Source: Duganella sp. Root1480D1 (GTDB taxonomy: Bacteria; Pseudomonadota; Gammaproteobacteria; Burkholderiales; Burkholderiaceae_D). Taken from it: a stretch of 64,000 bases of DNA. Below are positions 1-64,000 of this stretch, piece by piece (the first letter of the stretch is position 1; each line of letters opens with the position of its first letter). Below the pieces are notes generated by a model that was given only the letters and a program-made list of their open reading frames with translations, searched no databases and was not told the origin of the DNA. The DNA lies in contig NZ_LMFZ01000010.1 of the NCBI RefSeq assembly GCF_001427305.1, positions 1 to 64,000 on the forward strand, read 5' to 3'. Position numbers and translations under genes: made by a program.

Positions 1-86
1 AGATGGTGGCGGACCGCCGCTGCCAGCTGGGCGTGGCCGGCATGGCGGCGAACGCGCCCGTCATTATCGATGACCCCGACTTTTAA
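1..86 (+). CDS. C-terminal end of an unrecognised protein (partial)
   Basis: An open frame runs from the window edge (first full codon at 3) to a TAA at 84-86, so this is probably the 3' end of a plus-strand gene that starts outside the window. The visible tail ends in GMAANAPVIIDDPDF; I do not recognise the family. Its last codons lie in TGACCCCGACTTTT, which matches the end sequence of the palindromes at 11953-12048 and 31334-31402, so the C-terminus may have been rewritten by such an element. It converges on the lipoprotein gene that stops at 94. With only 28 codons visible, a chance open frame cannot be excluded. Confidence 0.45.
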   Translation, partial: MVADRRCQLGVAGMAANAPVIIDDPDF

Positions 87-93
87 AGGGAGA

Positions 94-762
94 TTAAGGC
101 TTGCCGTAGTTGGTCGAACGCGGACCGTACAGGATACCGTTCGAGCCGCCGGCCGACAGCATGCGGCTGCTGGTCACGCCTGCCATCGGATAGGCTGCAT
201 CGGTGTTGCTGTTGATGATCTGCTTGACCGCTGCCGCTACCAGGGCGCCAATCAGGCCGCCACCGCCGTTGTTATTGTTCTGCTCCGCGCTGGAGGCGCT
301 AGCCTGGCCCTTCCACAGCAGGGTGCCGGTCTTCAGGTCCACCAACTTGGCTTCCGCCGCCACCACGACTTCGCTGTTCAGCAGCGTGTAAACCGAGCCA
401 TACCTGGTCACGGTCACATACAGCCCGGCATCGGCGCCGAAGATCTCGCGCAGCTTTTGCACGCTGACGTTGTGGATGTCGGCAGCGTTGCTCAGGCCGT
501 TCTGCTTGAAGGTCTCATCCACCGCGGCAACCGGCAGCACGTAGTAGCCGGCTTCGGCCAGCGGGTAGCTCAGTTGCGACAGCATGCCGTAGGTCGCTTT
601 GACTTCCGGCGAGTTGTTCAGCGGCGGCAGCACCACGATCGATTTCGGCTGGGCTGCCTTGAACGCGGTGTAATCGTAAGGCTGTGCTTGACGGTGGGCG
701 CAACCGACGAAGAACAGCGCAGGCAGCAGGCACGCCGCCAGTTTCATGCATTTCTTGATCAT
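94..762 (-). CDS. DUF799 / GNA1162-family outer-membrane lipoprotein
   Basis: A 222-residue lipoprotein with signal peptide and lipobox FFVGC, so Cys21 is the probable lipidated residue. The body (KSIVVLPPLNNSPEVKATYG and on) matches the DUF799 family, to which meningococcal GNA1162 belongs. That family has a TolB-N-like fold and an unproven role, probably in envelope assembly or transport. A Gly/Asn-rich patch near residues 165-172 (NNNNGGGG) precedes a hydrophobic segment. It is the last gene of a three-gene operon and its ATG overlaps the stop of the DUF4810 gene by 4 bases (759-762), which suggests translational coupling. Confidence 0.85.
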   Translation of the reverse strand: MIKKCMKLAACLLPALFFVGCAHRQAQPYDYTAFKAAQPKSIVVLPPLNNSPEVKATYGMLSQLSYPLAEAGYYVLPVAAVDETFKQNGLSNAADIHNVSVQKLREIFGADAGLYVTVTRYGSVYTLLNSEVVVAAEAKLVDLKTGTLLWKGQASASSAEQNNNNGGGGLIGALVAAAVKQIINSNTDAAYPMAGVTSSRMLSAGGSNGILYGPRSTNYGKP

Positions 763-1109
763 TGAACGGCTTTCTTCGTATTCTTCAGCAAAAAGTCCAT
801 ATACGCGGCGGACTCAGGGAACAGCAACTTCTCCGCTTCGAACTCGGCTGCCATCTGTTCCGGACGGTTGGTCACGGAGTACAGCAGGCCCAGATGAGCG
901 TGATAACCAGGCGGCGGGATCATGCCTTTCGCATTGATCTTTTGCAGGTCCTTTTCCAGCACCGCGATTTGCGCATCCGGGCTCTCGCCCTTGAAGTACT
1001 GGTAAACCTGCGGCTGGTAGCTCTCCCACTGGTAGATCGTCGGCTGCCGGTGCTGGCAGCCGACCAGCGCCAGGGCAACGCCGAGGGTCAGGACAAGGCG
1101 GCGCATCAT
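759..1109 (-). CDS. DUF4810 small lipoprotein
   Basis: A 116-residue lipoprotein with a short signal peptide and lipobox ALVGC (Cys18). The rest matches DUF4810: a QWESYQPQVYQYFKG start, then a TPR-like helical part (HAHLGLLYSVTNRPEQMAAEF). Proteins of this family regularly sit between a CsgG-like and a DUF799 lipoprotein, as here. Both junctions are 4-base ATGA overlaps (1106-1109 and 759-762), so the three products are probably made in fixed ratio and may form one periplasmic or outer-membrane complex. The complex is inference. Confidence 0.85.
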   Translation of the reverse strand: MMRRLVLTLGVALALVGCQHRQPTIYQWESYQPQVYQYFKGESPDAQIAVLEKDLQKINAKGMIPPPGYHAHLGLLYSVTNRPEQMAAEFEAEKLLFPESAAYMDFLLKNTKKAVQ

Positions 1110-1774
1110 TGGCGCGCCTCGCGACCGAAGGCGCCGGCTTCCATGCCGCCCACCAGTTTTTCCACCGCTTCGCGCATGGCCAGGTCCAGCACCTTGCCGT
1201 TCAGGGTCGCGTCATAGCTGGCGGTGCCGCCAAAGCCCAGCACTTCGCGGTTGGACAGGCTGTATTCGCCGGCGCCGGCAGCGGAGTACACCACTTCGGA
1301 AGTAGCGATATTCACCACGTTCAGGGTGACCTTGGCGTATGCCACCTGGGTCTTGCCGCGGCCTGCGAGGCCGAACAGCTGGTGGTCGCCCACTTCCTTG
1401 CGGCCGAATTCGGTCACGTCGCCGGTAACCACGAAGTCAGCGCCCTTGATGTTCTGGCCCTGCTTCTTGTAAGCGGCTTCCTGCTGCAGCTCCTGCATAT
1501 TGTCGCGGTCCAGCACATTGAAGCGGTTGGTCTGCTGCAGGTGCGAGATCAGGATGGTCTTGGCCTGACTGCCGAGGCGGTCCACGCCGTCGGAGAACAC
1601 GCCACGCATGAAGGAGGAACGGTTGTCGAACTTGCCGACCGCCACCAGGGTGCGCGGGCCGGTGTAAGGACGCGCTGCGCTAGCGACTTTTTCCACCTGG
1701 ATGGCCTGGTGGCTTTCGGTTGCACAGCCGGCCAGGGCCGCTACAGCGACGACGGATGCCAGAATTTTTTTCAT
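1106..1774 (-). CDS. CsgG/HfaB-family lipoprotein
   Basis: A 222-residue lipoprotein with signal peptide and lipobox ALAGC (Cys17). The core (TLVAVGKFDNRSSFMRGVFS, then LDRDNMQELQQEAAYKKQGQ and GADFVVTGDVTEFG) is the CsgG fold, the family of the curli secretion channel and the HfaB holdfast anchor. No curli subunit genes (csgA, csgB) are present, so a role in curli export is not implied; the same trio occurs in bacteria without curli. It is first in the operon, behind a good sigma-70 promoter at 1806-1834 that contains a perfect palindrome. Confidence 0.85.
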   Translation of the reverse strand: MKKILASVVAVAALAGCATESHQAIQVEKVASAARPYTGPRTLVAVGKFDNRSSFMRGVFSDGVDRLGSQAKTILISHLQQTNRFNVLDRDNMQELQQEAAYKKQGQNIKGADFVVTGDVTEFGRKEVGDHQLFGLAGRGKTQVAYAKVTLNVVNIATSEVVYSAAGAGEYSLSNREVLGFGGTASYDATLNGKVLDLAMREAVEKLVGGMEAGAFGREARQ

Positions 1775-1805
1775 ATCAATGAATTAATAGAGTTTTAATT
1801 TATGA

Positions 1806-1834
1806 ATTATATAGTGCCTTGTGGCAAGGCACAA
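1806..1834 (-). promoter_or_regulatory. Sigma-70 promoter of the CsgG-DUF4810-DUF799 operon
   Basis: Read on the minus strand, a consensus -10 (TATAAT, 1806-1811) is separated by exactly 17 bases from a -35-like TTGTGC (1829-1834). The predicted start of transcription is near 1799, about 25 bases before the ATG at 1774. The -10 is perfect and the -35 keeps only TTG, so activity may depend on a regulator. Confidence 0.6.
1814..1832. promoter_or_regulatory. Palindrome in the promoter spacer, possible operator
   Basis: GTGCCTTG (1814-1821), three bases TGG, then CAAGGCAC (1825-1832) form a perfect 8-bp inverted repeat. It fills the spacer between the predicted -10 and -35 of the lipoprotein operon and touches the -35. 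This is a common place for a dimeric repressor or a MerR-type spacer-binding regulator. It lies upstream of the predicted transcription start, so it is more likely a DNA site than an RNA hairpin. Confidence 0.45.
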
Positions 1835-1939
1835 ATTTAGTTACCAAAAACGCCACAAGCTGCCTTCCCGGCACCAGCCCGGCATTGCATGCTGATGACA
1901 ATTACATCACTATGGCGCGTCATCCACGAAAGCAAGTCC

Positions 1940-2785
1940 ATGAATATTTCTGCGCTGCTGCTTGCCACTGCCATCGCCGCCTCGCCCAGCGATGGCATGT
2001 TCGAACCGGGACTGGTGTCCGACAACGGCGTGTTCGGCCTCACGCTCTCGCCCGATGGCCGGCACGCACTGTGGGTGCAATCAGGCGGCGCCCGCACCAG
2101 GCTGGTGATCGTCGAATCGCACAAGGTGGACGGCAAGTGGCAGAAGCCGACGCCGGTGCCGTTTTCCGCCACCGATGGCTCGCGCGACATCGACCCGGCC
2201 TTTGCGCCGGATGGCAAGTCGATCATCTTCCAGTCCAACCGCCCGGTGCCGGACCAGCCGCAGCGCAAAGGCTTCGACATCTATTCGGTGGCACTGCAGG
2301 ACGGCCGCTGGGGGCCGCTGCTGCACCTCGGCCACGACATCAACAGCGACGAATCCGAATCCTCCGGCTCGATCGCTGCCGACGGCACCGTCTACTTCAT
2401 GAAGAACGGCGCCGAAGGCAAATCGGACTTGTGGCGCGCGCGCCGCGTGGAAGGCAAGTACGCCGCGCCAGAGCGCCTGCCCGAGCCGGTCAACAGCGGC
2501 CCATGGCGCGAGTCGAATCCCTACATCGCCGCCGACCAAAGCTACCTGCTGTATTTCTCCGACATGCCTGGCGGCGCCGGCGACATGGACCTGTACATCA
2601 GCTTCAACGGCAAGAACGGCTGGAGCACGCCGAAGAACCTCGGCGCGCCATACAACACCGCGCAGGCCGAATTCACGCCGTTCGTGCACGGCGGCCGGCT
2701 CTACCTGGCGCGCCAGGCCAAGGACGGCGAACGGTTCATCGAAAACATTTTCTCCTATCCCTTCGACCCGGAACGCTACCGCTAA
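1940..2785 (+). CDS. Exported TolB-like beta-propeller protein
   Basis: A 281-residue protein starting at the ATG at 1940 (MNISALLLATAIAAS, a short signal peptide). It contains WD40-like/PD40 blades typified by TLSPDGRHALWV, AFAPDGKSIIFQSN, SIAADGTVYFM and SNPYIAADQSYLLYFSD. Such proteins are usually periplasmic and either bind partners like TolB or act as beta-propeller hydrolases; no catalytic signature is evident. An upstream in-frame ATG at 1889 would add 17 residues and spoil the signal peptide. It is divergent from the lipoprotein operon and appears monocistronic. Confidence 0.75.
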   Translation: MNISALLLATAIAASPSDGMFEPGLVSDNGVFGLTLSPDGRHALWVQSGGARTRLVIVESHKVDGKWQKPTPVPFSATDGSRDIDPAFAPDGKSIIFQSNRPVPDQPQRKGFDIYSVALQDGRWGPLLHLGHDINSDESESSGSIAADGTVYFMKNGAEGKSDLWRARRVEGKYAAPERLPEPVNSGPWRESNPYIAADQSYLLYFSDMPGGAGDMDLYISFNGKNGWSTPKNLGAPYNTAQAEFTPFVHGGRLYLARQAKDGERFIENIFSYPFDPERYR

Positions 2786-2803
2786 GCGCGCCAGAAAAAT
2801 AAT

Positions 2804-2833
2804 TTGTGCGGCGCACAAAATCTGTGTTACACT
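2804..2833 (+). promoter_or_regulatory. Extended -10 promoter of the infA leader RNA
   Basis: TTGTGC (2804-2809), 18 bases, then TACACT (2828-2833), preceded by TG one base upstream (TGTTACACT), which is an extended -10. Transcription would start near 2840, about 210 bases before the infA start codon. No promoter fits in the 35 bases between the terminator at 2989-3015 and infA. Confidence 0.5.
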
Positions 2834-2839
2834 GCGTTC

Positions 2840-3015
2840 CGCGGTGAAGTACTCGAGAACTTTACCCTGTAGCACCAAACATTGGTCACAGGCCGGCACC
2901 TTGCAGATAGCATTGGCTGACCGCTTCGCACCGTGCAGATAGCACGGGCTGTAGCAGCGATTGAAACATTGGCATTACATTGAAACGAAGCCCGCAACAA
3001 CGCGGGCTTTTTTTT
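2840..3015 (+). ncRNA. Structured leader RNA of infA or independent small RNA
   Basis: The roughly 175-base transcript predicted here folds into successive hairpins. GGTGAAGT pairs with ACTTTACC (2843-2850 with 2859-2866). CTGT/ACAG plus CCAA/TTGG pair within 2867-2891. CCGTGC-AGATA-GCACGG forms a 6-bp stem at about 2931-2947. A related TGCAGATAGCA motif also occurs near 2902-2912. The RNA ends in a G/C-rich hairpin with eight T. It could be an attenuating leader for infA or a free sRNA. I could not match it to a named family, and 6S RNA was considered and not supported. Confidence 0.5.
2989..3015 (+). terminator. Intrinsic terminator 35 bases before infA
   Basis: AGCCCGC (2989-2995), loop AACAAC, GCGGGCT (3002-3008), then a run of eight T (3008-3015). 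It ends 35 bases before the infA ATG with no promoter in between, so infA expression should need read-through, antitermination or RNA processing. Confidence 0.75.
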
Positions 3016-3050
3016 CGCACCTCGCCCTCCCAATCGCAAAGGAAACCAGC

Positions 3051-3314
3051 ATGGCAAAAGAAGAACTCATCGAGATGAATGGCGTGGTCACCGAGATCCT
3101 GCCGGAGCAACGCTTCCGCGTGGACCTGGATAATGGCCACAAGCTGATTGCCTACACTGGCGGCCGCATGAAGAAAAACTTCATCCGCATCATCGCCGGC
3201 GACAGGGTAACGCTGGAACTCTCCCCGTATGACCTGAACAAAGGCCGCATCGTATTCCGCCACATCGAACAGCGCGGTACTGCGGGCCCGCGGCCGGCAC
3301 AGCGGCGCCGTTAA
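3051..3314 (+). CDS. infA: Translation initiation factor IF-1
   Basis: An 87-residue IF-1, made of a single S1/OB-fold domain ([20 protein letters not shown], then [19 protein letters not shown] and [20 protein letters not shown]). It binds the ribosomal A site during initiation and also has RNA-melting activity. It is about 15 residues longer than the 72-residue E. coli protein because of a basic tail ([13 protein letters not shown]). The start is fixed by AAAGGA at 3038-3043. It is not in a ribosomal-protein operon here, so it may be the second infA copy typical of Burkholderiales. Its control by the leader upstream is inferred. Confidence 0.95.
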
Positions 3315-3322
3315 CATTGGCG

Positions 3323-3994
3323 TCAAGGGGCCAGGTAAGGACCGGACATGTCGTTGAGGCGGTAAGACATGTCTATTGCGCGCCTGACCGCCTCGCTTTC
3401 TTTAGCTGTCAGCTTGCCCCGGCCAATGTCGCAGGTAGTGCCGCCTGGATCTGAGTGAATGTATAGAAGCCCAACCAGCTCACCCTCCACTTCTTCGGCA
3501 ATGAGCTCCATGTGGGTTTCGTTACCAGTCTTCGCCACGACATACAGGTAGCCCGCGACTTTCGCCGTTCCGCACCACCTTATTTCGTCCCATATCAGGT
3601 GGCTTCGCCTTCCATCGAATGCCGAAGGCATCTCCCATTTCCTCGTATCGTCGTCCAGCGCCTGCAACAACTCAATCAAGGGCTTGCGGGAAAGGATCTC
3701 GAGGTCATGCCGCCAACCATACCTCTCGCGCGATTCGGCAACGCCGCTCACATGTGCGACCAGAACATAGCTAAGTGCGATTTCGGAAGGTTGTTCACTC
3801 CAGCCGTTGTACATGCTGAGCGGAGGCCGCCAAAGAAGATTTTTGGTTGCACCAGCGTGCAAGCATTCTGATCTCGAAAAATATGCCGAAGTTCTCGTGC
3901 CGGATGCCGGCACAATGGTGTTCAAGCTGATGGTGTCTGCGCCATAGTCAACGCCAGCAACGTTCGACCATGTATCAGGATCGTGAAATTCCAT
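3323..3994 (-). CDS. Hypothetical protein
   Basis: A 223-residue protein with no signal peptide or membrane segment that I recognise. It is rich in Trp and charged residues (ERYGWRHDLEILSRKPLIEL, HLIWDEIRWCGTAKVAGYLY), and a strand-rich C-terminal half contains EGELVGLLYIHSDPGGTTCD. Base composition looks noticeably less GC-rich than the flanking genes, which fits horizontal acquisition. It is the last gene downstream of the signalling operon, 15 bases after the 180-residue membrane protein, and converges on infA with an 8-base gap. Function unknown. Confidence 0.6.
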   Translation of the reverse strand: MEFHDPDTWSNVAGVDYGADTISLNTIVPASGTRTSAYFSRSECLHAGATKNLLWRPPLSMYNGWSEQPSEIALSYVLVAHVSGVAESRERYGWRHDLEILSRKPLIELLQALDDDTRKWEMPSAFDGRRSHLIWDEIRWCGTAKVAGYLYVVAKTGNETHMELIAEEVEGELVGLLYIHSDPGGTTCDIGRGKLTAKESEAVRRAIDMSYRLNDMSGPYLAP

Positions 3995-4009
3995 CGGATA
4001 TTTAGTGCG

Positions 4010-4552
4010 TCATTGCGGCGGCAAACGCCCGCCTTTGTCGTAATGCTCGATAGCGCCTGGCATGTAGTCTACGCGCTCTTCCAGCGGAATGCGCAGCCGC
4101 GCGGCCAGGCGGCGTGCCCGGTCCAGCATGGCCGGGCAGAAGTCGCCGCCGCTGCGGTCGGTTTGGGCGAGCTGGATCCAGTCGTGCGGACCATAGCGCA
4201 GCTCGATCACGGTGTAGTCCCGCTCAACCCAATGCCGCTGGTCGCGGAAGGACGGGCGGAAGGTGACGCACAGCCGGCCGCCCTGGCGCAGCGGGACTGT
4301 CTTGCGCCAGACGCGCAGGAACCAGAGGAAGTACACGGAGCGCCGCACCTCCGCGCGCTCCAGGTCGACGTCCGTCCAGCCGGTGAAGTAAGCGGTCGAC
4401 AGCATTAACAACGCGACCACGCCGAGGAAGTCACTATTGAAAACACGGTGAGCCAAGTAGGCATACCCTAGGAAAAACACGGTACCCACCACCCTGCCGC
4501 GCGAGAAGCCGCCGAACCAGCGCAGGCGCAGTATGTGCGGGGCAGCACTCAA
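4010..4552 (-). CDS. Hypothetical membrane protein, TTG start
   Basis: A 180-residue protein with two probable N-terminal membrane segments (residues about 20-37 and 42-56), then a soluble domain with the look of a PH-like membrane-associated beta domain (EVRRSVYFLWFLRVWRKTVP). The only sensible start is a TTG at 4552-4550, which overlaps the TGA of the upstream Sel1-repeat gene as TTGA, implying translation by reinitiation. The next in-frame ATG would remove the first membrane segments. Function is unknown; coupling suggests a link to the Sel1 protein. Confidence 0.55.
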   Translation of the reverse strand: MSAAPHILRLRWFGGFSRGRVVGTVFFLGYAYLAHRVFNSDFLGVVALLMLSTAYFTGWTDVDLERAEVRRSVYFLWFLRVWRKTVPLRQGGRLCVTFRPSFRDQRHWVERDYTVIELRYGPHDWIQLAQTDRSGGDFCPAMLDRARRLAARLRIPLEERVDYMPGAIEHYDKGGRLPPQ

Positions 4553-6156
4553 GCAGGCAGCAACTCAGGAACGGCACGCAGCGCGGCCAGTTGCTGCGGC
4601 GCGAGGCGGGCGGCTGCAGTGGCGAGGTGGCGTGCGGCGCCAGGCTGGCCGTTGCGCTCGGCCAGCGACAGCCAGCGCCAGGCCTGTTCGGCGTCGGCTG
4701 GCGTGCCCTGCCCGCACAGGAACATCAATCCGGCGTTGAATTGGGCGCGGCCATGCCCCTGGCGCGCGGCGGCCAGGTACCAGAACAGGGCTTGCTGGAA
4801 GTCGCGCGCCAGCCCCTGTCCGTTGTCGTGGCGCAGGCCGAGCGTGAAGCAGGCCAGCGTATGACCCTGCTCGGCGGCCTTGCGGTACCAGGCGTTCGCT
4901 TGCAGCAGGTCGGGCGCGGGGCCGTCGTCGCGGTCATGGATCTGGCCCAGCATGAATTGCGCCGCCACGTAATCCTGTTCGGCGGCGCGGCGGAACCAGG
5001 CCAGCGCCTTGCGCCCATCCTGCGGTACGCCCTGCCCCGTTTCATAGCGCAGGCCAAGGTCGAATTGCGCGCGCAAATGGCCCTGGTCGGCGGCCTTGCG
5101 GGACCAGAAGATGGCTTCCTGCTGGTCGCGCGGCACGCCGTGGCCCTGCTCGTACAGCAGCGCCAGGTGGTATTGCGCGGACGGGTGGCCTGCCTCGGAT
5201 GCCTTGCGGTACCAGTGCGCTGCTGCGCGGTGGTCCTGCGCCACACCCTGGCCATGCTCGTAGCGCTGGCCCAGGTTGTTCTGCGCGCCGGCGTGCCCCA
5301 GTTCGGCGGCGCGGCGGTACCACTTCAGCGCCAGCGCTTCGTCGCGCGGCACGCCGTTGCCATTGTCATGGATCAGGCCCAGGTTGAACTGCGAGCTGAC
5401 GTGGTCCTGCTCCGCCGCCAGCGTGTACCACTTGATGGCGCGCGCAGCGTCAGGCGCTACGTCCTGTCCCTTGTCGTAGCGCAGCGCGAGGTTGAACTGG
5501 GCGGCGGCATAGCCTTGTTCGGCGGCCTTGCGGAACCAGCCCAGCGCCTGCTTGCCGTCCTGCGCCACGCCCTGCCCGTTGTCGTAGCGCAGGCCGAGGT
5601 TGAACTGGGCGCGCGCATAGCCTTGCTCGGCCGCCTTGCGGTACCACATGATCGCTTGCGCGAAATCCTGCGGCACGCCCCTGCCGCTGTCGTACATCAT
5701 GCCGAGATTATTCTGCGCGCCGGGATCGCCCTGGTCGGCGGCCTTGGCGAACCAGTAGCGCGCCCGCTCGGTATCGTGCGGCACGCCCTGGCCCTTGGCG
5801 TACAGCCAGCCCAGGTTGTACTGCGCGGCAGCGTAGCCCTGTTCGGCCGCCAGCTGGTACCAGTGCGCCGCTTCAGCGAAATCGGCGTCGACGCCCTGCC
5901 CCTTCTGGAACATCACGCCCAGGTTGTATTGGGCATGCTCCAGGCCCGCGTTGGCGGCCTGGCGGTACCAGGCCAGCGCCAGTTCATAGCTTTGCGCCAC
6001 GCCCTGGCCGTTGAAGTACATGAAGCCCAGGCTATGCTGGGCATTGGCCACGCCGCGCTCGGCCAGTTGGCGCACGCGCAGGAACTCGGCAACGAAGTGG
6101 GCCTGCGGCGTCGGCGCGCCGCTGGCTGCAGCTTCGGTCGGGGAATCACGCTGCAT
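4549..6156 (-). CDS. Sel1-like repeat protein
   Basis: About 535 residues built almost entirely of some 13 Sel1-like repeats of 36 residues, with cores such as AQYNLGVMFQKGQGV and ALAWYRQAANAGLEHA. Sel1 arrays form alpha solenoids that act as protein-protein scaffolds. No signal peptide or membrane segment is seen from the ATG at 6156, so a cytoplasmic adaptor is likely. I chose this start because it lies 4 bases after the stop of the GGDEF-EAL gene; an earlier in-frame start at 6201 would lie inside that gene. Context suggests a scaffold for the adjacent kinase or c-di-GMP enzyme, which is inference. Confidence 0.85.
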   Translation of the reverse strand: MQRDSPTEAAASGAPTPQAHFVAEFLRVRQLAERGVANAQHSLGFMYFNGQGVAQSYELALAWYRQAANAGLEHAQYNLGVMFQKGQGVDADFAEAAHWYQLAAEQGYAAAQYNLGWLYAKGQGVPHDTERARYWFAKAADQGDPGAQNNLGMMYDSGRGVPQDFAQAIMWYRKAAEQGYARAQFNLGLRYDNGQGVAQDGKQALGWFRKAAEQGYAAAQFNLALRYDKGQDVAPDAARAIKWYTLAAEQDHVSSQFNLGLIHDNGNGVPRDEALALKWYRRAAELGHAGAQNNLGQRYEHGQGVAQDHRAAAHWYRKASEAGHPSAQYHLALLYEQGHGVPRDQQEAIFWSRKAADQGHLRAQFDLGLRYETGQGVPQDGRKALAWFRRAAEQDYVAAQFMLGQIHDRDDGPAPDLLQANAWYRKAAEQGHTLACFTLGLRHDNGQGLARDFQQALFWYLAAARQGHGRAQFNAGLMFLCGQGTPADAEQAWRWLSLAERNGQPGAARHLATAAARLAPQQLAALRAVPELLPA

Positions 6157-6160
6157 ATAT

Positions 6161-8380
6161 TCAGGCCTGGCCAGCCAGCCGCAGCCCGGCCGGAATGGCA
6201 ACAGCGGGAGCGTCGGCCTGGTTCTGCGCCGCCAGCACTTCCATGAAGGAGGTCAGCGCGATCGGGCGGTAATACAGGTAGCCCTGCATGGTGGCGCAGC
6301 CGTTGGCGGCCAGGTAGCGCGCCTGCACTTCGGTCTCCACGCCTTCCGCCACCAGGTGCAGGCCGAGGCCGCGCGCGATCGAGATGATGGCCAGGATCAC
6401 CGGATAGTGGCCATGCTCGTCGTGGATCTCCTTGACGAAGCTCTGGTCGATCTTGATGGTGTGGATCGGGAAGCGGTGCAGGTAGGACAAGGAGGAATAG
6501 CCGGTGCCGAAATCGTCGATGGCCACCGACACGCCGAGCTGGCACAGCTTGTTCAACTGCTCGATCGCGTATTGCGGGTTGCGGATGCAGATGTTCTCCG
6601 TGATCTCGACTTCGATCTGCGACGGCGAAATCTGGTAGCGCGCCAGCGCATTGCGCATCTTCTCGAAGAAGTCGCCGCGGTCCAGGTATTGCGGCGACAG
6701 GTTCAGCGACAGGCGGATATTGTCGGCGCCGGCCGCATTCCACAGCAAGAGGTCGCGGCACAGCGCGCCGATCATCCAGTCCGAAATCGGCAGCATCAGG
6801 CCGTTTTCTTCGGCAAACGGCAGGAACTCGCCGGCCGACAGCAGGCCGCGCGTCGGATGGTTCCAGCGCATCAGGCCTTCGGCGCCGATGATGCGGCCGC
6901 TGGCCATGTCGACCTGCGGCTGATAGTACATTTCCAGCTCGTTGTTTTCCAGCGCCTTGCGCAGCGACTGTTCCAGCACGATCTTCTGGTGCGACATGTC
7001 CTGCATCGACGGGTGGTAGAAGCTGTGGCCGTTCTTGCCCTGCGCCTTGACCTGGTACATGGCGATGTCGGCGTGGCGCAGCAGCTCCTCGATCGAATCG
7101 CCGTCGCTCGGGTAGACCGCGATGCCGATCGAGGCCGAGATGTGCACCACGTGGCCATCCAGGTCGAACGGCGACTGCAGCACTTCCTGGAACTTGTCGG
7201 CGATCGCCCTGGCGTCGGCGCGGTCGCGCAGCTCGGGCAGCACGATGGTGAATTCGTCGCCGGAATGGCGCGCCAGGGTGTCGCCCTTGCGCAGGCATTC
7301 CTTCAGGCGCCGCGCGGCCTGCTGCAGCAGCTCGTCGCCCTTGACGTGGCCCAGCGTGTCGTTGACCAGCTTGAAGCGGTCCAGGTCGATGAACATCACG
7401 GCCAGCTCGGTGAGCTTGCGCTTGGCCTGGATCACGGCCAGGCCCAGGCGGTCCTTGAACAGGATGCGGTTCGGCAGGTCGGTCAGGATGTCGTGGTAGG
7501 CCTGGTAGGAGATCATCTCCTCGGCCCGCTTGCGGTCCGTGATGTCGCGCGCCACGCCGTAGGTGCCGAAGAATTCGTGGCGCGACATTTCCTCGCCCGG
7601 CACGTGCATGCCGATCGCGTTCAGGGAAATCGTCATCAAGGTGTTGTTGAAGGTGCGGTCGCCGGCGGCGCTGTTGTTGCACTTCAGGCGCAGCTCCACA
7701 TTGCGCGAGGCGCGCTCGTCGACGCGGCGCTCGTTGAACACGTAGCGGGCGCGCTCCTGGTCTTCCTCGTGCACCAGCACCGAGTAATGGCGGCCGATCA
7801 GCTCCTCGCGCGCGTAGCCAAGCAACTGGTAGGCGCGGTCGTTGACGAAGGTGAAACAGCCTTCATGGTTCAGGGTGTAGATGATGTCGGGCGAGCTGTC
7901 CACCAGGTAGCGGTACATCTTTTCCGAGTTTTCCAGGCGCTGCGCGATGCGCATGTTGTCCACCGCCAGGCGGCGCTTTTGCAGCGCATTCTCCACCGTT
8001 TTCAACAGTTCGGGCGGGTTGTACGGCTTGCGCAGGTAGTCGTAGGCGCCGCGCTTCAGGGCGCCGATGGCGGCCTCGATGCCGGCTTCGCCGCTCATCA
8101 CGATCACGTCGCAATCGATCTCGCGCGCATTCACGAAGTCCATGATGTCATGGCCGCTCATGTCGGGCAGGCGCAGGTCCAGCAGCAGCAGGTCGAATTG
8201 CTGGCGGCTCAGGTGCGCCAGCGCCTCGGCGCCATTGGTAGCGGTGACCAGCTGGAAGCTGTCCTGCACGCGCAACAGCTCGTACAGGGAAGACAGCAGG
8301 CGCGGTTCGTCGTCTACCAGCAGCAGGCGTGGCTGGAATTCCGGTGCCGCGGTCGGGTGCGTCGGGATCATCGGGTTCAT
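6161..8380 (-). CDS. Response regulator with PAS, GGDEF and EAL domains
   Basis: A 739-residue protein. Order: receiver (residues 15-135; acidic pair Asp23/Asp24, phosphoacceptor Asp68, Lys118), PAS with PAC (about 150-280), GGDEF (about 300-455) and EAL (about 470-720). The GGDEF motif reads SGDEF, a variant still found in active cyclases, and an RxxD inhibitory site (RKGD) lies five residues before it. The EAL motif reads EGLMRW, keeping the metal-binding Glu, and DDFGTGYSS is intact, so phosphodiesterase activity is likely. It starts 7 bases after the histidine-kinase stop, making the kinase its probable phosphodonor. An in-frame ATG at 8467 overlaps the kinase gene and was not used. Confidence 0.9.
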   Translation of the reverse strand: MNPMIPTHPTAAPEFQPRLLLVDDEPRLLSSLYELLRVQDSFQLVTATNGAEALAHLSRQQFDLLLLDLRLPDMSGHDIMDFVNAREIDCDVIVMSGEAGIEAAIGALKRGAYDYLRKPYNPPELLKTVENALQKRRLAVDNMRIAQRLENSEKMYRYLVDSSPDIIYTLNHEGCFTFVNDRAYQLLGYAREELIGRHYSVLVHEEDQERARYVFNERRVDERASRNVELRLKCNNSAAGDRTFNNTLMTISLNAIGMHVPGEEMSRHEFFGTYGVARDITDRKRAEEMISYQAYHDILTDLPNRILFKDRLGLAVIQAKRKLTELAVMFIDLDRFKLVNDTLGHVKGDELLQQAARRLKECLRKGDTLARHSGDEFTIVLPELRDRADARAIADKFQEVLQSPFDLDGHVVHISASIGIAVYPSDGDSIEELLRHADIAMYQVKAQGKNGHSFYHPSMQDMSHQKIVLEQSLRKALENNELEMYYQPQVDMASGRIIGAEGLMRWNHPTRGLLSAGEFLPFAEENGLMLPISDWMIGALCRDLLLWNAAGADNIRLSLNLSPQYLDRGDFFEKMRNALARYQISPSQIEVEITENICIRNPQYAIEQLNKLCQLGVSVAIDDFGTGYSSLSYLHRFPIHTIKIDQSFVKEIHDEHGHYPVILAIISIARGLGLHLVAEGVETEVQARYLAANGCATMQGYLYYRPIALTSFMEVLAAQNQADAPAVAIPAGLRLAGQA

Positions 8381-8387
8381 GCGGGCC

Positions 8388-10550
8388 TTATACGGAATCG
8401 ACCACGCCGCGCGCCTGCACCGGGGCGAGCTGGCTGGTACTGCCGCGGGCCGGCAGCAGGAGTTCAAACGAGGTGCCGTTGGCGCCGCTGCGGCAGCTGA
8501 TCATGCCGTTCATCTTCTTGACCAGGCTATGCACGATGGACAGCCCGAGGCCGTGATGCTTGCCTTCCTTGCTGCTCTTCACGGCGGTAAACAGGTTGGC
8601 CAGCACGTCCTGCGACAGGCCGGGGCCGGCGTCGGCCACCGCCAGCTCCACGTACAGCCGGCGTTCGCGATTGACCAGGCCGCGGTTGGCGATCTCGATG
8701 CGGCCGCCGTTCGGCTGCGCCTCGATCGCGTTCTTGACCAGGTTGACCAGGATTTGCTTGAGCAGGTCGGCGTCGCCGTCGATTTCCTGCGGGCCTTCCT
8801 GCATGCGCGTGATCACCTGCACCGAGGCCGGCAGGAAGTCGGTGGCGCGGAACAGCCGCAGCACGTCTTCCACCACGCGCGCCACATTGGCCGCGCAACC
8901 CGCATCCGATGGCTGCAGGTCGGCCAGGCCGTTGATCAGGTGGCCGACGCGGTCGATTTCCTCGTTCAGGATCGACATTTCCGACACCACCGGCTCGCGC
9001 CGCGCCAGCTTGGCGTCCAGCACCGACAGGTAGTTCTTGATGATCGACAGCGGGTTGTTCACCTCGTGCACCACGCGGCGCGACGCTTCCCGGTATTCCT
9101 CCGCCACGTGCGCCAGCTGGCGCCGCGCGTGGCCGCGTTCGGACAGGGCGGTCTCCAGCGCATTGGCCGCCTGGCTGCCATAGGCTTGCAGGAAGCGCTC
9201 CTTCTTTTGCAGCAGCGGCAATTGCCAGGCCGGCACGCCGCCCACGATCATGCCCAGGCAGCGCTGGCCGGCCACCAGCGGCAGGCACACCAGCGCTTCG
9301 CTGCCGATGATGCGGAACAGCTGTTCTTCGGCGATGCCCAGGCCGGCAGGCGCGCCGGCGCCGCTGCGCGCGGCAAACGCCAGTTGGCGGCTGTTGGCGG
9401 CATCGGCCAGCAGGCCGGGCTTGTTGAGGGGCACGGCAAATTCGGCCAGGCGCTGCTGGGCCTCGCCGCCGCCGGCGCCCTGCAGCGCGTGGCCGGTCGG
9501 GCTCTCCAGCAGGATCACCGTGGCCTCCAGGTCGAACAGGATGCGCGCCGAGCGCGTCATGGCGTCCAGCATGCCCGCTTCGCCCTGCTGGCGCGCGAAG
9601 CACTGGCCCATCTCCTGCACCAGCACCATATTGCGCACTTCTTCCGACAGGCGCGCCTGCACCGGGTCGGGCGGCACCGGCGGCGCGGCAGGCGGCGCCG
9701 GCACGTCGTCGGCGCCGGCCAGGTCGATGCCCAGCGCTTCAGCGGCACGCGCCACTTGCCGCGCGGCCGACTTGACGAAGGCATCGAGCTTGTCTTCCTC
9801 GATGCCGCACAGCGCGCCTGCGTCGGCTGCCGCTTGCGGCGCGTCGGCGTGGTAGCAAAGCTGGTGCGCCAGGCGCACGATGCGGATCAAGGGATGCGCC
9901 GCCTCCAGCCGCGGCACCGGCTCGTGGTGGTACAGCACGGAGTCGGCCAGGAAGGAATCGAGGTTCCAGCGCTCGATCAGCCAGGCGCCCGCTTCGGCGT
10001 GGGTGATTTCCAGCGTGCGCTGCTCCACCGCGCACAGCTCTTCGTCGTCGCGTGCGGTGAAGTTGTAGGCGTATTCCTTGGGCGCGGTGGCCAGCAGCGC
10101 CAGGCGGCCGACGTTGTGCAGCAGGCCGGCCAGGTAGGCTTCTTCCACCTGCGGGTAATCGAGCGCGCGCGCGATGTCGCGCGCGATGACGGCGGTGGTC
10201 AGCGAGCCTTTCCAGAAGGCGCGCAGGTCGGTGCTGCCGCTGTGCGGGAAATTGTTGAAGGTCTGGAATACCGACTCGGAAATCACCAGCGTCTTGATGG
10301 TGTCGGTGCCCAGCGAGACCAGGGCCTGCTCCAGGCCCACCGTGCGGTGGTGGCGCTGGTAGGCCGAACTGTTGGCCACGGCCAGGATCTTGCTGGCCAT
10401 CCCGGCATCCTTGGCGATCAGCGCAGCCAGCTCCGGCATGCCGGCATCATCGGCTTGCAGGAGTTCAATCAGCTTGATCAGGATCTGCGGCATGGCAGGG
10501 AGCCGCGCGATCAGCAAGCGATTGCGGATGTCTTGGTCGGGATGTTGCAT
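8388..10550 (-). CDS. HDOD-GAF sensor histidine kinase
   Basis: 720 residues. The N-terminal HDOD domain (about 10-215, including AGLLHNVGRL near 141-150, where the HD pair is HN) is a non-catalytic signalling module. A GAF domain spans about 315-470. The phosphoacceptor His495 sits in HEVNNPLSIIKNYL, and the ATPase domain shows NLVKNAIEA (N box), DAGPGL (G1) and HHGLGLSIV (G2). No membrane segment is visible, so sensing is cytoplasmic. It is first in a probable operon with the response regulator-GGDEF-EAL and Sel1 genes, behind an AT-rich promoter region at 10551-10709. Confidence 0.9.
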   Translation of the reverse strand: MQHPDQDIRNRLLIARLPAMPQILIKLIELLQADDAGMPELAALIAKDAGMASKILAVANSSAYQRHHRTVGLEQALVSLGTDTIKTLVISESVFQTFNNFPHSGSTDLRAFWKGSLTTAVIARDIARALDYPQVEEAYLAGLLHNVGRLALLATAPKEYAYNFTARDDEELCAVEQRTLEITHAEAGAWLIERWNLDSFLADSVLYHHEPVPRLEAAHPLIRIVRLAHQLCYHADAPQAAADAGALCGIEEDKLDAFVKSAARQVARAAEALGIDLAGADDVPAPPAAPPVPPDPVQARLSEEVRNMVLVQEMGQCFARQQGEAGMLDAMTRSARILFDLEATVILLESPTGHALQGAGGGEAQQRLAEFAVPLNKPGLLADAANSRQLAFAARSGAGAPAGLGIAEEQLFRIIGSEALVCLPLVAGQRCLGMIVGGVPAWQLPLLQKKERFLQAYGSQAANALETALSERGHARRQLAHVAEEYREASRRVVHEVNNPLSIIKNYLSVLDAKLARREPVVSEMSILNEEIDRVGHLINGLADLQPSDAGCAANVARVVEDVLRLFRATDFLPASVQVITRMQEGPQEIDGDADLLKQILVNLVKNAIEAQPNGGRIEIANRGLVNRERRLYVELAVADAGPGLSQDVLANLFTAVKSSKEGKHHGLGLSIVHSLVKKMNGMISCRSGANGTSFELLLPARGSTSQLAPVQARGVVDSV

Positions 10551-10602
10551 GGGGTCTTAGCGGCTGTCTTCCGGCTTGCAATCCACTACGCAAATTGGCA
10601 TA

Positions 10603-10630
10603 AATATACTATAACTTAGCAGCAATACAA
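10603..10630 (-). promoter_or_regulatory. Candidate promoter of the kinase/c-di-GMP operon
   Basis: On the minus strand, TTGTAT (10625-10630) and TATATT (10603-10608) are separated by 16 bases inside an AT-rich stretch, giving a predicted start near 10596 and a 45-base leader. Several overlapping AT-rich hexamers make the exact boxes uncertain. Confidence 0.35.
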
Positions 10631-10709
10631 ATTTCTGACGGCAATAAAATGCATTTGTGTAGAAAGAACTACACTATTGGTAGTAATTTACTTTGTACTA
10701 ACAATATTT

Positions 10710-11969
10710 TCAAATAGGCACTATCTTGCGCCGGAGTGCGCGCGCCGTCAACCACAGCGCCAGCGCCGTCAGGGTCAGCGCCAGCTGGCCGGCGGCCAGC
10801 CACAGGAAGGAATGCGAGGCGAGCGGTGCCAGCACGCCGGCCACCAGCGCCCCCAGCAGCGTGGTGGCGAACGATTGCACCGACGCCACCGTGCCGCGGA
10901 TGTGCGGGAACAGGTCGAGCGCCAGCAGGGTGGCCGCCGGCGCCGACATCGACATGCCGAACGTGTAGAAAAACAATGGCAGCACGCTCCACGGCAGCGC
11001 GGGCGCGGCCAGCAGGTGGTAGCTGACATTGACCGTGGCCGCCGTGATCAGGAAGCAGAAGCCGATGCCGATCTGGCGCGCGAAGCTGGTCTTGCCGGCA
11101 ATGCGGTTGGCGGCCAGGGCGCCCAGGAAGATGCCGGAAACGGCTGGCACGAACAGCCAGGCGAATTGCTCGGGGCCCAGGTGCAGGTGGGCCGGCAGCG
11201 CCACCGGCGCGGCCGTGATGTACAGGAACAAGCCGGCGAAATTGAAGGCCACCACCCCGGTCTTCAGGTGGAACAGCGGCGAGCACAGGATGGACTTGTA
11301 GTTGCGCCACAGGTAGCGCGGGTTGAATGGCTGGCGCTTGTCGCGCGGCAGCGTGTCGGGCAGGCGCCGGTAGCAGACGATGAACAGCAGCACCGTGTAG
11401 CCGGCCAGCGCCAGGAAAATGGTGCGCCAGTCCGAATACTTGACGATGAAGCCGCCCAGCACCGGCGCCACCGCCGGCGCGATGGAAAAGATCATGGTCA
11501 CCAGCGACAGCAGCCGGGCGGCGGCGGCATCGGCGTACAGGTCGCGGATGATGGCGCGCCCCACCACCACACCGGCGCCGGCCGACACGCCTTGCAGCAC
11601 GCGGAAGAACCACAGGTATTGCACCGAATGCGCGGCGGCGCAGCCCACGGTGCCCAGCAGGAAAGCCACCAGCGAGACCAGGATCACGTTGCGGCGCCCG
11701 AATGCGTCCGACAGCGCGCCATGCCACAGCACCATGCCGGCAAAGGCCAGCATGTAGGCCGTCAGCGATTGCTGCACTTCGATCGGCGTCGCGTGCAGCG
11801 TGGCCTGGATGTTGGGGAAAGCGGGAAGGTAGGCGTCAATCGAGAACGGTCCCAGCATCGACAGGCTGGCCAGGACTGCTGCCAGCGCGCCCGGCCCCAG
11901 CGGCTTCCGGTGCGGCGCCTCCGGCGCAGGAATGCTGGCGGGAGCGTCGCCAGGGGTCAGGTCTGTCAA
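10710..11969 (-). CDS. MFS multidrug exporter, Bcr/CflA family
   Basis: About 419 residues with 12 predicted membrane segments. The N-terminal half has the drug:H+ antiporter signature LSDAFGRRNVILVS in the first cytoplasmic loop and a GxxxGPxxGG-like motif (APAVAPVLGGFIVKYSDWRT). IDAYLPAFPNI in the first segment is typical of Bcr/CflA exporters. No ATG exists near the N-terminus; a TTG at 11969 gives a normal length, but it lies inside the palindrome arm at 11953-11979, so the start is uncertain. The next Met would cut into the first membrane segment. Substrate unknown. Confidence 0.85.
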   Translation of the reverse strand: MTDLTPGDAPASIPAPEAPHRKPLGPGALAAVLASLSMLGPFSIDAYLPAFPNIQATLHATPIEVQQSLTAYMLAFAGMVLWHGALSDAFGRRNVILVSLVAFLLGTVGCAAAHSVQYLWFFRVLQGVSAGAGVVVGRAIIRDLYADAAAARLLSLVTMIFSIAPAVAPVLGGFIVKYSDWRTIFLALAGYTVLLFIVCYRRLPDTLPRDKRQPFNPRYLWRNYKSILCSPLFHLKTGVVAFNFAGLFLYITAAPVALPAHLHLGPEQFAWLFVPAVSGIFLGALAANRIAGKTSFARQIGIGFCFLITAATVNVSYHLLAAPALPWSVLPLFFYTFGMSMSAPAATLLALDLFPHIRGTVASVQSFATTLLGALVAGVLAPLASHSFLWLAAGQLALTLTALALWLTARALRRKIVPI

Positions 11970-12048
11970 ACGGACATGCTGAGGCCCGCGGCGGCCATCC
12001 TGGCCACGCGCGTCGCCCGAGGCATGTTCGTTTGTCAGACCTGACCCC
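11953..12048. repeat. Gene-end palindrome, GGGGTCAG family
   Basis: Arms 11953-11979 and 12022-12048 are 27-base inverted repeats with two mismatches around a 42-base centre. The outer sequence GGGGTCAGGTCTG resembles the arms of the element at 31334-31402, and the right side continues as CTGACCCCGACTTTC as in that element. The right arm supplies the stop codon (12035-12037) and last residues of the methyltransferase gene, and the left arm holds the likely TTG start of the MFS gene. Confidence 0.8.
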
Positions 12049-13249
12049 GACTTTCGTCCGCGTCGGCTGCCGGCTTGCGGTTGAAACCGGCCACCATGTC
12101 GAAGCGGAACAGGCGGCACTCGAGCGCGCCGTTGAAGAATGGCGTCTTGCGCGATTCTTTCAGGCGCAGCATTTTCGGCAGGCCCAGGTCGGCGGTGAAC
12201 AGGTAGGCGGTCCAGCCGCTGAAGCGCTGCTTGAGCGTGCTGGAGAAGGCGCTGTAGAAGCTCTTCGCCAGTTCGTCCTCTTCCAGGCTGGCGTCGCCGC
12301 GCACGCCGATCCGCTCGCCATACGGCGGGTTGGTCAGCAGGATGCCCGGTTCCCTGGTCGGCGCCTGCACCTGCTGCGCTTCGATCTGCTTGAGCGGTAC
12401 CTCGAACAGGATGCCGGCGCTTTTCAGGTTATGGCGCGCCATCGCGACCATGTCGCCGGAAATGTCGGAGCCGAAAATGGTCGGTTCGGGCGGCAGCGGG
12501 TTCGGCTTGAAATCGGTCTTCATCTTCTGCCACGGCTCGGGATCGAAGTCGTGGAACTTCTCGAACGCGAAGCGGCGCCGCGCGCCCGGTGGGATGCCCT
12601 GCACCATCTGCGCCGCTTCGCACAGGATGGTGCCGGAGCCGCACATCGGGTCGAACAGCGGCATGCCCGGCTTCCAGCCCGACACGCGCAACAGGCCGGC
12701 GGCCAGGTTCTCGCGCAGCGGCGCGTCGCCGGTCTCGCTGCGCCAGCCGCGCTTGAACAGCGCTTCGCCGGAAGTGTCGAGGTAGACCATGAACTGGCGC
12801 TGGTCGAGGAAACCGAAGATGCGCATGTCAGGCTCGCGCGTGTTGACCGAAGGGCGCTTGCCATACATGTCGCGGAAGCGGTCGCATACGGCGTCCTTGA
12901 TCTTCAGCGTGGTGAATTCCAGCGATTTCAGGGGCGACTTGATGGCAGTGACGTCGACCCGGATGGTGTGGTGGACGCCGAACCATTCTTCCCACGGCTG
13001 GCCCAGCACCAAGTCGTAGATGTCGTTTTCGTTCTGGTAGTGGCACACGCCCATGCGCATCAGCACGCGCGAGGCGATGCGCGAGTGCAGGTTGATGCGG
13101 TAGGCGTCGTACAGGTCGCCGGAGGCGTGCACGCCGCCCGGGACCTGGTTATGGACCTTCATGGTCGGGCTCATGGCCGCGATTTCGGTCAGTTCTTCCG
13201 CCAGGGCGGCTTCCAGGCCGCGCGGGCATGGGCAGAAATATGATGGCAT
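12035..13249 (-). CDS. rlmL: 23S rRNA guanine-N2 methyltransferase, RlmL-type
   Basis: 404 residues: N-terminal ferredoxin-like/THUMP region (about 1-160) for RNA binding, then a class I SAM-dependent methyltransferase with motif I DPMCGSGTILCEAA and catalytic NPPY (LLTNPPYGERIGV). This corresponds to the RlmL half of the E. coli RlmKL fusion, which makes m2G2445 in 23S rRNA; the RlmK domain is absent, as usual outside gammaproteobacteria. The C-terminal ESRGQV and the stop are encoded by the palindrome at 11953-12048, so the original end may have been replaced. Confidence 0.85.
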   Translation of the reverse strand: MPSYFCPCPRGLEAALAEELTEIAAMSPTMKVHNQVPGGVHASGDLYDAYRINLHSRIASRVLMRMGVCHYQNENDIYDLVLGQPWEEWFGVHHTIRVDVTAIKSPLKSLEFTTLKIKDAVCDRFRDMYGKRPSVNTREPDMRIFGFLDQRQFMVYLDTSGEALFKRGWRSETGDAPLRENLAAGLLRVSGWKPGMPLFDPMCGSGTILCEAAQMVQGIPPGARRRFAFEKFHDFDPEPWQKMKTDFKPNPLPPEPTIFGSDISGDMVAMARHNLKSAGILFEVPLKQIEAQQVQAPTREPGILLTNPPYGERIGVRGDASLEEDELAKSFYSAFSSTLKQRFSGWTAYLFTADLGLPKMLRLKESRKTPFFNGALECRLFRFDMVAGFNRKPAADADESRGQV

Positions 13250-13279
13250 TTGGGGGACCCTTTATCCGTTGTTTGAATC

Positions 13280-13384
13280 AAAACCGGTAAACCGGTGTCT
13301 GACCCGCAGGGTCAGACACCCGCCACGCGGCTGTCCCGGGCCTGGTGTCAGACCCTGCGGGTCTGACACCGGTTTACCGGTTTT
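13280..13384. repeat. Gene-end palindrome, AAAACCGG/GTGTCTGACCC family
   Basis: Arms of 34 bases (13280-13313 and 13351-13384) are inverted repeats with one mismatch, beginning AAAACCGGTAAACCGGTGTC and ending ACCGGTTTT. Each arm contains its own smaller palindrome GACCCGCAGGGTC. The last TTA (13383-13385) is the stop codon of hemJ. It lies between hemJ and the co-directional methyltransferase gene. The A-tract and T-tract ends would make it an intrinsic terminator in either direction. Confidence 0.85.
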
Positions 13385-13799
13385 AGAAAGGCTTGACGAC
13401 CACCAGAATCACGATCGCCAGCAACATCAGCACCGGCACTTCATTGAACCACCGGTAAAACACATGACCGCGCGCATTGGCGCCGCGTTCAAACTTCTTC
13501 AGCAGCGAGCCGCAGGCGTGGTGGTAGCCGATCAACAGGAACACCACCAGCAGCTTGGCATGCAGCCAGCCCGGCATCCTGGCGCCGTACTGCAGCACCG
13601 CCAGCCAGATCCCGAACACCACCGCCGGCAGCGCCAGCATGGTGGTGAAGCGGTACAGCTTGCGCGCCATCGTCAGCAGCCGCTCGGTGCTCGGGCCCGG
13701 CGTTTCCATCGCCAGGTTCACGAAAATCCGCGGCAGGTAGAACAGCCCCGACATCCAGGACACGATGAAGACGATATGCAGCGCTTTGATCCAGAGCAT
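13383..13799 (-). CDS. hemJ: Protoporphyrinogen IX oxidase HemJ (CopD-like membrane protein)
   Basis: 138 residues with four predicted membrane helices. MLWIKALHIVFIVSWMSGLF and FYLPRIFVNLA are hallmarks of the HemJ/UPF0093 family, with the conserved His in KALHI. HemJ oxidises protoporphyrinogen IX to protoporphyrin IX in haem synthesis. It starts 3 bases after the proA stop and so is probably last in the leuS-lptE-holA-proA-hemJ operon. Its stop codon comes from the adjacent palindrome. Confidence 0.85.
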   Translation of the reverse strand: MLWIKALHIVFIVSWMSGLFYLPRIFVNLAMETPGPSTERLLTMARKLYRFTTMLALPAVVFGIWLAVLQYGARMPGWLHAKLLVVFLLIGYHHACGSLLKKFERGANARGHVFYRWFNEVPVLMLLAIVILVVVKPF

Positions 13800-13802
13800 T
13801 CG

Positions 13803-15074
13803 CTATTTCCTAATTTCGCCGTGGCCGAACACCACGTATTTAAGGGAAGTCAATCCTTCCAGGCCGACCGGTCCGCGTGCGTGCAGCTTGTCGTTCGAGA
13901 TGCCGATCTCGGCGCCCAGGCCGTACTCGAAACCGTCCGCGAAGCGCGTCGAGGCGTTGATCATCACGGAAGACGAATCGACTTCGCGCAGGAAGCGCAT
14001 GGCGGCCGAGTAATCTTCGGTGACGATCGCCTCGGTATGCTTGGACGACCAGGTATTGCAATGCTCGATGGCCGCGTCCAGCCCGTCCACCACGCGCACC
14101 GCCAGGATCGGCGCCAGGTATTCGGTGGCCCAGTCTTCTTCCGTAGCGTGCGCCAGGTGCGGATAGCCGGCGCCGGCCAGGATGGTGTGCGCTTCGGCGT
14201 CGGCGCGCAACTCGACCTTCTCGGTGGCGTAGCGCGCTGCCAGCAGCGGCAGCACCTCGGCCGCGATGGGGCGCGCCACCAGCAGCGTTTCCATGGTGTT
14301 GCAGGTGCCGTAGCGGTGGCACTTGGCGTTGAAGCCGATGTCCAGCGCTTTCGCCAGGTCCGCCTTGGCGTCGATGTAGACGTGGCAGATGCCGTCCAGG
14401 TGCTTGATCATCGGCACCGTGGCTTCTTCCATCAGGCGTGCGATCAGGCCCTTGCCGCCGCGCGGCACGATCACGTCCACGTATTGCGGCATGGTGATCA
14501 GCGCGCCCACGGCGGCGCGGTCGGTGGTGTCGACCACCTGCACGCCGTCGGCCGGCAGGCCGGCGCCTTGCAGGCCTTCAGCGACCAGCTTGGCCAGCGC
14601 CCGGTTGCAATGGATCGCTTCCGAGCCGCCGCGCAGGATGGTGGCGTTGCCGCTCTTGATGCACAGGCCGGCCGCGTCCACCGTCACGTTCGGGCGCGCT
14701 TCGTAGATGATGCCGATCACGCCCAGCGGCACGCGCATCTGGCCGACCTGGATGCCGGACGGGCGGATTTTCACGTTCGAGATTTCTCCCACCGGGTCCG
14801 GCAGCGAAACAATCTGGCGCAGGCCTTCCACCATGGTGGCAATCGCCTTGTCGGTCAGCGCCAGGCGGTCCAGCATGGCCGGCGCCAGGCCGGCGGCACG
14901 CGCGGCGGCCAGGTCTTGTTCGTTGGCCGCGCGCAAGGCCGGTGCTTCGCGCTCGATGGCTTCGGCGATCAGCTGCAACGCACGGTTGCGGGTCGCGCTG
15001 TCGGCACGTGCCATGCCGCGCGATGCGGCGCGGGCGCGCTGGCCGATGTCTTGCATGTACTGCTTGATGTCCAT
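13803..15074 (-). CDS. proA: Glutamate-5-semialdehyde dehydrogenase
   Basis: 423 residues, full length for ProA. It reduces gamma-glutamyl phosphate to glutamate semialdehyde with NADPH in proline synthesis. Diagnostic segments are [20 protein letters not shown], the nucleotide-binding region [11 protein letters not shown], and the catalytic cysteine in [12 protein letters not shown]. proB is not in the window. It lies 4 bases downstream of holA. Confidence 0.97.
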
Positions 15075-15078
15075 ATTC

Positions 15079-16095
15079 TTACCCTTTTGCGACGCGCAAA
15101 GCTAACTGCAGCATGGCGTCCCACTGGTCGCCGGCGAACGCCTTGGCGCGCAAGCCCTTGACCATGCGATCGACCTGCGCCGCCTGCTGCATCGCCGCTT
15201 CCAGCGTAGGTAGCGAGATGCGGCGCAGCGCCGGCTCCATCAGCCGTTCGCGCGGGCCCCAGATGCGGTATTCCTTCAGGAGCGCCGGCAGCGGGCGGCC
15301 CTGGGCCATGCCTGCCTTTAATTTTAGCAGCGTGCGGATTTCTTCGGAGACGGCCCACAACACCAGCGGCAGCGCTTCGCCTTCGCCTTTCAAGCCTTCC
15401 AGCATGCGGATCAGGCGCGCGGTGTCGCCGGACAACATGGCTTCGGACAGCTTGAACACGTCGTAGCGTGCCACATTGAGCACGGCGTCCTGCACCTGCT
15501 CGTGGGCCAGCTTGCCCGGCTCGTGCAGCAAGCCGAGTTTCTGGATTTCCTGGTGTGCCGCCAGCAGGTTGCCTTCGACGCGGTCGGCGATGAAGTCCAG
15601 GCTGGCGCGCTCCGCGCTCTGCCCTTGTGCGGCGAGCCGGTTGGCAATCCATCCCGGCAGCGCATTGCGCTCGATGTTCGGGATGTCGATGTACACGGCG
15701 GCCTGCTGCAAGGCCGCCACCCACGCCGCCTTCTGCGTCTGCCAGTCCAGCTTGGGCAGGGTGATCAGCGTGAGGTTGTCTGGCGATAAATCTTTGGCGT
15801 AAGCCTGCAGGGCGGCGCCGCCATCCTTGCCCGGCTTGCCGGACGGGATGCGCAGCTCGATCAGCTTCTTGTCGCCGAACAGGCTCATGGCCTGGTTGGC
15901 GGCCAGCAGCTCGCCCCACTTGAAGTTGCGCTCGACGCTCAGCACCTCGCGCTCGGAATAGCCTTGCGCACGCGCGGCACGGCGGATCTTGTCGGCCGCC
16001 TCCAGCGCCAGCAAATGCTCGTCGCTGGTGATCACGTACAGCGGGGCCAGCGTCTTGGCGACGTGGCCGTCCAGGGCGTCGGCGCGCAACTGCAT
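15079..16095 (-). CDS. holA: DNA polymerase III delta subunit
   Basis: 338 residues, the length of HolA, the clamp-loader subunit that opens the beta clamp. The N-terminal domain shows [20 protein letters not shown] and [20 protein letters not shown], typical of bacterial delta. The lptE-holA order is conserved widely in proteobacteria. It begins 9 bases after the lptE stop. Confidence 0.93.
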
Positions 16096-16104
16096 GGCGC
16101 GCCC

Positions 16105-16746
16105 TTAGCGGACCGGCGGCGCGGCCGGCGCGGTAGGGGCGGTGACGTCGGGCGCCGACAGCACGCCTGGCAGCACGCCGGACGGGGTCGGCGCCGGCGC
16201 CGGGGCGCCCGGCTTGATGGCAGCCATGCGGCGCATCATCTGCTGCACCAGGTCGGCCTGCATGTCCTTGTACAGCAGGGCTTCTTCCTGCTCTTTCGCC
16301 AGCAGCTGGGTTTCGCTGAAGGTGATCGGGCGGCCCAGCACGATATTGGTCGGCGCCAGCAGTTCCTTGCCGGCCTTGTCGGTCACGCGGAACAGGATGT
16401 TGTAGCTCAGCAGGTATTCACGCACGCGGCCATTGCTGTTCAGCGACAGGATCGACTTGGTGCGGGTCTTTTCCGGGTTGGTCAGCACTTCGATCACGCC
16501 GTCGGCATCGGCTTTGCTGGTGGCCACGGTGGTGTGGCCGTTGACGCGGATATTGCGCTTGAGTTCGATCGCCAGCGGCGACGACTCCGGCAAGCCCACG
16601 TAGATGGCGTTGAACGGCAGCGTATATGTGCCGCCGGAGCCGCGCAGGTGGAAGCCGCAGCCGGTGGCCACGGCAGCTACGCCCAGCGCCGCCAGCGCCA
16701 GCATGGTGCGGCGCAGGGCGCCGCGGGATTTCAGAGTCGTCGTCAT
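16105..16746 (-). CDS. lptE: LPS-assembly lipoprotein LptE
   Basis: 213 residues with signal peptide and lipobox VATGC, followed by GFHLRG, the typical start of mature LptE. It plugs the LptD barrel and helps insert LPS into the outer membrane. LptD is encoded at 34700-36937. The C-terminal 35 residues are a Pro/Ala-rich tail. It follows leuS by 7 bases, the standard leuS-lptE-holA order. Confidence 0.93.
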   Translation of the reverse strand: MTTTLKSRGALRRTMLALAALGVAAVATGCGFHLRGSGGTYTLPFNAIYVGLPESSPLAIELKRNIRVNGHTTVATSKADADGVIEVLTNPEKTRTKSILSLNSNGRVREYLLSYNILFRVTDKAGKELLAPTNIVLGRPITFSETQLLAKEQEEALLYKDMQADLVQQMMRRMAAIKPGAPAPAPTPSGVLPGVLSAPDVTAPTAPAAPPVR

Positions 16747-16753
16747 CTTTGCC

Positions 16754-20263
<3,510 letters not shown>

Positions 20264-20277
20264 GCCTCCCGGCGCTG

Positions 20278-20458
20278 TCGCGAGAAGGTGCGATTTTTGG
20301 CCCAAATTGGCCTGACAAAACCGCTATTTTCTGCGATTTTCGGGAACTTTCCGTGATTTCGCATGTCCAAAGGAAAAAATCACGGAAAAGGCTCAAAAAT
20401 CGCACGAAATAGCGGTTTGGCCTGACCAATTTACGGTAAAAATCGCACCTTCTCGCGA
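20278..20458. repeat. 181-bp long imperfect palindrome (MITE-like)
   Basis: The outermost 21 bases (20278-20298 and 20438-20458) are perfect inverted repeats starting TCGCGAGAAGGTGCGATTTT. Inside them, blocks such as AACCGCTATTT and TTTCCGTGATTT recur inverted to about 20359 and from about 20377, so the arms are about 80 bases each with scattered mismatches. It is AT-richer than the surroundings, sits between two co-directional genes, and has no coding potential. Its size and terminal repeats suggest a miniature transposable element or a very long transcribed hairpin. No target-site duplication was identified. Confidence 0.75.
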
Positions 20459-20469
20459 GGGAGAAGAAA

Positions 20470-21045
20470 ATGACGCCGAGCCTTTGCATCGCCATTTCAG
20501 CCTCTACGCTGCGCGCCCTGCTCGACTTCCAGAGCGAGCACTTCAGCGACATCGAACCTGCCGACCTGGCCGACCGCGCTATCCGCGACTGGCTACACTA
20601 CCAACTCGAACTCGCCAAGCCTGCCGGGCAACGCGGCTACTTCTGGAAAAGGCTGTTCCTTCCAGACGGCACCCGGCTGCGCCTCTCCAATTACACGATC
20701 ACGCGCTATGCCGCCGTCGTCGGTGACGACCTCGTCTACGAGGGCATGACAGTTTCCCCGAACCGGTTTGCGCAAATGACGCTGGGTTCGGCGCGCAATG
20801 CCTGGGAGGTCGTCTATGTCCAGCTGCCCGGCCAGCGTGAATGGAAGTTGGCGCTGCACCTGCGCCGTGCGCTGGAGGCCAATGAGCGCCAGAAGGCCAA
20901 GCGTCCAGCCGCACCGGCACCGGCTCCGACAGCCGCGCCGCCGCGCGTCCTGCCTGCCGGGGTTCTGCTGGCACCGAAGTTGCGGCCCGACTTCGAAGAA
21001 CGGCGCCAGATATACCGCCGCGCGGAAGACCTCTTGCTCGACTAG
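20470..21045 (+). CDS. Hypothetical protein
   Basis: 191 residues, no signal peptide or membrane helix. The first 140 residues look like a compact alpha/beta domain (DLADRAIRDWLHYQLELAKP, FWKRLFLPDGTRLRLSNYT), followed by an Ala/Pro-rich linker and a basic C-terminal helix (LRPDFEERRQIYRRAEDLLL). I do not recognise the family; the DGTRLRL region hints at a phage or mobile-element-type DNA-binding protein but this is weak. It has a good RBS (GGGAGAAG at 20459-20466) immediately outside the long palindrome. Confidence 0.65.
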   Translation: MTPSLCIAISASTLRALLDFQSEHFSDIEPADLADRAIRDWLHYQLELAKPAGQRGYFWKRLFLPDGTRLRLSNYTITRYAAVVGDDLVYEGMTVSPNRFAQMTLGSARNAWEVVYVQLPGQREWKLALHLRRALEANERQKAKRPAAPAPAPTAAPPRVLPAGVLLAPKLRPDFEERRQIYRRAEDLLLD

Positions 21046-21120
21046 TTTCCATTTTTCCAATCGGCGCCGCCGCAGCCATGGCAAGATGCGCCCATCACCC
21101 CACCAATAGAGGAGAACAGC

Positions 21121-21486
21121 ATGATCAAAGGCCTGCGCACCGCCATCTACCCTACCCCCGACCTGGAAGCCGGCAAGGCCTGGTACAGCAAGGTATTCCA
21201 GAAAGAACCCTACTTCGACCAACCGTTCTACGTCGGCTTTGAAATCGGCGGCTTCGAGCTGGGCCTGCTGCCGGACGGCGCGCCCGGCAAGGCCGGCAGC
21301 CAGGTCTACTGGGGCGTGGAAGACATCGCAACAGAAGTCCAGCGCATCCTCGCACTGGGAGCAAGCACTCACTCAGAGATTCAGGAAGTAGGTGAAGGCA
21401 TCAAGGTCGCCGAGCTGGCCGACCCATTCGGTAATGTCCTCGGCCTGATTGAGAACCCGCATTTCGACAGGGCCAAGGTCGCGTGA
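21121..21486 (+). CDS. VOC-family (glyoxalase-like) protein
   Basis: 121 residues with the vicinal-oxygen-chelate fold: GLRTAIYPTPDLEAGKAWYS at the start and ELADPFGNVLGLIENP at the end, the usual metal-ligand Glu region of glyoxalase/dioxygenase-type proteins. Such small VOC proteins isomerise or detoxify small molecules, or bind antibiotics; the substrate cannot be told here. RBS AGAGGAG precedes the ATG. It ends 15 bases before map. Confidence 0.85.
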   Translation: MIKGLRTAIYPTPDLEAGKAWYSKVFQKEPYFDQPFYVGFEIGGFELGLLPDGAPGKAGSQVYWGVEDIATEVQRILALGASTHSEIQEVGEGIKVAELADPFGNVLGLIENPHFDRAKVA

Positions 21487-21501
21487 TACCATGCACCCCC
21501 T

Positions 21502-22293
21502 ATGCGCAAACGCAATAACAAATCCATCCTGATCAAGACGCCCGACCAGGTCGAGCTGGCCCGCGTGGCCGGCCAACTGGCGGCCGACGTGCTGACCTTC
21601 ATCGCGCCGCACGTCAAGCCGGGCGTCTCGACCGCCCAGCTTGACCAGCTGTGCAACGACTACATCGTCCACACCCAGAAAGTCATCCCGGCCAACGTCG
21701 GCTACGGCGGCTTTACCGGCACCGTCTGCACCTCGGTCAACGAGGTAGTGTGCCACGGCATCCCGTCGGCCAAGAAAGTGCTGAAGGATGGCGACATCAT
21801 CAACATCGACGTGGCCGTCATCAAGGATGAATGGTTCGGCGACACCAGCCGCATGTACTACGTCGGCACGCCGTCGAAAGCGGCGCAAAAGCTGTGCGAA
21901 GTGACCTATGACGCGATGTGGGCCGGCATCCGCGCGGTCAAGCCGGGCAATCGGCTGGGCGACGTCGGGCATGCGATCCAGAAGCTGGCCGAAGCGGCCG
22001 GCTACAGCGTGGTGCGCGATTACTGCGGGCATGGCATCGGCATGGTGTACCACGAAGACCCGCAGGTGCTGCATTACGGGCGGCCGGGCACCGGCCTGCT
22101 GCTGGAGCCGGGCATGGTGTTTACCATCGAGCCGATGATCAACGCGGGCAAGCACGCCACGCGCGCGCTGCCGGATGGCTGGACGGTGGTGACGGCCGAC
22201 AGGTCGCTGTCGGCGCAGTGGGAGCATATGGTGGCGGTGACCGAGACCGGGTTCGACGTACTGACGTTGGCGCCGGGCGAACAAAACCGGTAA
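21502..22293 (+). CDS. map: Type I methionine aminopeptidase
   Basis: 263 residues, full length. It removes the N-terminal Met from nascent proteins. The dimetal ligands are visible: two Asp in INIDVAVIKDEWFGDTSRM, His in YCGHGIGMVYHE, Glu in FTIEPMINAG and Glu in QWEHMVAVTE. The last residues and the TAA (22291-22293) fall in AAAACCGGTAAA, the start of the palindrome at 22283-22374, so the C-terminal QNR is element-derived. Confidence 0.96.
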   Translation: MRKRNNKSILIKTPDQVELARVAGQLAADVLTFIAPHVKPGVSTAQLDQLCNDYIVHTQKVIPANVGYGGFTGTVCTSVNEVVCHGIPSAKKVLKDGDIINIDVAVIKDEWFGDTSRMYYVGTPSKAAQKLCEVTYDAMWAGIRAVKPGNRLGDVGHAIQKLAEAAGYSVVRDYCGHGIGMVYHEDPQVLHYGRPGTGLLLEPGMVFTIEPMINAGKHATRALPDGWTVVTADRSLSAQWEHMVAVTETGFDVLTLAPGEQNR

Positions 22294-22374
22294 AGCTGCC
22301 GGGTCTGACACCGGCCTGCGGCGGCCGCGTATCAGTGTCTGACCCTGCGGGTCAGACACTGGTTTACCGGTTTT
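22283..22374. repeat. Gene-end palindrome, AAAACCGG family, convergent junction
   Basis: Ends AAAACCGGTAAA (22283-22294) and TTTACCGGTTTT (22363-22374) are perfect inverted repeats; between them GTGTCTGACC and GGTCAGACAC form a second hairpin (22335-22359) and a further GGGTCTGACACC copy lies at 22300-22312. It fills the gap between map and the barstar-like gene, and the stop codons of both (22291-22293 and 22373-22375) use element sequence. Probably also a bidirectional terminator. Confidence 0.85.
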
Positions 22375-22690
22375 AGCGCAAGCTCAGCCTCAACGCCGGC
22401 TTCTCGCCATAATCGTCATAGCGCTCATTGATGCCGCCGACGCAAAAGCTAATCTCTTCCAGCAAATCCGCCGGCATCTTCGCCGCATCGGTAATAACGA
22501 TCTCCAGCACCTCATTCGGCTTGAGCCGGAACTTCGTCATATTGTCTTCATCGCGCAGGTAGGACAGGCAGTCCACCCAGGCATCGATGGTCGCGCTGTA
22601 GCCCGGCGGGAACCCCAGTTCCGCCTGGCAGGCAGCGTGGAACGCCGCTTCATCGCCGATCGCGGCGCCGTTTAATGTGGCAATCGCCAT
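22373..22690 (-). CDS. Barstar-family protein (ribonuclease inhibitor)
   Basis: 105 residues matching the barstar fold: GFPPGYSATIDAWVDCLSYL corresponds to the inhibitory helix region of barstar, whose Asp residues contact barnase. No barnase-like RNase gene lies nearby. Its ATG overlaps the exbD TAA as TAATG (22688-22692), so it is translated with ExbD as the last gene of bamE-dapB-exbB-exbD. Barstar-like proteins outside toxin systems may neutralise foreign or related RNases; the target is unknown. Confidence 0.8.
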   Translation of the reverse strand: MAIATLNGAAIGDEAAFHAACQAELGFPPGYSATIDAWVDCLSYLRDEDNMTKFRLKPNEVLEIVITDAAKMPADLLEEISFCVGGINERYDDYGEKPALRLSLR

Positions 22691-23112
22691 TATTTCTTTT
22701 CCTTCGGATCGGTGACGAAACCAAGACGGGTCAGGCCATGCGACTGCGCCGCCGCCATCACCTGCGCCACCACTTCATAGCGGGTATCCTTGTCGGCCCG
22801 CAGCTGCAACTCCGGCTGCTGCGGCAAGCCCGCCGCCTCGGCCAGGCGCTGATCCAGCTCCCCTGCCTGCAAGGCATCGTTATTCCAGTAGACCGTGCCC
22901 GCGGCATCGATGGCCAGCGTCACGGTGTCGGCTTCCTGCTGCAGCGCCTTGGCCTGCGCCTTGGGCAGCTCCAGTTGCACCGCATTGGTAAACATCGGCG
23001 CGCTGATGATGAAGATCACCAGCAGCACCAGCATCACATCCACCATCGGCGTGACGTTGATGTCAGCCATGGATTCCTTCTGCCGGTGATGGTTGAAGGA
23101 GCCGAATGCCAT
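22690..23112 (-). CDS. exbD: Biopolymer transport protein ExbD
   Basis: 140 residues with one N-terminal membrane helix after KESMADINVTPMVDVMLVLL; the Asp in PMVD is the proton-path residue of ExbD/TolR proteins. The C-terminal periplasmic domain follows (TVTLAIDAAGTVYWNNDA). With ExbB it forms the proton-driven motor that energises TonB; tonB lies at 58582 with TonB-dependent receptors. TolR is an alternative assignment. It starts 4 bases after exbB. Confidence 0.88.
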   Translation of the reverse strand: MAFGSFNHHRQKESMADINVTPMVDVMLVLLVIFIISAPMFTNAVQLELPKAQAKALQQEADTVTLAIDAAGTVYWNNDALQAGELDQRLAEAAGLPQQPELQLRADKDTRYEVVAQVMAAAQSHGLTRLGFVTDPKEKK

Positions 23113-23116
23113 CCGT

Positions 23117-23773
23117 TCAATCCCTGGCCAGGTAAGCGTGCAAGTCGTGCGCGAAGGCGTCGAGCTCGGACATGGTGATGCGGTTGATGCGGTTAAAACC
23201 GTTATACGCCAGCACCGCAGGAATTGCCACGGTCAGCCCGACGCCGGTCATGATCAAGGCCTCGCCCACCGGCCCGGCCACCTTGTCGATCTGCACCGTG
23301 CCCTGCGCCGACACTGCCGCCAGCGCATGGTAGATGCCCCACACGGTGCCCAGCAGGCCGACAAACGGCGCGGTCGAGGCGATCGACGCCAGCAGCGTCA
23401 AGCCGGACTCCAGCCGGGTGGTCGACACATGGATCGCATCGCGCAGCACGCGCGTGACCTGCTCGGAGCGTCCCATCTCGGCGGCAATGCTGCCGTTCCT
23501 GGCATGCGCCACCTGGTGCGCGCCGGCCTGCGCCACGGCCGCGAAGATGCGTTCCTGGTCGCGCACTGCCATCAGCGCCACGCCATCGGCCACCGTCGGC
23601 GCGTCCCAGAACGCCTGCACCACCGGCGCCGCGCGCCGGATGCGCCACGCAGCCCAGCCCTTCCACAGGATGAAGAACCAGGACGCCAGCGACATCGCCA
23701 ACAGCAGGTAAGCCACGGCGTGGCTGATCGCGTCGCTGCGCTGCCAGTAGCTGGCGAAGGTAAAGTGCTCCAT
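23117..23773 (-). CDS. exbB: MotA/TolQ/ExbB proton channel protein
   Basis: 218 residues with three membrane helices (about 14-35, 112-140 and 155-180) and the family core STAPFVGLLGTVWGIYHALA. It pairs with ExbD to couple proton flow to TonB. The ATG at 23773 overlaps the dapB TGA by one base (TGATG); longer frames upstream run through dapB and were rejected. Confidence 0.88.
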   Translation of the reverse strand: MEHFTFASYWQRSDAISHAVAYLLLAMSLASWFFILWKGWAAWRIRRAAPVVQAFWDAPTVADGVALMAVRDQERIFAAVAQAGAHQVAHARNGSIAAEMGRSEQVTRVLRDAIHVSTTRLESGLTLLASIASTAPFVGLLGTVWGIYHALAAVSAQGTVQIDKVAGPVGEALIMTGVGLTVAIPAVLAYNGFNRINRITMSELDAFAHDLHAYLARD

Positions 23774-24582
23774 CAGCCGTTCAGGCCCAGCACGTCGTAC
23801 ATATCGTACAAGCCGCTCTTCTTGTCGGCCAGGAATTGCGCGGCGCGCAGCGAACCGTTGGCGTAATGCTGGCGCGACGACGACTTGTGGCTGATTTCGA
23901 TGCGTTCGCCCTCGGTGGCAAACATCACGGTATGGTCGCCGATGATGTCGCCGCCGCGCACGGTGGCAAAGCCGATCGAGGACGGGTCGCGCGGGCCGGT
24001 CACGCCTTCGCGCGCGAACACGCCGCACTGCTTCAGGTCGCGCCCCAGCGCGTCGGCAATCACCTCGCCCATTTTCAGCGCGGTGCCGGACGGCGCGTCG
24101 ACCTTGTGGCGGTGGTGCGCTTCGATGATCTCGATGTCGTAGCCGAGGTCGAACTGCTTGGCCGCAAATTCCAGCAATTTCAGGGTGACGTTGACGCCCA
24201 CGCTCATGTTCGGCGCGAACACGATCGCCGTGCGCTTGGCCGCTTCAGCGATGGCCGCCTTGCCAGCTTCGTCGAAGCCGGTGGTGCCGATCACCATCTT
24301 CACGCCATGTTCGGCGCAGTAGGCCAGGTGGGCCAGGGTGCCTTCCGGGCGCGTGAAGTCGATCAGCACGTCGGCGCCGGCCAGGCCGCTGGCCAGGTCG
24401 GCGGTGATGGCCACGCCGGCCGGCTGGCCGGTAAAGGCGGCGGCATCGCTGCCCAGGGCAGCCGCGCCCGCGCGGTCCAGCGCCCCGGACAGGCGCGCCT
24501 CGGGCGCCTTCTGCACCGCCTCGATCAACATATGGCCCATGCGGCCGCTGGCGCCGGCGATGGCGATATTCAGTTGCGTCAT
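23773..24582 (-). CDS. dapB: 4-hydroxy-tetrahydrodipicolinate reductase
   Basis: 269 residues. NAD(P)-binding [14 protein letters not shown] at the N-terminus and the catalytic [15 protein letters not shown] motif identify DapB, which makes tetrahydrodipicolinate for lysine and meso-diaminopimelate. It lies between bamE and exbB in one probable transcript. Confidence 0.97.
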
Positions 24583-24608
24583 TGCTGTTTCCTTAATGCT
24601 CTTGAAAC

Positions 24609-25160
24609 TTATTGCTTGGTGCCCGATTCCTGGCCGCCCGGCAGCGGCGCCTTGCCCGGCGCCAGGTTGCCCTTGGCATCCTCGGCCTTCTTGAACTCCT
24701 TGATCGGGCCGGCGATGCGCGCGATGTATTCCTGCTCGGTCGGCAGGTTGCCGCCCTCGAAGCTCGCCACCTTGTCGTCCTTGTCGAAGAACACCACCAC
24801 CGTGCTGGTGGTCAGCTCGCCATTGCCCTTGGCCAGGCGGAACGGGTAATCCCAGCGCTGGCCGTGGAAGGCATCGGCCATCAGCGGCGTGCCGAGCAGG
24901 AACTTGACCTGGTCCTTGGTCATGCCGTTCTTGAGCTGGGCCAGCATTTCCCTGGAGACGAAATTGCCCTGCTGGATGTCGGGCCGGTAAGGCGAGAAGA
25001 ACCAGAAGAACTTCTGCGTCTTGGTGATCTGGGTGGTCTGGGCCCCCTGTGAGGCTTCCACCGGGGCCACGCTGGCCGGCTGGCTGGCGCAGGCCGCCAA
25101 CAGGGCGGCGGCCAGCAGCGGAGTGCTACGTTGCAACAAAGACAGCGGGGTCAAACGCAT
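24609..25160 (-). CDS. bamE: Outer membrane protein assembly factor BamE
   Basis: 183 residues (start at 25160). Lipoprotein with lipobox LLAAC, then the SmpA/OmlA domain ([40 protein letters not shown]). It stabilises the BAM complex. A second in-frame ATG at 25169 is only one base from the GAGG ribosome-binding site, so 25160 is preferred. The C-terminal tail is Gly/Pro-rich. It is divergent from fur, the conserved betaproteobacterial arrangement. Confidence 0.92.
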
Positions 25161-25188
25161 ATTATGCATACCTCAATTCCGTGAGCAG

Positions 25189-25220
25189 AAGTGCCTAAAA
25201 CGCTATATCATAAAGCACTT
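25189..25220. promoter_or_regulatory. bamE-fur intergenic region with inverted repeat
   Basis: AAGTGC (25189-25194) and GCACTT (25215-25220) are a 6-base inverted repeat with a 20-base AT-rich centre that contains a possible fur -10 (TATCAT, 25206-25211). It may be an operator shared by the divergent bamE and fur genes. It does not resemble the Fur box. Confidence 0.3.
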
Positions 25221-25242
25221 CCCGCAACTGACGTTAGCAAAC

Positions 25243-25671
25243 ATGAGTAACAGCCCCACCGACCTGAAGGCTTCCGGCCTGAAGGCTACCCTGCCGCGCC
25301 TGAAGATCCTCGATATTTTCCAGAGCAGTCCCGTGCGCCATCTGACGGCGGAAGACGTGTACAAGCTGCTGCTGGCCGAGAACATGGACGTCGGCCTGGC
25401 CACCGTGTACCGCGTGCTGACCCAGTTCGAGCAGGCCGGCTTGCTCAACCGCAACCATTTCGAGAGCGGCAAGGCGATTTTCGAGCTCAACGAAGGCTCG
25501 CACCACGACCACCTGGTCTGCCTCGATTGCGGCCGGGTGGAAGAATTCGTCGACGAAGAAATCGAAAAGCGCCAGCAAAGCATCGCCGCCGAGCGCGGCT
25601 TCAAGATCGCCGAGCACGCGCTGGCCATCTACGGCAGCTGCACCAAGCTCAACTGCCCGCACAAGCACTGA
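25243..25671 (+). CDS. fur: Ferric uptake regulator Fur
   Basis: 142 residues. Winged-helix DNA-binding domain ([35 protein letters not shown]) and metal-binding C-terminus with HHDH (87-90), Cys93, Cys96, Cys133 and Cys138. It represses iron-uptake genes with Fe(II); Fur-box-like sites occur in this window at 58238-58256, 58302-58320 and 62319-62337. The TGA stop overlaps the first base of the palindrome at 25671-25738. Confidence 0.97.
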
Positions 25672-25738
25672 AAAATAAATGGGGACGTACCCCATTTTTC
25701 TGCGAAAAATAAATGGGGTACGTCCCCATTTATTTTTT
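25671..25738. repeat. Gene-end palindrome, ATAAATGGGGACGTACCCC family
   Basis: Arms 25671-25693 (AAAAATAAATGGGGACGTAC and on) and 25715-25738 are inverted repeats around a 21-base centre; AAAAATAAATGGGG also occurs twice directly (25671 and 25705). The block GGGGACGTACCCC is itself palindromic. It fills the 65-bp gap between convergent fur and hrcA, and the TTA at 25737-25739 is the hrcA stop codon. Sequences of this kind are typical of REP elements mobilised by RAYT transposases, which is inference; no RAYT gene is present here. Confidence 0.85.
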
Positions 25739-26747
25739 AGTGGTTGCTGAGCGCGTTGGACAGCAGCCGCGACGTGATATCGACAATCGGGATCACCCGC
25801 TCGTAAGCCATGCGGGTCGGCCCGATCACCCCCAGCGTTCCCACGATCTTGCCGTTGGCCTCATAGGGCGCGGTCACCACGCTCATTTCATCCATCGGCA
25901 CCAGCTGCGACTCGCCGCCGATGAAAATCTGCACGCCGGAAGCCTTGGACGACACGTCCAATAGCTGCATCAGCCCGGTCTTCTGCTCGAACAGGTCGAA
26001 CATCGCGCGCAGCGAGCTCATGTTCGAAGACAGGTCGGCCACCGACAGCAAGTTGCGCTCGCCGGCGATCACCATGTCGTCGGCCGATTCGGCCATGGCC
26101 TCGCTGCCGGCCTCCACTGCCGCCTGCATCAGGCGCCCCATATCGTCGCGCAACTGGCGCAGCTCGTGCTGCAGGCGCCCGCGCACATCCTCGAACGACA
26201 GCCCGGAATAGTGCTGGTTGATGAAATTGGCCGACTGCTGCAACTGGGCCGGCGTGTAATCGACATCGGTCAGCAGGATGCGGTTTTGCACGTCGCCGCC
26301 GGGCAGCACGATCACCAGCAGCACCCGCTTCTCGCCCAGGCGCAGGAATTCGATCTGCTGGAACACCGACTCGTGGCGCGGCGCCACCACCACCCCGGCA
26401 AACTGGGTCAGCGAGGACAGCATCTGGGCCGCGTTGGCAATCAGCTTTTGCGGCTGCGCCACCTGCAAGCCGGCCTGCACCGCGCGCTCGTCGATATGCT
26501 GCACCGTCAGCAGGGTATCGACAAAGATGCGGTAGCCGCGCGGGGTCGGCACCCGGCCCGCCGAGGTATGCGGACTGGCCACATAGCCCTGCTCTTCCAG
26601 GTCGGCCATGATGTTGCGGATGGTGGCCGGCGACAGCTCCAGCCCGGAAATCTTGGACAGGGCGCGCGAGCCCACCGGCTGGCCATCGGCGATGTAACGC
26701 TCGACCAGGGCTTTGAGCAGGGTTTGGGCACGGATATCGAGATGCAT
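25737..26747 (-). CDS. hrcA: Heat-inducible transcription repressor HrcA
   Basis: 336 residues from the ATG at 26747. N-terminal winged helix ([40 protein letters not shown]) followed by the GAF-like HrcA domain. It represses groESL/dnaK-type operons through CIRCE sites. No CIRCE element was seen in its upstream region. It starts 4 bases after the HAD phosphatase stop and is probably co-transcribed with it. Confidence 0.95.
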
Positions 26748-26751
26748 AGGT

Positions 26752-27447
26752 CTATTCTGCCAACTGTTGTTCCAGCCACGCAAGCAGTTCATCAAGCGTG
26801 GCGCAAATCGCGTCCGGCTGTGGCGCGCCGTCCGGCAGCGCGGCGCCGCGCCGGTTCATCCACACCGCGCGCAGGCCGGCCGCCTGCGCGCCCGCCACGT
26901 CCAGCGCCAGGTCGTCACCGACGTACACCGCATCGTGCGGCGCCACGTCCAGCGCCTGGCAGGCGGCGCGGAAAATACCGGGCGCCGGCTTGGCCGCGCC
27001 GAAACGGGCGGCCGCCAGCGATACCTCGAAATGGTGGGCCAGGCCGATCACTTCGAGGTCGGCATTGCCATTGGAAATGGTGCCCAGTTGCACATGCTGG
27101 CGCAGCTTGAGCAAGCCCGGCAGCACATCGTCATACGGCGTCACCGCATTGCGCGCGGCGAAGAAATGGGCCATGGCGCCATCGACCTTGGCCGCATCCG
27201 CGCCGGCCGCGGCAAAGGCCGCGTGCAGGCTGGCGCGCCGCAGCTGGCCCAGGTCGACCAGCAGTTCCGGCCGGGCGGCCGCCAGGTCGGCGCGGTGCGC
27301 GCGCAAGGCCTCGATCGACCACTGCGCCGCCACTTGCGGCGCATGGGCCGCCAGCCAGGCATGCAGCGTCAGTTCCGCCTCGGCGATGACGGGCGCGATC
27401 GGCCACAGGGTGTCGTCCAGGTCGAACAGGATGGCTTTCGGCTTCAT
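26752..27447 (-). CDS. HAD-family hydrolase
   Basis: 231 residues. Motif I FDLDDTLW with the nucleophile Asp, motif II TISNG, a Lys near KPAPGIF, and motif [19 protein letters not shown]; the cap is helical (C1 type). It resembles YigB/phosphoglycolate phosphatase-like HAD enzymes that act on small phosphates; substrate not determinable. It is upstream of hrcA and divergent from the lipoprotein pair. Confidence 0.88.
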
Positions 27448-27583
27448 GGGCGCATTGTACCGCGCCGCGGTTGCAAGCTGTTACAAGGGAAAAGCTGGCC
27501 AAATCGGCTAAAGAAGTAGCAAATGCACTAAAATAGGCGCCGATTTGTCCGCGCCACGGGCGCAACCGACTGGAGAATGTGGA

Positions 27584-28192
27584 ATGAAGAGTAAGTATCT
27601 GTCTGCCGCCGCCGCGCTGCTGTGCGTCGCCGGACTGGCCGCCTGCGGCGGCAAGGGCAATGGCAGCATCCAACTGGGCGTGAACGTGATCGGCATCGAC
27701 CGTACCGGCCTGGTGCTGCAGAACAATGGCGGCGACGACCTGGAAATCACCGGCACCAGCAATGCCCAGTATTTCTTCAAGACCTTGATGGCCCCGGACG
27801 CGCCGTTCAGCGTGACGATCAAGACTACCCCGGACAATGTGAGCTGCGTGCTGGCCAACAATACCGGCAAGATCAATTACTACACCTACCTGCAAAGCAC
27901 CGTGACCTGCACGCCTGACCCGTACCCGCTGGGCGGCACCATCAGCGGCCTGACCGGCAGCGGCCTGGTGCTGGCCAACGGCGCCCAGACGGTGGGCGTG
28001 GCCGCCAACGGCAACTGGCAGTTCGGCAGCCCGATCGGCAACGGCAGCGTATACGGTGTCACCGTGCTGAGCCAGCCGACCAACCAGACCTGCACCGTGA
28101 CCGGCGGCACCAGCGGCAACGGCAGCGGCACCATCAAGGCCGACAAGACGAATATCAATGTCAACTTGACCGTGGTTGTTACCTGCAAATAA
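27584..28192 (+). CDS. Two-repeat lipoprotein, first of a tandem pair
   Basis: 202 residues with signal peptide and lipobox LAAC. The mature protein has two copies of a roughly 85-residue domain with the pattern GLxxxGLVLxNxG ... YxVTVxxQPxxxxCxV ... VTC (for example GGTISGLTGSGLVLANGAQT, LSQPTNQTCTV). The domain is common in exported proteins of Burkholderiales, with conserved Cys pairs that could form disulphides; function unknown. RBS GGAGAATGTGGA fixes the ATG at 27584. The next gene is a paralogue. Confidence 0.75.
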   Translation: MKSKYLSAAAALLCVAGLAACGGKGNGSIQLGVNVIGIDRTGLVLQNNGGDDLEITGTSNAQYFFKTLMAPDAPFSVTIKTTPDNVSCVLANNTGKINYYTYLQSTVTCTPDPYPLGGTISGLTGSGLVLANGAQTVGVAANGNWQFGSPIGNGSVYGVTVLSQPTNQTCTVTGGTSGNGSGTIKADKTNINVNLTVVVTCK

Positions 28193-28204
28193 GAAAGAAT
28201 CCAG

Positions 28205-28783
28205 ATGAAAGCAAAATTCATTGCCGCGGCCCTGCTGGCGGTAGCCCTGGCCGCCTGCGGCGGCAAAGCCAGTTTCGCCATTGGCGGCACCATTTCCGGC
28301 CTGTCCAACAACGGCCTGATCCTGCAAAACAATGGCGGTGACGACCTGGCCGTCAATGCCGGCGCCACCACCTTCAGTTTCCCCAACAGCATCAGCTACG
28401 GCACCGAGTACAAGGTCACCATCAAGCAGCAGCCGGAGCACATGACCTGCGCCGTGATCGGCACCAGCAATATCGGTTCGGCCGGCCACACCACCAGCAT
28501 CAATGTCGGCATTACCTGCGTGCAAAACAGCTATACCCTGGGCGGCACGGTGCAACACCTGACGACCGACGGCCTGGTGCTGGTCAACGGCAGCACCAGC
28601 GGCGGCATCACGGTCGCCAAGGGCGCCACCAGCTTTGTGGTGCCGGGCAGCATCCCGGTCGGCACCGCGTATGGCGTGACCGTACTGACCCAGCCAACCG
28701 GCCAGACTTGCAGCGTGGCCAACGGCAGCGGCGTGATGGGCGACGCCGACCGCGCCAACATCGTGGTGAGCTGCACGCCGTGA
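28205..28783 (+). CDS. Two-repeat lipoprotein, paralogue of the gene upstream
   Basis: 192 residues, lipobox LAAC, again two repeats (GGTISGLSNNGLILQNNGGD and GGTVQHLTTDGLVLVNGSTS) with paired Cys. It starts 12 bases after the first gene and shares the CGGK start of the mature part, so the pair arose by tandem duplication. Function unknown. An intrinsic terminator follows at 28889. Confidence 0.75.
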   Translation: MKAKFIAAALLAVALAACGGKASFAIGGTISGLSNNGLILQNNGGDDLAVNAGATTFSFPNSISYGTEYKVTIKQQPEHMTCAVIGTSNIGSAGHTTSINVGITCVQNSYTLGGTVQHLTTDGLVLVNGSTSGGITVAKGATSFVVPGSIPVGTAYGVTVLTQPTGQTCSVANGSGVMGDADRANIVVSCTP

Positions 28784-28888
28784 TATAAGCAAATGGAATG
28801 ACTGGAATTCCAAAAATAAATTGGAAAGATATGCCGCAACGCAGCATACTTACTCCCGTCTCCTCCACTTCTTAACAGAAATGGATTC

Positions 28889-28918
28889 AGCCCGCTCCCT
28901 GAGCGGGCTTTTTTTTTC
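28889..28918 (+). terminator. Intrinsic terminator after the lipoprotein pair
   Basis: AGCCCGCTC (28889-28897), loop CCT, GAGCGGGCT (28901-28909), then a long T run to 28918. It closes the tandem lipoprotein transcript. The remaining 100 bases to the next gene hold no other obvious signal. Confidence 0.85.
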
Positions 28919-29022
28919 CTCGTCGCCACCTGCGCCGCAGCCGTGCCAGCCTTGATGAGCGCGATATTTGTGAGCTATAGTCGCCTAGTTTCACGACCCA
29001 AGCGGCATAGCCGGAAAAACAT

Positions 29023-30240
29023 ATGACATCAGAAGGCTTCCAGGGCCAACCGGTAAAACTGCTGAATGCAACACAAAAGGCCTACGCGGCGGCATTCTTC
29101 TTCCTTCCCCTGTCCAAGGCATTGCTGTTTATCGCGCTGGGCATCGCCATCATCCTGTTTGCCGCAGGCGGCGGCTTCAGCCACGCCGCACGTTCCTGGC
29201 GCAGCCTGCCCTGGGCCAAGCCGGCGGCCATCCTGGCGCTCCTGCCGGTGCTGTCGCTACTGATCCACCCGGCCGGCCACAAGCCGTTTTCCCAGCTCGA
29301 GAACTGCTACTACTGGGTGATTGCCGTCATGACCTTCCTGGCCGCCAGCCAGGTGCGCGTGCTGCCCTGGATGCGCGCGCTGCTATGCGGGATCTTCGTC
29401 GGCTTTTGCTACGCCCAGCTGCCCTACAAGGGCTGGTGGCCGCTCGACCCGCCGTCCCTGATTGCCAATTACATCCTGTATTCGCAATTCCTGGCCATTG
29501 GCGTGGTCCTGCTGTCGATTCTTTACAAATTTGAGAGCAGCAAGGGCATCCGGGCCGTGTATGCGGCCGGCATCGCCCTGTTCTTCTTCGGCCTGAGCGC
29601 CGGCATGGGGCGCACCGGCATGTGGGTGGTGCTGGTCCTGCTGCCGTTCATCATCACCAACCTGTTCGCCAAGCAGAACCGGGCCAAGGCCGCCCTGCTC
29701 TGCGTGGCGGCCAGCGTGGCCCTGCTGATGGCCCCTAACGTGCAAAAAAGGATCAGGGACGCGGCCAGCGACGTGCAGCTGATGCAGCACAACGTCACGC
29801 AAACCTCGCTCGGCTACCGCCTCGAGATGTGGAAGACGGCCTGGGAAGTGTTCCGCGCCCATCCGCTGGTGGGCGGCGGCCCGACCGGGTTTGAGACCGC
29901 CTGGACCAGCCAGTCCCGGGGCGACGAGGCCAAGTCCTTCGTCGAACCGCACAATGCCTTCCTGTTCTACGCCTCGTTTTACGGCATCTTCGGCCTGCTG
30001 GCCCTGCTCTGGCTATATGGCGCGCTGCTCTGGACCGGCTGGCAGCAGCGCCGCTCGTTCGAGGGCCGCATCGTGTTTGCGTTTGCCCTGGTGCTGGTGT
30101 TGTGCAGCTTTACCAACACCGTGTTCATGGGGGCGGTCAGCCGTTCCTGGGTGATGATGTTCATCGGCCTGCAGGGCGCCCTGCTGTATGCCGCATCCGC
30201 GCCGGCCGCGGCACGCAAGTTGAAGGCAACCACCGCTTGA
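29023..30240 (+). CDS. O-antigen ligase-family membrane protein
   Basis: 405 residues, about ten membrane segments. The large periplasmic loop carries GYRLEMWKTAWEVFRAHPLV and GGGPTGFETAW, typical of Wzy_C/WaaL ligases, and EPHNAFLFYASFYGIFG with the conserved His. It probably joins O-antigen or another glycan to lipid A-core; Wzy-type polymerase is the alternative. It is coupled to a glycosyltransferase by a TTGA overlap, which supports a role in LPS. Confidence 0.85.
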   Translation: MTSEGFQGQPVKLLNATQKAYAAAFFFLPLSKALLFIALGIAIILFAAGGGFSHAARSWRSLPWAKPAAILALLPVLSLLIHPAGHKPFSQLENCYYWVIAVMTFLAASQVRVLPWMRALLCGIFVGFCYAQLPYKGWWPLDPPSLIANYILYSQFLAIGVVLLSILYKFESSKGIRAVYAAGIALFFFGLSAGMGRTGMWVVLVLLPFIITNLFAKQNRAKAALLCVAASVALLMAPNVQKRIRDAASDVQLMQHNVTQTSLGYRLEMWKTAWEVFRAHPLVGGGPTGFETAWTSQSRGDEAKSFVEPHNAFLFYASFYGIFGLLALLWLYGALLWTGWQQRRSFEGRIVFAFALVLVLCSFTNTVFMGAVSRSWVMMFIGLQGALLYAASAPAAARKLKATTA

Positions 30241-31331
30241 AACCAGAAAAACTCCACCTGCTGTTCATCTGCCCGACCGTGGCCGGCTATATTGGCGGCA
30301 CCGAAACGGTGGTCAGCCAGTTCTGCCAGCGCCTGCGGCACAAGGCCCGGATTACGCTGCTGAGCGGCGCGCCGGCCGCCGGCCGCAAGCGCCTGTTCGA
30401 CGTCGAGGGCGTCGAGTTGCTCACGCTGCCGTTTATCGCGCGCGACTCCAAGCTCAACCGCGTGCTCAGCAAACTCCTGATGACCAGCCGCTTCAAGATC
30501 GAGAGTTACAGCTTTTTCAGGGAGCTCGGGAAATCCGGCATCGAGCTGTCGCGCTACGACCGCATCGTGACGTTCTATGAAGCCGATGCCTACCTGCTGT
30601 CGAAGCGCTACCCCGCCTTGCGTGAGCGCTTGCGCCATTTCCTGCCCGGGGTATCGATGCGCGGATTCTTCCGCCAGGTGCCGGCCAAGGACGTGTTTTA
30701 CCTGGGCTACCGGGCGGCGCAGAAGACCCGGCGCAAATGGGGCCTGGAAATCCAGTCGCTGCCGCTGGGCGTCGACGATGCGTTTTTCCCGGCCGGCCCG
30801 CCGCCCTACCCGGGCGCCAAGCGCTTGCTGTACATCGGCCGCCTGGATGGCAGCAAGAACGTGGATTGGCTGGCCGATTTCTTCCTGCAAAGCGGCCTGG
30901 CCCGGCAAGGCTACCACCTCGATATCGTGGGCGACGGTCCGCTGCTGGCCAGCATGCTGGCGAGGTACGGGCAGGAGCCCAGCATGACGTTCCACGGCCG
31001 CCAGCGCCAGGACGCAGTGATAGGCATCCTGCGCCAAGCCTTCCTGCTGCTGCATCCGACCGAGCTGGAGAGTTTTGGCCTGACCATCCTGGAAGGGATG
31101 GCGGCCGGGATTCCGGTACTGACGCACGGACTCGACAGCATCAAGGTCTGGGCCAAGGACCATCCGCGCTACCCGGCGCACCTGGATGCCGCGGCCTGGC
31201 GCAGCGAGATCCTGAAATTCGAACAGCCGGACTACTGGCGCAGCGTCAGCGAAGCCAGCCTGGAGTACGCCAAAGCCTTCACCTGGGACCGCGTGGCCGA
31301 CCAGGTGCTGGAACTGACCGCCGCCCGCTAA
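30237..31331 (+). CDS. GT4-family glycosyltransferase
   Basis: 364 residues. The first domain begins with LHLLFICPTVAGYIGGTETV; the second has LLYIGRLDGSKNVDWLADFF and the donor-binding ELESFGLTILEGMAAGIPVL with the E-x7-E motif of GT4 retaining enzymes. It is cytoplasmic and probably adds a core-oligosaccharide sugar. Start is a TTG (30237-30239) overlapping the ligase TGA; there is no nearby ATG. Upstream in-frame codons lie inside the ligase gene. Confidence 0.88.
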   Translation: MKPEKLHLLFICPTVAGYIGGTETVVSQFCQRLRHKARITLLSGAPAAGRKRLFDVEGVELLTLPFIARDSKLNRVLSKLLMTSRFKIESYSFFRELGKSGIELSRYDRIVTFYEADAYLLSKRYPALRERLRHFLPGVSMRGFFRQVPAKDVFYLGYRAAQKTRRKWGLEIQSLPLGVDDAFFPAGPPPYPGAKRLLYIGRLDGSKNVDWLADFFLQSGLARQGYHLDIVGDGPLLASMLARYGQEPSMTFHGRQRQDAVIGILRQAFLLLHPTELESFGLTILEGMAAGIPVLTHGLDSIKVWAKDHPRYPAHLDAAAWRSEILKFEQPDYWRSVSEASLEYAKAFTWDRVADQVLELTAAR

Positions 31332-31333
31332 GG

Positions 31334-31402
31334 TGAAAGTCGGGGTCAGCTCCGGCAATCGGACACTTTGTGTCCGATTGCCGGAGCTGACCCCGACTTT
31401 CA
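31334..31402. repeat. Perfect 33-bp-arm gene-end palindrome
   Basis: Arms 31334-31366 and 31370-31402 are perfect inverted repeats around TTT. The arms begin TGAAAGTCGGGGTCAGCTCC. It fills the 68-bp gap between the glycosyltransferase (stop 31331) and rsmA. The TCA at 31400-31402 is the rsmA stop (TGA on the minus strand), and both element ends read TGA outward-in. It would form a very stable hairpin in either transcript. Confidence 0.9.
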
Positions 31403-32170
31403 AACCGGCAGGTTGGCCAGCGCCACGTAGGCTTCCACCGGGACCGCTTCCGGCCGGTCTTGCGGATTGATGCCGGCCGCCACCAGCTGCGCTTCGGTGA
31501 ACATGCCGGCCACGCAGTTGCGGATCACCTTGCGGCGCTGCGAAAAGGCTTTCTGCACCACGGCTTCCAGCCGCGCCTGGTCGCAGGCCAGCGGCTTTTC
31601 GATCGGGATCATGCGCACGATGGCCGAATCGACTTTCGGCGGCGGGTCGAAGGCGTCCGGCGGCACGATGAACAGCATGGCCATGCGGTAGCGCCACTGC
31701 AGCATCACCGACAGTCGGCTATAGGCCTTGGTGCCCGGCTCGGCCACCATGCGTTCCACCACTTCCTTTTGCAGCATGAAATGCTGGTCTTGCACGACGG
31801 GCGCGAACTCGGCCAGGTGGAACAGCAGCGGCGACGAAATGTTGTACGGCAGGTTGCCCACCACGCGCAGCTTTTTCCCTTCCGGCACCGGAATGTAGCC
31901 GAAGTCGAATTTCAGCGCGTCGCCGGCGTGGATGGTCAGCTTTTCGCGCGGGTAGCGCTGTTCCAGGCGCGCCACCAGGTCGCGGTCCAGCTCCACCACG
32001 TGCATGTGCGGCAGGGACTTGAGCAGCAGGTCGGTCATGGCGGCCAGGCCGGGGCCGATTTCCACCATGGTGTCGCCGGCGGCCGGCGCGATGGAATCGA
32101 TGATGTCGCCGAGGACGCGGTCGTCCTGCAGGAAGTTCTGGCCGAAGCGTTTGCGGGCAATGTGTTTCAT
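31400..32170 (-). CDS. rsmA: 16S rRNA dimethyladenosine transferase RsmA (KsgA)
   Basis: 256 residues. [15 protein letters not shown] at the N-terminus, SAM motif [11 protein letters not shown] and catalytic NLPYNISSP are diagnostic. It dimethylates A1518 and A1519 of 16S rRNA. It is last in lptD-surA-pdxA-rsmA, a classic order, and its stop codon is part of the palindrome. Confidence 0.97.
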
Positions 32171-32182
32171 GTTCTGTCTTTC

Positions 32183-33253
32183 TTATTGGCTGGCCGGGTT
32201 GGCCTGCACCATCTGCAGCGCCGCTTGCAGCGCGGCCTGCATGCTGGAGCAGTCGGCGCGGCCCAGGCCTTGCGCCGCCAGGTCGAGCGCGGTGCCGTGG
32301 TCGACCGAGGTGCGGATCAGCGGCAGGCCGAGCGTGATGTTGATCCCGTGGCCGAAGGTGGCGTACTTCAGCACAGGCAAACCCTGGTCGTGGTACATGG
32401 CCAGCACGCAGTCGGCGTCTTTCAGGTATTTGTGCTGGAACAGGGTGTCGGCCGGGTACGGGCCGCGCGCGTCGATGCCGCGCGTCCGGGCCGCTTCCAG
32501 CGCGGGTGTGATGGTGTCGATTTCTTCGCGGCCCAGGTAGCCGTTTTCGCCGGCGTGCGGGTTCAGGCCCGCCACCAGGATGCGCGGCGCGGCGATGCCG
32601 AACTTGCCGCGCAAGTCGGCGTCGATGATGTCCAGCGTTTGCGCCAGGCTCTTTTGCGTGAGCGCGGCGCTGACGTCTTTCAGCGGCAGATGGGTGGTGG
32701 CCAGGGCCACGCGTAACGGCATGCCGTTGGCATCGCCGGCCAGCATCATCACCACGCGCGCGGTGCCGGTCTGCTCGGCAAAATATTCGGTATGGCCGGA
32801 GAACGGCACGCCGGCGTCGTTGATGGTGGATTTCTGCACCGGCGCGGTGGCTACCGCTTCGAACCAGCCGGCGCGGATGCCTTCAATGGCGGCGTCCAGC
32901 GTGGACAGCACGTAGCGGCCGTTTTCCTTGTCCAGCACGCCGGGCTGCACGTGGGCGCCGAGCGGGATGTCCAGCGCGCACAGGCGGTCGGCGCCGAAGT
33001 GCGGCAGGCCGGCATTGCGCGCCGCCATGGTGGTGACGGCGCTGATGCGGATCTCGGGGTCGATGGCCGATGCAGTCATGGCCAGGAAGGCGGCATCGCC
33101 CACCAGCACCGCATTGACCTGGTGCCGCATGGCCCATGCCGCCCGGATGGCGATTTCCGGCCCGATGCCGGCCGGTTCGCCGGTGGTGATTGCAATGACC
33201 GGACGGACTCCGGGGCGCACACCTGGGCGCCGTGCTTGCAGGTTGGCGCTCAT
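32183..33253 (-). CDS. pdxA: 4-hydroxythreonine-4-phosphate dehydrogenase
   Basis: 356 residues. [20 protein letters not shown] starts the fold, and [16 protein letters not shown] with metal-binding His is diagnostic of PdxA, which acts in pyridoxal-phosphate synthesis. It is 16 bases downstream of surA and 12 bases upstream of rsmA. Confidence 0.96.
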
Positions 33254-33269
33254 GGTGTCCCCCGCCTGC

Positions 33270-34658
33270 TTATTTCAGCGATTCGTCGCGGAATTCGACG
33301 TAGGCGCGGTCGCGCACCTGGCGCTGCCAGTCTTCCACCGCTTCCACCAGCTTGCGCTCGCGCAGGGCGTTGCGGGCGGCGGCGCGCTGCTTCTCTTTCG
33401 AGACGTCGTCCGATTTACGCTCCAGCACTTCGATCAGGTGGTAGCCGAAGGAGGTTTCCACCGGCTCGGATACCTGGCCTAGCTTCAGGCCGTTCATGGC
33501 CTGCTCGAATTCCGGCACGGTGTCGCCCGGGTACAGCCAGCCCATGTCGCCGCCCTTGTTTGCGCTGCTGTCGTTGGAGAACAGGCGCGCCAGTTCCTCG
33601 AACTTGGCGGCCTTGTTGTCCAGGCGCTCCTTCAGTTCCAGCAGCTTGCGCTTGGCGTCGGCCGCGCTCATGGTCGGCGTCACCTTCAGCAGGATGTGGC
33701 GGGCGTGGGTCTGCTGCACGGTTTCCTGCGCGGCCGCATCGGCCATGCTGCGCTTGTCGACCAGCTTCAGGATGTGGAAGCCGGCCGCGCTCTTGATGAT
33801 CGGGGTGTTCTGGCCCGGCTTCAGCTTGTTGAGCGCTTCGGCGAAGATCGGCGGCAGCGCGCTGCCCGGGCGCCAGCCGACGGCGCCGCCCTCCAGCGCG
33901 TCGGAAGCGTCGGAATAGGTGGCAGCCATCTTGGCGAAGTCGGCGCCGGTGCGCAGCTGGCGCAGCACTTCCTCGGCGCGCTTCTGGCGCTGGCCGATCA
34001 CGTCCGCCGAAGCGTTTTCCGGGATACGCACCATGATCTGCGAGATATTCAGCTCGAACTGCTCGGAGGCAGCCGCTTTTTCGGCAGCGATGAAGTTGTC
34101 CACTTCCGCTTCGCCGATGGTGATCTTGTTGTCGACCTCATATTCGCGCAGGCGCTGCATGATGATCTCTTCGCGGATCTCTTCGCGGAAGGAAGAGAAG
34201 GTGGTGCCTTCCTTCTCCATCTGGTTGCGCAACTGCTGCACCGTCATCTTCTGCTGTTCGGCGATGCGGGCGATGGCGCGGTCGAGCATGTTGTCGTCGA
34301 CCCGCACGCCCATTTCCTTGGCCAACTGGAGCTGGGCGCGTTCCACGATAATGCGTTCCAGCACCTGCTTGCGCAGTTCGGCGCTGTCGGGCAAGGCCAG
34401 TTTCTGCTGCTGCATGCGGGCCACGATGTTGGCCACGCGTTCGTTCAGTTCGCGCTGGGTGATCACTTCATCGTTGACGATCACGGCGATGGCGTCGATC
34501 GGCGCGTTGGCCGACTGGCCAGGCGGCGTGAAGCCCTTCGATGGCGCCGCCTTGGCGGCGGCCGGCGCGGCCGGCTTGGCAGTCTTGGCGTCCTGCGCCA
34601 GGACCGGGACGGCAAGGGAAGCACACAGCAGGGCAACAGCTAATTTGATCGGGTGCAT
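33270..34658 (-). CDS. surA: Periplasmic chaperone and peptidyl-prolyl isomerase SurA
   Basis: About 462 residues. Signal peptide ([20 protein letters not shown]), N-terminal chaperone domain ([20 protein letters not shown]), then two parvulin domains ([14 protein letters not shown] and [16 protein letters not shown]). It escorts outer-membrane proteins to BAM. An in-frame ATG at 34673 would add five residues; neither start has a strong ribosome-binding site. lptD ends 27 bases before 34673. Confidence 0.95.
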
Positions 34659-34699
34659 ATCTGAAACGCTCATGTATCAGTGTGGAGGAAATCGAAAGC

Positions 34700-36937
34700 T
34701 TAACGCACGCCTTCATTGACGCGACGATAGCCAGGGATGCTGTTTTTCAGCACCTCCAGCGGGTTGCCGAGACCGAGTTTGGACAAGCCGTTCAACTCCA
34801 GCTGGAAGAAGAACTGGGTCGAGGTTTTCTTGGCGGTGGTGACGAAGCGCTGCGCGCCCATGCGGAATACCCAGCAATCGCAGTTGTATTCCAGGCCCAC
34901 CACACTTTCCAGCATCTTGTGTTCGCGCAGCGAGTACGACACGCGGCCCACGCCGAACCACTTGTCCGACAACGGCCACTGGGTCGACAGGTCGGCATTC
35001 TTGAAGCTGTCGCGCACATAGCGGTAGCCGGCGTTGATCACCTTGTAGGTGCCCGGCGTGTACTGCAGCGACATATTCGAGGTGGTGACCTTGCTGGTGC
35101 TCGGGTTGTACTGCACCAGGCTGTCGATGCCCCAGGAATTGGAGATGCGGCCAGTGGCCGCCAGCAGCAGGTCGGAACGGGTGCTGTTGACCGGCGTCGA
35201 ATTGTCGATCTGCACGCGCTGGTCGGCGAAGTAGAAGCGCTGGCCGAACGCCAGGCGCAGGCGTTCCGCGCCACTCGATTCCAGGAAGCGCGACACCACG
35301 GCCGCCGTCACCTGGTTGGCGTCGCCGATGCGGTCGGAGCCGACGAAGCGGTTCTCGCTGAAAATCTGCGAGAAGTTGAAGGTGGCCGGCGCGGTGTCGA
35401 AGTTCGGGAACTGATCCTGCTTGCGGTACGGCGTATAGACGTAGAACAGGCGCGGCTCCAGGGTCTGGGTCAGCTTCTTGCCGCCAAACTTGGTGTCGCG
35501 TTCGAAGATCAGGCCCGAGTCGAGCGAGAAGGTCGGCACCGCGCGCTGCAGCGAGCGCGACGGGTCGGTGCCGAAGGCATCAAGCTGGTAGGCGCTGGCG
35601 TTCAGCATCACTTTCGGCGTCACGAAATACGAGGTGCCGATGATCGGGTAGCTGACCTGCGGCACCACCACCATGCGGTTGCCCTTGATCAGGTCCGGGT
35701 GCCAGAAGCGGGTCAGCTCCGAGTCGAGCTGCCAGTCGAAGCCGCCGACGTCATAGCGCGCCGCGTGCAGGTTGATGGCCGGCAGGCGGTCGTAGGGGCG
35801 CGACACGAACAGCGTCGGGTCGGCAGGCCAGCCCGGATCCTGCAGCACGTGGTACTTCTGGGCGCGCGCGGTCAGGCTCCAGAATTCGCCGCCGTAGTCG
35901 GTGCGCAGTTCCTTCAGCAACTGACGCTCGGACGACGAAGCCACCGTCTTGGAGAAGTCGTTCGGGTAGTTGTTGTCCGAAGCGGCGCGCAGGTTCCAGC
36001 CAAAGGTCCAGTCCTTGGCCAGGTTTTGCGTATGCACGGTTTGCAGTTGCCAGCGGTCGCGGTTGGCCTCCTTGTCGTTCGGCAGGTACTCGACCAGGGT
36101 GCGGCCTTCGTAATAGTTGCCGGCATCGGTTTCGCCGATATAGCGGCCAACGGCGCCCAGTTGCATGCCGCGCCGCGAGATATAGCGCGGGTACAGCGTC
36201 AGGTCGCGGTTGGGCGCGATATTGAAGTAGTACGGCACCAGCAGCTCGGCCCCGCCGCGCGAGGAATAGGACGGGGTCGGCGGCAGCCAGCCGGAGCGGC
36301 GCGCGCCCGACAGCGAGAACGACATGGCCGGCGTGCCCAGGATCGGCACGTCCTTGAAGTAGATCAGGGTGGCGCCGGCGGTGCCGACATCGCGGCCCTG
36401 GTCCAGGTTGAGCGAACGCGCCTTCACGTACCAGTCCGGGTTGGGGCCCTGGCAGGTACTGTAGGTGCCGTCCACCACCTGGGCTTCATCCTCGTTCAGG
36501 AAGTTGATGCGCTGCGCCTTGCCCTGGGCATTGTTGGTTTCGAGCTGGTAGGTCGGCTGCAGGGCGTAACCGCGCGCCGTTTCCAGGTTCAGCTTCAGTT
36601 CATCGGCCGTGTAATAGTCGCCGAAACGCCACAGGCGCACATTGCCCTTGGCCTCCAGTTCCTGTTCGACCTGCTGGAAGCTGGCCGAGTCGGCGGTCAC
36701 GCGCGTCTTGTCGTGCACGACTTCCACGTCGCGCAGCAGGCGCAAGTCGCGCTCCGGGCGACCGGACATGTCTTCGGCGCGTACAGTGGTTGGAGCATTC
36801 TTGTCTTCCACATGCGGCGGGCGTTTGGCCGCGGCATGCGACTGTGCATGGGCGGACATCGCCGTAGTGGCGGCGGCAATGGCGGTCAAGGCGAACGCCC
36901 AGCGCTTGGAGTTGGGGGGTGCCAGGAACCGGGTCAT
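34700..36937 (-). CDS. lptD: LPS-assembly protein LptD
   Basis: 745 residues. Signal peptide (to MSAHAQ), then the OstA jellyroll (TTVRAEDMSGRPERDLRLLR) and a large C-terminal beta-barrel. Cys in GTYSTCQGP and in YNCDCWVFRMG match the disulphide pairs required in LptD. It works with LptE (16105-16746) to place LPS in the outer leaflet. It heads the operon to rsmA and is divergent from amgK; TATAAT on its strand lies at 36989-36994. Confidence 0.96.
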   Translation of the reverse strand: MTRFLAPPNSKRWAFALTAIAAATTAMSAHAQSHAAAKRPPHVEDKNAPTTVRAEDMSGRPERDLRLLRDVEVVHDKTRVTADSASFQQVEQELEAKGNVRLWRFGDYYTADELKLNLETARGYALQPTYQLETNNAQGKAQRINFLNEDEAQVVDGTYSTCQGPNPDWYVKARSLNLDQGRDVGTAGATLIYFKDVPILGTPAMSFSLSGARRSGWLPPTPSYSSRGGAELLVPYYFNIAPNRDLTLYPRYISRRGMQLGAVGRYIGETDAGNYYEGRTLVEYLPNDKEANRDRWQLQTVHTQNLAKDWTFGWNLRAASDNNYPNDFSKTVASSSERQLLKELRTDYGGEFWSLTARAQKYHVLQDPGWPADPTLFVSRPYDRLPAINLHAARYDVGGFDWQLDSELTRFWHPDLIKGNRMVVVPQVSYPIIGTSYFVTPKVMLNASAYQLDAFGTDPSRSLQRAVPTFSLDSGLIFERDTKFGGKKLTQTLEPRLFYVYTPYRKQDQFPNFDTAPATFNFSQIFSENRFVGSDRIGDANQVTAAVVSRFLESSGAERLRLAFGQRFYFADQRVQIDNSTPVNSTRSDLLLAATGRISNSWGIDSLVQYNPSTSKVTTSNMSLQYTPGTYKVINAGYRYVRDSFKNADLSTQWPLSDKWFGVGRVSYSLREHKMLESVVGLEYNCDCWVFRMGAQRFVTTAKKTSTQFFFQLELNGLSKLGLGNPLEVLKNSIPGYRRVNEGVR

Positions 36938-37035
36938 GGGTGGGGCGCGAGAAACACCATAAAGGCGATTTTTTAATGTGAATCCCTTATTATATGGGAA
37001 TCTTTACCACTCACCGGATTTCGCAGGCTGCTTTA

Positions 37036-38088
37036 ATGTCTTTATTATCTAATTCACCATCCCCAGCCGCCGATCCACGCCTTGCCGAGCTCACCGAATG
37101 GCTGCAAGCTACCGGCCTGGTGGACGTCGCTTCGGCGCGCCCGGCTTCCGAGGACGCCAGCTTCCGCCGCTATTTCCGCGTTGACGTGCTGCCGCAGCAC
37201 CGTGCCGCCCACGGCGCCACCCTGGTCGCCATGGATGCCCCGCCGCAGCGCGAAAACGTGCCCGCTTATGTGAAAGTCCAGGGCCTGCTGCAGGCGGCCG
37301 GCGTATCGGTGCCGAAAATCGCCGCCGAAAGCATCGCGCAAGGCTTCCTGCTGCTGTCCGACCTTGGCAGCACCACGTATTTGCAAGCTTTGAACCACGA
37401 TTCGGCCGCCACCTTGTATGCCGAAGCGCTGTCGTCGCTGGTCAAGATCCAGCAAGCCAGCCAGCCCGGCGTGCTGCCGGAATTCGACCGCGCCTTCATG
37501 CTGCGCGAACTGAACATCTTCCCCGAGTGGTACATCGGCAAGCACCTGGCCACCACCCTGAGCGAAAAACAGCAGCAGGAGCTGGACAAGGTGTTCGAGG
37601 CGATCCTGGCCAACTGCCTGGCCCAGCCCCAGGTCTTCATGCACCGCGACTACCACTCGCGCAACCTGATGTGGATGGACGAAGGCAATCCCGGCATCCT
37701 CGACTTCCAGGACGCGGTATGGGGCCCGATCACCTATGACGCCGCCTCGCTGCTGCGCGACGCCTATGTGTCGTGGGACGAAGAGCTGGTGCTGGACTGG
37801 CTGATCCGCTACTGGCAGCACGCGCGCAGTGCCGGCCTGCCGGTGAAGAAGGACTTCGACGATTTCTACCAGGACTTCGAATACATGGCCTTGCAGCGCC
37901 ACCTGAAAATCCTCGGCATCTTCTGCCGCCTGAACTATCGCGACGGCAAGCCGCATTACCTGGGCGACCTGCCGACCGTGATGGAATATGTGCGCAAGAC
38001 CGCCAACCGCTACCGCGAGCTGAAGCCGCTGATCAAGCTGCTCGACACGCTGGAAGGCACCGCGCCGCAAGTCGGCTACACCTTCTGA
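37036..38088 (+). CDS. amgK: N-acetylmuramate/N-acetylglucosamine kinase AmgK
   Basis: 350 residues of the aminoglycoside-phosphotransferase fold, with Brenner motif MHRDYHSRNLMW and metal-binding LDFQDAVWGPITYDAASLLR. Together with the overlapping downstream uridylyltransferase and the divergent lptD, the location matches AmgK of Pseudomonas, which phosphorylates MurNAc at C1 in peptidoglycan recycling and bypasses MurA. I use the ATG at 37036; the ATG at 36994 adds 14 residues of unlikely sequence. Confidence 0.9.
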   Translation: MSLLSNSPSPAADPRLAELTEWLQATGLVDVASARPASEDASFRRYFRVDVLPQHRAAHGATLVAMDAPPQRENVPAYVKVQGLLQAAGVSVPKIAAESIAQGFLLLSDLGSTTYLQALNHDSAATLYAEALSSLVKIQQASQPGVLPEFDRAFMLRELNIFPEWYIGKHLATTLSEKQQQELDKVFEAILANCLAQPQVFMHRDYHSRNLMWMDEGNPGILDFQDAVWGPITYDAASLLRDAYVSWDEELVLDWLIRYWQHARSAGLPVKKDFDDFYQDFEYMALQRHLKILGIFCRLNYRDGKPHYLGDLPTVMEYVRKTANRYRELKPLIKLLDTLEGTAPQVGYTF

Positions 38089-38098
38089 GGGGCGTCGC

Positions 38099-38790
38099 AT
38101 GAAAGCCATGATCCTCGCCGCCGGCCGCGGCGAACGCATGCGGCCGCTGACCGACACCTGCCCCAAGCCGCTGCTGAAAGTGCGCGGCCGTCCGCTGATC
38201 GTGTGGCATATCCTGAACCTGGTGCGCGCCGGGATCACGGACATCGTGATCAACCACGCCCACCTCGGCCACATGCTCGAGGAGGCACTGGGCGACGGCG
38301 CGCAGTTCGGCGCGAAGATCCGGTATTCGCCGGAAGCGGAAGCGCTGGAGACGGCGGGCGGCATCGCCAACGCGCTGCACCTGCTGGGCGATGAACCCTT
38401 CCTGGTGCTGTCGGGCGACATCTTCTGCCCGCACTTCGACTTCTCGGAAGCGCTGGACGTGCTGAAAGACAAGGACCACCGCGGCGACCCGTACCCGGCC
38501 CACGTGCGCGACATCGCCTGGATCTGGCTGACCCCCAACCCCTGGCACAACCCGGAAGGCGACTTTGCGCTGAACCTGTACACCGTTTCCGGCCAGGGCA
38601 CACCGAAGTGGAACTTTGCCAACATCGGCGTGTACCGCCCCGAAATGTTCGCCGGCATCACACCGGGCCAGAAGGCGGGCCTGGGCAAGCTGCTGTTCGA
38701 ATACGCCGACCAGGGCCGCATCGGCGGCGAGATCTACCAGGACGAATGGGTCAACGTCGGCACCGTGCGCCAACTGGAAGAACTGAACGC

Positions 38791-38794
<4 letters not shown>
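38099..38794 (+). CDS. murU: N-acetylmuramate alpha-1-phosphate uridylyltransferase
   Basis: 231 residues. Nucleotidyltransferase signature LAAGRGERMRPLTDTCPKPL, substrate motif ETAGGIANAL and metal-binding SGDIFC. MurU makes UDP-MurNAc from the AmgK product, completing the recycling shortcut known to lower fosfomycin sensitivity. It follows amgK by 10 bases and its TGA overlaps the pepP ATG. Confidence 0.92.
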
Positions 38795-40103
<1,309 letters not shown>

Positions 40104-40107
<4 letters not shown>

Positions 40108-41240
40108 TTGATTACGATATCGCCATTTGCGGCGCCGGCCCGGCCGGCATGGCGCTGGCGGCGCTGCTGGTCAAACGCGGCATGGATGCCTCGCGCATCG
40201 TGCTGGTGGACGCCAAGCCGCTCGAACAGGCCATGCAGGACCCGCGCACCCTGGCCCTGTCCTACGGCAGCCGCCAGATCCTCGAGCAGGTCGGCGCCTG
40301 GCCGATCCAGGCCACTGCCATCCACGAAATCCACGTCTCGCGCCGCGGCCAATTCGGGCGCAGCATGATCACGCGCGACGAGCACAAGCTGCCGGCGCTG
40401 GGCTATGTCACGCGCTACGGCGCCATCGTCGAAGCGCTGGGCAGTGTGTGCCAGCGCCACGGGATCGCCGCCCTGCGCCCGGTGCGCGTCAGCGGCAGCG
40501 ACGAAGCCGCCGACAGCGTCACGCTGCATCTCGAAAGCGAAGGCCAGGCTGCGCGCGTGCTGCGCGCAGCGGTGGTAGTGCAAGCCGAGGGCGGCCTGTT
40601 CGGCGAACAAGCCGACAAGGCCCAAACGCGCGACTACCGGCAGACCGCCATCATCGCCCAGGTACACACCAGCGCCCCGGTCGCACACCGCGCCTACGAA
40701 CGCTTCACCAATGAAGGCCCGCTGGCCCTGCTGCCGCAGGACGATGGCTATTCGCTGGTGTGGTGCGCCCGTCCGGCCAATGCGCAAGCCCTTCTGGCAC
40801 TGGACGATGCCGCCTTCCTCGCCAAGCTGGGCGAAACCTTCGGCGAGCGCCTCGGCAGGTTCACGCAAGCCACGCGCCGCCTGGCCTTCCCTCTTGGCCT
40901 GAACGCCGGCGTGACAGGCAGCGCGCGCAGCGTCGCCATCGGCAATGCCGCGCAAACCTTGCACCCGGTTGCCGGCCAGGGCCTGAACCTGGGCCTGCGC
41001 GACGCCACCGAGCTGGCGCGCGCACTGGCACGCGGCGCCACCCCGCAAGCACTGGAACAATATGCGGCCCAGCGCCGCCAGGACCGCAAGCTGACCGTGC
41101 GCCTGACCGACACCATGGCCCGCATCTTCGCCAACGAGTCGGCCTTGCAACCTTTGCTCGGCCTGGGCCTGGCCGCCATCGATGTCGCCACCCCGGCACG
41201 CGCCGTGCTGGCCGAATTGATGATGTACGGCCGCCGCTAA
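40104..41240 (+). CDS. ubiH: FAD-dependent monooxygenase, UbiH/UbiF type
   Basis: 378 residues. FAD-binding ICGAGPAGMALAALL at residues 8-22 and GNAAQTLHPVAGQGLNLGLR near the C-terminus, the signature of ubiquinone-synthesis hydroxylases. pepP-ubiH order is conserved in proteobacteria and suggests ring hydroxylation in ubiquinone synthesis. Which ring position it modifies cannot be told from sequence. ATGA overlap with pepP. Confidence 0.9.
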
Positions 41241-41250
41241 AGGAAAGCCA

Positions 41251-42111
41251 ATGTACCGCCTGGCCTGCGCCCTGCTCACCGCCCTTCTGGTACCGGCAGC
41301 GCAGGCACGCGACACGATGACCTGGCTGATGCCCGACATTCCGCCCGCCTCGATGCCGGTGCACGGCAAGCCCACCACCGGCATCGCCGACCAGATCGTG
41401 CTATACATCAGCGCCCACTGGCCCGAGGCCGAACACCGCTTCATCTACGCCAATCCAAAACGCACCTGGCTGATGATCGAGCGCGGCGAACAAGCCTGCG
41501 TGGTGGCTGCCTTGCGCAATGCCGAAAGGGACAAGCTGGCCTATTTCGTCAACACCAACCTGGTGCCGCCGCTGCAACTGGTGGCGCAGGAAAGCACCTT
41601 GCCAAGGCTGCCGCAGAACGCCCATGGCGAAATCGATCTGGAAAGATTGCTGGCCGATCCCTCCATGCGCGGCATCATCGTGGAGCGCCGCAGCTACGGT
41701 TCAGCAGTCGACGCATTGCTGGCAAAGCGGCCCGCCAATTCAAGGCTGGAGACCACTTCGGTCGGCGACTACGGCCGCAATGTGCTGAAGCTGGTTTCGC
41801 ATGGCCGCGCCGACTACACGCTCGACTACGACTACGCCCTGCAATACGCCAGCAAATCCGAACCCGAGATTGGCGCGCTGAAAACAGTGCCGATCGCGCA
41901 AAACAACAAGCCCATGCTGGGTGGCATCGCCTGCCCGCGCAACGCCTGGGGCATGGCGACGGTGAAGCGCATCGACCAGATCGTCGGCACGCCGCAAGGC
42001 GCCGCCGCCATGATCAAAGCGCAGAACACCTGGCACACCCAAGCCTCGCAGCAACGCTACGCGGCCCAGATCAGCGACTTCCAGCGCCAGCGCGCCAAAC
42101 CCACCCACTAG
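41251..42111 (+). CDS. Periplasmic solute-binding-like protein (TIGR02285 type)
   Basis: 286 residues with signal peptide (ALLTALLVPAAQA). Bacterial extracellular solute-binding fold of family 3, similar to the TIGR02285 group (TMTWLMPDIPPASMPVHGKP, ERGEQACVVAALRNAERDKL). No transporter genes accompany it, so it may be an orphan sensor or binding protein. Ligand unknown. It follows the ubiH-like gene by 10 bases. Confidence 0.8.
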   Translation: MYRLACALLTALLVPAAQARDTMTWLMPDIPPASMPVHGKPTTGIADQIVLYISAHWPEAEHRFIYANPKRTWLMIERGEQACVVAALRNAERDKLAYFVNTNLVPPLQLVAQESTLPRLPQNAHGEIDLERLLADPSMRGIIVERRSYGSAVDALLAKRPANSRLETTSVGDYGRNVLKLVSHGRADYTLDYDYALQYASKSEPEIGALKTVPIAQNNKPMLGGIACPRNAWGMATVKRIDQIVGTPQGAAAMIKAQNTWHTQASQQRYAAQISDFQRQRAKPTH

Positions 42112-42120
42112 GATACAGAA

Positions 42121-42168
42121 GAGCCCGTGTCACACCCTGGGGTCACACCCCAACTGTGACACGGGCTC
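42121..42168. repeat. Gene-end palindrome, GCCCGTGTCAC family, unit 1
   Basis: GAGCCCGTGTCAC and GTGACACGGGCTC are inverted at the ends; GGGGT-CACA-CCCC is a second inner hairpin. With unit 2 (42187-42230) it forms a head-to-head pair, since the second unit is the imperfect reverse complement of the first. It lies in the convergent gap between the solute-binding protein gene and pntB. Confidence 0.8.
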
Positions 42169-42186
42169 ATCATCTGCTACGGTTGG

Positions 42187-42230
42187 GCCCGTGTCACTCT
42201 CGGGGTGTGACCCCAAGGTGTGACACGGGC
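42187..42230. repeat. Gene-end palindrome, GCCCGTGTCAC family, unit 2
   Basis: GCCCGTGTCAC and GTGACACGGGC ends with GGGGTGTGACCCC in the middle. It is the imperfect reverse complement of unit 1 and lies 18 bases from it, the arrangement known as a BIME in REP families. It ends 10 bases before the pntB stop codon. Confidence 0.8.
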
Positions 42231-42240
42231 TGGGCCGTGG

Positions 42241-43773
42241 TTATTCGACGGCTTTTACCATGTCTTCCAGGACCTTCTTGGCGTCGCCGAAGACCATCAT
42301 GGTCTTGTCCATGTAGAACAGCTCGTTGTCCAGGCCTGCATAGCCGGACGCCATCGAGCGTTTGTTGACGATGATGGTTTTCGCTTTGTACGCTTCAAGG
42401 ATAGGCATGCCGGCGATCGGGGATTTCGGATCCTTCGCCGCCGGGTTCACCACGTCGTTCGCGCCCAGCACCAGCACCACGTCGGCTTGCGCGAATTCGC
42501 TGTTGATGTCTTCCATCTCGAACACCTGGTCATACGGCACTTCGGCTTCCGCCAGCAGCACGTTCATATGGCCCGGCATGCGGCCGGCGACCGGGTGGAT
42601 CGCGTACTTGACCGTCACGCCATGGTGGCCCAGCTTTTCGACCAGTTCTTTCAGCGCATGCTGGGCGCGTGCCACCGCCAGGCCGTAGCCAGGCACGATG
42701 ATCACGGTCTCGGCGTTCTGCATCAGGAACACGGCGTCGTCGGAGGAACCCGACTTCACATTGCGTTGCGCCTGCGCGCCGCCTGCCGCCGCAGCGGAAG
42801 CGTCGCCGCCGAAGCCGCCCAGGATCACGTTGAAGAAGGATCGGTTCATCGCCTTGCACATGATGTAGGACAGGATCGCGCCAGAAGAACCCACCAGCGA
42901 ACCGGCAATGATCAGCATCGAGTTATTGAGCGAGAAGCCAATGCCCGCCGCCGCCCAGCCGGAGTAGGAGTTCAGCATCGACACCACTACCGGCATGTCG
43001 GCGCCGCCGATCGGGATGATGATCAGCACGCCCAGCACGAAGGCAATCGCCGTCATGACCAGGAATGGGGTCCAGGCCGGCTCGCTGCCGCCGCTGAACA
43101 CGAACACCAGGCCCAGGCCGACCATCACCAGCGCCAGCACCAGGTTCAGCATGTGCTGGCCGCTGAACACCACCGGTGCCCCCTGGAACAGGCGGAACTT
43201 GTACTTGCCCGCCAGCTTGCCGAAAGCGATTACCGACCCGCTGAAGGTGATCGCGCCGACGAAGGTACCGATGAACAGCTCGATGCGGTTACCGACCGGC
43301 AGTGCCTGGCCGCGCGCGGCGATGCCGAAAGCGTGCGGCTCGGCCACCGCTGCGATGGCGATGCAGACTGCCGCCATCCCGATCAGCGAGTGCATGGCAG
43401 CCACCAGCTCCGGCATCTTGGTCATCTCGACGCGCTTGGCCAGGAAGGCGCCGATGCCGCCGCCAACCAGCACCCCCAGCACCACCAGGCCGAGACCCAG
43501 GTTGCCGGAACCGGAACGCGCATGCACGTCCATGCCAAAGGCGCGTGCGGCAGCGGCCAGCGCTTCCGTACCTTCCGATGCCGCTGCAATATCGGCCTTG
43601 ATGCGCAGGATCAGCGCGATGGTGGTCACGGCTGCAATCGCCATGCCGGCCATGCCGAAGGCATTGCCCTTGCGTGCCGATGCCGGCGACGACAAACCTT
43701 TCAGCGCCTGGATGAAGCAGACAGACGCGATCAGGTACATCATCGTGACAAGGTTCATGGTGATGAAGCTCAT
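42241..43773 (-). CDS. pntB: NAD(P) transhydrogenase beta subunit
   Basis: 510 residues. N-terminal membrane domain with about nine helices, then the NADP-binding domain III with [20 protein letters not shown] and ALHP-type segments ([20 protein letters not shown]). It couples proton import to NADPH formation. It is about 48 residues longer than E. coli PntB; part of the excess is a loop (about 59-90: [20 protein letters not shown]) between early helices. ATGA overlap with the pntAb-type gene. Confidence 0.95.
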
Positions 43774-44114
43774 GCCTTGACCTCCTTCTCCGCCGAGGCG
43801 GCAGCACCAGCCGCAGGCGCTGCCTTCTTCTCCTTCTTCTTGAACATCTCCAGCATGCGCTGGGTGACCAGGAAGCCACCGAACACATTGACCGCGGCCA
43901 GCGCTACTGCGATCGTGCCCATGACTTGTCCAACCAGGCCCTCGGTCAGCGCAGCCGCCAGCATGGCGCCCACGATGATGATGGCCGATACAGCATTAGT
44001 TACCGCCATCAGCGGCGTATGCAGCGCCGGCGTGACGTTCCAGACCACGTGGTAGCCGACATACACGGCCAGCACGAAGATGATCAGGTTGATGATGGTG
44101 TGACTGACTTCCAT
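43770..44114 (-). CDS. pntAb: NAD(P) transhydrogenase alpha subunit, membrane part
   Basis: 114 residues with three membrane helices (about 5-25, 35-60, 62-85) and a charged Lys/Ala-rich tail. In this split form of the enzyme it carries the part that is the C-terminus of PntA in E. coli. It lies between pntAa and pntB. Confidence 0.92.
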
Positions 44115-44123
44115 TGCCGTCTC

Positions 44124-45236
44124 CTATTTCCGCAACTGCTCGCCGCCGTGGCAGACCAGCGTTGCTTTGATGATTTCATCCTCGCGGTCGATGACCAGCT
44201 TGTCCTCCTTGTCGAAGACCAGCTTGAGGAAGTCGAGCACATTGCGCGCGTACAGGGCGGAGGCATCCGCCGCCACGTGGCAAGCCAGGTTCGGCTCGCC
44301 GACGATATGCACACCATGCTTGATGACCGTTTTGCCCAGTTCGGACAGGGGGCAATTGCCGCCCTGCTCCACCGCCAGGTCGACGATGACGGAGCCGGGC
44401 TTCATGGCCTTCACGGTTTCTTCGGAGATCAGCACCGGCGCCGGGCGGCCCGGGATCAGTGCCGTGGTAATGACGATGTCGGCCTGCTTGGCGCGTTCAT
44501 GCACCAGTTCCGCCTGGCGTTTCATCCATTCAGGCGGCATCGGGCGCGCATAGCCGCCGGCGCCTTGCGCGATCTCGCGCTCTTCGTCGGTCAGGTAAGG
44601 CACGTCGATGAATTTTGCGCCGAGCGACTCCACCTGTTCTTTCACTGGCGGACGCACGTCGGACGCTTCGATCACGGCGCCCAGGCGCTTGGCCGTTGCA
44701 ATGGCTTGCAGGCCGGCCACGCCGACGCCCATGATCAGCACACGGGCAGCTTTCACGGTACCCGCTGCGGTCATCAGCATGGGCATGAAACGCTGGTAGG
44801 TATTCGCGCCAACCATCACGGCCTTGTAGCCCGCGATATTGGCCTGGGAGGACAGCACGTCCATCGACTGCGCGCGCGTGATACGCGGCACAGCTTCCAA
44901 TGCAAACGCGGACAGGCCGGAAGCCGCCATGGCCGCAATGTTTTCCCCATCAAAAGGATTCAGCATGCCGACCAGCACCGCGCCCGATTGCATCAGGCCG
45001 CGCTCCTCGGCATTCGGGGCGCGTACCTTCAGTACCATTTCCGCGCCCAGTGCCTCTGCAGCGGTGCCAATGGTGGCGCCGGCAGCGGCATATGCTTCGT
45101 CCGTCACCGAAGCAGAAATGCCGGCTCCCGCCTGCACGACCACCTGGTGTTTGACTGCTAGTTTCTTGACCGTTTCGGGCGTTGCCGCCACCCTGGTCTC
45201 CCCCGGCCTTGACTCGGCCGGTACGCCAATCTTCAT
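44124..45236 (-). CDS. pntAa: NAD(P) transhydrogenase alpha subunit, NAD-binding part
   Basis: 370 residues starting MKIGVPAESRPGETRVAATP, with the alanine dehydrogenase/PNT fold and NAD site VLIMGVGVAGLQAIATAKRL. Soluble domain I of transhydrogenase, which transfers hydride from NADH. The ATG at 45236 is favoured; ATG codons further upstream at 45278 and 45299 lack family sequence. Start of the pnt operon, divergent from the nudJ-like gene. Confidence 0.95.
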   Translation of the reverse strand: MKIGVPAESRPGETRVAATPETVKKLAVKHQVVVQAGAGISASVTDEAYAAAGATIGTAAEALGAEMVLKVRAPNAEERGLMQSGAVLVGMLNPFDGENIAAMAASGLSAFALEAVPRITRAQSMDVLSSQANIAGYKAVMVGANTYQRFMPMLMTAAGTVKAARVLIMGVGVAGLQAIATAKRLGAVIEASDVRPPVKEQVESLGAKFIDVPYLTDEEREIAQGAGGYARPMPPEWMKRQAELVHERAKQADIVITTALIPGRPAPVLISEETVKAMKPGSVIVDLAVEQGGNCPLSELGKTVIKHGVHIVGEPNLACHVAADASALYARNVLDFLKLVFDKEDKLVIDREDEIIKATLVCHGGEQLRK

Positions 45237-45401
45237 ATTGCCTCCAAATAGTGGGAAAAACTGACTAAAATCTAACATGAAATGTTCTACGGCCAACATT
45301 ACCTATGCCGAATTGTTGCAATGCACAAGCATTTCACGTCGTGGTAACAACGAAGAGGCAAGATCAGGCTACAATGTCGGGTCTTCTGAGGATGGACTAA
45401 C

Positions 45402-45884
45402 ATGCCGCGTACCTGGAAACCGAATGTCACAGTCGCCGCCGTCATCGAGCGCGACGGGAAGTTTCTTCTGATTGAAGAAGAAACCAGTGACGGCATTCGC
45501 CTGAACCAGCCGGCCGGCCACCTCGATCCGCTGGAATCGCTGGAACAGGCCGTAGTCCGCGAAACCCTGGAAGAAACCGCCTACGATTTCACCCCGACTG
45601 CCCTGGTGGGCATGTATATGTCGCGCTACCGTTCGGCGCGTACCGGACAGCTGGTGACCTTCCTGCGCTTTGCCTTTTGCGGCGAAGTTGGTGCCTACTA
45701 TCCGGACCGGCCGCTGGATGATGGCATCCTGCGCACGCACTGGATGACGCGCGATGAAATCGCCGCCTGCCGCGAACGCCACCGCAGCCCCCTGCTGCTC
45801 ACTTGCGTGGACGAATATTTGGCAGGCAAGCGTGCCCCGCTGGAAATCCTGCACACCCACGTGTCGGTATTCGAGGAAGTCTGA
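45402..45884 (+). CDS. nudJ: NUDIX hydrolase, NudJ-like
   Basis: 160 residues. The Nudix box G-x5-E-x7-RE-x2-EE is intact (GHLDPLESLEQ and on, residues 39-60). The position directly before mnmA is that of E. coli nudJ, whose product dephosphorylates thiamine pyrimidine pyrophosphate and nucleoside di- and triphosphates. The end of the gene forms a 9-bp hairpin with the stop codon in its loop. Confidence 0.85.
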   Translation: MPRTWKPNVTVAAVIERDGKFLLIEEETSDGIRLNQPAGHLDPLESLEQAVVRETLEETAYDFTPTALVGMYMSRYRSARTGQLVTFLRFAFCGEVGAYYPDRPLDDGILRTHWMTRDEIAACRERHRSPLLLTCVDEYLAGKRAPLEILHTHVSVFEEV

Positions 45885-45894
45885 GGACTTCCTC
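45873..45894 (+). promoter_or_regulatory. Hairpin with nudJ stop codon in its loop
   Basis: GAGGAAGTC (45873-45881), loop TGAG containing the TGA stop, and GACTTCCTC (45886-45894) form a perfect 9-bp stem 21 bases before the mnmA ATG. It lacks a T tract, so it is not a standard terminator; it may limit read-through or translation of mnmA, or protect the mRNA end. Confidence 0.4.
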
Positions 45895-45915
45895 TAAGTT
45901 TGGACGATTTACAAC

Positions 45916-47025
45916 ATGAGCAAGAAAAAAGTGGTCATCGGCATGTCCGGTGGCGTTGATTCCTCCGTTTCCGCCTGGCTGCTGAAAGAGCAAGGCTATG
46001 AAGTTGTCGGCCTGTTCATGAAGAACTGGGAAGACGATGACGATTCCGAATACTGCTCCACCCGCCAGGACTGGATCGACGCGGCCAGCGTGGCCGACGT
46101 GGTGGGCGTGGATATCGAGGCCGTCAATTTCGCCGCCGAATACAAGGACCGCGTGTTCGCGGAGTTCCTGCGCGAATACCAGGCTGGCCGCACCCCGAAT
46201 CCTGACGTTTTGTGCAATGCGGAGATCAAGTTCAAGGCTTTCCTCGACCATGCAATGCATCTGGGTGCGGACCTGATCGCCACCGGCCACTATGCGCGCG
46301 TGCGCCACAACACCGCGACCGGCCGCCACGAACTGCTGAAAGCCGTCGACCACACCAAGGACCAGAGCTACTTCCTGCACCGCCTGAACCAGGCACAGTT
46401 GTCGAAGACCCTGTTCCCGCTGGGCGAAATCCCCAAGACCGAGGTGCGCAAGATCGCGGAAAAACTGCAACTGCCGAATGCGGCCAAGAAGGATTCCACC
46501 GGTATCTGTTTCATCGGCGAGCGCCCTTTCCGCGAATTCCTGAACCGCTACCTGTCCTACAAGGCCGGCCCGATCAAGACGCCGGACGGCAAAGTGGTGG
46601 GCGAGCACGTGGGCCTGTCCTTCTACACCCTGGGCCAGCGCAAGGGCATCGGCATCGGCGGCGTGAAGACTTACCAGAACGCCGACGGTTCTTCCGACGC
46701 CTGGTACGTGGCGCGCAAGGACGTTGAAAACAATACGCTGTGGGTGGTGCAGGGCCACGACCATCCGTGGCTGCTGTCGGAAGCACTGCATGCCGGCCAG
46801 GCGAGCTGGGTGGCCGGCGTGGCGCCGGAAGCAGGCCGCATCAGCGCCAAGACCCGCTACCGCCAGGCCGACGTGCCATGCGACGTTGCCGCCAATGGCA
46901 ACAACGAGTTCGCGCTGAAATTCATGGATGCCCAGTGGGCAGTCACCCCAGGCCAGTCGGCCGTGCTGTATGACGGCGATGTTTGCCTGGGCGGCGGCAT
47001 CATCGACGGTTCAAACTTCGTCTGA
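45916..47025 (+). CDS. mnmA: tRNA-specific 2-thiouridylase MnmA
   Basis: 369 residues. PP-loop SGGVDSS at 11-17, catalytic Cys100 in [12 protein letters not shown] and Cys198 in [11 protein letters not shown], which form the persulphide relay for s2U34 of tRNA. It converges with the receiver-protein gene with a 15-base overlap of coding ends (47011-47025). Confidence 0.97.
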
Positions 47026-47442
47026 TCCCTCGGTCGGGCTGGCGCCCTGCGCGTCGGCCTGCGCCTTCTGCTGCCGCTTCACCGTCGCAATGATGGTGTT
47101 GCGGATGGTCTTCAATACCGTACCGCCATTGAACGGCTTCACGATGTAGCCGTTGATGCCCATCGCATGGGCTTTCTGGATCGTGGTCTGGTCGAACTCC
47201 GACGACACCATGAAGATCATGGCTTTCGGCCAATCCTTGCGCATGGCCAGCATCGACGGCTCGTCGGCCTCGATGCAGTCACGCGAGACGCAGATGATCT
47301 GGGGCTGGTGCTTGATCAGCAGCACATTGCCCGCCACGCAGGTATGCGCCTGGCCGACCACGTCGTAGCCGCCGTCGATCAGCACTGTGTTGAGCAGGCC
47401 GCGTGCAATGGCACTGCTGTCGATGAGAACTGCTTTTAACAT
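47011..47442 (-). CDS. Response-regulator receiver-like protein with atypical acidic pocket
   Basis: 143 residues, stand-alone CheY-like domain ([20 protein letters not shown] to [20 protein letters not shown]). The usual Asp pair is reduced to Asp8-Ser9, and the position of the phosphoacceptor after strand beta-3 reads Ser53 (IICVSRD, with Asp55 two residues later). Ser/Thr and the conserved Lys (VKPF) remain. It may be a pseudo-receiver or use Asp55. The C-terminal 25 residues are Gln/Ala-rich. It is 8 bases after the 5'-3' exonuclease gene and probably in its transcript. Confidence 0.75.
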
Positions 47443-47450
47443 CAGGTGGT

Positions 47451-48230
47451 TTAACGGTGGTCCCAGGCCAGCATGTTCCAGCTCACGCCGATCCGGACGT
47501 CCGTCTTTAGTTGTACCAATTGACGAGAAAGATACAACATCTCGCGCTCTTTTCGTAGGCTTTCGCCGACTTTGTCCTTCAGGATGCCTGCGCCGGCCAT
47601 GATTGCGTCCAGAGTGCCGTAAGTTCGCAACAGTTTGGCGGCGGTCTTCACGCCCACGTTGGAGACGCCGGGGATCGAGTCGGTCTCGTCGCCCATCAGT
47701 GCCAGCAGGTCCGGCAGCATGCCGGGCGTGACACCCCACTTCTGCTCGACCCAGTCGCGGTCGTGCCATTCCGACTTGAAATGGTCCCAGATGCGGGCGC
47801 CTTCGGCGATCAGGCAATGCAGGTCTTTGTCGGTGGTGGCCACCACCGCCTCGCCGCGGTTTTCATTGAGCCAACGCGTCACCACGGTACCGATCACGTC
47901 GTCGGCTTCCACTTCCGGGATGGCGATCGGGCACATGCCGATCCTGGTGAGCTGCATATAGAATTCGGGCAGCGCTTCACGCAGCACTTCCGGCATCGGT
48001 TGCCGGCCTTCGCGGTAACCCTTGTACAGGGTGTGGCGCCAGGTGGTGCCGCCGTAATCGAATGCGGGCAGGATATGGGTGGGTTCGTGGCCATTGACCA
48101 GGCGCTGGAAGGCGTTGAACGCATGGCGCATGGCGATCTCGGCTTTGAGGTCGGAGTCCGGCTCCGGACTGGCCTCATACACACGCCGCACGATATTCAA
48201 TCCATCAATGGCCAACAATCTTCCCGTCAT
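47451..48230 (-). CDS. 5'-3' exonuclease / flap endonuclease, Xni-like
   Basis: 259 residues. PIN-like nuclease domain with acidic cluster (LAIDGLNIVRR, AFDYGG, EADDVIGT, TTDKDL) and a helix-3-turn-helix DNA-binding part (DETDSIPGVSNVGVKTAAKL). It resembles the N-terminal nuclease domain of DNA polymerase I expressed alone, as Xni/ExoIX. Probable role in flap removal. It lies 53 bases downstream of the NADAR gene. Confidence 0.88.
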   Translation of the reverse strand: MTGRLLAIDGLNIVRRVYEASPEPDSDLKAEIAMRHAFNAFQRLVNGHEPTHILPAFDYGGTTWRHTLYKGYREGRQPMPEVLREALPEFYMQLTRIGMCPIAIPEVEADDVIGTVVTRWLNENRGEAVVATTDKDLHCLIAEGARIWDHFKSEWHDRDWVEQKWGVTPGMLPDLLALMGDETDSIPGVSNVGVKTAAKLLRTYGTLDAIMAGAGILKDKVGESLRKEREMLYLSRQLVQLKTDVRIGVSWNMLAWDHR

Positions 48231-48283
48231 GCCGCCATTTTACCGCACAGCTACTTGCTCCCGGCCTTTGCCTCGGCGGCCAT

Positions 48284-48835
48284 TTATTCCACTTGCCTGA
48301 GGCGCGAGCGTACTTCCATCAGGGCGAAACCGAGAAGGTTCATTCCGGTCCATTCGGATGGGACCTCGGCATACGGGGAATCGGCGGCAAAGCCGGTGCC
48401 CCAGACGAAATCGACCGGGCTCGCCTCGACCAGCACCTGATCTCCGGTGGCGAGCAGGAAGTCGCGCAACGGTGCGTTCTGCGAGAACTTTGCGTAATTG
48501 GCCTGGACGACGATCTCCCAGCGGTTCTCCGCCCAAACCTCTTCGTCGAAGCCCTGTACCTCGCGGCCGGCAGCTTTGGCCATAGCGGGATTGGGCGATT
48601 GCAGGACGCGCTCAAGCGCAACGGCATCGCCGAACAGGCGCGCCTTCCCTGCCATCATGAAGTGCTCGGCCGTCAGGTAGCGGATTTCATCGACGACAAA
48701 GGCCGCCTCGAACCATTGGCTGAAGCACGTCTTCGTGATTGCGCCGTTCCTGGAAGGCTGATGTCCCCAGAACAGGACCATCCTGGGCTGTCCATAGTCC
48801 CGGACATAATCACACAGCTCGACGACATTTCTCAT
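48284..48835 (-). CDS. NADAR-family N-glycosidase
   Basis: 183 residues of the NADAR (YbiA/DUF1768) fold. Conserved blocks: FSQWFEAAFVVDEIRYLTAE, HFMMAGKARLFGD, FDEEVWAENRWEIVVQANYA and VDFVWGTGF. Family members cut N-glycosidic bonds in riboflavin intermediates, and some remove ADP-ribose from guanine. Its ATG overlaps the PARG-like gene stop by 4 bases (48832-48835), so the two act together; this favours an ADP-ribose function. About 20 residues longer than E. coli YbiA at the N-terminus. Confidence 0.88.
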   Translation of the reverse strand: MRNVVELCDYVRDYGQPRMVLFWGHQPSRNGAITKTCFSQWFEAAFVVDEIRYLTAEHFMMAGKARLFGDAVALERVLQSPNPAMAKAAGREVQGFDEEVWAENRWEIVVQANYAKFSQNAPLRDFLLATGDQVLVEASPVDFVWGTGFAADSPYAEVPSEWTGMNLLGFALMEVRSRLRQVE

Positions 48836-49680
48836 TTCGATTCTTCTCCAGTGAACTGCGCTTCAAACGCGGCAACTGCCGCGCCCTTCCGATCCAGCAC
48901 GGCAAAGACCACGTGCTCGAATGCGTTGTGGTACTTGGGACTGTGCAGCAGATGCTCGGCGAACCAGCGCGCCATGTCCGATGGCTGGTTGCCGAACACG
49001 CCGCAGCCCCAGGCGCCAAGCACCAGCGCAGTATGGCCATGGTGGGCGGCCAGCGCCAGCAGCATTTCAATGCGGGCCAGCATGGCCGCCTCAAGCTCGC
49101 CAAGGCGCTGTGGCTCATTGCGTGCAACTGCACCGCGATTGACCGCCGGCGCGGTGACCATCGACGCCACATACGGTTCGTCCAGCATACCGTAATCGTC
49201 ATCGCGGAACACCGGCACCTTGGGCGAATAAATCATGTCATCCAGGTAGATGCACGACTTGTGTGCGCGGTTCGCTTCGTACATTTCGGACTTCTGCACG
49301 ATGCACGGATAAAGCCCGGAGGATTTTGCAAGGTTCTCTTCCTGCGCCTCTGCGCCGCCGAGGAAACCGCCTCCCGGATTCCTGGCCGATGCGAAGTTCA
49401 GGCACAGTGGATCGGCATAGCCAAGCCCGATGAGGCGGCGCGCTGCCGCCAGCGTGGCTTCGTTGCGTACCTCGAATTTGGTCGCGAAGGACTGCCGGTC
49501 ACCGCGGCCATTCACCAGTTGCTGCAGCGCCTCGCCCTTGTAATGTACGGTACCGGCCTTGGCCTGCGCCAGGGCGCTTGCGATATCGACATATTTGCCG
49601 CGTGAATTTTGGTAGCCGCCGGCCTCCATGAGGGACAGGGATTCCTGGGCGATTCGCGAGCGGACTTCTCGATTGATCAT
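48832..49680 (-). CDS. PARG-like poly(ADP-ribose) glycohydrolase family protein (TIGR02452)
   Basis: 282 residues. The bacterial PARG signature is present in full: LCLNFASARNPGGGFLGGA then QEENLAKSSGLY (GGG followed by QEE with catalytic Glu). A macrodomain-type core follows (LVLGAWGCGVFGNQPSDMA). Such enzymes hydrolyse ADP-ribose links on proteins or nucleic acids. First gene of an operon with the NADAR gene; expressed from the promoter at 49726-49754 under a dyad operator. No ADP-ribosyltransferase toxin gene was seen nearby. Confidence 0.88.
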   Translation of the reverse strand: MINREVRSRIAQESLSLMEAGGYQNSRGKYVDIASALAQAKAGTVHYKGEALQQLVNGRGDRQSFATKFEVRNEATLAAARRLIGLGYADPLCLNFASARNPGGGFLGGAEAQEENLAKSSGLYPCIVQKSEMYEANRAHKSCIYLDDMIYSPKVPVFRDDDYGMLDEPYVASMVTAPAVNRGAVARNEPQRLGELEAAMLARIEMLLALAAHHGHTALVLGAWGCGVFGNQPSDMARWFAEHLLHSPKYHNAFEHVVFAVLDRKGAAVAAFEAQFTGEESK

Positions 49681-49725
49681 TGTGATGTTCCTTTCTTGTT
49701 ATTGGTTTTTGGATCAGGCAGGAAC

Positions 49726-49754
49726 ATCATAACCCACTTAGTGTTCTTTCACAA
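49726..49754 (-). promoter_or_regulatory. Promoter of the PARG-NADAR operon
   Basis: On the minus strand TTGTGA (49749-49754) and TATGAT (49726-49731) are 17 bases apart, 4/6 and 5/6 matches to sigma-70 boxes. The predicted start is near 49719, about 39 bases before the ATG at 49680, with AGGAACAT as ribosome-binding region. Confidence 0.55.
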
Positions 49755-49760
49755 CTAAGT
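49736..49760. promoter_or_regulatory. Dyad operator over the -35 of the PARG-NADAR promoter
   Basis: ACTTAGT (49736-49742), 11 bases, ACTAAGT (49754-49760) is a perfect inverted repeat whose centre and right arm cover the -35. Related pieces CACTAAG and ACTTAG recur at 49775-49786. The position fits a repressor; NrtR-type NAD regulators are a plausible but unproven candidate. Confidence 0.45.
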
Positions 49761-49783
49761 TATATTCAAATTCACACTAAGAC

Positions 49784-50455
49784 TTAGCGCAGCAGTTCGT
49801 AAGGGCCGCCGCGCTCCAGCGCGCGCTGGTAGGCCGGACGGGCATGGATGCGCTGCAGGAAAGCTTGCAGGCGCGGATGGCTGGCGCCAAGGCCGCCACG
49901 GGCCGCGGCGGCTTCGAGCGGGAAGCTCATCTGGATATCGGCAGCACTGAACTCGTTGCCGGCGAACCATTCACGCTGGGCGAGTTCGGACTCCAGGTAG
50001 GCCAGGTGGCGATCGATGTTCGGCTGCACGAAACTCGACATCACCTTCTGCGCAATGGCGCGCTTGATCGGCTTGACGAAGAATGGCGCCGGCGACGATT
50101 CGACCTTGTCGAACACCAACTTCATCAGCAGCGGCGACATCAGCGATCCTTCCGCGTAATGCATGAAGTAGCGCCAGCGCAGCTTGTCGGGCGTGCCGGC
50201 CGGCGGCACCAGACGGTCGTTGCCGTGCTTCTCCACCAGATACTCGAGGATGGCGCCCGACTCGGCGACGATATTGCCTTCATGCTCAATGACCGGCGAC
50301 TTGCCGAGCGGGTGCACCTTGCTCAGTTCCGGCGGCGCCAGCATGGTTTTCGGGTCGCGCTGGTAGTGCTTGATCTCATACGCCAGCCCCAGCTCTTCCA
50401 GCAACCACAGCACGCGCTGCGAACGAGAGTTATTGAGGTGGTGGACGATGATCAT
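49784..50455 (-). CDS. Glutathione S-transferase
   Basis: 223 residues. N-terminal thioredoxin-like domain (IIVHHLNNSRSQRVLWLLEE, VHPLGKSPVIEHEGNIVAES, with the cis-Pro and ESGAI glutathione site) and an all-helical C-terminus. It conjugates glutathione to electrophiles; substrate unknown. An earlier ATG at 50470 adds five residues. It is divergent from the truncated haemoglobin gene. Confidence 0.9.
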   Translation of the reverse strand: MIIVHHLNNSRSQRVLWLLEELGLAYEIKHYQRDPKTMLAPPELSKVHPLGKSPVIEHEGNIVAESGAILEYLVEKHGNDRLVPPAGTPDKLRWRYFMHYAEGSLMSPLLMKLVFDKVESSPAPFFVKPIKRAIAQKVMSSFVQPNIDRHLAYLESELAQREWFAGNEFSAADIQMSFPLEAAAARGGLGASHPRLQAFLQRIHARPAYQRALERGGPYELLR

Positions 50456-50485
50456 GGGTGCGCTCCGCAAGGTTAAAATGGAGCC

Positions 50486-50857
50486 ATGACTTTACCACTG
50501 ACCCAAGAATCCATTGCAACCCTGGTCTACGAGTTCTACGACGGCGTGCGCGCCGATCCGGAACTGGGACCGGTGTTCAATGCCGCCATCGGCGACTGGG
50601 AGCCGCACCTGGCGCGCATGGTGGAGTTCTGGAGCACCACCATGCTGGGCACCAAGAGCTTCCAGGGCAACGTCTACGGCAAGCATATGGCGCTGCCCGG
50701 CGTTCAGCCGCAGCACTTCCAGCGCTGGCTTGCGCTGTTCCAGTCGACCGTGGACCGCCTGTTCGAACCAGCCGTGGCGGAGGAATTCCGACTGGTGGCC
50801 AGCCGCATTGCGCAAAGCCTGCAATACGGCTTCTTCGGCCAGGTGCATTTCAGCTGA
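50486..50857 (+). CDS. Group III truncated haemoglobin
   Basis: 123 residues. FYDGVRADPELGPVFNAAI, the FWSTTMLGTKSFQGNVYGKH segment with proximal His, and HFQRWLALFQSTVD match group III trHb. It binds haem and probably O2, NO or peroxide; physiological role in this group is not settled. It converges with the EAL-like gene and overlaps its end by 8 bases. Confidence 0.9.
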   Translation: MTLPLTQESIATLVYEFYDGVRADPELGPVFNAAIGDWEPHLARMVEFWSTTMLGTKSFQGNVYGKHMALPGVQPQHFQRWLALFQSTVDRLFEPAVAEEFRLVASRIAQSLQYGFFGQVHFS

Positions 50858-51392
50858 AGGCATCGGCAGCGCTCATCACCGAATAGCTGGCTTGCCAGCG
50901 GCGCAGCGCGGCAGGCAGGACCTGCATCGGTTGTGGCGCCACGATGAAATCACCAGCAGCGTGCGCGCATCCCGCTTCGCACACATGCAGCCAGTCGAGC
51001 AGGTTGGACACTTCGCAGCAGCCGGCTGCTTCAGACTCCCTCAGCACCAGGCGCTGCGGCGCCACGCCGGCTTGCGCCAGCAGCCCATCGATCTCCGCTG
51101 CCAGCGATGGCGTCAACGGCAGCGGCACGGACAGTTCCAGCGCCAAGCTAAAGCCGTCGGCTTCCCACATGCGCAGCGCGGCCAGCGCATCGCACACCAT
51201 GTGCAGCACAAAGACCTGCTGCAAGCCCTGTGCCGCCAGCGCATCGGCGAACGCTGGGAACGCCAGCACGCCACGTTCCGGATGACGCCAGCGCACCGAG
51301 GCCTGGACACCAGACACGCTGCCGTCGCGCGCCGTCACATGCGGCTGGCACCAGAGTTCAAACTGGCCCAGCTCGAGCGCATTACCAATCAA
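50850..51392 (-). CDS. Degenerate, truncated EAL-domain protein
   Basis: 180 residues. The start (FELWCQPHVTARDGSVSGVQ) and SVRWRHPERGVLAFPAFADA match the first half of EAL domains, but the EAL motif reads QAS and the DDFGTG loop and following ligands are missing, so it cannot be a normal c-di-GMP phosphodiesterase. It may bind c-di-GMP or a partner, or be decaying. Start is a TTG at 51392 that overlaps the end of the TonB-receptor gene by 11 bases. Confidence 0.6.
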   Translation of the reverse strand: MIGNALELGQFELWCQPHVTARDGSVSGVQASVRWRHPERGVLAFPAFADALAAQGLQQVFVLHMVCDALAALRMWEADGFSLALELSVPLPLTPSLAAEIDGLLAQAGVAPQRLVLRESEAAGCCEVSNLLDWLHVCEAGCAHAAGDFIVAPQPMQVLPAALRRWQASYSVMSAADAFS

Positions 51393-53670
51393 ATTTCACC
51401 TCCGCGGAATACGAGCGTTGTGGGTAAGGGTGGAAGTTCCAGTACTTGTAGTTGTTGGCATTGTCGATGCCGAAAGCGGCACTCCAGTGCTTGTCGATGC
51501 GGTAGCGCAGGCGCGCATCGACCGTGAAGTACTTGCTGGCGCCCTGGTAGGCGAAGCCATTGATGTCGGTGTTGTCCAGCGTCGAGTACTGCTTGCCGCT
51601 GTAGCGTGCGGCCAGCGTGGCGCTCAGCTTGTCGTTGACGCGGTAGGTCGCTACGGCGCTGGCGCGCCATTCAGGAATGCGCGGCTGCCACTTGCCTGCG
51701 CTGGCCGGGAATTTCTCGTTGCGCTTGATCCTGGAGTCGGTCCAGGTCAGGCTGGCCTGCATGTCCAGACCCTCGACCAGCACGTTCTCGTTAGACCAGG
51801 CAGTTTCCAGGCCATGGGTGCGAATCAGGTCGACGTTCTGCACATTGGTTACATTCGGCGTGACCAGCACATTGGTCTGCGAATACAACGCGTCGCGGTT
51901 GCGTTCGAAGAAAGCGGTGATGCGCAAGGCGGAATTGCCGACCAATCGCTCGGCGCTCAGTTCCGTGGTCCAGGAACGCTCGGGTTTCAGGTTCGGATCG
52001 TTGTTGATCAGGGTGCCGGTATTGTTGATGCCGCCCTGGTACAACTCGGACACGGTCGGCATGCGAATCGCGCGGCCGGTGGAAGCTTTCAGCGTCCAGT
52101 CCTCATTGGCCTGGAAGGCCAGCGCCGCCTTGGGCGAGACGAAATTGTCGCTGCGTTTGGCATGGCGCACCACGGTGGTCGCATTCGCGGTTTCGCCGTC
52201 GCGCCCTTCCCAATGTTCGAAGCGTGCGCCGAGCACGGTCTTCCAGTCTTGCGACAGTTTCCAGGTGTCTTGCAGGTACAGGCTGTCGATGCTGGTGCGG
52301 CCGGAGAAAGCCTGGTTGCGCGCACCGGGATCGCCATTTTGCCAGTCCATCGTGCCGCGTTCGACGGTGGATAGCTTGTAGGCTGCGCGCTGGTAGCCAA
52401 AGTCGAAGATATGCGTGCCGCGCATGCCGTCCGGGCGATAAACGCCTTTCAGCGACAGCGTATTCCAGCCAGTGCCGCCCTGGTCGACGATGCGGCCGGC
52501 GCCGCCGCTGGCGGCCGCCGGGCGCGCCGTGGTCGGCGCGCGCAGGATGTCGCGGCTGTAGTCATACAGGCTGGCGGCCACCTCCCAGTCGAATACGCCC
52601 TTGGTGTTGCTCTTCACCGTCAAGCCGTGCATCACGTGGCGCAGTTCTTCCTTGCTTGAATTGAAGTCGGACGCTGCCAGCGTGAAGCTGCGGCCGTCGA
52701 TCAACACCGGGCCGCTGAACACCGGCTTGCCCGCCACATCGCGCAGGTAGGTATTGGGCGAGCCGCTGGAATCGTTCTGCCACCAGCCCAGCGAGTAGCT
52801 GGCGCGCACGGTCGGCGAAAAGTCGTATGCCAGCTTGATCTTGGCGTGGTCCTGCACCGTGTTGTACTGGGTCGCCGTGCCAAGGACGTAGATGTCGCGG
52901 TTGGTGCGGTCCTTGTCGGCCACGGCGCCGCTGACCGGCACGCCTTTGCCATTCAGCGTGCCGCTGGCCATGGCGCGCGTGGTGTAAGTCTGCGGCTGGC
53001 CATCGCTGTCGGTGCGGTTCACGCTGATAAACCACGACCAGGCGCCGTGGCGGTCGCCCAGCGACATGCTGGACTGGCGCGCGGTCGAGGTCATGTTCGT
53101 GTTGTACAGCTCAAACGGCTGGCGCACATAGGCCACCCGGGCATGCGCTTCGAATTGCTTCGGCATGCGTGTCACGTAGTCGACCACCGCCCCGACCGAG
53201 TTGCCGCCATATGCTGCCGAGAACGGGCCGTACAGTACGTCCACGCGCTCGATTTCCTCCGGCGCCACCATGCCCCAGCGCGGCGCGAACGTGGCGCCGT
53301 TACCGAGGTAGTTCGACAGCAGCACGCCGTCGGCGTACACCGCAGAACGCGCGCTGTTGCCGGTTCCGGAAGCGCGGGTGGACAACACGGCGTGATTGTA
53401 GTCGCCGATATAACGCTTGCGCACCAGCAGGCTAGGCAGGTATTTCAGTGCGTCTTCCGCATCGCTGGCGTTGACCTGTTCCTCGATCTGGGTGCGGGTG
53501 ATGCCTTCAATCGTGGTCGGGATCTGGGTTGGCAGCGAAGTCGGGTGGTTGCCGGCGATGACGACGGTGCCAACCATCTTGAGCGGCGATTCCCCTTCGT
53601 GATCGGCGAATGCCGGGGCCGAGAAAACGGCCAGCAATGCTGCGGCCAGGGGAATAAGACGGGTGTTCAT
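51382..53670 (-). CDS. TonB-dependent outer-membrane receptor, possibly for copper
   Basis: 762 residues with signal peptide (IPLAAALLAVFSAPAFA). Plug domain (TIEGITRTQIEEQVNASDAE, RASGTGNSARSAVYADGVLL, ERVDVLYGPFSAAYGGNSVG) and a C-terminal barrel ending in VKFDW, an outer-membrane Phe/Trp terminus. Its partner upstream is a DUF2946 protein, a family I associate with copper-responsive receptor loci, so copper or another metal is a reasonable substrate; siderophores are the alternative. Start ATG at 53670. Confidence 0.88.
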   Translation of the reverse strand: MNTRLIPLAAALLAVFSAPAFADHEGESPLKMVGTVVIAGNHPTSLPTQIPTTIEGITRTQIEEQVNASDAEDALKYLPSLLVRKRYIGDYNHAVLSTRASGTGNSARSAVYADGVLLSNYLGNGATFAPRWGMVAPEEIERVDVLYGPFSAAYGGNSVGAVVDYVTRMPKQFEAHARVAYVRQPFELYNTNMTSTARQSSMSLGDRHGAWSWFISVNRTDSDGQPQTYTTRAMASGTLNGKGVPVSGAVADKDRTNRDIYVLGTATQYNTVQDHAKIKLAYDFSPTVRASYSLGWWQNDSSGSPNTYLRDVAGKPVFSGPVLIDGRSFTLAASDFNSSKEELRHVMHGLTVKSNTKGVFDWEVAASLYDYSRDILRAPTTARPAAASGGAGRIVDQGGTGWNTLSLKGVYRPDGMRGTHIFDFGYQRAAYKLSTVERGTMDWQNGDPGARNQAFSGRTSIDSLYLQDTWKLSQDWKTVLGARFEHWEGRDGETANATTVVRHAKRSDNFVSPKAALAFQANEDWTLKASTGRAIRMPTVSELYQGGINNTGTLINNDPNLKPERSWTTELSAERLVGNSALRITAFFERNRDALYSQTNVLVTPNVTNVQNVDLIRTHGLETAWSNENVLVEGLDMQASLTWTDSRIKRNEKFPASAGKWQPRIPEWRASAVATYRVNDKLSATLAARYSGKQYSTLDNTDINGFAYQGASKYFTVDARLRYRIDKHWSAAFGIDNANNYKYWNFHPYPQRSYSAEVKFDW

Positions 53671-53765
53671 GATGCTTCCTTTCCTGTTCTTGCGAGCGAG
53701 GGCCTTGCCACCGCGCCGCCACAGGGCGCGTGCAATGCAAAGCCGGGAGGTACTGCTGCGAAGGA

Positions 53766-54104
53766 TCAGGCGGAAGGTGGGGCGCGCGAAGGAGGCGCGA
53801 AGGATTCCTGCTGCGGCAGCGCTGCGTGAGCCTGCAATGCCGGCTCGGCGCCAGCCGGCAGCAGCAGCGCCAAGGCAAGACTGGCAGGCGGCGGCGGCAC
53901 GGCGGGCAGGTCGGCCTGCACCATGCAATAGCCGCATTTCTGGAGCACGTGGTGGGCTTTCGGCTGTGCGTGGCAATGGGCGACGTTGTTATCGCCGCAA
54001 GCCGCAGCCAGCAACGTGGACAGCGTTGGGGCGGAGACGGCCATCAGCATCGCAAACAGCGCGATCCTGACTATTCCGGCAATCTGTCTCCTGCTCCAGC
54101 CCAC
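53766..54104 (-). CDS. DUF2946-family exported protein
   Basis: About 112 residues with an N-terminal hydrophobic segment. The core CHAQPKAHHVLQKCGYCMVQ has the Cys/His pattern of DUF2946, which suggests metal binding, probably copper. The GTG at 54104 has GGGAG five bases before it; the GTG at 54116 is an alternative start. It lies 95 bases upstream of the TonB receptor gene, likely the same operon. Confidence 0.8.
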   Translation of the reverse strand: MGWSRRQIAGIVRIALFAMLMAVSAPTLSTLLAAACGDNNVAHCHAQPKAHHVLQKCGYCMVQADLPAVPPPPASLALALLLPAGAEPALQAHAALPQQESFAPPSRAPPSA

Positions 54105-54246
54105 GATGGCTCCCACAATGCAATCTCGATAAGTGGCATTGTAGGTACACGTTTGAGGGGGCGATATGCCCTAGATCAAGTTTTTACTTGCCCGCAATGG
54201 GCCGCAACTGATATCGTAAATATTTCAGTTCTGACATCATACATTG

Positions 54247-54531
54247 ATGGATCACCTGCTCGGTATTGAGTTAATAGGCCTCCTGATCGGCCTGTCTTGC
54301 CTGCCCAGTTGGCTGATCGCCAAATGGTATGCAGCGCACGGCGCCCGACTGGCGCTTAGGCGATCCCTTTTCATCAATGGCGTGCTGGCCTTGGTCGGCA
54401 TGTCCCTGCTCACCGGCGCGCTCGCGCTGGAAATGAGGCAGGCCAGGCCTTTGCTCACCTATGCTTTCGGCTTGCTGGGCATTGTGGGCCTGCTGGTCTC
54501 GGCAGCGCTGCACGCTTTCGACGACGACTAA
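54247..54531 (+). CDS. Small membrane protein of unknown function
   Basis: 94 residues with three membrane helices (about 5-24, 38-60 and 68-88) and a DDD end. No family recognised. It is divergent from the DUF2946 gene and converges with the sigma-factor gene (4-base overlap of the coding ends). A TTG at 54244 precedes the ATG. Confidence 0.6.
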   Translation: MDHLLGIELIGLLIGLSCLPSWLIAKWYAAHGARLALRRSLFINGVLALVGMSLLTGALALEMRQARPLLTYAFGLLGIVGLLVSAALHAFDDD

Positions 54532-55397
54532 ACCGCCGCCGGCAGGCGTATCCAATCGACGGCCTCCATCGCATAGGGCGCAAACAGGAAATCGCGAATG
54601 CCGGCAAGCTGGCTGCCCTGCCATGCCAGCAGGACAAAGTGGGCCGGCTTGTCCACGGTGCCATGGCGGTCGAAGACCAGCATTGCCATTCGCCCTTCCA
54701 CGGCGCCGAGTTCAAAGCACCATTTCGGTTCGGCGGCGTAGCGGGTGAAATATGGATTGACGCCGTCGCGTCCCGCCAGCCGCAGCCGGTTGACCAGCTC
54801 CAGTTGCACCTCCGCCGCCAGCATGGCGCGGATGGCATCGAAATCGCCGTCCTGGAAAAACCGGACATAGCGTGCGATTCGATCCCGGTTCGCTGTCGTC
54901 GGCAAAGGCACGCGCGCGTCGGCCACCTGCCCTGCCAACTGGTGCAAGGCGGCGCGCCCGCGCTGCAATGCCGATTTGGCGGCGGCCGGCGTGCACCCGG
55001 CAATCTCCGCCACTTCCTCCACTGAGTGACCCAGGACGTCTTTCAGGATCACGGCGCAGCGCTGCAATTCCGGCAGTTGCATGAAGGCCTGGAAGCCTGC
55101 CATGATGATCCCGGCTTCCGGCATGGCGCCGCCGCCCTCCATGTCTTCGGTCAAAGGAACCACATTGCTGCGGGCACGCTGGCGCAGGAAGTCCAGGCAG
55201 GTGTTGTGGGCGATGCGCAGCAGCCAGCCGCCCAGGTTGTCCACCTCCATACCTTCCGCACGCGCACGCAGGGCCTTGACCAAGGCATCCTGCAGCAGGT
55301 CCTCGCCGTCGATTGCCGAACCGGTCATGCGGGCGCAGTAGCGATGCAGCCGCGGCCTGAGTTCCTGCAAGCGTGCTTCGAATTCATCGTTGTTCAT
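54528..55397 (-). CDS. ECF sigma factor with C-terminal SnoaL-like domain
   Basis: 289 residues. Region 2 (RLHRYCARMTGSAIDGEDLL) and region 4 (LPELQRCAVILKDVLGHSVE) of an ECF sigma factor, followed by an NTF2/SnoaL-like domain (about 165-285). This fusion occurs in SigJ-like groups without a separate anti-sigma factor; the tail controls activity. It overlaps the upstream ABM monooxygenase gene by 4 bases (ATGA). Confidence 0.88.
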   Translation of the reverse strand: MNNDEFEARLQELRPRLHRYCARMTGSAIDGEDLLQDALVKALRARAEGMEVDNLGGWLLRIAHNTCLDFLRQRARSNVVPLTEDMEGGGAMPEAGIIMAGFQAFMQLPELQRCAVILKDVLGHSVEEVAEIAGCTPAAAKSALQRGRAALHQLAGQVADARVPLPTTANRDRIARYVRFFQDGDFDAIRAMLAAEVQLELVNRLRLAGRDGVNPYFTRYAAEPKWCFELGAVEGRMAMLVFDRHGTVDKPAHFVLLAWQGSQLAGIRDFLFAPYAMEAVDWIRLPAAV

Positions 55398-55684
55398 GCG
55401 ATATGTCCCAGGACGGAATCAAAACTCGCCAGCTCACGAATGCGCGGGAAGCAGGCCTGCATGCGCGGGTCGGCCCGCATGGCGTCGACCGCTTGCGGCG
55501 AATCCCATTCCGAGTAAATGGTCACGCTGCTGCCGTCGAGCGCCGCAATCAAGCGGCTTTCGCGCCAGCCCGCAAGCTTGCTGGCGACTGCGTCGATATT
55601 CGCCTTCAGCAGCGCAAGTAGCGCCGCCTGGTTGCCAGGTTGGACCTTCAGGTGATTGATGAGGATAACAGTTCCGGTTGTCAT
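55394..55684 (-). CDS. Antibiotic biosynthesis monooxygenase-type protein (ABM fold)
   Basis: 96 residues. A small ferredoxin-like ABM domain (TVILINHLKVQPGNQAALLA, SEWDSPQAVDAMRADPRMQA). Such proteins oxygenate or cyclise small aromatic substrates or simply bind them. It precedes the ECF sigma gene with an ATGA overlap and is likely co-regulated with, or sensed through, the SnoaL tail. Confidence 0.8.
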   Translation of the reverse strand: MTTGTVILINHLKVQPGNQAALLALLKANIDAVASKLAGWRESRLIAALDGSSVTIYSEWDSPQAVDAMRADPRMQACFPRIRELASFDSVLGHIA

Positions 55685-55757
55685 GATGTGCCTCCTTGGT
55701 TTCGACACAACTAAGACGAACCGGCGATCCAGAACGGATCGCGGTGCAGGAATTTTT

Positions 55758-56033
55758 TTAGCGCTGGACGTTCAGCATGATGACGCGGCGCGCCGGGCCG
55801 CCTTCCGACGGCGGCGCTGGCGGAGCGGGTGAGTCGCCGCACCCGCCACAGGAACCGCAGCCGCTGCTGCAGCTCGATTCGGTGTTGAAGAAGCGTGCCA
55901 GCTTGTCCTGCGACAGGCCGCGGCGCGACAGGGCATGGACGATTTGCTGGCGCCATGCGGCAGGCAGGTATTTCCTCGCCGCGTGCAGCGCGGCCGCGGC
56001 CACCACGATCCCGACGATGATTTCCTGCCACAT
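55758..56033 (-). CDS. Cys-rich membrane protein of the feo operon
   Basis: 91 residues: one N-terminal membrane helix (QEIIVGIVVAAAALHAA), a basic middle and a Cys-rich segment SSCSSGCGSCGGCG that could bind iron or an Fe-S cluster, followed by a Pro-rich tail. It lies 3 bases after feoB and matches the FeoB-associated Cys-rich proteins. It may assist iron delivery; mechanism unknown. Confidence 0.75.
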   Translation of the reverse strand: MWQEIIVGIVVAAAALHAARKYLPAAWRQQIVHALSRRGLSQDKLARFFNTESSCSSGCGSCGGCGDSPAPPAPPSEGGPARRVIMLNVQR

Positions 56034-56036
56034 GAC

Positions 56037-57926
56037 TCAGCCTCCCAGCGCCAGGGCGACGCGGTAAGTGATGAAGGTGGCGGTGTACGCCAGTACGAAC
56101 ATATAAGCCGCCATCATCAGCGGATATTTCATGGAATTGGTTTCGCGGCGCACCACGGTCAGCGTGGACAGGCACTGCGGCGCGAATACGTACCAGGCCA
56201 GCAGCGCCAGCGCGGTCGGCAAGCCCCAGCTGGCCTGGATCACCGGTGCCAGCGAATTGGCCAGCTCGTCGCCGGTCTGCGACAGCGCATACACGGTGCC
56301 CAGCGCGCCCACCGCCACTTCCCGTGCAGCCATGCCCGGCACCAGCGCAATGCAGATCTGCCAGTTGAAGCCGATCGGCGCGAAGATGAATTCCAGCGCG
56401 CGGCCCAGCATGCCGGCCACACTGTAATAGATCGGCGGATGGGTGGCCCCTTCCGGCGCGCCAGGGAAGCTGGACAGGGCCCACAGCAGCACCATCAGGG
56501 TCAGGATGGTGGTGCCGACGCGCATCAGGAAGATCTTGGCGCGCTCGTACAGGCCGATCGCCAGGTTGCGCATATGCGGCCAGTGGTAGGCCGGCAGCTC
56601 CAGCATCAGCGGCTGGTTGCGCTTGGCGCGCATCGAGCGCTTCATGACCCAGGCCACAGCCATGGCGGAGATGATGCCGGCAAAGTAGAGGCAGAACAGC
56701 ACCAGGCCTTGCAGGTTAAAGAAGCCCCACACTTCGCGGTCCGGGATGAAGGCGGCGATCACCAGCGCATATACCGGCAGTCGCGCCGAACATGTCATCA
56801 GCGGCGCGATCATGATGGTGACGATGCGGTCGCGCGGGTTCTGGATGGTGCGCGCTGCCATGATGCCCGGAATGGCGCAGGCGAACGAAGAAAGCAGCGG
56901 GATGAAGGCGCGGCCCGACAGGCCGACGCCGCCCATCAGTCGGTCCAGCAGGAAGGCCGCGCGCGGCAGGTATCCGCAATCTTCCAGCACCAGGATGAAG
57001 AAGAACAGGATCAGGATCTGCGGCAGGAACACCAGCACGGCGCCGACACCGCCCAGCACGCCGTCCACCAGCAGGGAGCGCAGCACGCCGTCAGCCATAT
57101 GGGCCTTGACCAGCGCGCCGAGATGCTCGACGCCGCCGCTGATCATATCCATCGGCACCTCAGCCCAACTGAACACGGCCTGGAACACGCAGAACATCAG
57201 CACGGCCAGGATGACCGGTCCCATGAACGGATGCAGCACGAAATGGTCGATCTTTTCGGAACGGTTGCCACGGTCGTCGCTGTCTTTCACCGCGACCGAC
57301 AGGATGCGGCGCACCTCGCGCTGGGTTTCTTCGACGCTCACGGCATCGATGGCGGACAGCGGGTTGGCCACGCTTTCATAGAACGGCCACAGGCCGTCCA
57401 GCGCATCGACCAGGGCCTTTTCGCCGCCGCTCTTCACGGCCACGGTTTCCACCACCGGCATGCCCAGTTCCTGCGACAGCCTGGCCGCATCAACCACGAT
57501 GCCGCGCTTTTTGGCCACGTCGACCATGTTCAGGCACAGCACCATCGGCAGTCCAAGGCGCTTGATTTCCAGGGCCAGGCGCAGGTTCAGGCGCAGGTTG
57601 GTGGCATCGACCACGCACACCACCACGTCGGGCGAACGCTCGCCTTCGCGCAGGCCGGCGACGACGTCGCGCGTGATCATTTCATCCGGCGTGTGGGCCG
57701 ACAGGCTGTAGGCGCCCGGCAGGTCGAGCAGGCGGTACTGGTTGCCGGCGCTGGAGGTGAACTGCCCTTCCTTGCGCTCGATGGTCACGCCGGCGTAGTT
57801 GGCGACCTTCTGGCGTGCGCCGGTCAGGCGGTTGAACAGTGCGGTCTTGCCGCAATTCGGGTTGCCCAGCAGGGCGACCATTGGCTGCTGCGTGATGGCT
57901 TGCGCGGCCTTTTCTACTGCACCCAT
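56037..57926 (-). CDS. feoB: Ferrous iron transporter FeoB
   Basis: 629 residues. GTPase domain with P-loop GNPNCGKT (21-28), DLPG (68-71) and NMVD (133-136), then a spacer region and a C-terminal membrane domain with gate helices (AFIPLLSSFACAIPGIMAAR). It imports Fe(II). It is shorter than E. coli FeoB (773). feoA starts upstream at 58203 and the Cys-rich protein gene follows. Confidence 0.96.
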   Translation of the reverse strand: MGAVEKAAQAITQQPMVALLGNPNCGKTALFNRLTGARQKVANYAGVTIERKEGQFTSSAGNQYRLLDLPGAYSLSAHTPDEMITRDVVAGLREGERSPDVVVCVVDATNLRLNLRLALEIKRLGLPMVLCLNMVDVAKKRGIVVDAARLSQELGMPVVETVAVKSGGEKALVDALDGLWPFYESVANPLSAIDAVSVEETQREVRRILSVAVKDSDDRGNRSEKIDHFVLHPFMGPVILAVLMFCVFQAVFSWAEVPMDMISGGVEHLGALVKAHMADGVLRSLLVDGVLGGVGAVLVFLPQILILFFFILVLEDCGYLPRAAFLLDRLMGGVGLSGRAFIPLLSSFACAIPGIMAARTIQNPRDRIVTIMIAPLMTCSARLPVYALVIAAFIPDREVWGFFNLQGLVLFCLYFAGIISAMAVAWVMKRSMRAKRNQPLMLELPAYHWPHMRNLAIGLYERAKIFLMRVGTTILTLMVLLWALSSFPGAPEGATHPPIYYSVAGMLGRALEFIFAPIGFNWQICIALVPGMAAREVAVGALGTVYALSQTGDELANSLAPVIQASWGLPTALALLAWYVFAPQCLSTLTVVRRETNSMKYPLMMAAYMFVLAYTATFITYRVALALGG

Positions 57927-57930
57927 TGCT

Positions 57931-58203
57931 TTATTCCGGTTGGATCGAGATCAGCGCTGCTTCGAAGCGGCGCAAGGCAAACGTGGCATTGCCGACTTTA
58001 ATGGCGAGCGGTTCGCCGCCTGGCAGGCCACGCTTAAGCATGCGGATGCGCTCACCGGGTACAAAGCCCAGCTCCATCAGGCGGCGCGCCAGGTCGGCGC
58101 CGTCCTCGGTATCTTCAGGATTGCCCGGAGCGATATGGATCACCGTTCCGCTTTGCCCCACCGGCAGGGAATCAAGCTTGATCAGGGTAGGAGCAAGGGT
58201 CAT
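57931..58203 (-). CDS. feoA: Ferrous iron transport protein FeoA
   Basis: 90 residues, SH3-like: LPVGQSGTVIHIAPGNPEDT and MELGFVPGERIRMLKRGLPG. Regulates or assists FeoB. It lies 4 bases upstream of feoB. A Fur-box-like site and the divergent bfd promoter lie in the 158 bp upstream. Confidence 0.95.
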   Translation of the reverse strand: MTLAPTLIKLDSLPVGQSGTVIHIAPGNPEDTEDGADLARRLMELGFVPGERIRMLKRGLPGGEPLAIKVGNATFALRRFEAALISIQPE

Positions 58204-58237
58204 GGCGAACTTTCCAGGGCGAAATACAACCTCGCCA

Positions 58238-58256
58238 TTATAAATGAGAATTGTTT
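58238..58256. promoter_or_regulatory. Fur-box-like site near feoA
   Basis: TAAATGAGAATTGTTTGC matches the AATGATAATCATT core at about 10 of 13 positions. It is 35 bases upstream of the feoA ATG and would repress the feo operon with iron. Confidence 0.5.
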
Positions 58257-58267
58257 GCAGATACGGC

Positions 58268-58295
58268 TTGCATTGTATCGCTGTTCGGGTAGAAT
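58268..58295 (+). promoter_or_regulatory. bfd-tonB promoter
   Basis: TTGCAT (58268-58273), 16 bases, TAGAAT (58290-58295). Transcription would start near 58302, inside the Fur box at 58302-58320, a classical repressor geometry. Confidence 0.5.
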
Positions 58296-58301
58296 GGGAA
58301 A

Positions 58302-58320
58302 CGTAATGATAATGATTCTC
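58302..58320. promoter_or_regulatory. Fur box at the bfd-tonB start site
   Basis: GTAATGATAATGATTCTC matches the 16-base core AATGATAATCATTATC at 14 positions, the best Fur box in the window. Position over the predicted transcription start predicts iron repression of bfd and tonB. Confidence 0.75.
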
Positions 58321-58361
58321 AATAACGGAATCGCAATCTTAGCCAGAAGGTAATCTCTGAA

Positions 58362-58571
58362 ATGATCGTTTGTGTCTGCAACAACATCTCTGATCGAGAA
58401 ATCCGACAAGCCATAGATATGGGTATCAGCTCCATGGACGAGTTGCGCGAAGCGCTCGGCGTGGCCACCTGCTGCGGCAACTGCCTCAGCTACGCGGTGG
58501 AAGTGCTGGACGAACATCTGGGCAGCGGCATTCAGGAGACTGTACTGAAGCGCCCATCACTGACCGTGTAA
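58362..58571 (+). CDS. bfd: Bacterioferritin-associated ferredoxin
   Basis: 69 residues with Cys4, Cys6, Cys38 and Cys41 (VCVCNN and CCGNC), the [2Fe-2S] ligands of Bfd. It reduces ferric iron in Bfr so that it can leave the store; bfr is at 62446. Fur box upstream; tonB follows 10 bases later. Confidence 0.95.
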   Translation: MIVCVCNNISDREIRQAIDMGISSMDELREALGVATCCGNCLSYAVEVLDEHLGSGIQETVLKRPSLTV

Positions 58572-58581
58572 GGAGCGCTTC

Positions 58582-59262
58582 ATGCAATCGATGACATTCC
58601 CGGCTGGCGGCGATTTCGGCGCCAGCGTTGGCAGCGACAAGATGACCAAGATCGCAGTAGTCGTCGCTTTGCATGCAGCCCTGGGTTATGCCTTTATCAA
58701 CGGCACGATGCACCGCCTCGTGGACCGTATTCCTGAAGTCGTCAACGTCACTTTTGTGGCGCCGCCACCACCTCCCCCGCCAGCCTCGCAGCCAAAAACG
58801 GTAGAAATCGCGCAGAAAGCGCCTTCGATCACCCCGCCGCCACTGCCGATGCTGCCGATCGTGATCGAAAACACCATCACCCAGCCGCCTTCGCAACCTC
58901 GCGTTGCCGAGCCCGCACCCGTGACGCCGGTTGCCGTGGCACCGGTGGCCGCTACGCCGGCGGCACCCGCCGCGCCGACTGGCCCGCGCGTGATTTCGGC
59001 TGTTGAATATATCCGTGCGCCGCAGCCGGTCTACCCGTCGGTGTCGCGCCGCATGGGCGAACAGGGCGTGGTGACCTTGCGCGTGCTGGTGAATGAAAAG
59101 GGTTATGCCGAGCAGGCATCGATCCAGAAGTCTTCCGGCTCCAACAACCTGGACGAAGCAGGCCGCGCCGCCGTCATGCGCGCGCTGTTCAAGCCGTATG
59201 TGGAAGATGGCAAGGCGCAGCCAGTGTATGTGATGGTGCCGATTAATTTCCAGATGTCCTGA
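58582..59262 (+). CDS. tonB: Energy transducer TonB
   Basis: 226 residues: one N-terminal membrane helix (KIAVVVALHAALGYAFINGT), a Pro-rich spacer (VAPPPPPPPASQP, APVTPVAVAPVAAT) and the C-terminal TonB domain (APQPVYPSVSRRMGEQGVVT, LRVLVNEKGYAEQASI). It transmits ExbBD energy to outer-membrane receptors. ExbB/ExbD are encoded at 22690-23773. The TGA is followed directly by the palindrome at 59262. Confidence 0.95.
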   Translation: MQSMTFPAGGDFGASVGSDKMTKIAVVVALHAALGYAFINGTMHRLVDRIPEVVNVTFVAPPPPPPPASQPKTVEIAQKAPSITPPPLPMLPIVIENTITQPPSQPRVAEPAPVTPVAVAPVAATPAAPAAPTGPRVISAVEYIRAPQPVYPSVSRRMGEQGVVTLRVLVNEKGYAEQASIQKSSGSNNLDEAGRAAVMRALFKPYVEDGKAQPVYVMVPINFQMS

Positions 59263-59316
59263 AAACCGGCAAACCAGTGTCTGACCCGCAGGGTCAGACA
59301 CTGGTTTGCCGGTTTT
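59262..59316. repeat. Perfect 26-bp-arm gene-end palindrome, AAAACCGG family
   Basis: Arms 59262-59287 and 59291-59316 are perfect inverted repeats around GCA, starting AAAACCGGCAAACCAGTGTC. It fills the whole 52-bp gap between convergent tonB and piuC; its first base is the last base of the tonB TGA, and TTA at 59315-59317 is the piuC stop. A-tract, hairpin, T-tract architecture predicts bidirectional termination. Confidence 0.9.
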
Positions 59317-59995
59317 AGAGATCAGCCCACATCCGCAGCAGGTTGTGATAGTGCCCTGCCAGCCCGACAGTAGCCTCGTCATCGCCATGCGCGCCGCGCA
59401 GCTTCTGGATATTCTGGTCCAGTTCAAACAGCATGGTGCGCTTCCAGTCATCGCGCACCATCGATTGCGTCCACAGGAAAGACGCCACGCGCTCGCCAGC
59501 AGTCACCGGATTCACGCGGTGCACGCTGCTGGCCGGGTAGACGATCGCATCGCCTGCCGGCAGCTTGACTTCATGCGCGCCATAGCTGTCCATCACGGTC
59601 AGCTCACCGCCTTCATATTCTTCAGGATCGGACAGGAACACGGTGGTGGAAACGTCCGAACGCATCACATCCGACGAGCCTGCCATATGACGGATCGCGC
59701 CATCGATATGCAGGCCGTAAGTCTCGCCGCCGGCGTAGCTGTTGAAGTACGGCGGCAGGATCTTCAGCGGCAGCGCCGCCGAATAGAACAGCGGGTTCTT
59801 CGCCAATGCCTTGATGATGATATCCCCGAGTTCCAGCGCCAGCGGCGTCCCTTCCGCGATCTGCCGGTTGCGCTTGACTTGCGCCCCCTGCGTCCCCACG
59901 CTGGCGCGGCCGTCGATCCATTCGGCGGCCGCCAGGCGTTGGCGGAAGTATGTGACTTGTTCCGGCGTCAGCACGCCGGGGATATGCAGCATCAT
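59315..59995 (-). CDS. piuC: Fe(II)/2-oxoglutarate-dependent dioxygenase PiuC/YbiX
   Basis: 226 residues. Iron ligands His96, Asp98 ([11 protein letters not shown]) and His159 (SSVHRV), and the 2-oxoglutarate Arg169 (GERVAS). PKHD-type hydroxylase that regularly accompanies Fiu/PiuA catecholate receptors. It follows the receptor gene by 2 bases, so the pair is co-transcribed and probably iron-repressed. Confidence 0.93.
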
Positions 59996-59997
59996 GA

Positions 59998-62289
59998 TCA
60001 GTAGTGGAAGTTCGCAGTCAGGATTGCGGTACGGCCTGCAGCCACCTGTGCGTAATGGTTCGAGACCGATTTATCGAAGTAGAACTTGTCGGTCAGGTTC
60101 TGCACGTTCAATTGCAGGCTGATGTTCTTGTTCACTTCGTAGCTCGCCATCGCGTCAAAGCGGGTGTAGGCCGGCACGTACTTGGTGTTGTTGATGTTAG
60201 CCCAGATCTTGGCCGAGTAGTTCACGCCGCCGCCAATGGTCAGGCCTGGCAGCACGGCGTAGGAAGTCCACAACGTAGCGCTGGTCTTCGGCACGCCCGG
60301 GAAGGCGTTGCCGTCGTATGGCGATTTCACCCATACCGGCGCGGCGGTGGTGCCGACGTTGGTGAAGCCGTTGTCGCCCACTTCGGCGTCCAGCCAGGTG
60401 GCGCCGCCGAATACCTGCCAGTTGTTGGTGATGGAACCGCTGATGCCGAATTCCGCGCCACGCACAGTCTTCTTGCCGGCGTTGAAGGAAGTGCCGTTAG
60501 GACCGCTGACGCGGGCGTTGTTCATCTTGCTTTCGAAGATGGCGCCGCTCAGGGACAGGCGGCGTGCCAGCACTTCCCACTTGGTGCCCAGTTCGAAGTT
60601 CTTGCTGTCCTGTGGCTTCAGGTCTTTCACTGCCACGGTCAGGCCGTCATTGCCTTCGCCGCCGTCGTTGCCCGGCGGGGTCGACGAGGTGCCGTAGGAA
60701 ATGTAGATGCTGCTGTTGGCAGCCGGCTTGTAGACCAGTCCAGCCTGGTAGTTGGTGAAGGTCGACTTCACTTCCGCATTCACGGCAGCGGTAGCCGGCG
60801 AAGCGGTCGGATTGGCGGCAGTGAACAGCGCGGAACGGAATTCATCCCAGCGCAGGCCCACGTTCAGCAGCCACTGCGGGGTGAATTCGATGGTGTCGAA
60901 ACCATACGCGGAGCGGCTGTTGGTATGCACATTGGTCGCAGCAGGCGACACGCTGCGCACCTGGCCCACGCTCCAGGGATCGTTCGGGTTCGGGTTCAGC
61001 AGGGTGGTGCAGTTGTACAGCGTTGCAGCGCCGGCAGTCGGGCAGGTGCTGGTCTTGGTCAGCGGGTTGTTGGTGCCCGGGGTGAACAGGTAGGTGCTGC
61101 GGTCGGTGATCTCGCGGCTGATCTCCACGCCGGTGGTAAAGGTGTGCTTGATGCCGGCGGTATTGAATTCGCCGCTCAGGCTGGAAGCGTTGGCCAGCGC
61201 GTCGGTTTCGGCAACGCGGGTATTGGCGCGGCGCCACAGGGTACCGTACAGCACCACATTGCCCTTGGAATCGTCAGGCTGGGTGTAGACGTAGTCATTC
61301 TCGGTCTTGCCATAACGGGTCACGTTGCGGAACGACAGGCCGTTGCGGAAATCGTGCTTGATGTCGATGGTGCCGATATCGGACTTGGTGTCGCGGAAGT
61401 CGCGATCGACCAGGCCGTAGTAGGTTTCGCGCGGCACGGACATCGGGGTGCCGTTGCCGTTCCTGGCGACGTTGGCGCCGGTGGTGAACGGATTGTTGAA
61501 CGGAATGCCGCTGTCCGGCAGTTCGCTCGATTGCATGTGGTAGAACGACAGGTTGACCTTGGTCGGACCGGTCAGGCCGAAGGCCACGGTCGGCGCGATG
61601 CCCCAGCGGTCGCCGTGGATTTCGTTGCGGCCGGCCACATGGTTGTCATGGCCCATCACGTTCAGGCGCACGGCAGCGTCATCGCCGATCATGCGGTTCA
61701 CGTCGACGGTGGCGCGGCGGTATTGCGCGCTGCCGATGCCGACCGAAGCGTTGGCGAAGTTTTCCGCCTTGGCAGTCTTGGACACCAGGTTCACGCCGCC
61801 GCCGGCGGAGGAACGGCCGCCGTAGGCGGAGTTCGGGCCCTTGACCACTTCGATCTGCTCCAGCGCGAAGATTTCGCGGCTCTGGGAACCGGTGTCGCGG
61901 ATGCCGTCGATATAGGTGTCGCTCTGTGCGTTATAGCCGCGAATCAGCAGGTTGTCGCCCACCGGCTGGCCGCCTTCGGCCGCACCCACGGTAATGCCTG
62001 GCACGGTACGCAGCGCGTCCGTCAGCGACGTGGCGCCGGTCTGGGAAATCACCTCGGTCGGGATCACGGTCACGGCTTTCGGGGTGTCCAGCAGCGGCGC
62101 GGTGAATTTGTCGGAGGCGGATTTCTTGACCTGGAAGTCGTTGCCATTTTGGCCAGTAACGATCACTTCCTGCATCTTCTGCTCTGGGGCAGCGGTGTTG
62201 GTATCGGCGTGGGCTACAGGCAGCGCCAGGGAAGCGGCGATGGCTGCGAGCGTAGCTGGCGAGTGCTTGCGGCTCTTAATATAAGACAT
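59998..62289 (-). CDS. fiu: TonB-dependent catecholate siderophore receptor, Fiu-like
   Basis: 763 residues. Signal peptide ([16 protein letters not shown]), TonB box QEVIVTG, plug domain ([40 protein letters not shown]) and a 22-strand-type barrel ending in TANFHY. The piuC partner and sequence style suggest a Fiu/PiuA-like receptor for mono- or dicatecholate iron complexes. The ATG at 62289 follows CAGAG; a TTG two codons upstream is less likely. Confidence 0.9.
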
Positions 62290-62318
62290 GGACAACTCTG
62301 GTTTGTTGGCATAAAACG

Positions 62319-62337
62319 CAAATGATAATTGTTTTCA
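62319..62337. promoter_or_regulatory. Fur box upstream of the fiu-like receptor
   Basis: CAAATGATAATTGTTTTC matches the Fur core AATGATAATCATTATC at about 13 of 16 positions, 30 bases upstream of the receptor ATG. It predicts iron repression of fiu-piuC and may also affect the divergent bfr gene. Confidence 0.65.
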
Positions 62338-62445
62338 TTTAGATTAGCAATGTCGTTAGCAATCCTATGTTCCCCTCATGACTAGGTGGCGCTGCTGCTT
62401 CGTGGCAAAATGCCATTATTCCCAACCAGATAAGAAGGAAACCCC

Positions 62446-62922
62446 ATGAAGGGCGACAAAGACGTTATCCGTCTGCTCAATGCACAGCTGACCAACGAGC
62501 TGACGGCGATTAACCAGTACTTCCTGCATGCACGCATGTACCGTCACTGGGGCTTCGACAAGCTGGGCAAGAAGGAATACGACGAGTCGATCGGCGAAAT
62601 GAAGCATGCCGACCGCCTGATCGACCGCATTCTCATGCTGGATGGCCTGCCTAACCTGCAAGCCCTGCACAAGCTGCTGATCGGCGAAAACACCGAAGAA
62701 ATGCTGGCCGCCGACCTGAAGCTGGAAAAAGGCGCGCATGTGACCATCAAGGAAGGCATTGCGCAATCGGAGAAAGTCGGCGACTACGTGTCGCGCGACC
62801 TGCTGCTGGATATCCTGAAAGATACCGAGGAGCACATCGAATGGCTGGAAACCCAGATCGACCTGATCGGCAAGATCGGCATCCAGAACTACCTGCAATC
62901 GCAGATGTCGGAAGCTGAGTAA
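62446..62922 (+). CDS. bfr: Bacterioferritin
   Basis: 158 residues, collinear with E. coli Bfr without gaps by count. Ferroxidase ligands Glu18, Glu51, His54, Glu94 and His130 and haem-ligand Met52 (EMKHAD) are present, but the residue at 127 is Thr (DTEEH, 126-130) where E. coli has Glu. It stores iron in a 24-mer cage. It is followed by an AraC-type gene with a TAATG overlap. RBS AAGGAAAC. Confidence 0.93.
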
Positions 62923-63404
62923 TGCCCAGCCAGAGTCCGGAGTTGCTGCGCCGCCTGCTGCGCGCAAAAGACCGGATGGACGGCGCTTCGCACGAGGAAT
63001 GGCCGGTAAGCCGCCTGGCGGAAGTGAGCTGCGTCTCCGCGACGCACTTCGCCCGCTCGTTCAAGGAGGCTTTCGGCCTGCCTCCCCACCGCTACCTGCT
63101 GACACGCCGCATCGAGCGCGCGGTCACGCTGCTGCGCGAAACCGACTTGCCCATCACCGATATCGCCTATTCGACCGGCTGGAACAGCATTGGCACCTTC
63201 GGGCGCACTTTCCGCGATATCACCGGCAAGAACCCGGGCGACATCCGGGAACAGGTCCGCGCCGAGGCTGAGCTGGCCGGGCGGGTCCCGGCCTGCGTGC
63301 TCAGCGCCGCACACCGTCCCGACCTCACAATGGCAGTTTCGGAGAAGCGGCGCCAGGAAAGCGTCCCTACAATGGAGTCTCACTTAAAGGAGACCACCCC
63401 ATGA
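62922..63404 (+). CDS. AraC-family regulator (HTH-only)
   Basis: 160 residues. The AraC HTH pair occupies residues 1-115 (VSRLAEVSCVSATHFARSFK, TDIAYSTGWNSIGTFGRTFR), followed by a short tail without a recognised sensor domain. It is coupled to bfr by TAATG and to a VOC gene by ATGA. AraC-VOC pairs often respond to small aromatics or oxidative stress; the signal here is unknown. Confidence 0.85.
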   Translation: MPSQSPELLRRLLRAKDRMDGASHEEWPVSRLAEVSCVSATHFARSFKEAFGLPPHRYLLTRRIERAVTLLRETDLPITDIAYSTGWNSIGTFGRTFRDITGKNPGDIREQVRAEAELAGRVPACVLSAAHRPDLTMAVSEKRRQESVPTMESHLKETTP

Positions 63405-63823
63405 CTCAAGGTATTCAAACTGTAGGCCTGTACGTTCGTGACCAGGATGAAGCGCTGGCTTTCTATGTCGACAAGCTCGGTTTCAAGGTCCATACCGACG
63501 TGCGCAACGGCGACTATCGCTGGCTGACCGTGCAGCATCCTGAGCAGCCATCGTTCCAGCTCGGCCTCTACGTGCCAGGCCCGCCAGTGCATGATGGCGC
63601 AACCGCGCAGGCGCTGAATGCGCTGGTCGCCAAGGGCGCCATGCCGCCGATGGTGCTGGAAGTGGACGATTGTTTCGCCATTTATGACAAGCTGAACCAG
63701 AAAGGCGTGGAATTCACGCAAGAGCCGGTGGAGCGCTATGGCACCGTGGATGCAGGCTTCCGCGACCCATCGGGCAACGGCTGGAAAATGATCCAGACCC
63801 GCCGCAAGGTGGCTGCGGCTTAA
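63401..63823 (+). CDS. VOC-family glyoxalase-like protein
   Basis: 140 residues: TVGLYVRDQDEALAFYVDKL at the start and VDAGFRDPSGNGWKMIQTRR at the end, standard for VOC proteins. Possible metal ligands are the early Glu/His positions, but no substrate can be assigned. ATGA overlap (63401-63404) with the AraC gene; 4-base tail-to-tail overlap with the kinase gene. Confidence 0.87.
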   Translation: MTQGIQTVGLYVRDQDEALAFYVDKLGFKVHTDVRNGDYRWLTVQHPEQPSFQLGLYVPGPPVHDGATAQALNALVAKGAMPPMVLEVDDCFAIYDKLNQKGVEFTQEPVERYGTVDAGFRDPSGNGWKMIQTRRKVAAA

Positions 63824-64000
63824 GCCAGGCCCCAGGCTGTGCGCCAGGGCGCGTAGAACGCCGGATCCGGCGCTACCGCGCCCGCAATGCCGCACACCGC
63901 ACCGGCGAAAGCGTTGGCGCGCTGCAGGATCAGCGGCGTCTCCCAGCCGCGGGCACGGCCCGCCAGGAACACAGCGGCAAACGCATCGCCCGCCCCCACC
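63820..64000 (-). CDS. C-terminal fragment of a PfkB-family carbohydrate kinase (partial)
   Basis: Translation of the minus strand gives VGAGDAFAAVFLAGRARG followed by a helical tail ending at TAA (63822-63820). GAGD is the catalytic signature of PfkB kinases (ribokinase, fructokinase, 2-keto-3-deoxygluconate kinase). The gene runs off the window at 64000, so its start and substrate are not visible. Confidence 0.85.
   Translation of the reverse strand, partial: VGAGDAFAAVFLAGRARGWETPLILQRANAFAGAVCGIAGAVAPDPAFYAPWRTAWGLA

What the first reader, a model, noticed from the sequence alone, without database searches (positions are those of the whole stretch)
22283..59316. Every convergent gene junction wider than 8 bp holds a long palindrome
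The window has ten convergent junctions. Five have gaps over 8 bp: map/barstar (79 bp), fur/hrcA (65), glycosyltransferase/rsmA (68), solute-binding protein/pntB (129) and tonB/piuC (52). All five hold strong palindromes from four unrelated families. The other five junctions overlap or have gaps of 7-8 bp and lack a full palindrome. Three further palindromes lie at co-directional junctions (11953, 13280, 20278). This looks like a genome-wide gene-end system, perhaps REP-type elements co-opted as bidirectional terminators.
Basis: partly seen in the sequence, partly recalled or inferred. Interest (0 to 1): 0.72.

Follow-up and report, generated by a model that had tools for sequence, protein, structure and literature searches.

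The report
Mobile palindromes parked at gene ends
The long palindromes between back-to-back gene ends are copies of several families of tiny mobile repeats linked to their own transposase genes, a known kind of element, and comparison with sister species suggests that they landed in the gaps and may sometimes stand in for ordinary transcription stop signals.

Summary
The palindromes are real and the gene map is right: ten convergent junctions, five wider than 8 bp, all five holding a palindrome. But "every" holds only in this window: in a 2.06 Mb sample of the same genome 35 of 139 convergent junctions wider than 8 bp hold one of these repeat families. Enrichment is still clear: 35 of 276 convergent, 50 of 1406 co-directional, 4 of 275 divergent junctions. 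The repeats are RAYT/TIRYT-linked mobile repeats: families A, B, D and C2 each bracket a transposase gene in this genome; family C brackets one in a sister species. The element makes the gap (median residual gap 9 bp). The same junction may be tight, or hold another family or a plain terminator, in relatives. Ends are locked to stop codons; family A tails overlap the stop codon in 27 of 34 arms. REP placement after genes, stop-codon donation and GGGGWSAS terminal repeats are already published (PMC3733652, passages). A bidirectional-terminator role is plausible for B and A, weak for C and D, and untested. Verdict: new member of a known kind.

The parts
22333..22361 (.). family A palindrome in the map/barstar convergent gap (a degenerate second arm lies to its left)
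   Evidence: the outer tail CCGGTTTTA carries the barstar stop codon (sequence)
25662..25746 (.). family B double palindrome (GGGGACGTACCCC) in the fur/hrcA convergent gap; core 25675-25733
   Evidence: folds to -44.4 and -43.1 kcal/mol on the two strands, T-rich end on both
31334..31402 (.). family C perfect palindrome (33-nt arms, 3-nt loop) between glycosyltransferase and rsmA; overlaps the rsmA stop codon
   Evidence: 62 exact copies of the 26-mer arm in the whole genome, 0 of the reversed control
42122..42231 (.). family D double palindrome (GTGTCACACC..GGGGTCACACCCC) between the putative solute-binding protein gene and pntB
   Evidence: the same repeats bracket RAYT genes in L003 and L006
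59262..59316 (.). family A perfect palindrome (26-nt arms, 3-nt loop) between tonB and piuC; its outer bases belong to the two stop codons
11950..12051 (.). family C2 repeat pair (GGGGTCAGGTCTG) at a co-directional junction
   Evidence: the same repeats bracket the RAYT gene in L004
13280..13384 (.). family A inverted pair at a co-directional junction; its right tail overlaps the stop codon of the gene 13383-13799
20278..20458 (.). unrelated imperfect palindrome (E), 82-nt arms, single copy in the 2.06 Mb sample; not part of the repeat families

Best explanation
The palindromes are single or inverted-pair copies of short non-autonomous mobile repeats that spread with RAYT/TIRYT (Y1 tyrosine) transposases. 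Shown: the families are multi-copy, each brackets a transposase gene in this genome or its sister, and copies are present, absent or exchanged at orthologous junctions. Shown: copies sit at stop codons, between the two stops of convergent pairs or between a stop and the next gene's ribosome-binding site. Inferred: the transposase inserts or copies them there, and selection keeps those that break neither a coding sequence nor a promoter; a convergent junction offers two gene ends and no promoter. In a compact genome the element itself then creates the wide gap. Inferred and weaker: once in place the hairpin of family B, perhaps also A, can terminate transcription on both strands and so can substitute for a plain terminator.
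For: RAYT genes bracketed by their own family: L002 (A), L005 (B), L003 and L006 (D), L004 (C2). NCBIfam REP_Tyr_transpos matches 6 of 6 tested, 2 over the cut-off. Family C arms at G009:C32:186270-186295(+) and 187185-187210(-) bracket a RAYT at 186364-186765. 121 exact copies of GTGTCTGACCC, 0 of the reversed control. Of 89 repeat-bearing junctions 35 convergent, 50 co-directional, 4 divergent; expected by intergenic length 13.8, 51.4, 23.8. Stop codon overlaps the tail in 27 of the 34 family A arms that have a gene end within reach (64 arms in all); 18 of 20 such family C arms begin 2-8 bp after a stop (23 arms in all). Gap left without the element: median 9 bp in 35 repeat-bearing convergent junctions, 5 bp in 241 repeat-free ones. 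Orthologous junctions hold other families, plain terminators or nothing in relatives.
Against: No transposition was observed. The GTAG foot that E. coli-type RAYTs need is missing. Family C has no transposase beside it in the held assembly of this genome. The lock on stop codons can come from target choice or from selection: the base before the A tract of family A is T about as often at ends facing a start codon (15 of 26) as at ends facing a stop codon (21 of 36), which fits donation by element or target but does not decide. If one counts 3' ends (two per convergent, one per co-directional junction) the convergent excess is modest: 35 observed, 24.0 expected, p = 0.011. Gene calls are from my own finder; the two arms of a palindrome are not independent.
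Confidence: 0.85

Rival explanations
1. The palindromes are kept because they are bidirectional intrinsic terminators; junctions that need termination recruit whichever hairpin is at hand, so families and plain terminators are exchanged while the hairpin stays.
For: Strong hairpins on both strands. fur/hrcA in 25 same-genus genomes, classed by eye: 12 with repeat-type palindromes of at least six kinds, 4 with plain terminators, 1 with both. C34:66478/66574 is family C here and a plain terminator in G009. C12:107269/107357 is family A here, a plain terminator in G002. tonB/piuC holds A here, B in G009, another palindrome in G006.
Against: fur/hrcA is tight (gap 15 bp or less, no strong hairpin) in 5 of 25 genomes and wide without a strong hairpin in 3. 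C12:107269/107357 is tight in G006. Half of the convergent junctions here (137 of 276) have gaps of 8 bp or less. Family D has no U tract, family C three U.
Confidence: 0.35
2. Pure tolerance: insertion is random and only copies in harmless places survive; gene ends are harmless and nothing is co-opted.
For: Depletion at divergent junctions (4 seen, 23.8 expected by length); turnover and empty sites in relatives; published placement between convergent and unidirectional genes in other REP-rich genomes (PMC3733652, passages).
Against: Copies abut the stop codon even where a longer gap is free: in co-directional junctions the residual gap is 79 bp at the median, yet 14 of the 20 family A arms facing a stop there lie at -3 to -1. 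That asks for target choice, stop donation or a positional benefit.
Confidence: 0.45
3. Translational effect: hairpins within 15 nt of the stop codon stall ribosomes and lower the upstream gene's output, as reported for E. coli REPs.
For: Distance to the stop codon is within 15 nt for nearly all family A and C arms that face a gene end; the E. coli effect is cited in PMC12306157 (passages).
Against: No expression data here; orthologues keep their ends with very different or no hairpins.
Confidence: 0.2

Closest known systems
TIRYT / TIRtron repeats (Di Nocera et al. 2013, PMC3733652, passages read)
   Same: Y1 transposase gene bracketed by terminal inverted repeats; repeats also dispersed as a family, often in dimers; GGGGWSAS motif present in C, C2 (GGGGTCAG) and D (GGGGTCAC)
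   Different: Five families in one genome; family B (GGGGACGT) does not fit the motif; copies here form long, often perfect hairpins that fill convergent gaps
REPs, BIMEs and REPINs with RAYT transposases (Bertels and Rainey 2011, PMC3116915; Nunvar et al. 2013, PMC3686654; passages read)
   Same: Multi-copy extragenic palindromes, inverted pairs, one transposase per family, gene-end location, replacement of one class by another reported for RAYT loci
   Different: No GTAG foot seen; lower copy number; stop codon TAA instead of TAG supplied by the tail
Bidirectional intrinsic terminators of convergent genes (Bacillus cereus study PMC5381666, passages read)
   Same: Hairpin with A-rich 5' and T-rich 3' flank in families B and A, shared by two convergent genes
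   Different: Repeated, mobile and family-specific; C and D lack a proper U tract

Membership tests
REP/RAYT-type mobile repeats (broad sense) | multi-copy and mostly extragenic | tested here: met
   121 exact GTGTCTGACCC; 92 of 98 repeat clusters in the sample lie in gene junctions
REP/RAYT-type mobile repeats (broad sense) | same repeats flank a Y1 (RAYT) transposase gene | tested here: met
   A, B, C2, D in this genome; C only in G009; 6 of 6 proteins match REP_Tyr_transpos, 2 of 6 over its cut-off
REP/RAYT-type mobile repeats (broad sense) | presence/absence at orthologous sites | tested here: met
   fur/hrcA, g45916/g47011 and four single sites
classical GTAG-tagged REP | GTAG tetranucleotide at the foot of the hairpin | tested here: not met
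   arms and RAYT flanks read by eye show no GTAG at the foot of A, B, C, C2 or D; no systematic scan was run
TIRYT / TIR repeats | transposase gene bracketed by inverted repeats with GGGGWSAS | tested here: met
   C2 and D by sequence; B not met, A only in variants; six named or metagenomic relatives of the C2 transposase, four of them (L245-L248) with C2-like inverted repeats on both sides
bidirectional intrinsic terminator | stable GC-rich hairpin on both strands | tested here: met
   all five convergent palindromes
bidirectional intrinsic terminator | U tract after the hairpin on both strands | tested here: inconclusive
   B yes, A 4 U, C 3 U, D none (sequences)
bidirectional intrinsic terminator | RNA 3' ends at the hairpin | not testable with these tools
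   no transcript data

The most novel reading that the evidence does not exclude
Mobile, RAYT-driven palindromes act as interchangeable bidirectional terminators: at a given convergent junction the hairpin function persists for long times while the sequence is swapped between unrelated mobile families and plain terminators, with the insertion mechanism itself aimed at stop codons.
Probability: 0.25. Interest if true: 0.65.

Novelty: new member of a known kind. Interest (0 to 1): 0.4.

Why it matters
It explains a striking pattern by a simple cause: in a compact genome the few wide convergent gaps are often wide because a mobile hairpin sits in them. It also offers a natural test bed for how selfish repeats become gene-end signals: one genus, several repeat families with their own transposases, and orthologous junctions that are empty, occupied, or occupied by something else in sister species.

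Tried and rejected
A first gene-finder pass lost genes over its rounds and was replaced. A strict inverted-repeat definition (score 13, loop up to 25) found 79 repeats, 69 intergenic, in 27 of 276 convergent, 35 of 1406 co-directional and 4 of 275 divergent junctions; motif-based families gave the counts used in the summary.

The idea that the palindrome at 20278 belongs to the same system was dropped: BLAST in the sample found only itself. Stop-codon donation by truncating genes was considered: Fur, HrcA, TonB and PiuC end at about the same residue in relatives with other or no elements, so for these genes the element sits at the native end; at C12:107269 the stop lies inside the element and donation by truncation remains possible.

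A target-site test for the CT dinucleotide reported for TnpA-REP cleavage (PMC8266576, passages) was not decisive: CT precedes the A tract in 11 of 36 stop-facing and 3 of 26 start-facing family A arms, against 5.4% in intergenic DNA. My crude terminator detector missed some hairpins visible by eye, so its counts (14 plain terminators among the wide repeat-free junctions up to 250 bp) are low.

Literature: searches gave no paper on these repeats in Massilia or Oxalobacteraceae and none on family exchange at one convergent junction; only the open PMC library was searched, and PMC12306157, PMC3733652 and PMC6006769 hold no mention of Massilia or Oxalobacter in the text searched.
Full report
Check of the observation. 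Ten convergent junctions; gaps 79, 65, 68, 129 and 52 bp; the rest 8, -15, -8, -4 and -4. Pfam agrees with the names for nine of ten flanking proteins. The inverted repeats are the strongest in the window. A simulated sequence of the same composition gave 1 repeat of this strength where the real 400 kb gave 11.

How general it is. I fetched 2.06 Mb of the 6.60 Mb genome (plus the window), called 1963 genes and searched five repeat families by motif. Ninety-eight clusters were found, 92 in 89 junctions. Of 276 convergent junctions 35 hold one, of 1406 co-directional 50, of 275 divergent 4. By intergenic length one expects 13.8, 51.4 and 23.8 (binomial p 5e-8, 0.8 and 1e-7). Counting 3' ends instead, the convergent excess is smaller (35 against 24.0, p = 0.011). 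Family C alone is in 10 convergent and 1 co-directional junctions; C and C2 together against A gives 13:7 against 10:30 convergent to other, Fisher p = 0.004. The rule 'every wide convergent junction' is not general: 30 of 134 outside the window. With gaps of 51-100 bp, strong inverted repeats lie in 17 of 33 convergent, 3 of 234 co-directional and 0 of 54 divergent junctions.

What the repeats are. PF01797 finds seven genes in this genome. One (L001) is a 148-aa IS200-like gene without these repeats. L002 lies between two family A repeats, L005 between two B, L003 and L006 between D, L004 between C2; L007 has A at its 3' end and a GGGACAGAG repeat outside. All six match NCBIfam REP_Tyr_transpos, two over the cut-off. 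Family C (62 exact arms here, 28 in G009, 2 in G011, 0 in 28 other same-genus genomes) has no gene beside it in this assembly, but in G009 two arms bracket a transposase gene. All 31 same-genus genomes searched have a REP_Tyr_transpos match, 25 over the cut-off. Four Oxalobacteraceae relatives of L004 (L245-L248: Pseudoduganella, Rugamonas, Massilia, Duganella) have the same kind of inverted repeats on both sides. I saw no GTAG foot, so these are closer to the TIRYT/TIR class of Di Nocera 2013 than to classical REPs; that class has a GGGGWSAS motif (PMC3733652, passages), met by C, C2 and D.

Where they sit. Family A tails begin (T)AAAACCGG. Of 64 arms 34 have a gene end within reach; in 27 the stop codon overlaps the tail: 25 at -3 to -1 (TAA formed by the tail) and 2 at -11 (the second TAA of the tail). 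Family C arms begin 2-8 bp after a stop in 18 of 20. In co-directional junctions the other end often lies just before a ribosome-binding site (contexts). Di Nocera 2013 already reports that GTAG REP ends often supply the stop codon and that REPs prefer convergent and unidirectional junctions.

The element makes the gap. Without the repeat the 35 convergent junctions would have a median gap of 9 bp, against 5 bp in 241 repeat-free ones. In relatives the junction g45916/g47011, overlapping here, is overlapping or at most 6 bp in 9 of 18 genomes (this one included), 23-39 bp without a strong hairpin in 3, and holds an inverted repeat of score 10 or more in 6.

Exchange. fur/hrcA in 25 same-genus genomes, classed by eye: repeat-type palindromes in 12 (B in five, A in one, GGGGTCGTACCCC type in two, GGGGTCGGACCCC type in one, a C-like one in one, a GTCATTCC type in two), plain terminators in 4, both kinds in 1, wide without strong hairpin in 3, tight in 5. 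tonB/piuC: nine genomes with the two genes adjacent all hold some hairpin, of several kinds. Single sites: C34:66478 family C here, plain terminator in G009; C34:62429 C here, a C copy with a different but again palindromic inner stem in G009, B in G002; C34:4953 A here, another palindrome in G009, B plus a plain terminator in G002; C12:107269 A here, plain terminator in G002, tight in G006; C12:109822 two A here, one in G009; C12:104618 D in both this genome and G009. For rsmA and pntB the neighbours differ between species, so these are weaker cases.

Mechanism. Best supported: RAYT/TIRYT-driven repeats that settle at gene ends (0.85). Whether the settled hairpins terminate transcription is open. 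Folding is strong on both strands for all five. B has the anatomy of a bidirectional intrinsic terminator, A nearly so; C has three U and D none. The exchange with plain terminators speaks for a shared function; the tight, hairpin-free state of the same junctions in other species speaks against a need for one. E. coli REPs within 15 nt of a stop codon lower translation (cited in PMC12306157, passages), a further possible effect here.

Limits. Gene calls are mine; relatives are unnamed; only 17 relatives were seen over the fur-piuC region and single slices elsewhere; no transcript data. That the genome belongs to the Massilia group is inferred from the named relatives.

Noticed in passing
G000 contig ends C1:687546, C2:23, C5:260872, C7:42, C9:33, C10:117693, C20:61, C22:34, C34:424555: Nine single family C arms lie within 100 bp of contig ends, so the assembly seems to break inside family C elements; either perfect hairpins or collapsed longer copies, perhaps with the missing family C transposase.
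   Followed up: no
family C arms in G000 and G009: All listed arms read CTCC in this genome and CTCT in G009, in both arms of each palindrome: concerted, species-specific change.
   Followed up: partly
window 31334-31402 and G009:C25 ortholog; C34:62429: At orthologous family C palindromes the inner stem differs completely between sister species yet stays perfectly palindromic, which suggests arm-to-arm copying at the DNA level.
   Followed up: partly
window 20278-20458: A 181-bp imperfect palindrome between co-directional genes, single copy in the sample; covered by alignments in G009 and G002, missing from the G006 alignment.
   Followed up: partly
L007 1417-2139: This RAYT-like gene reads GELHLLA where the others have the HUH motif (NHFHLL and the like), so it may be catalytically dead (by eye).
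   Followed up: no
L007 flanks: A further repeat type, GGGACAGAG, lies outside the family A copy around this gene.
   Followed up: no
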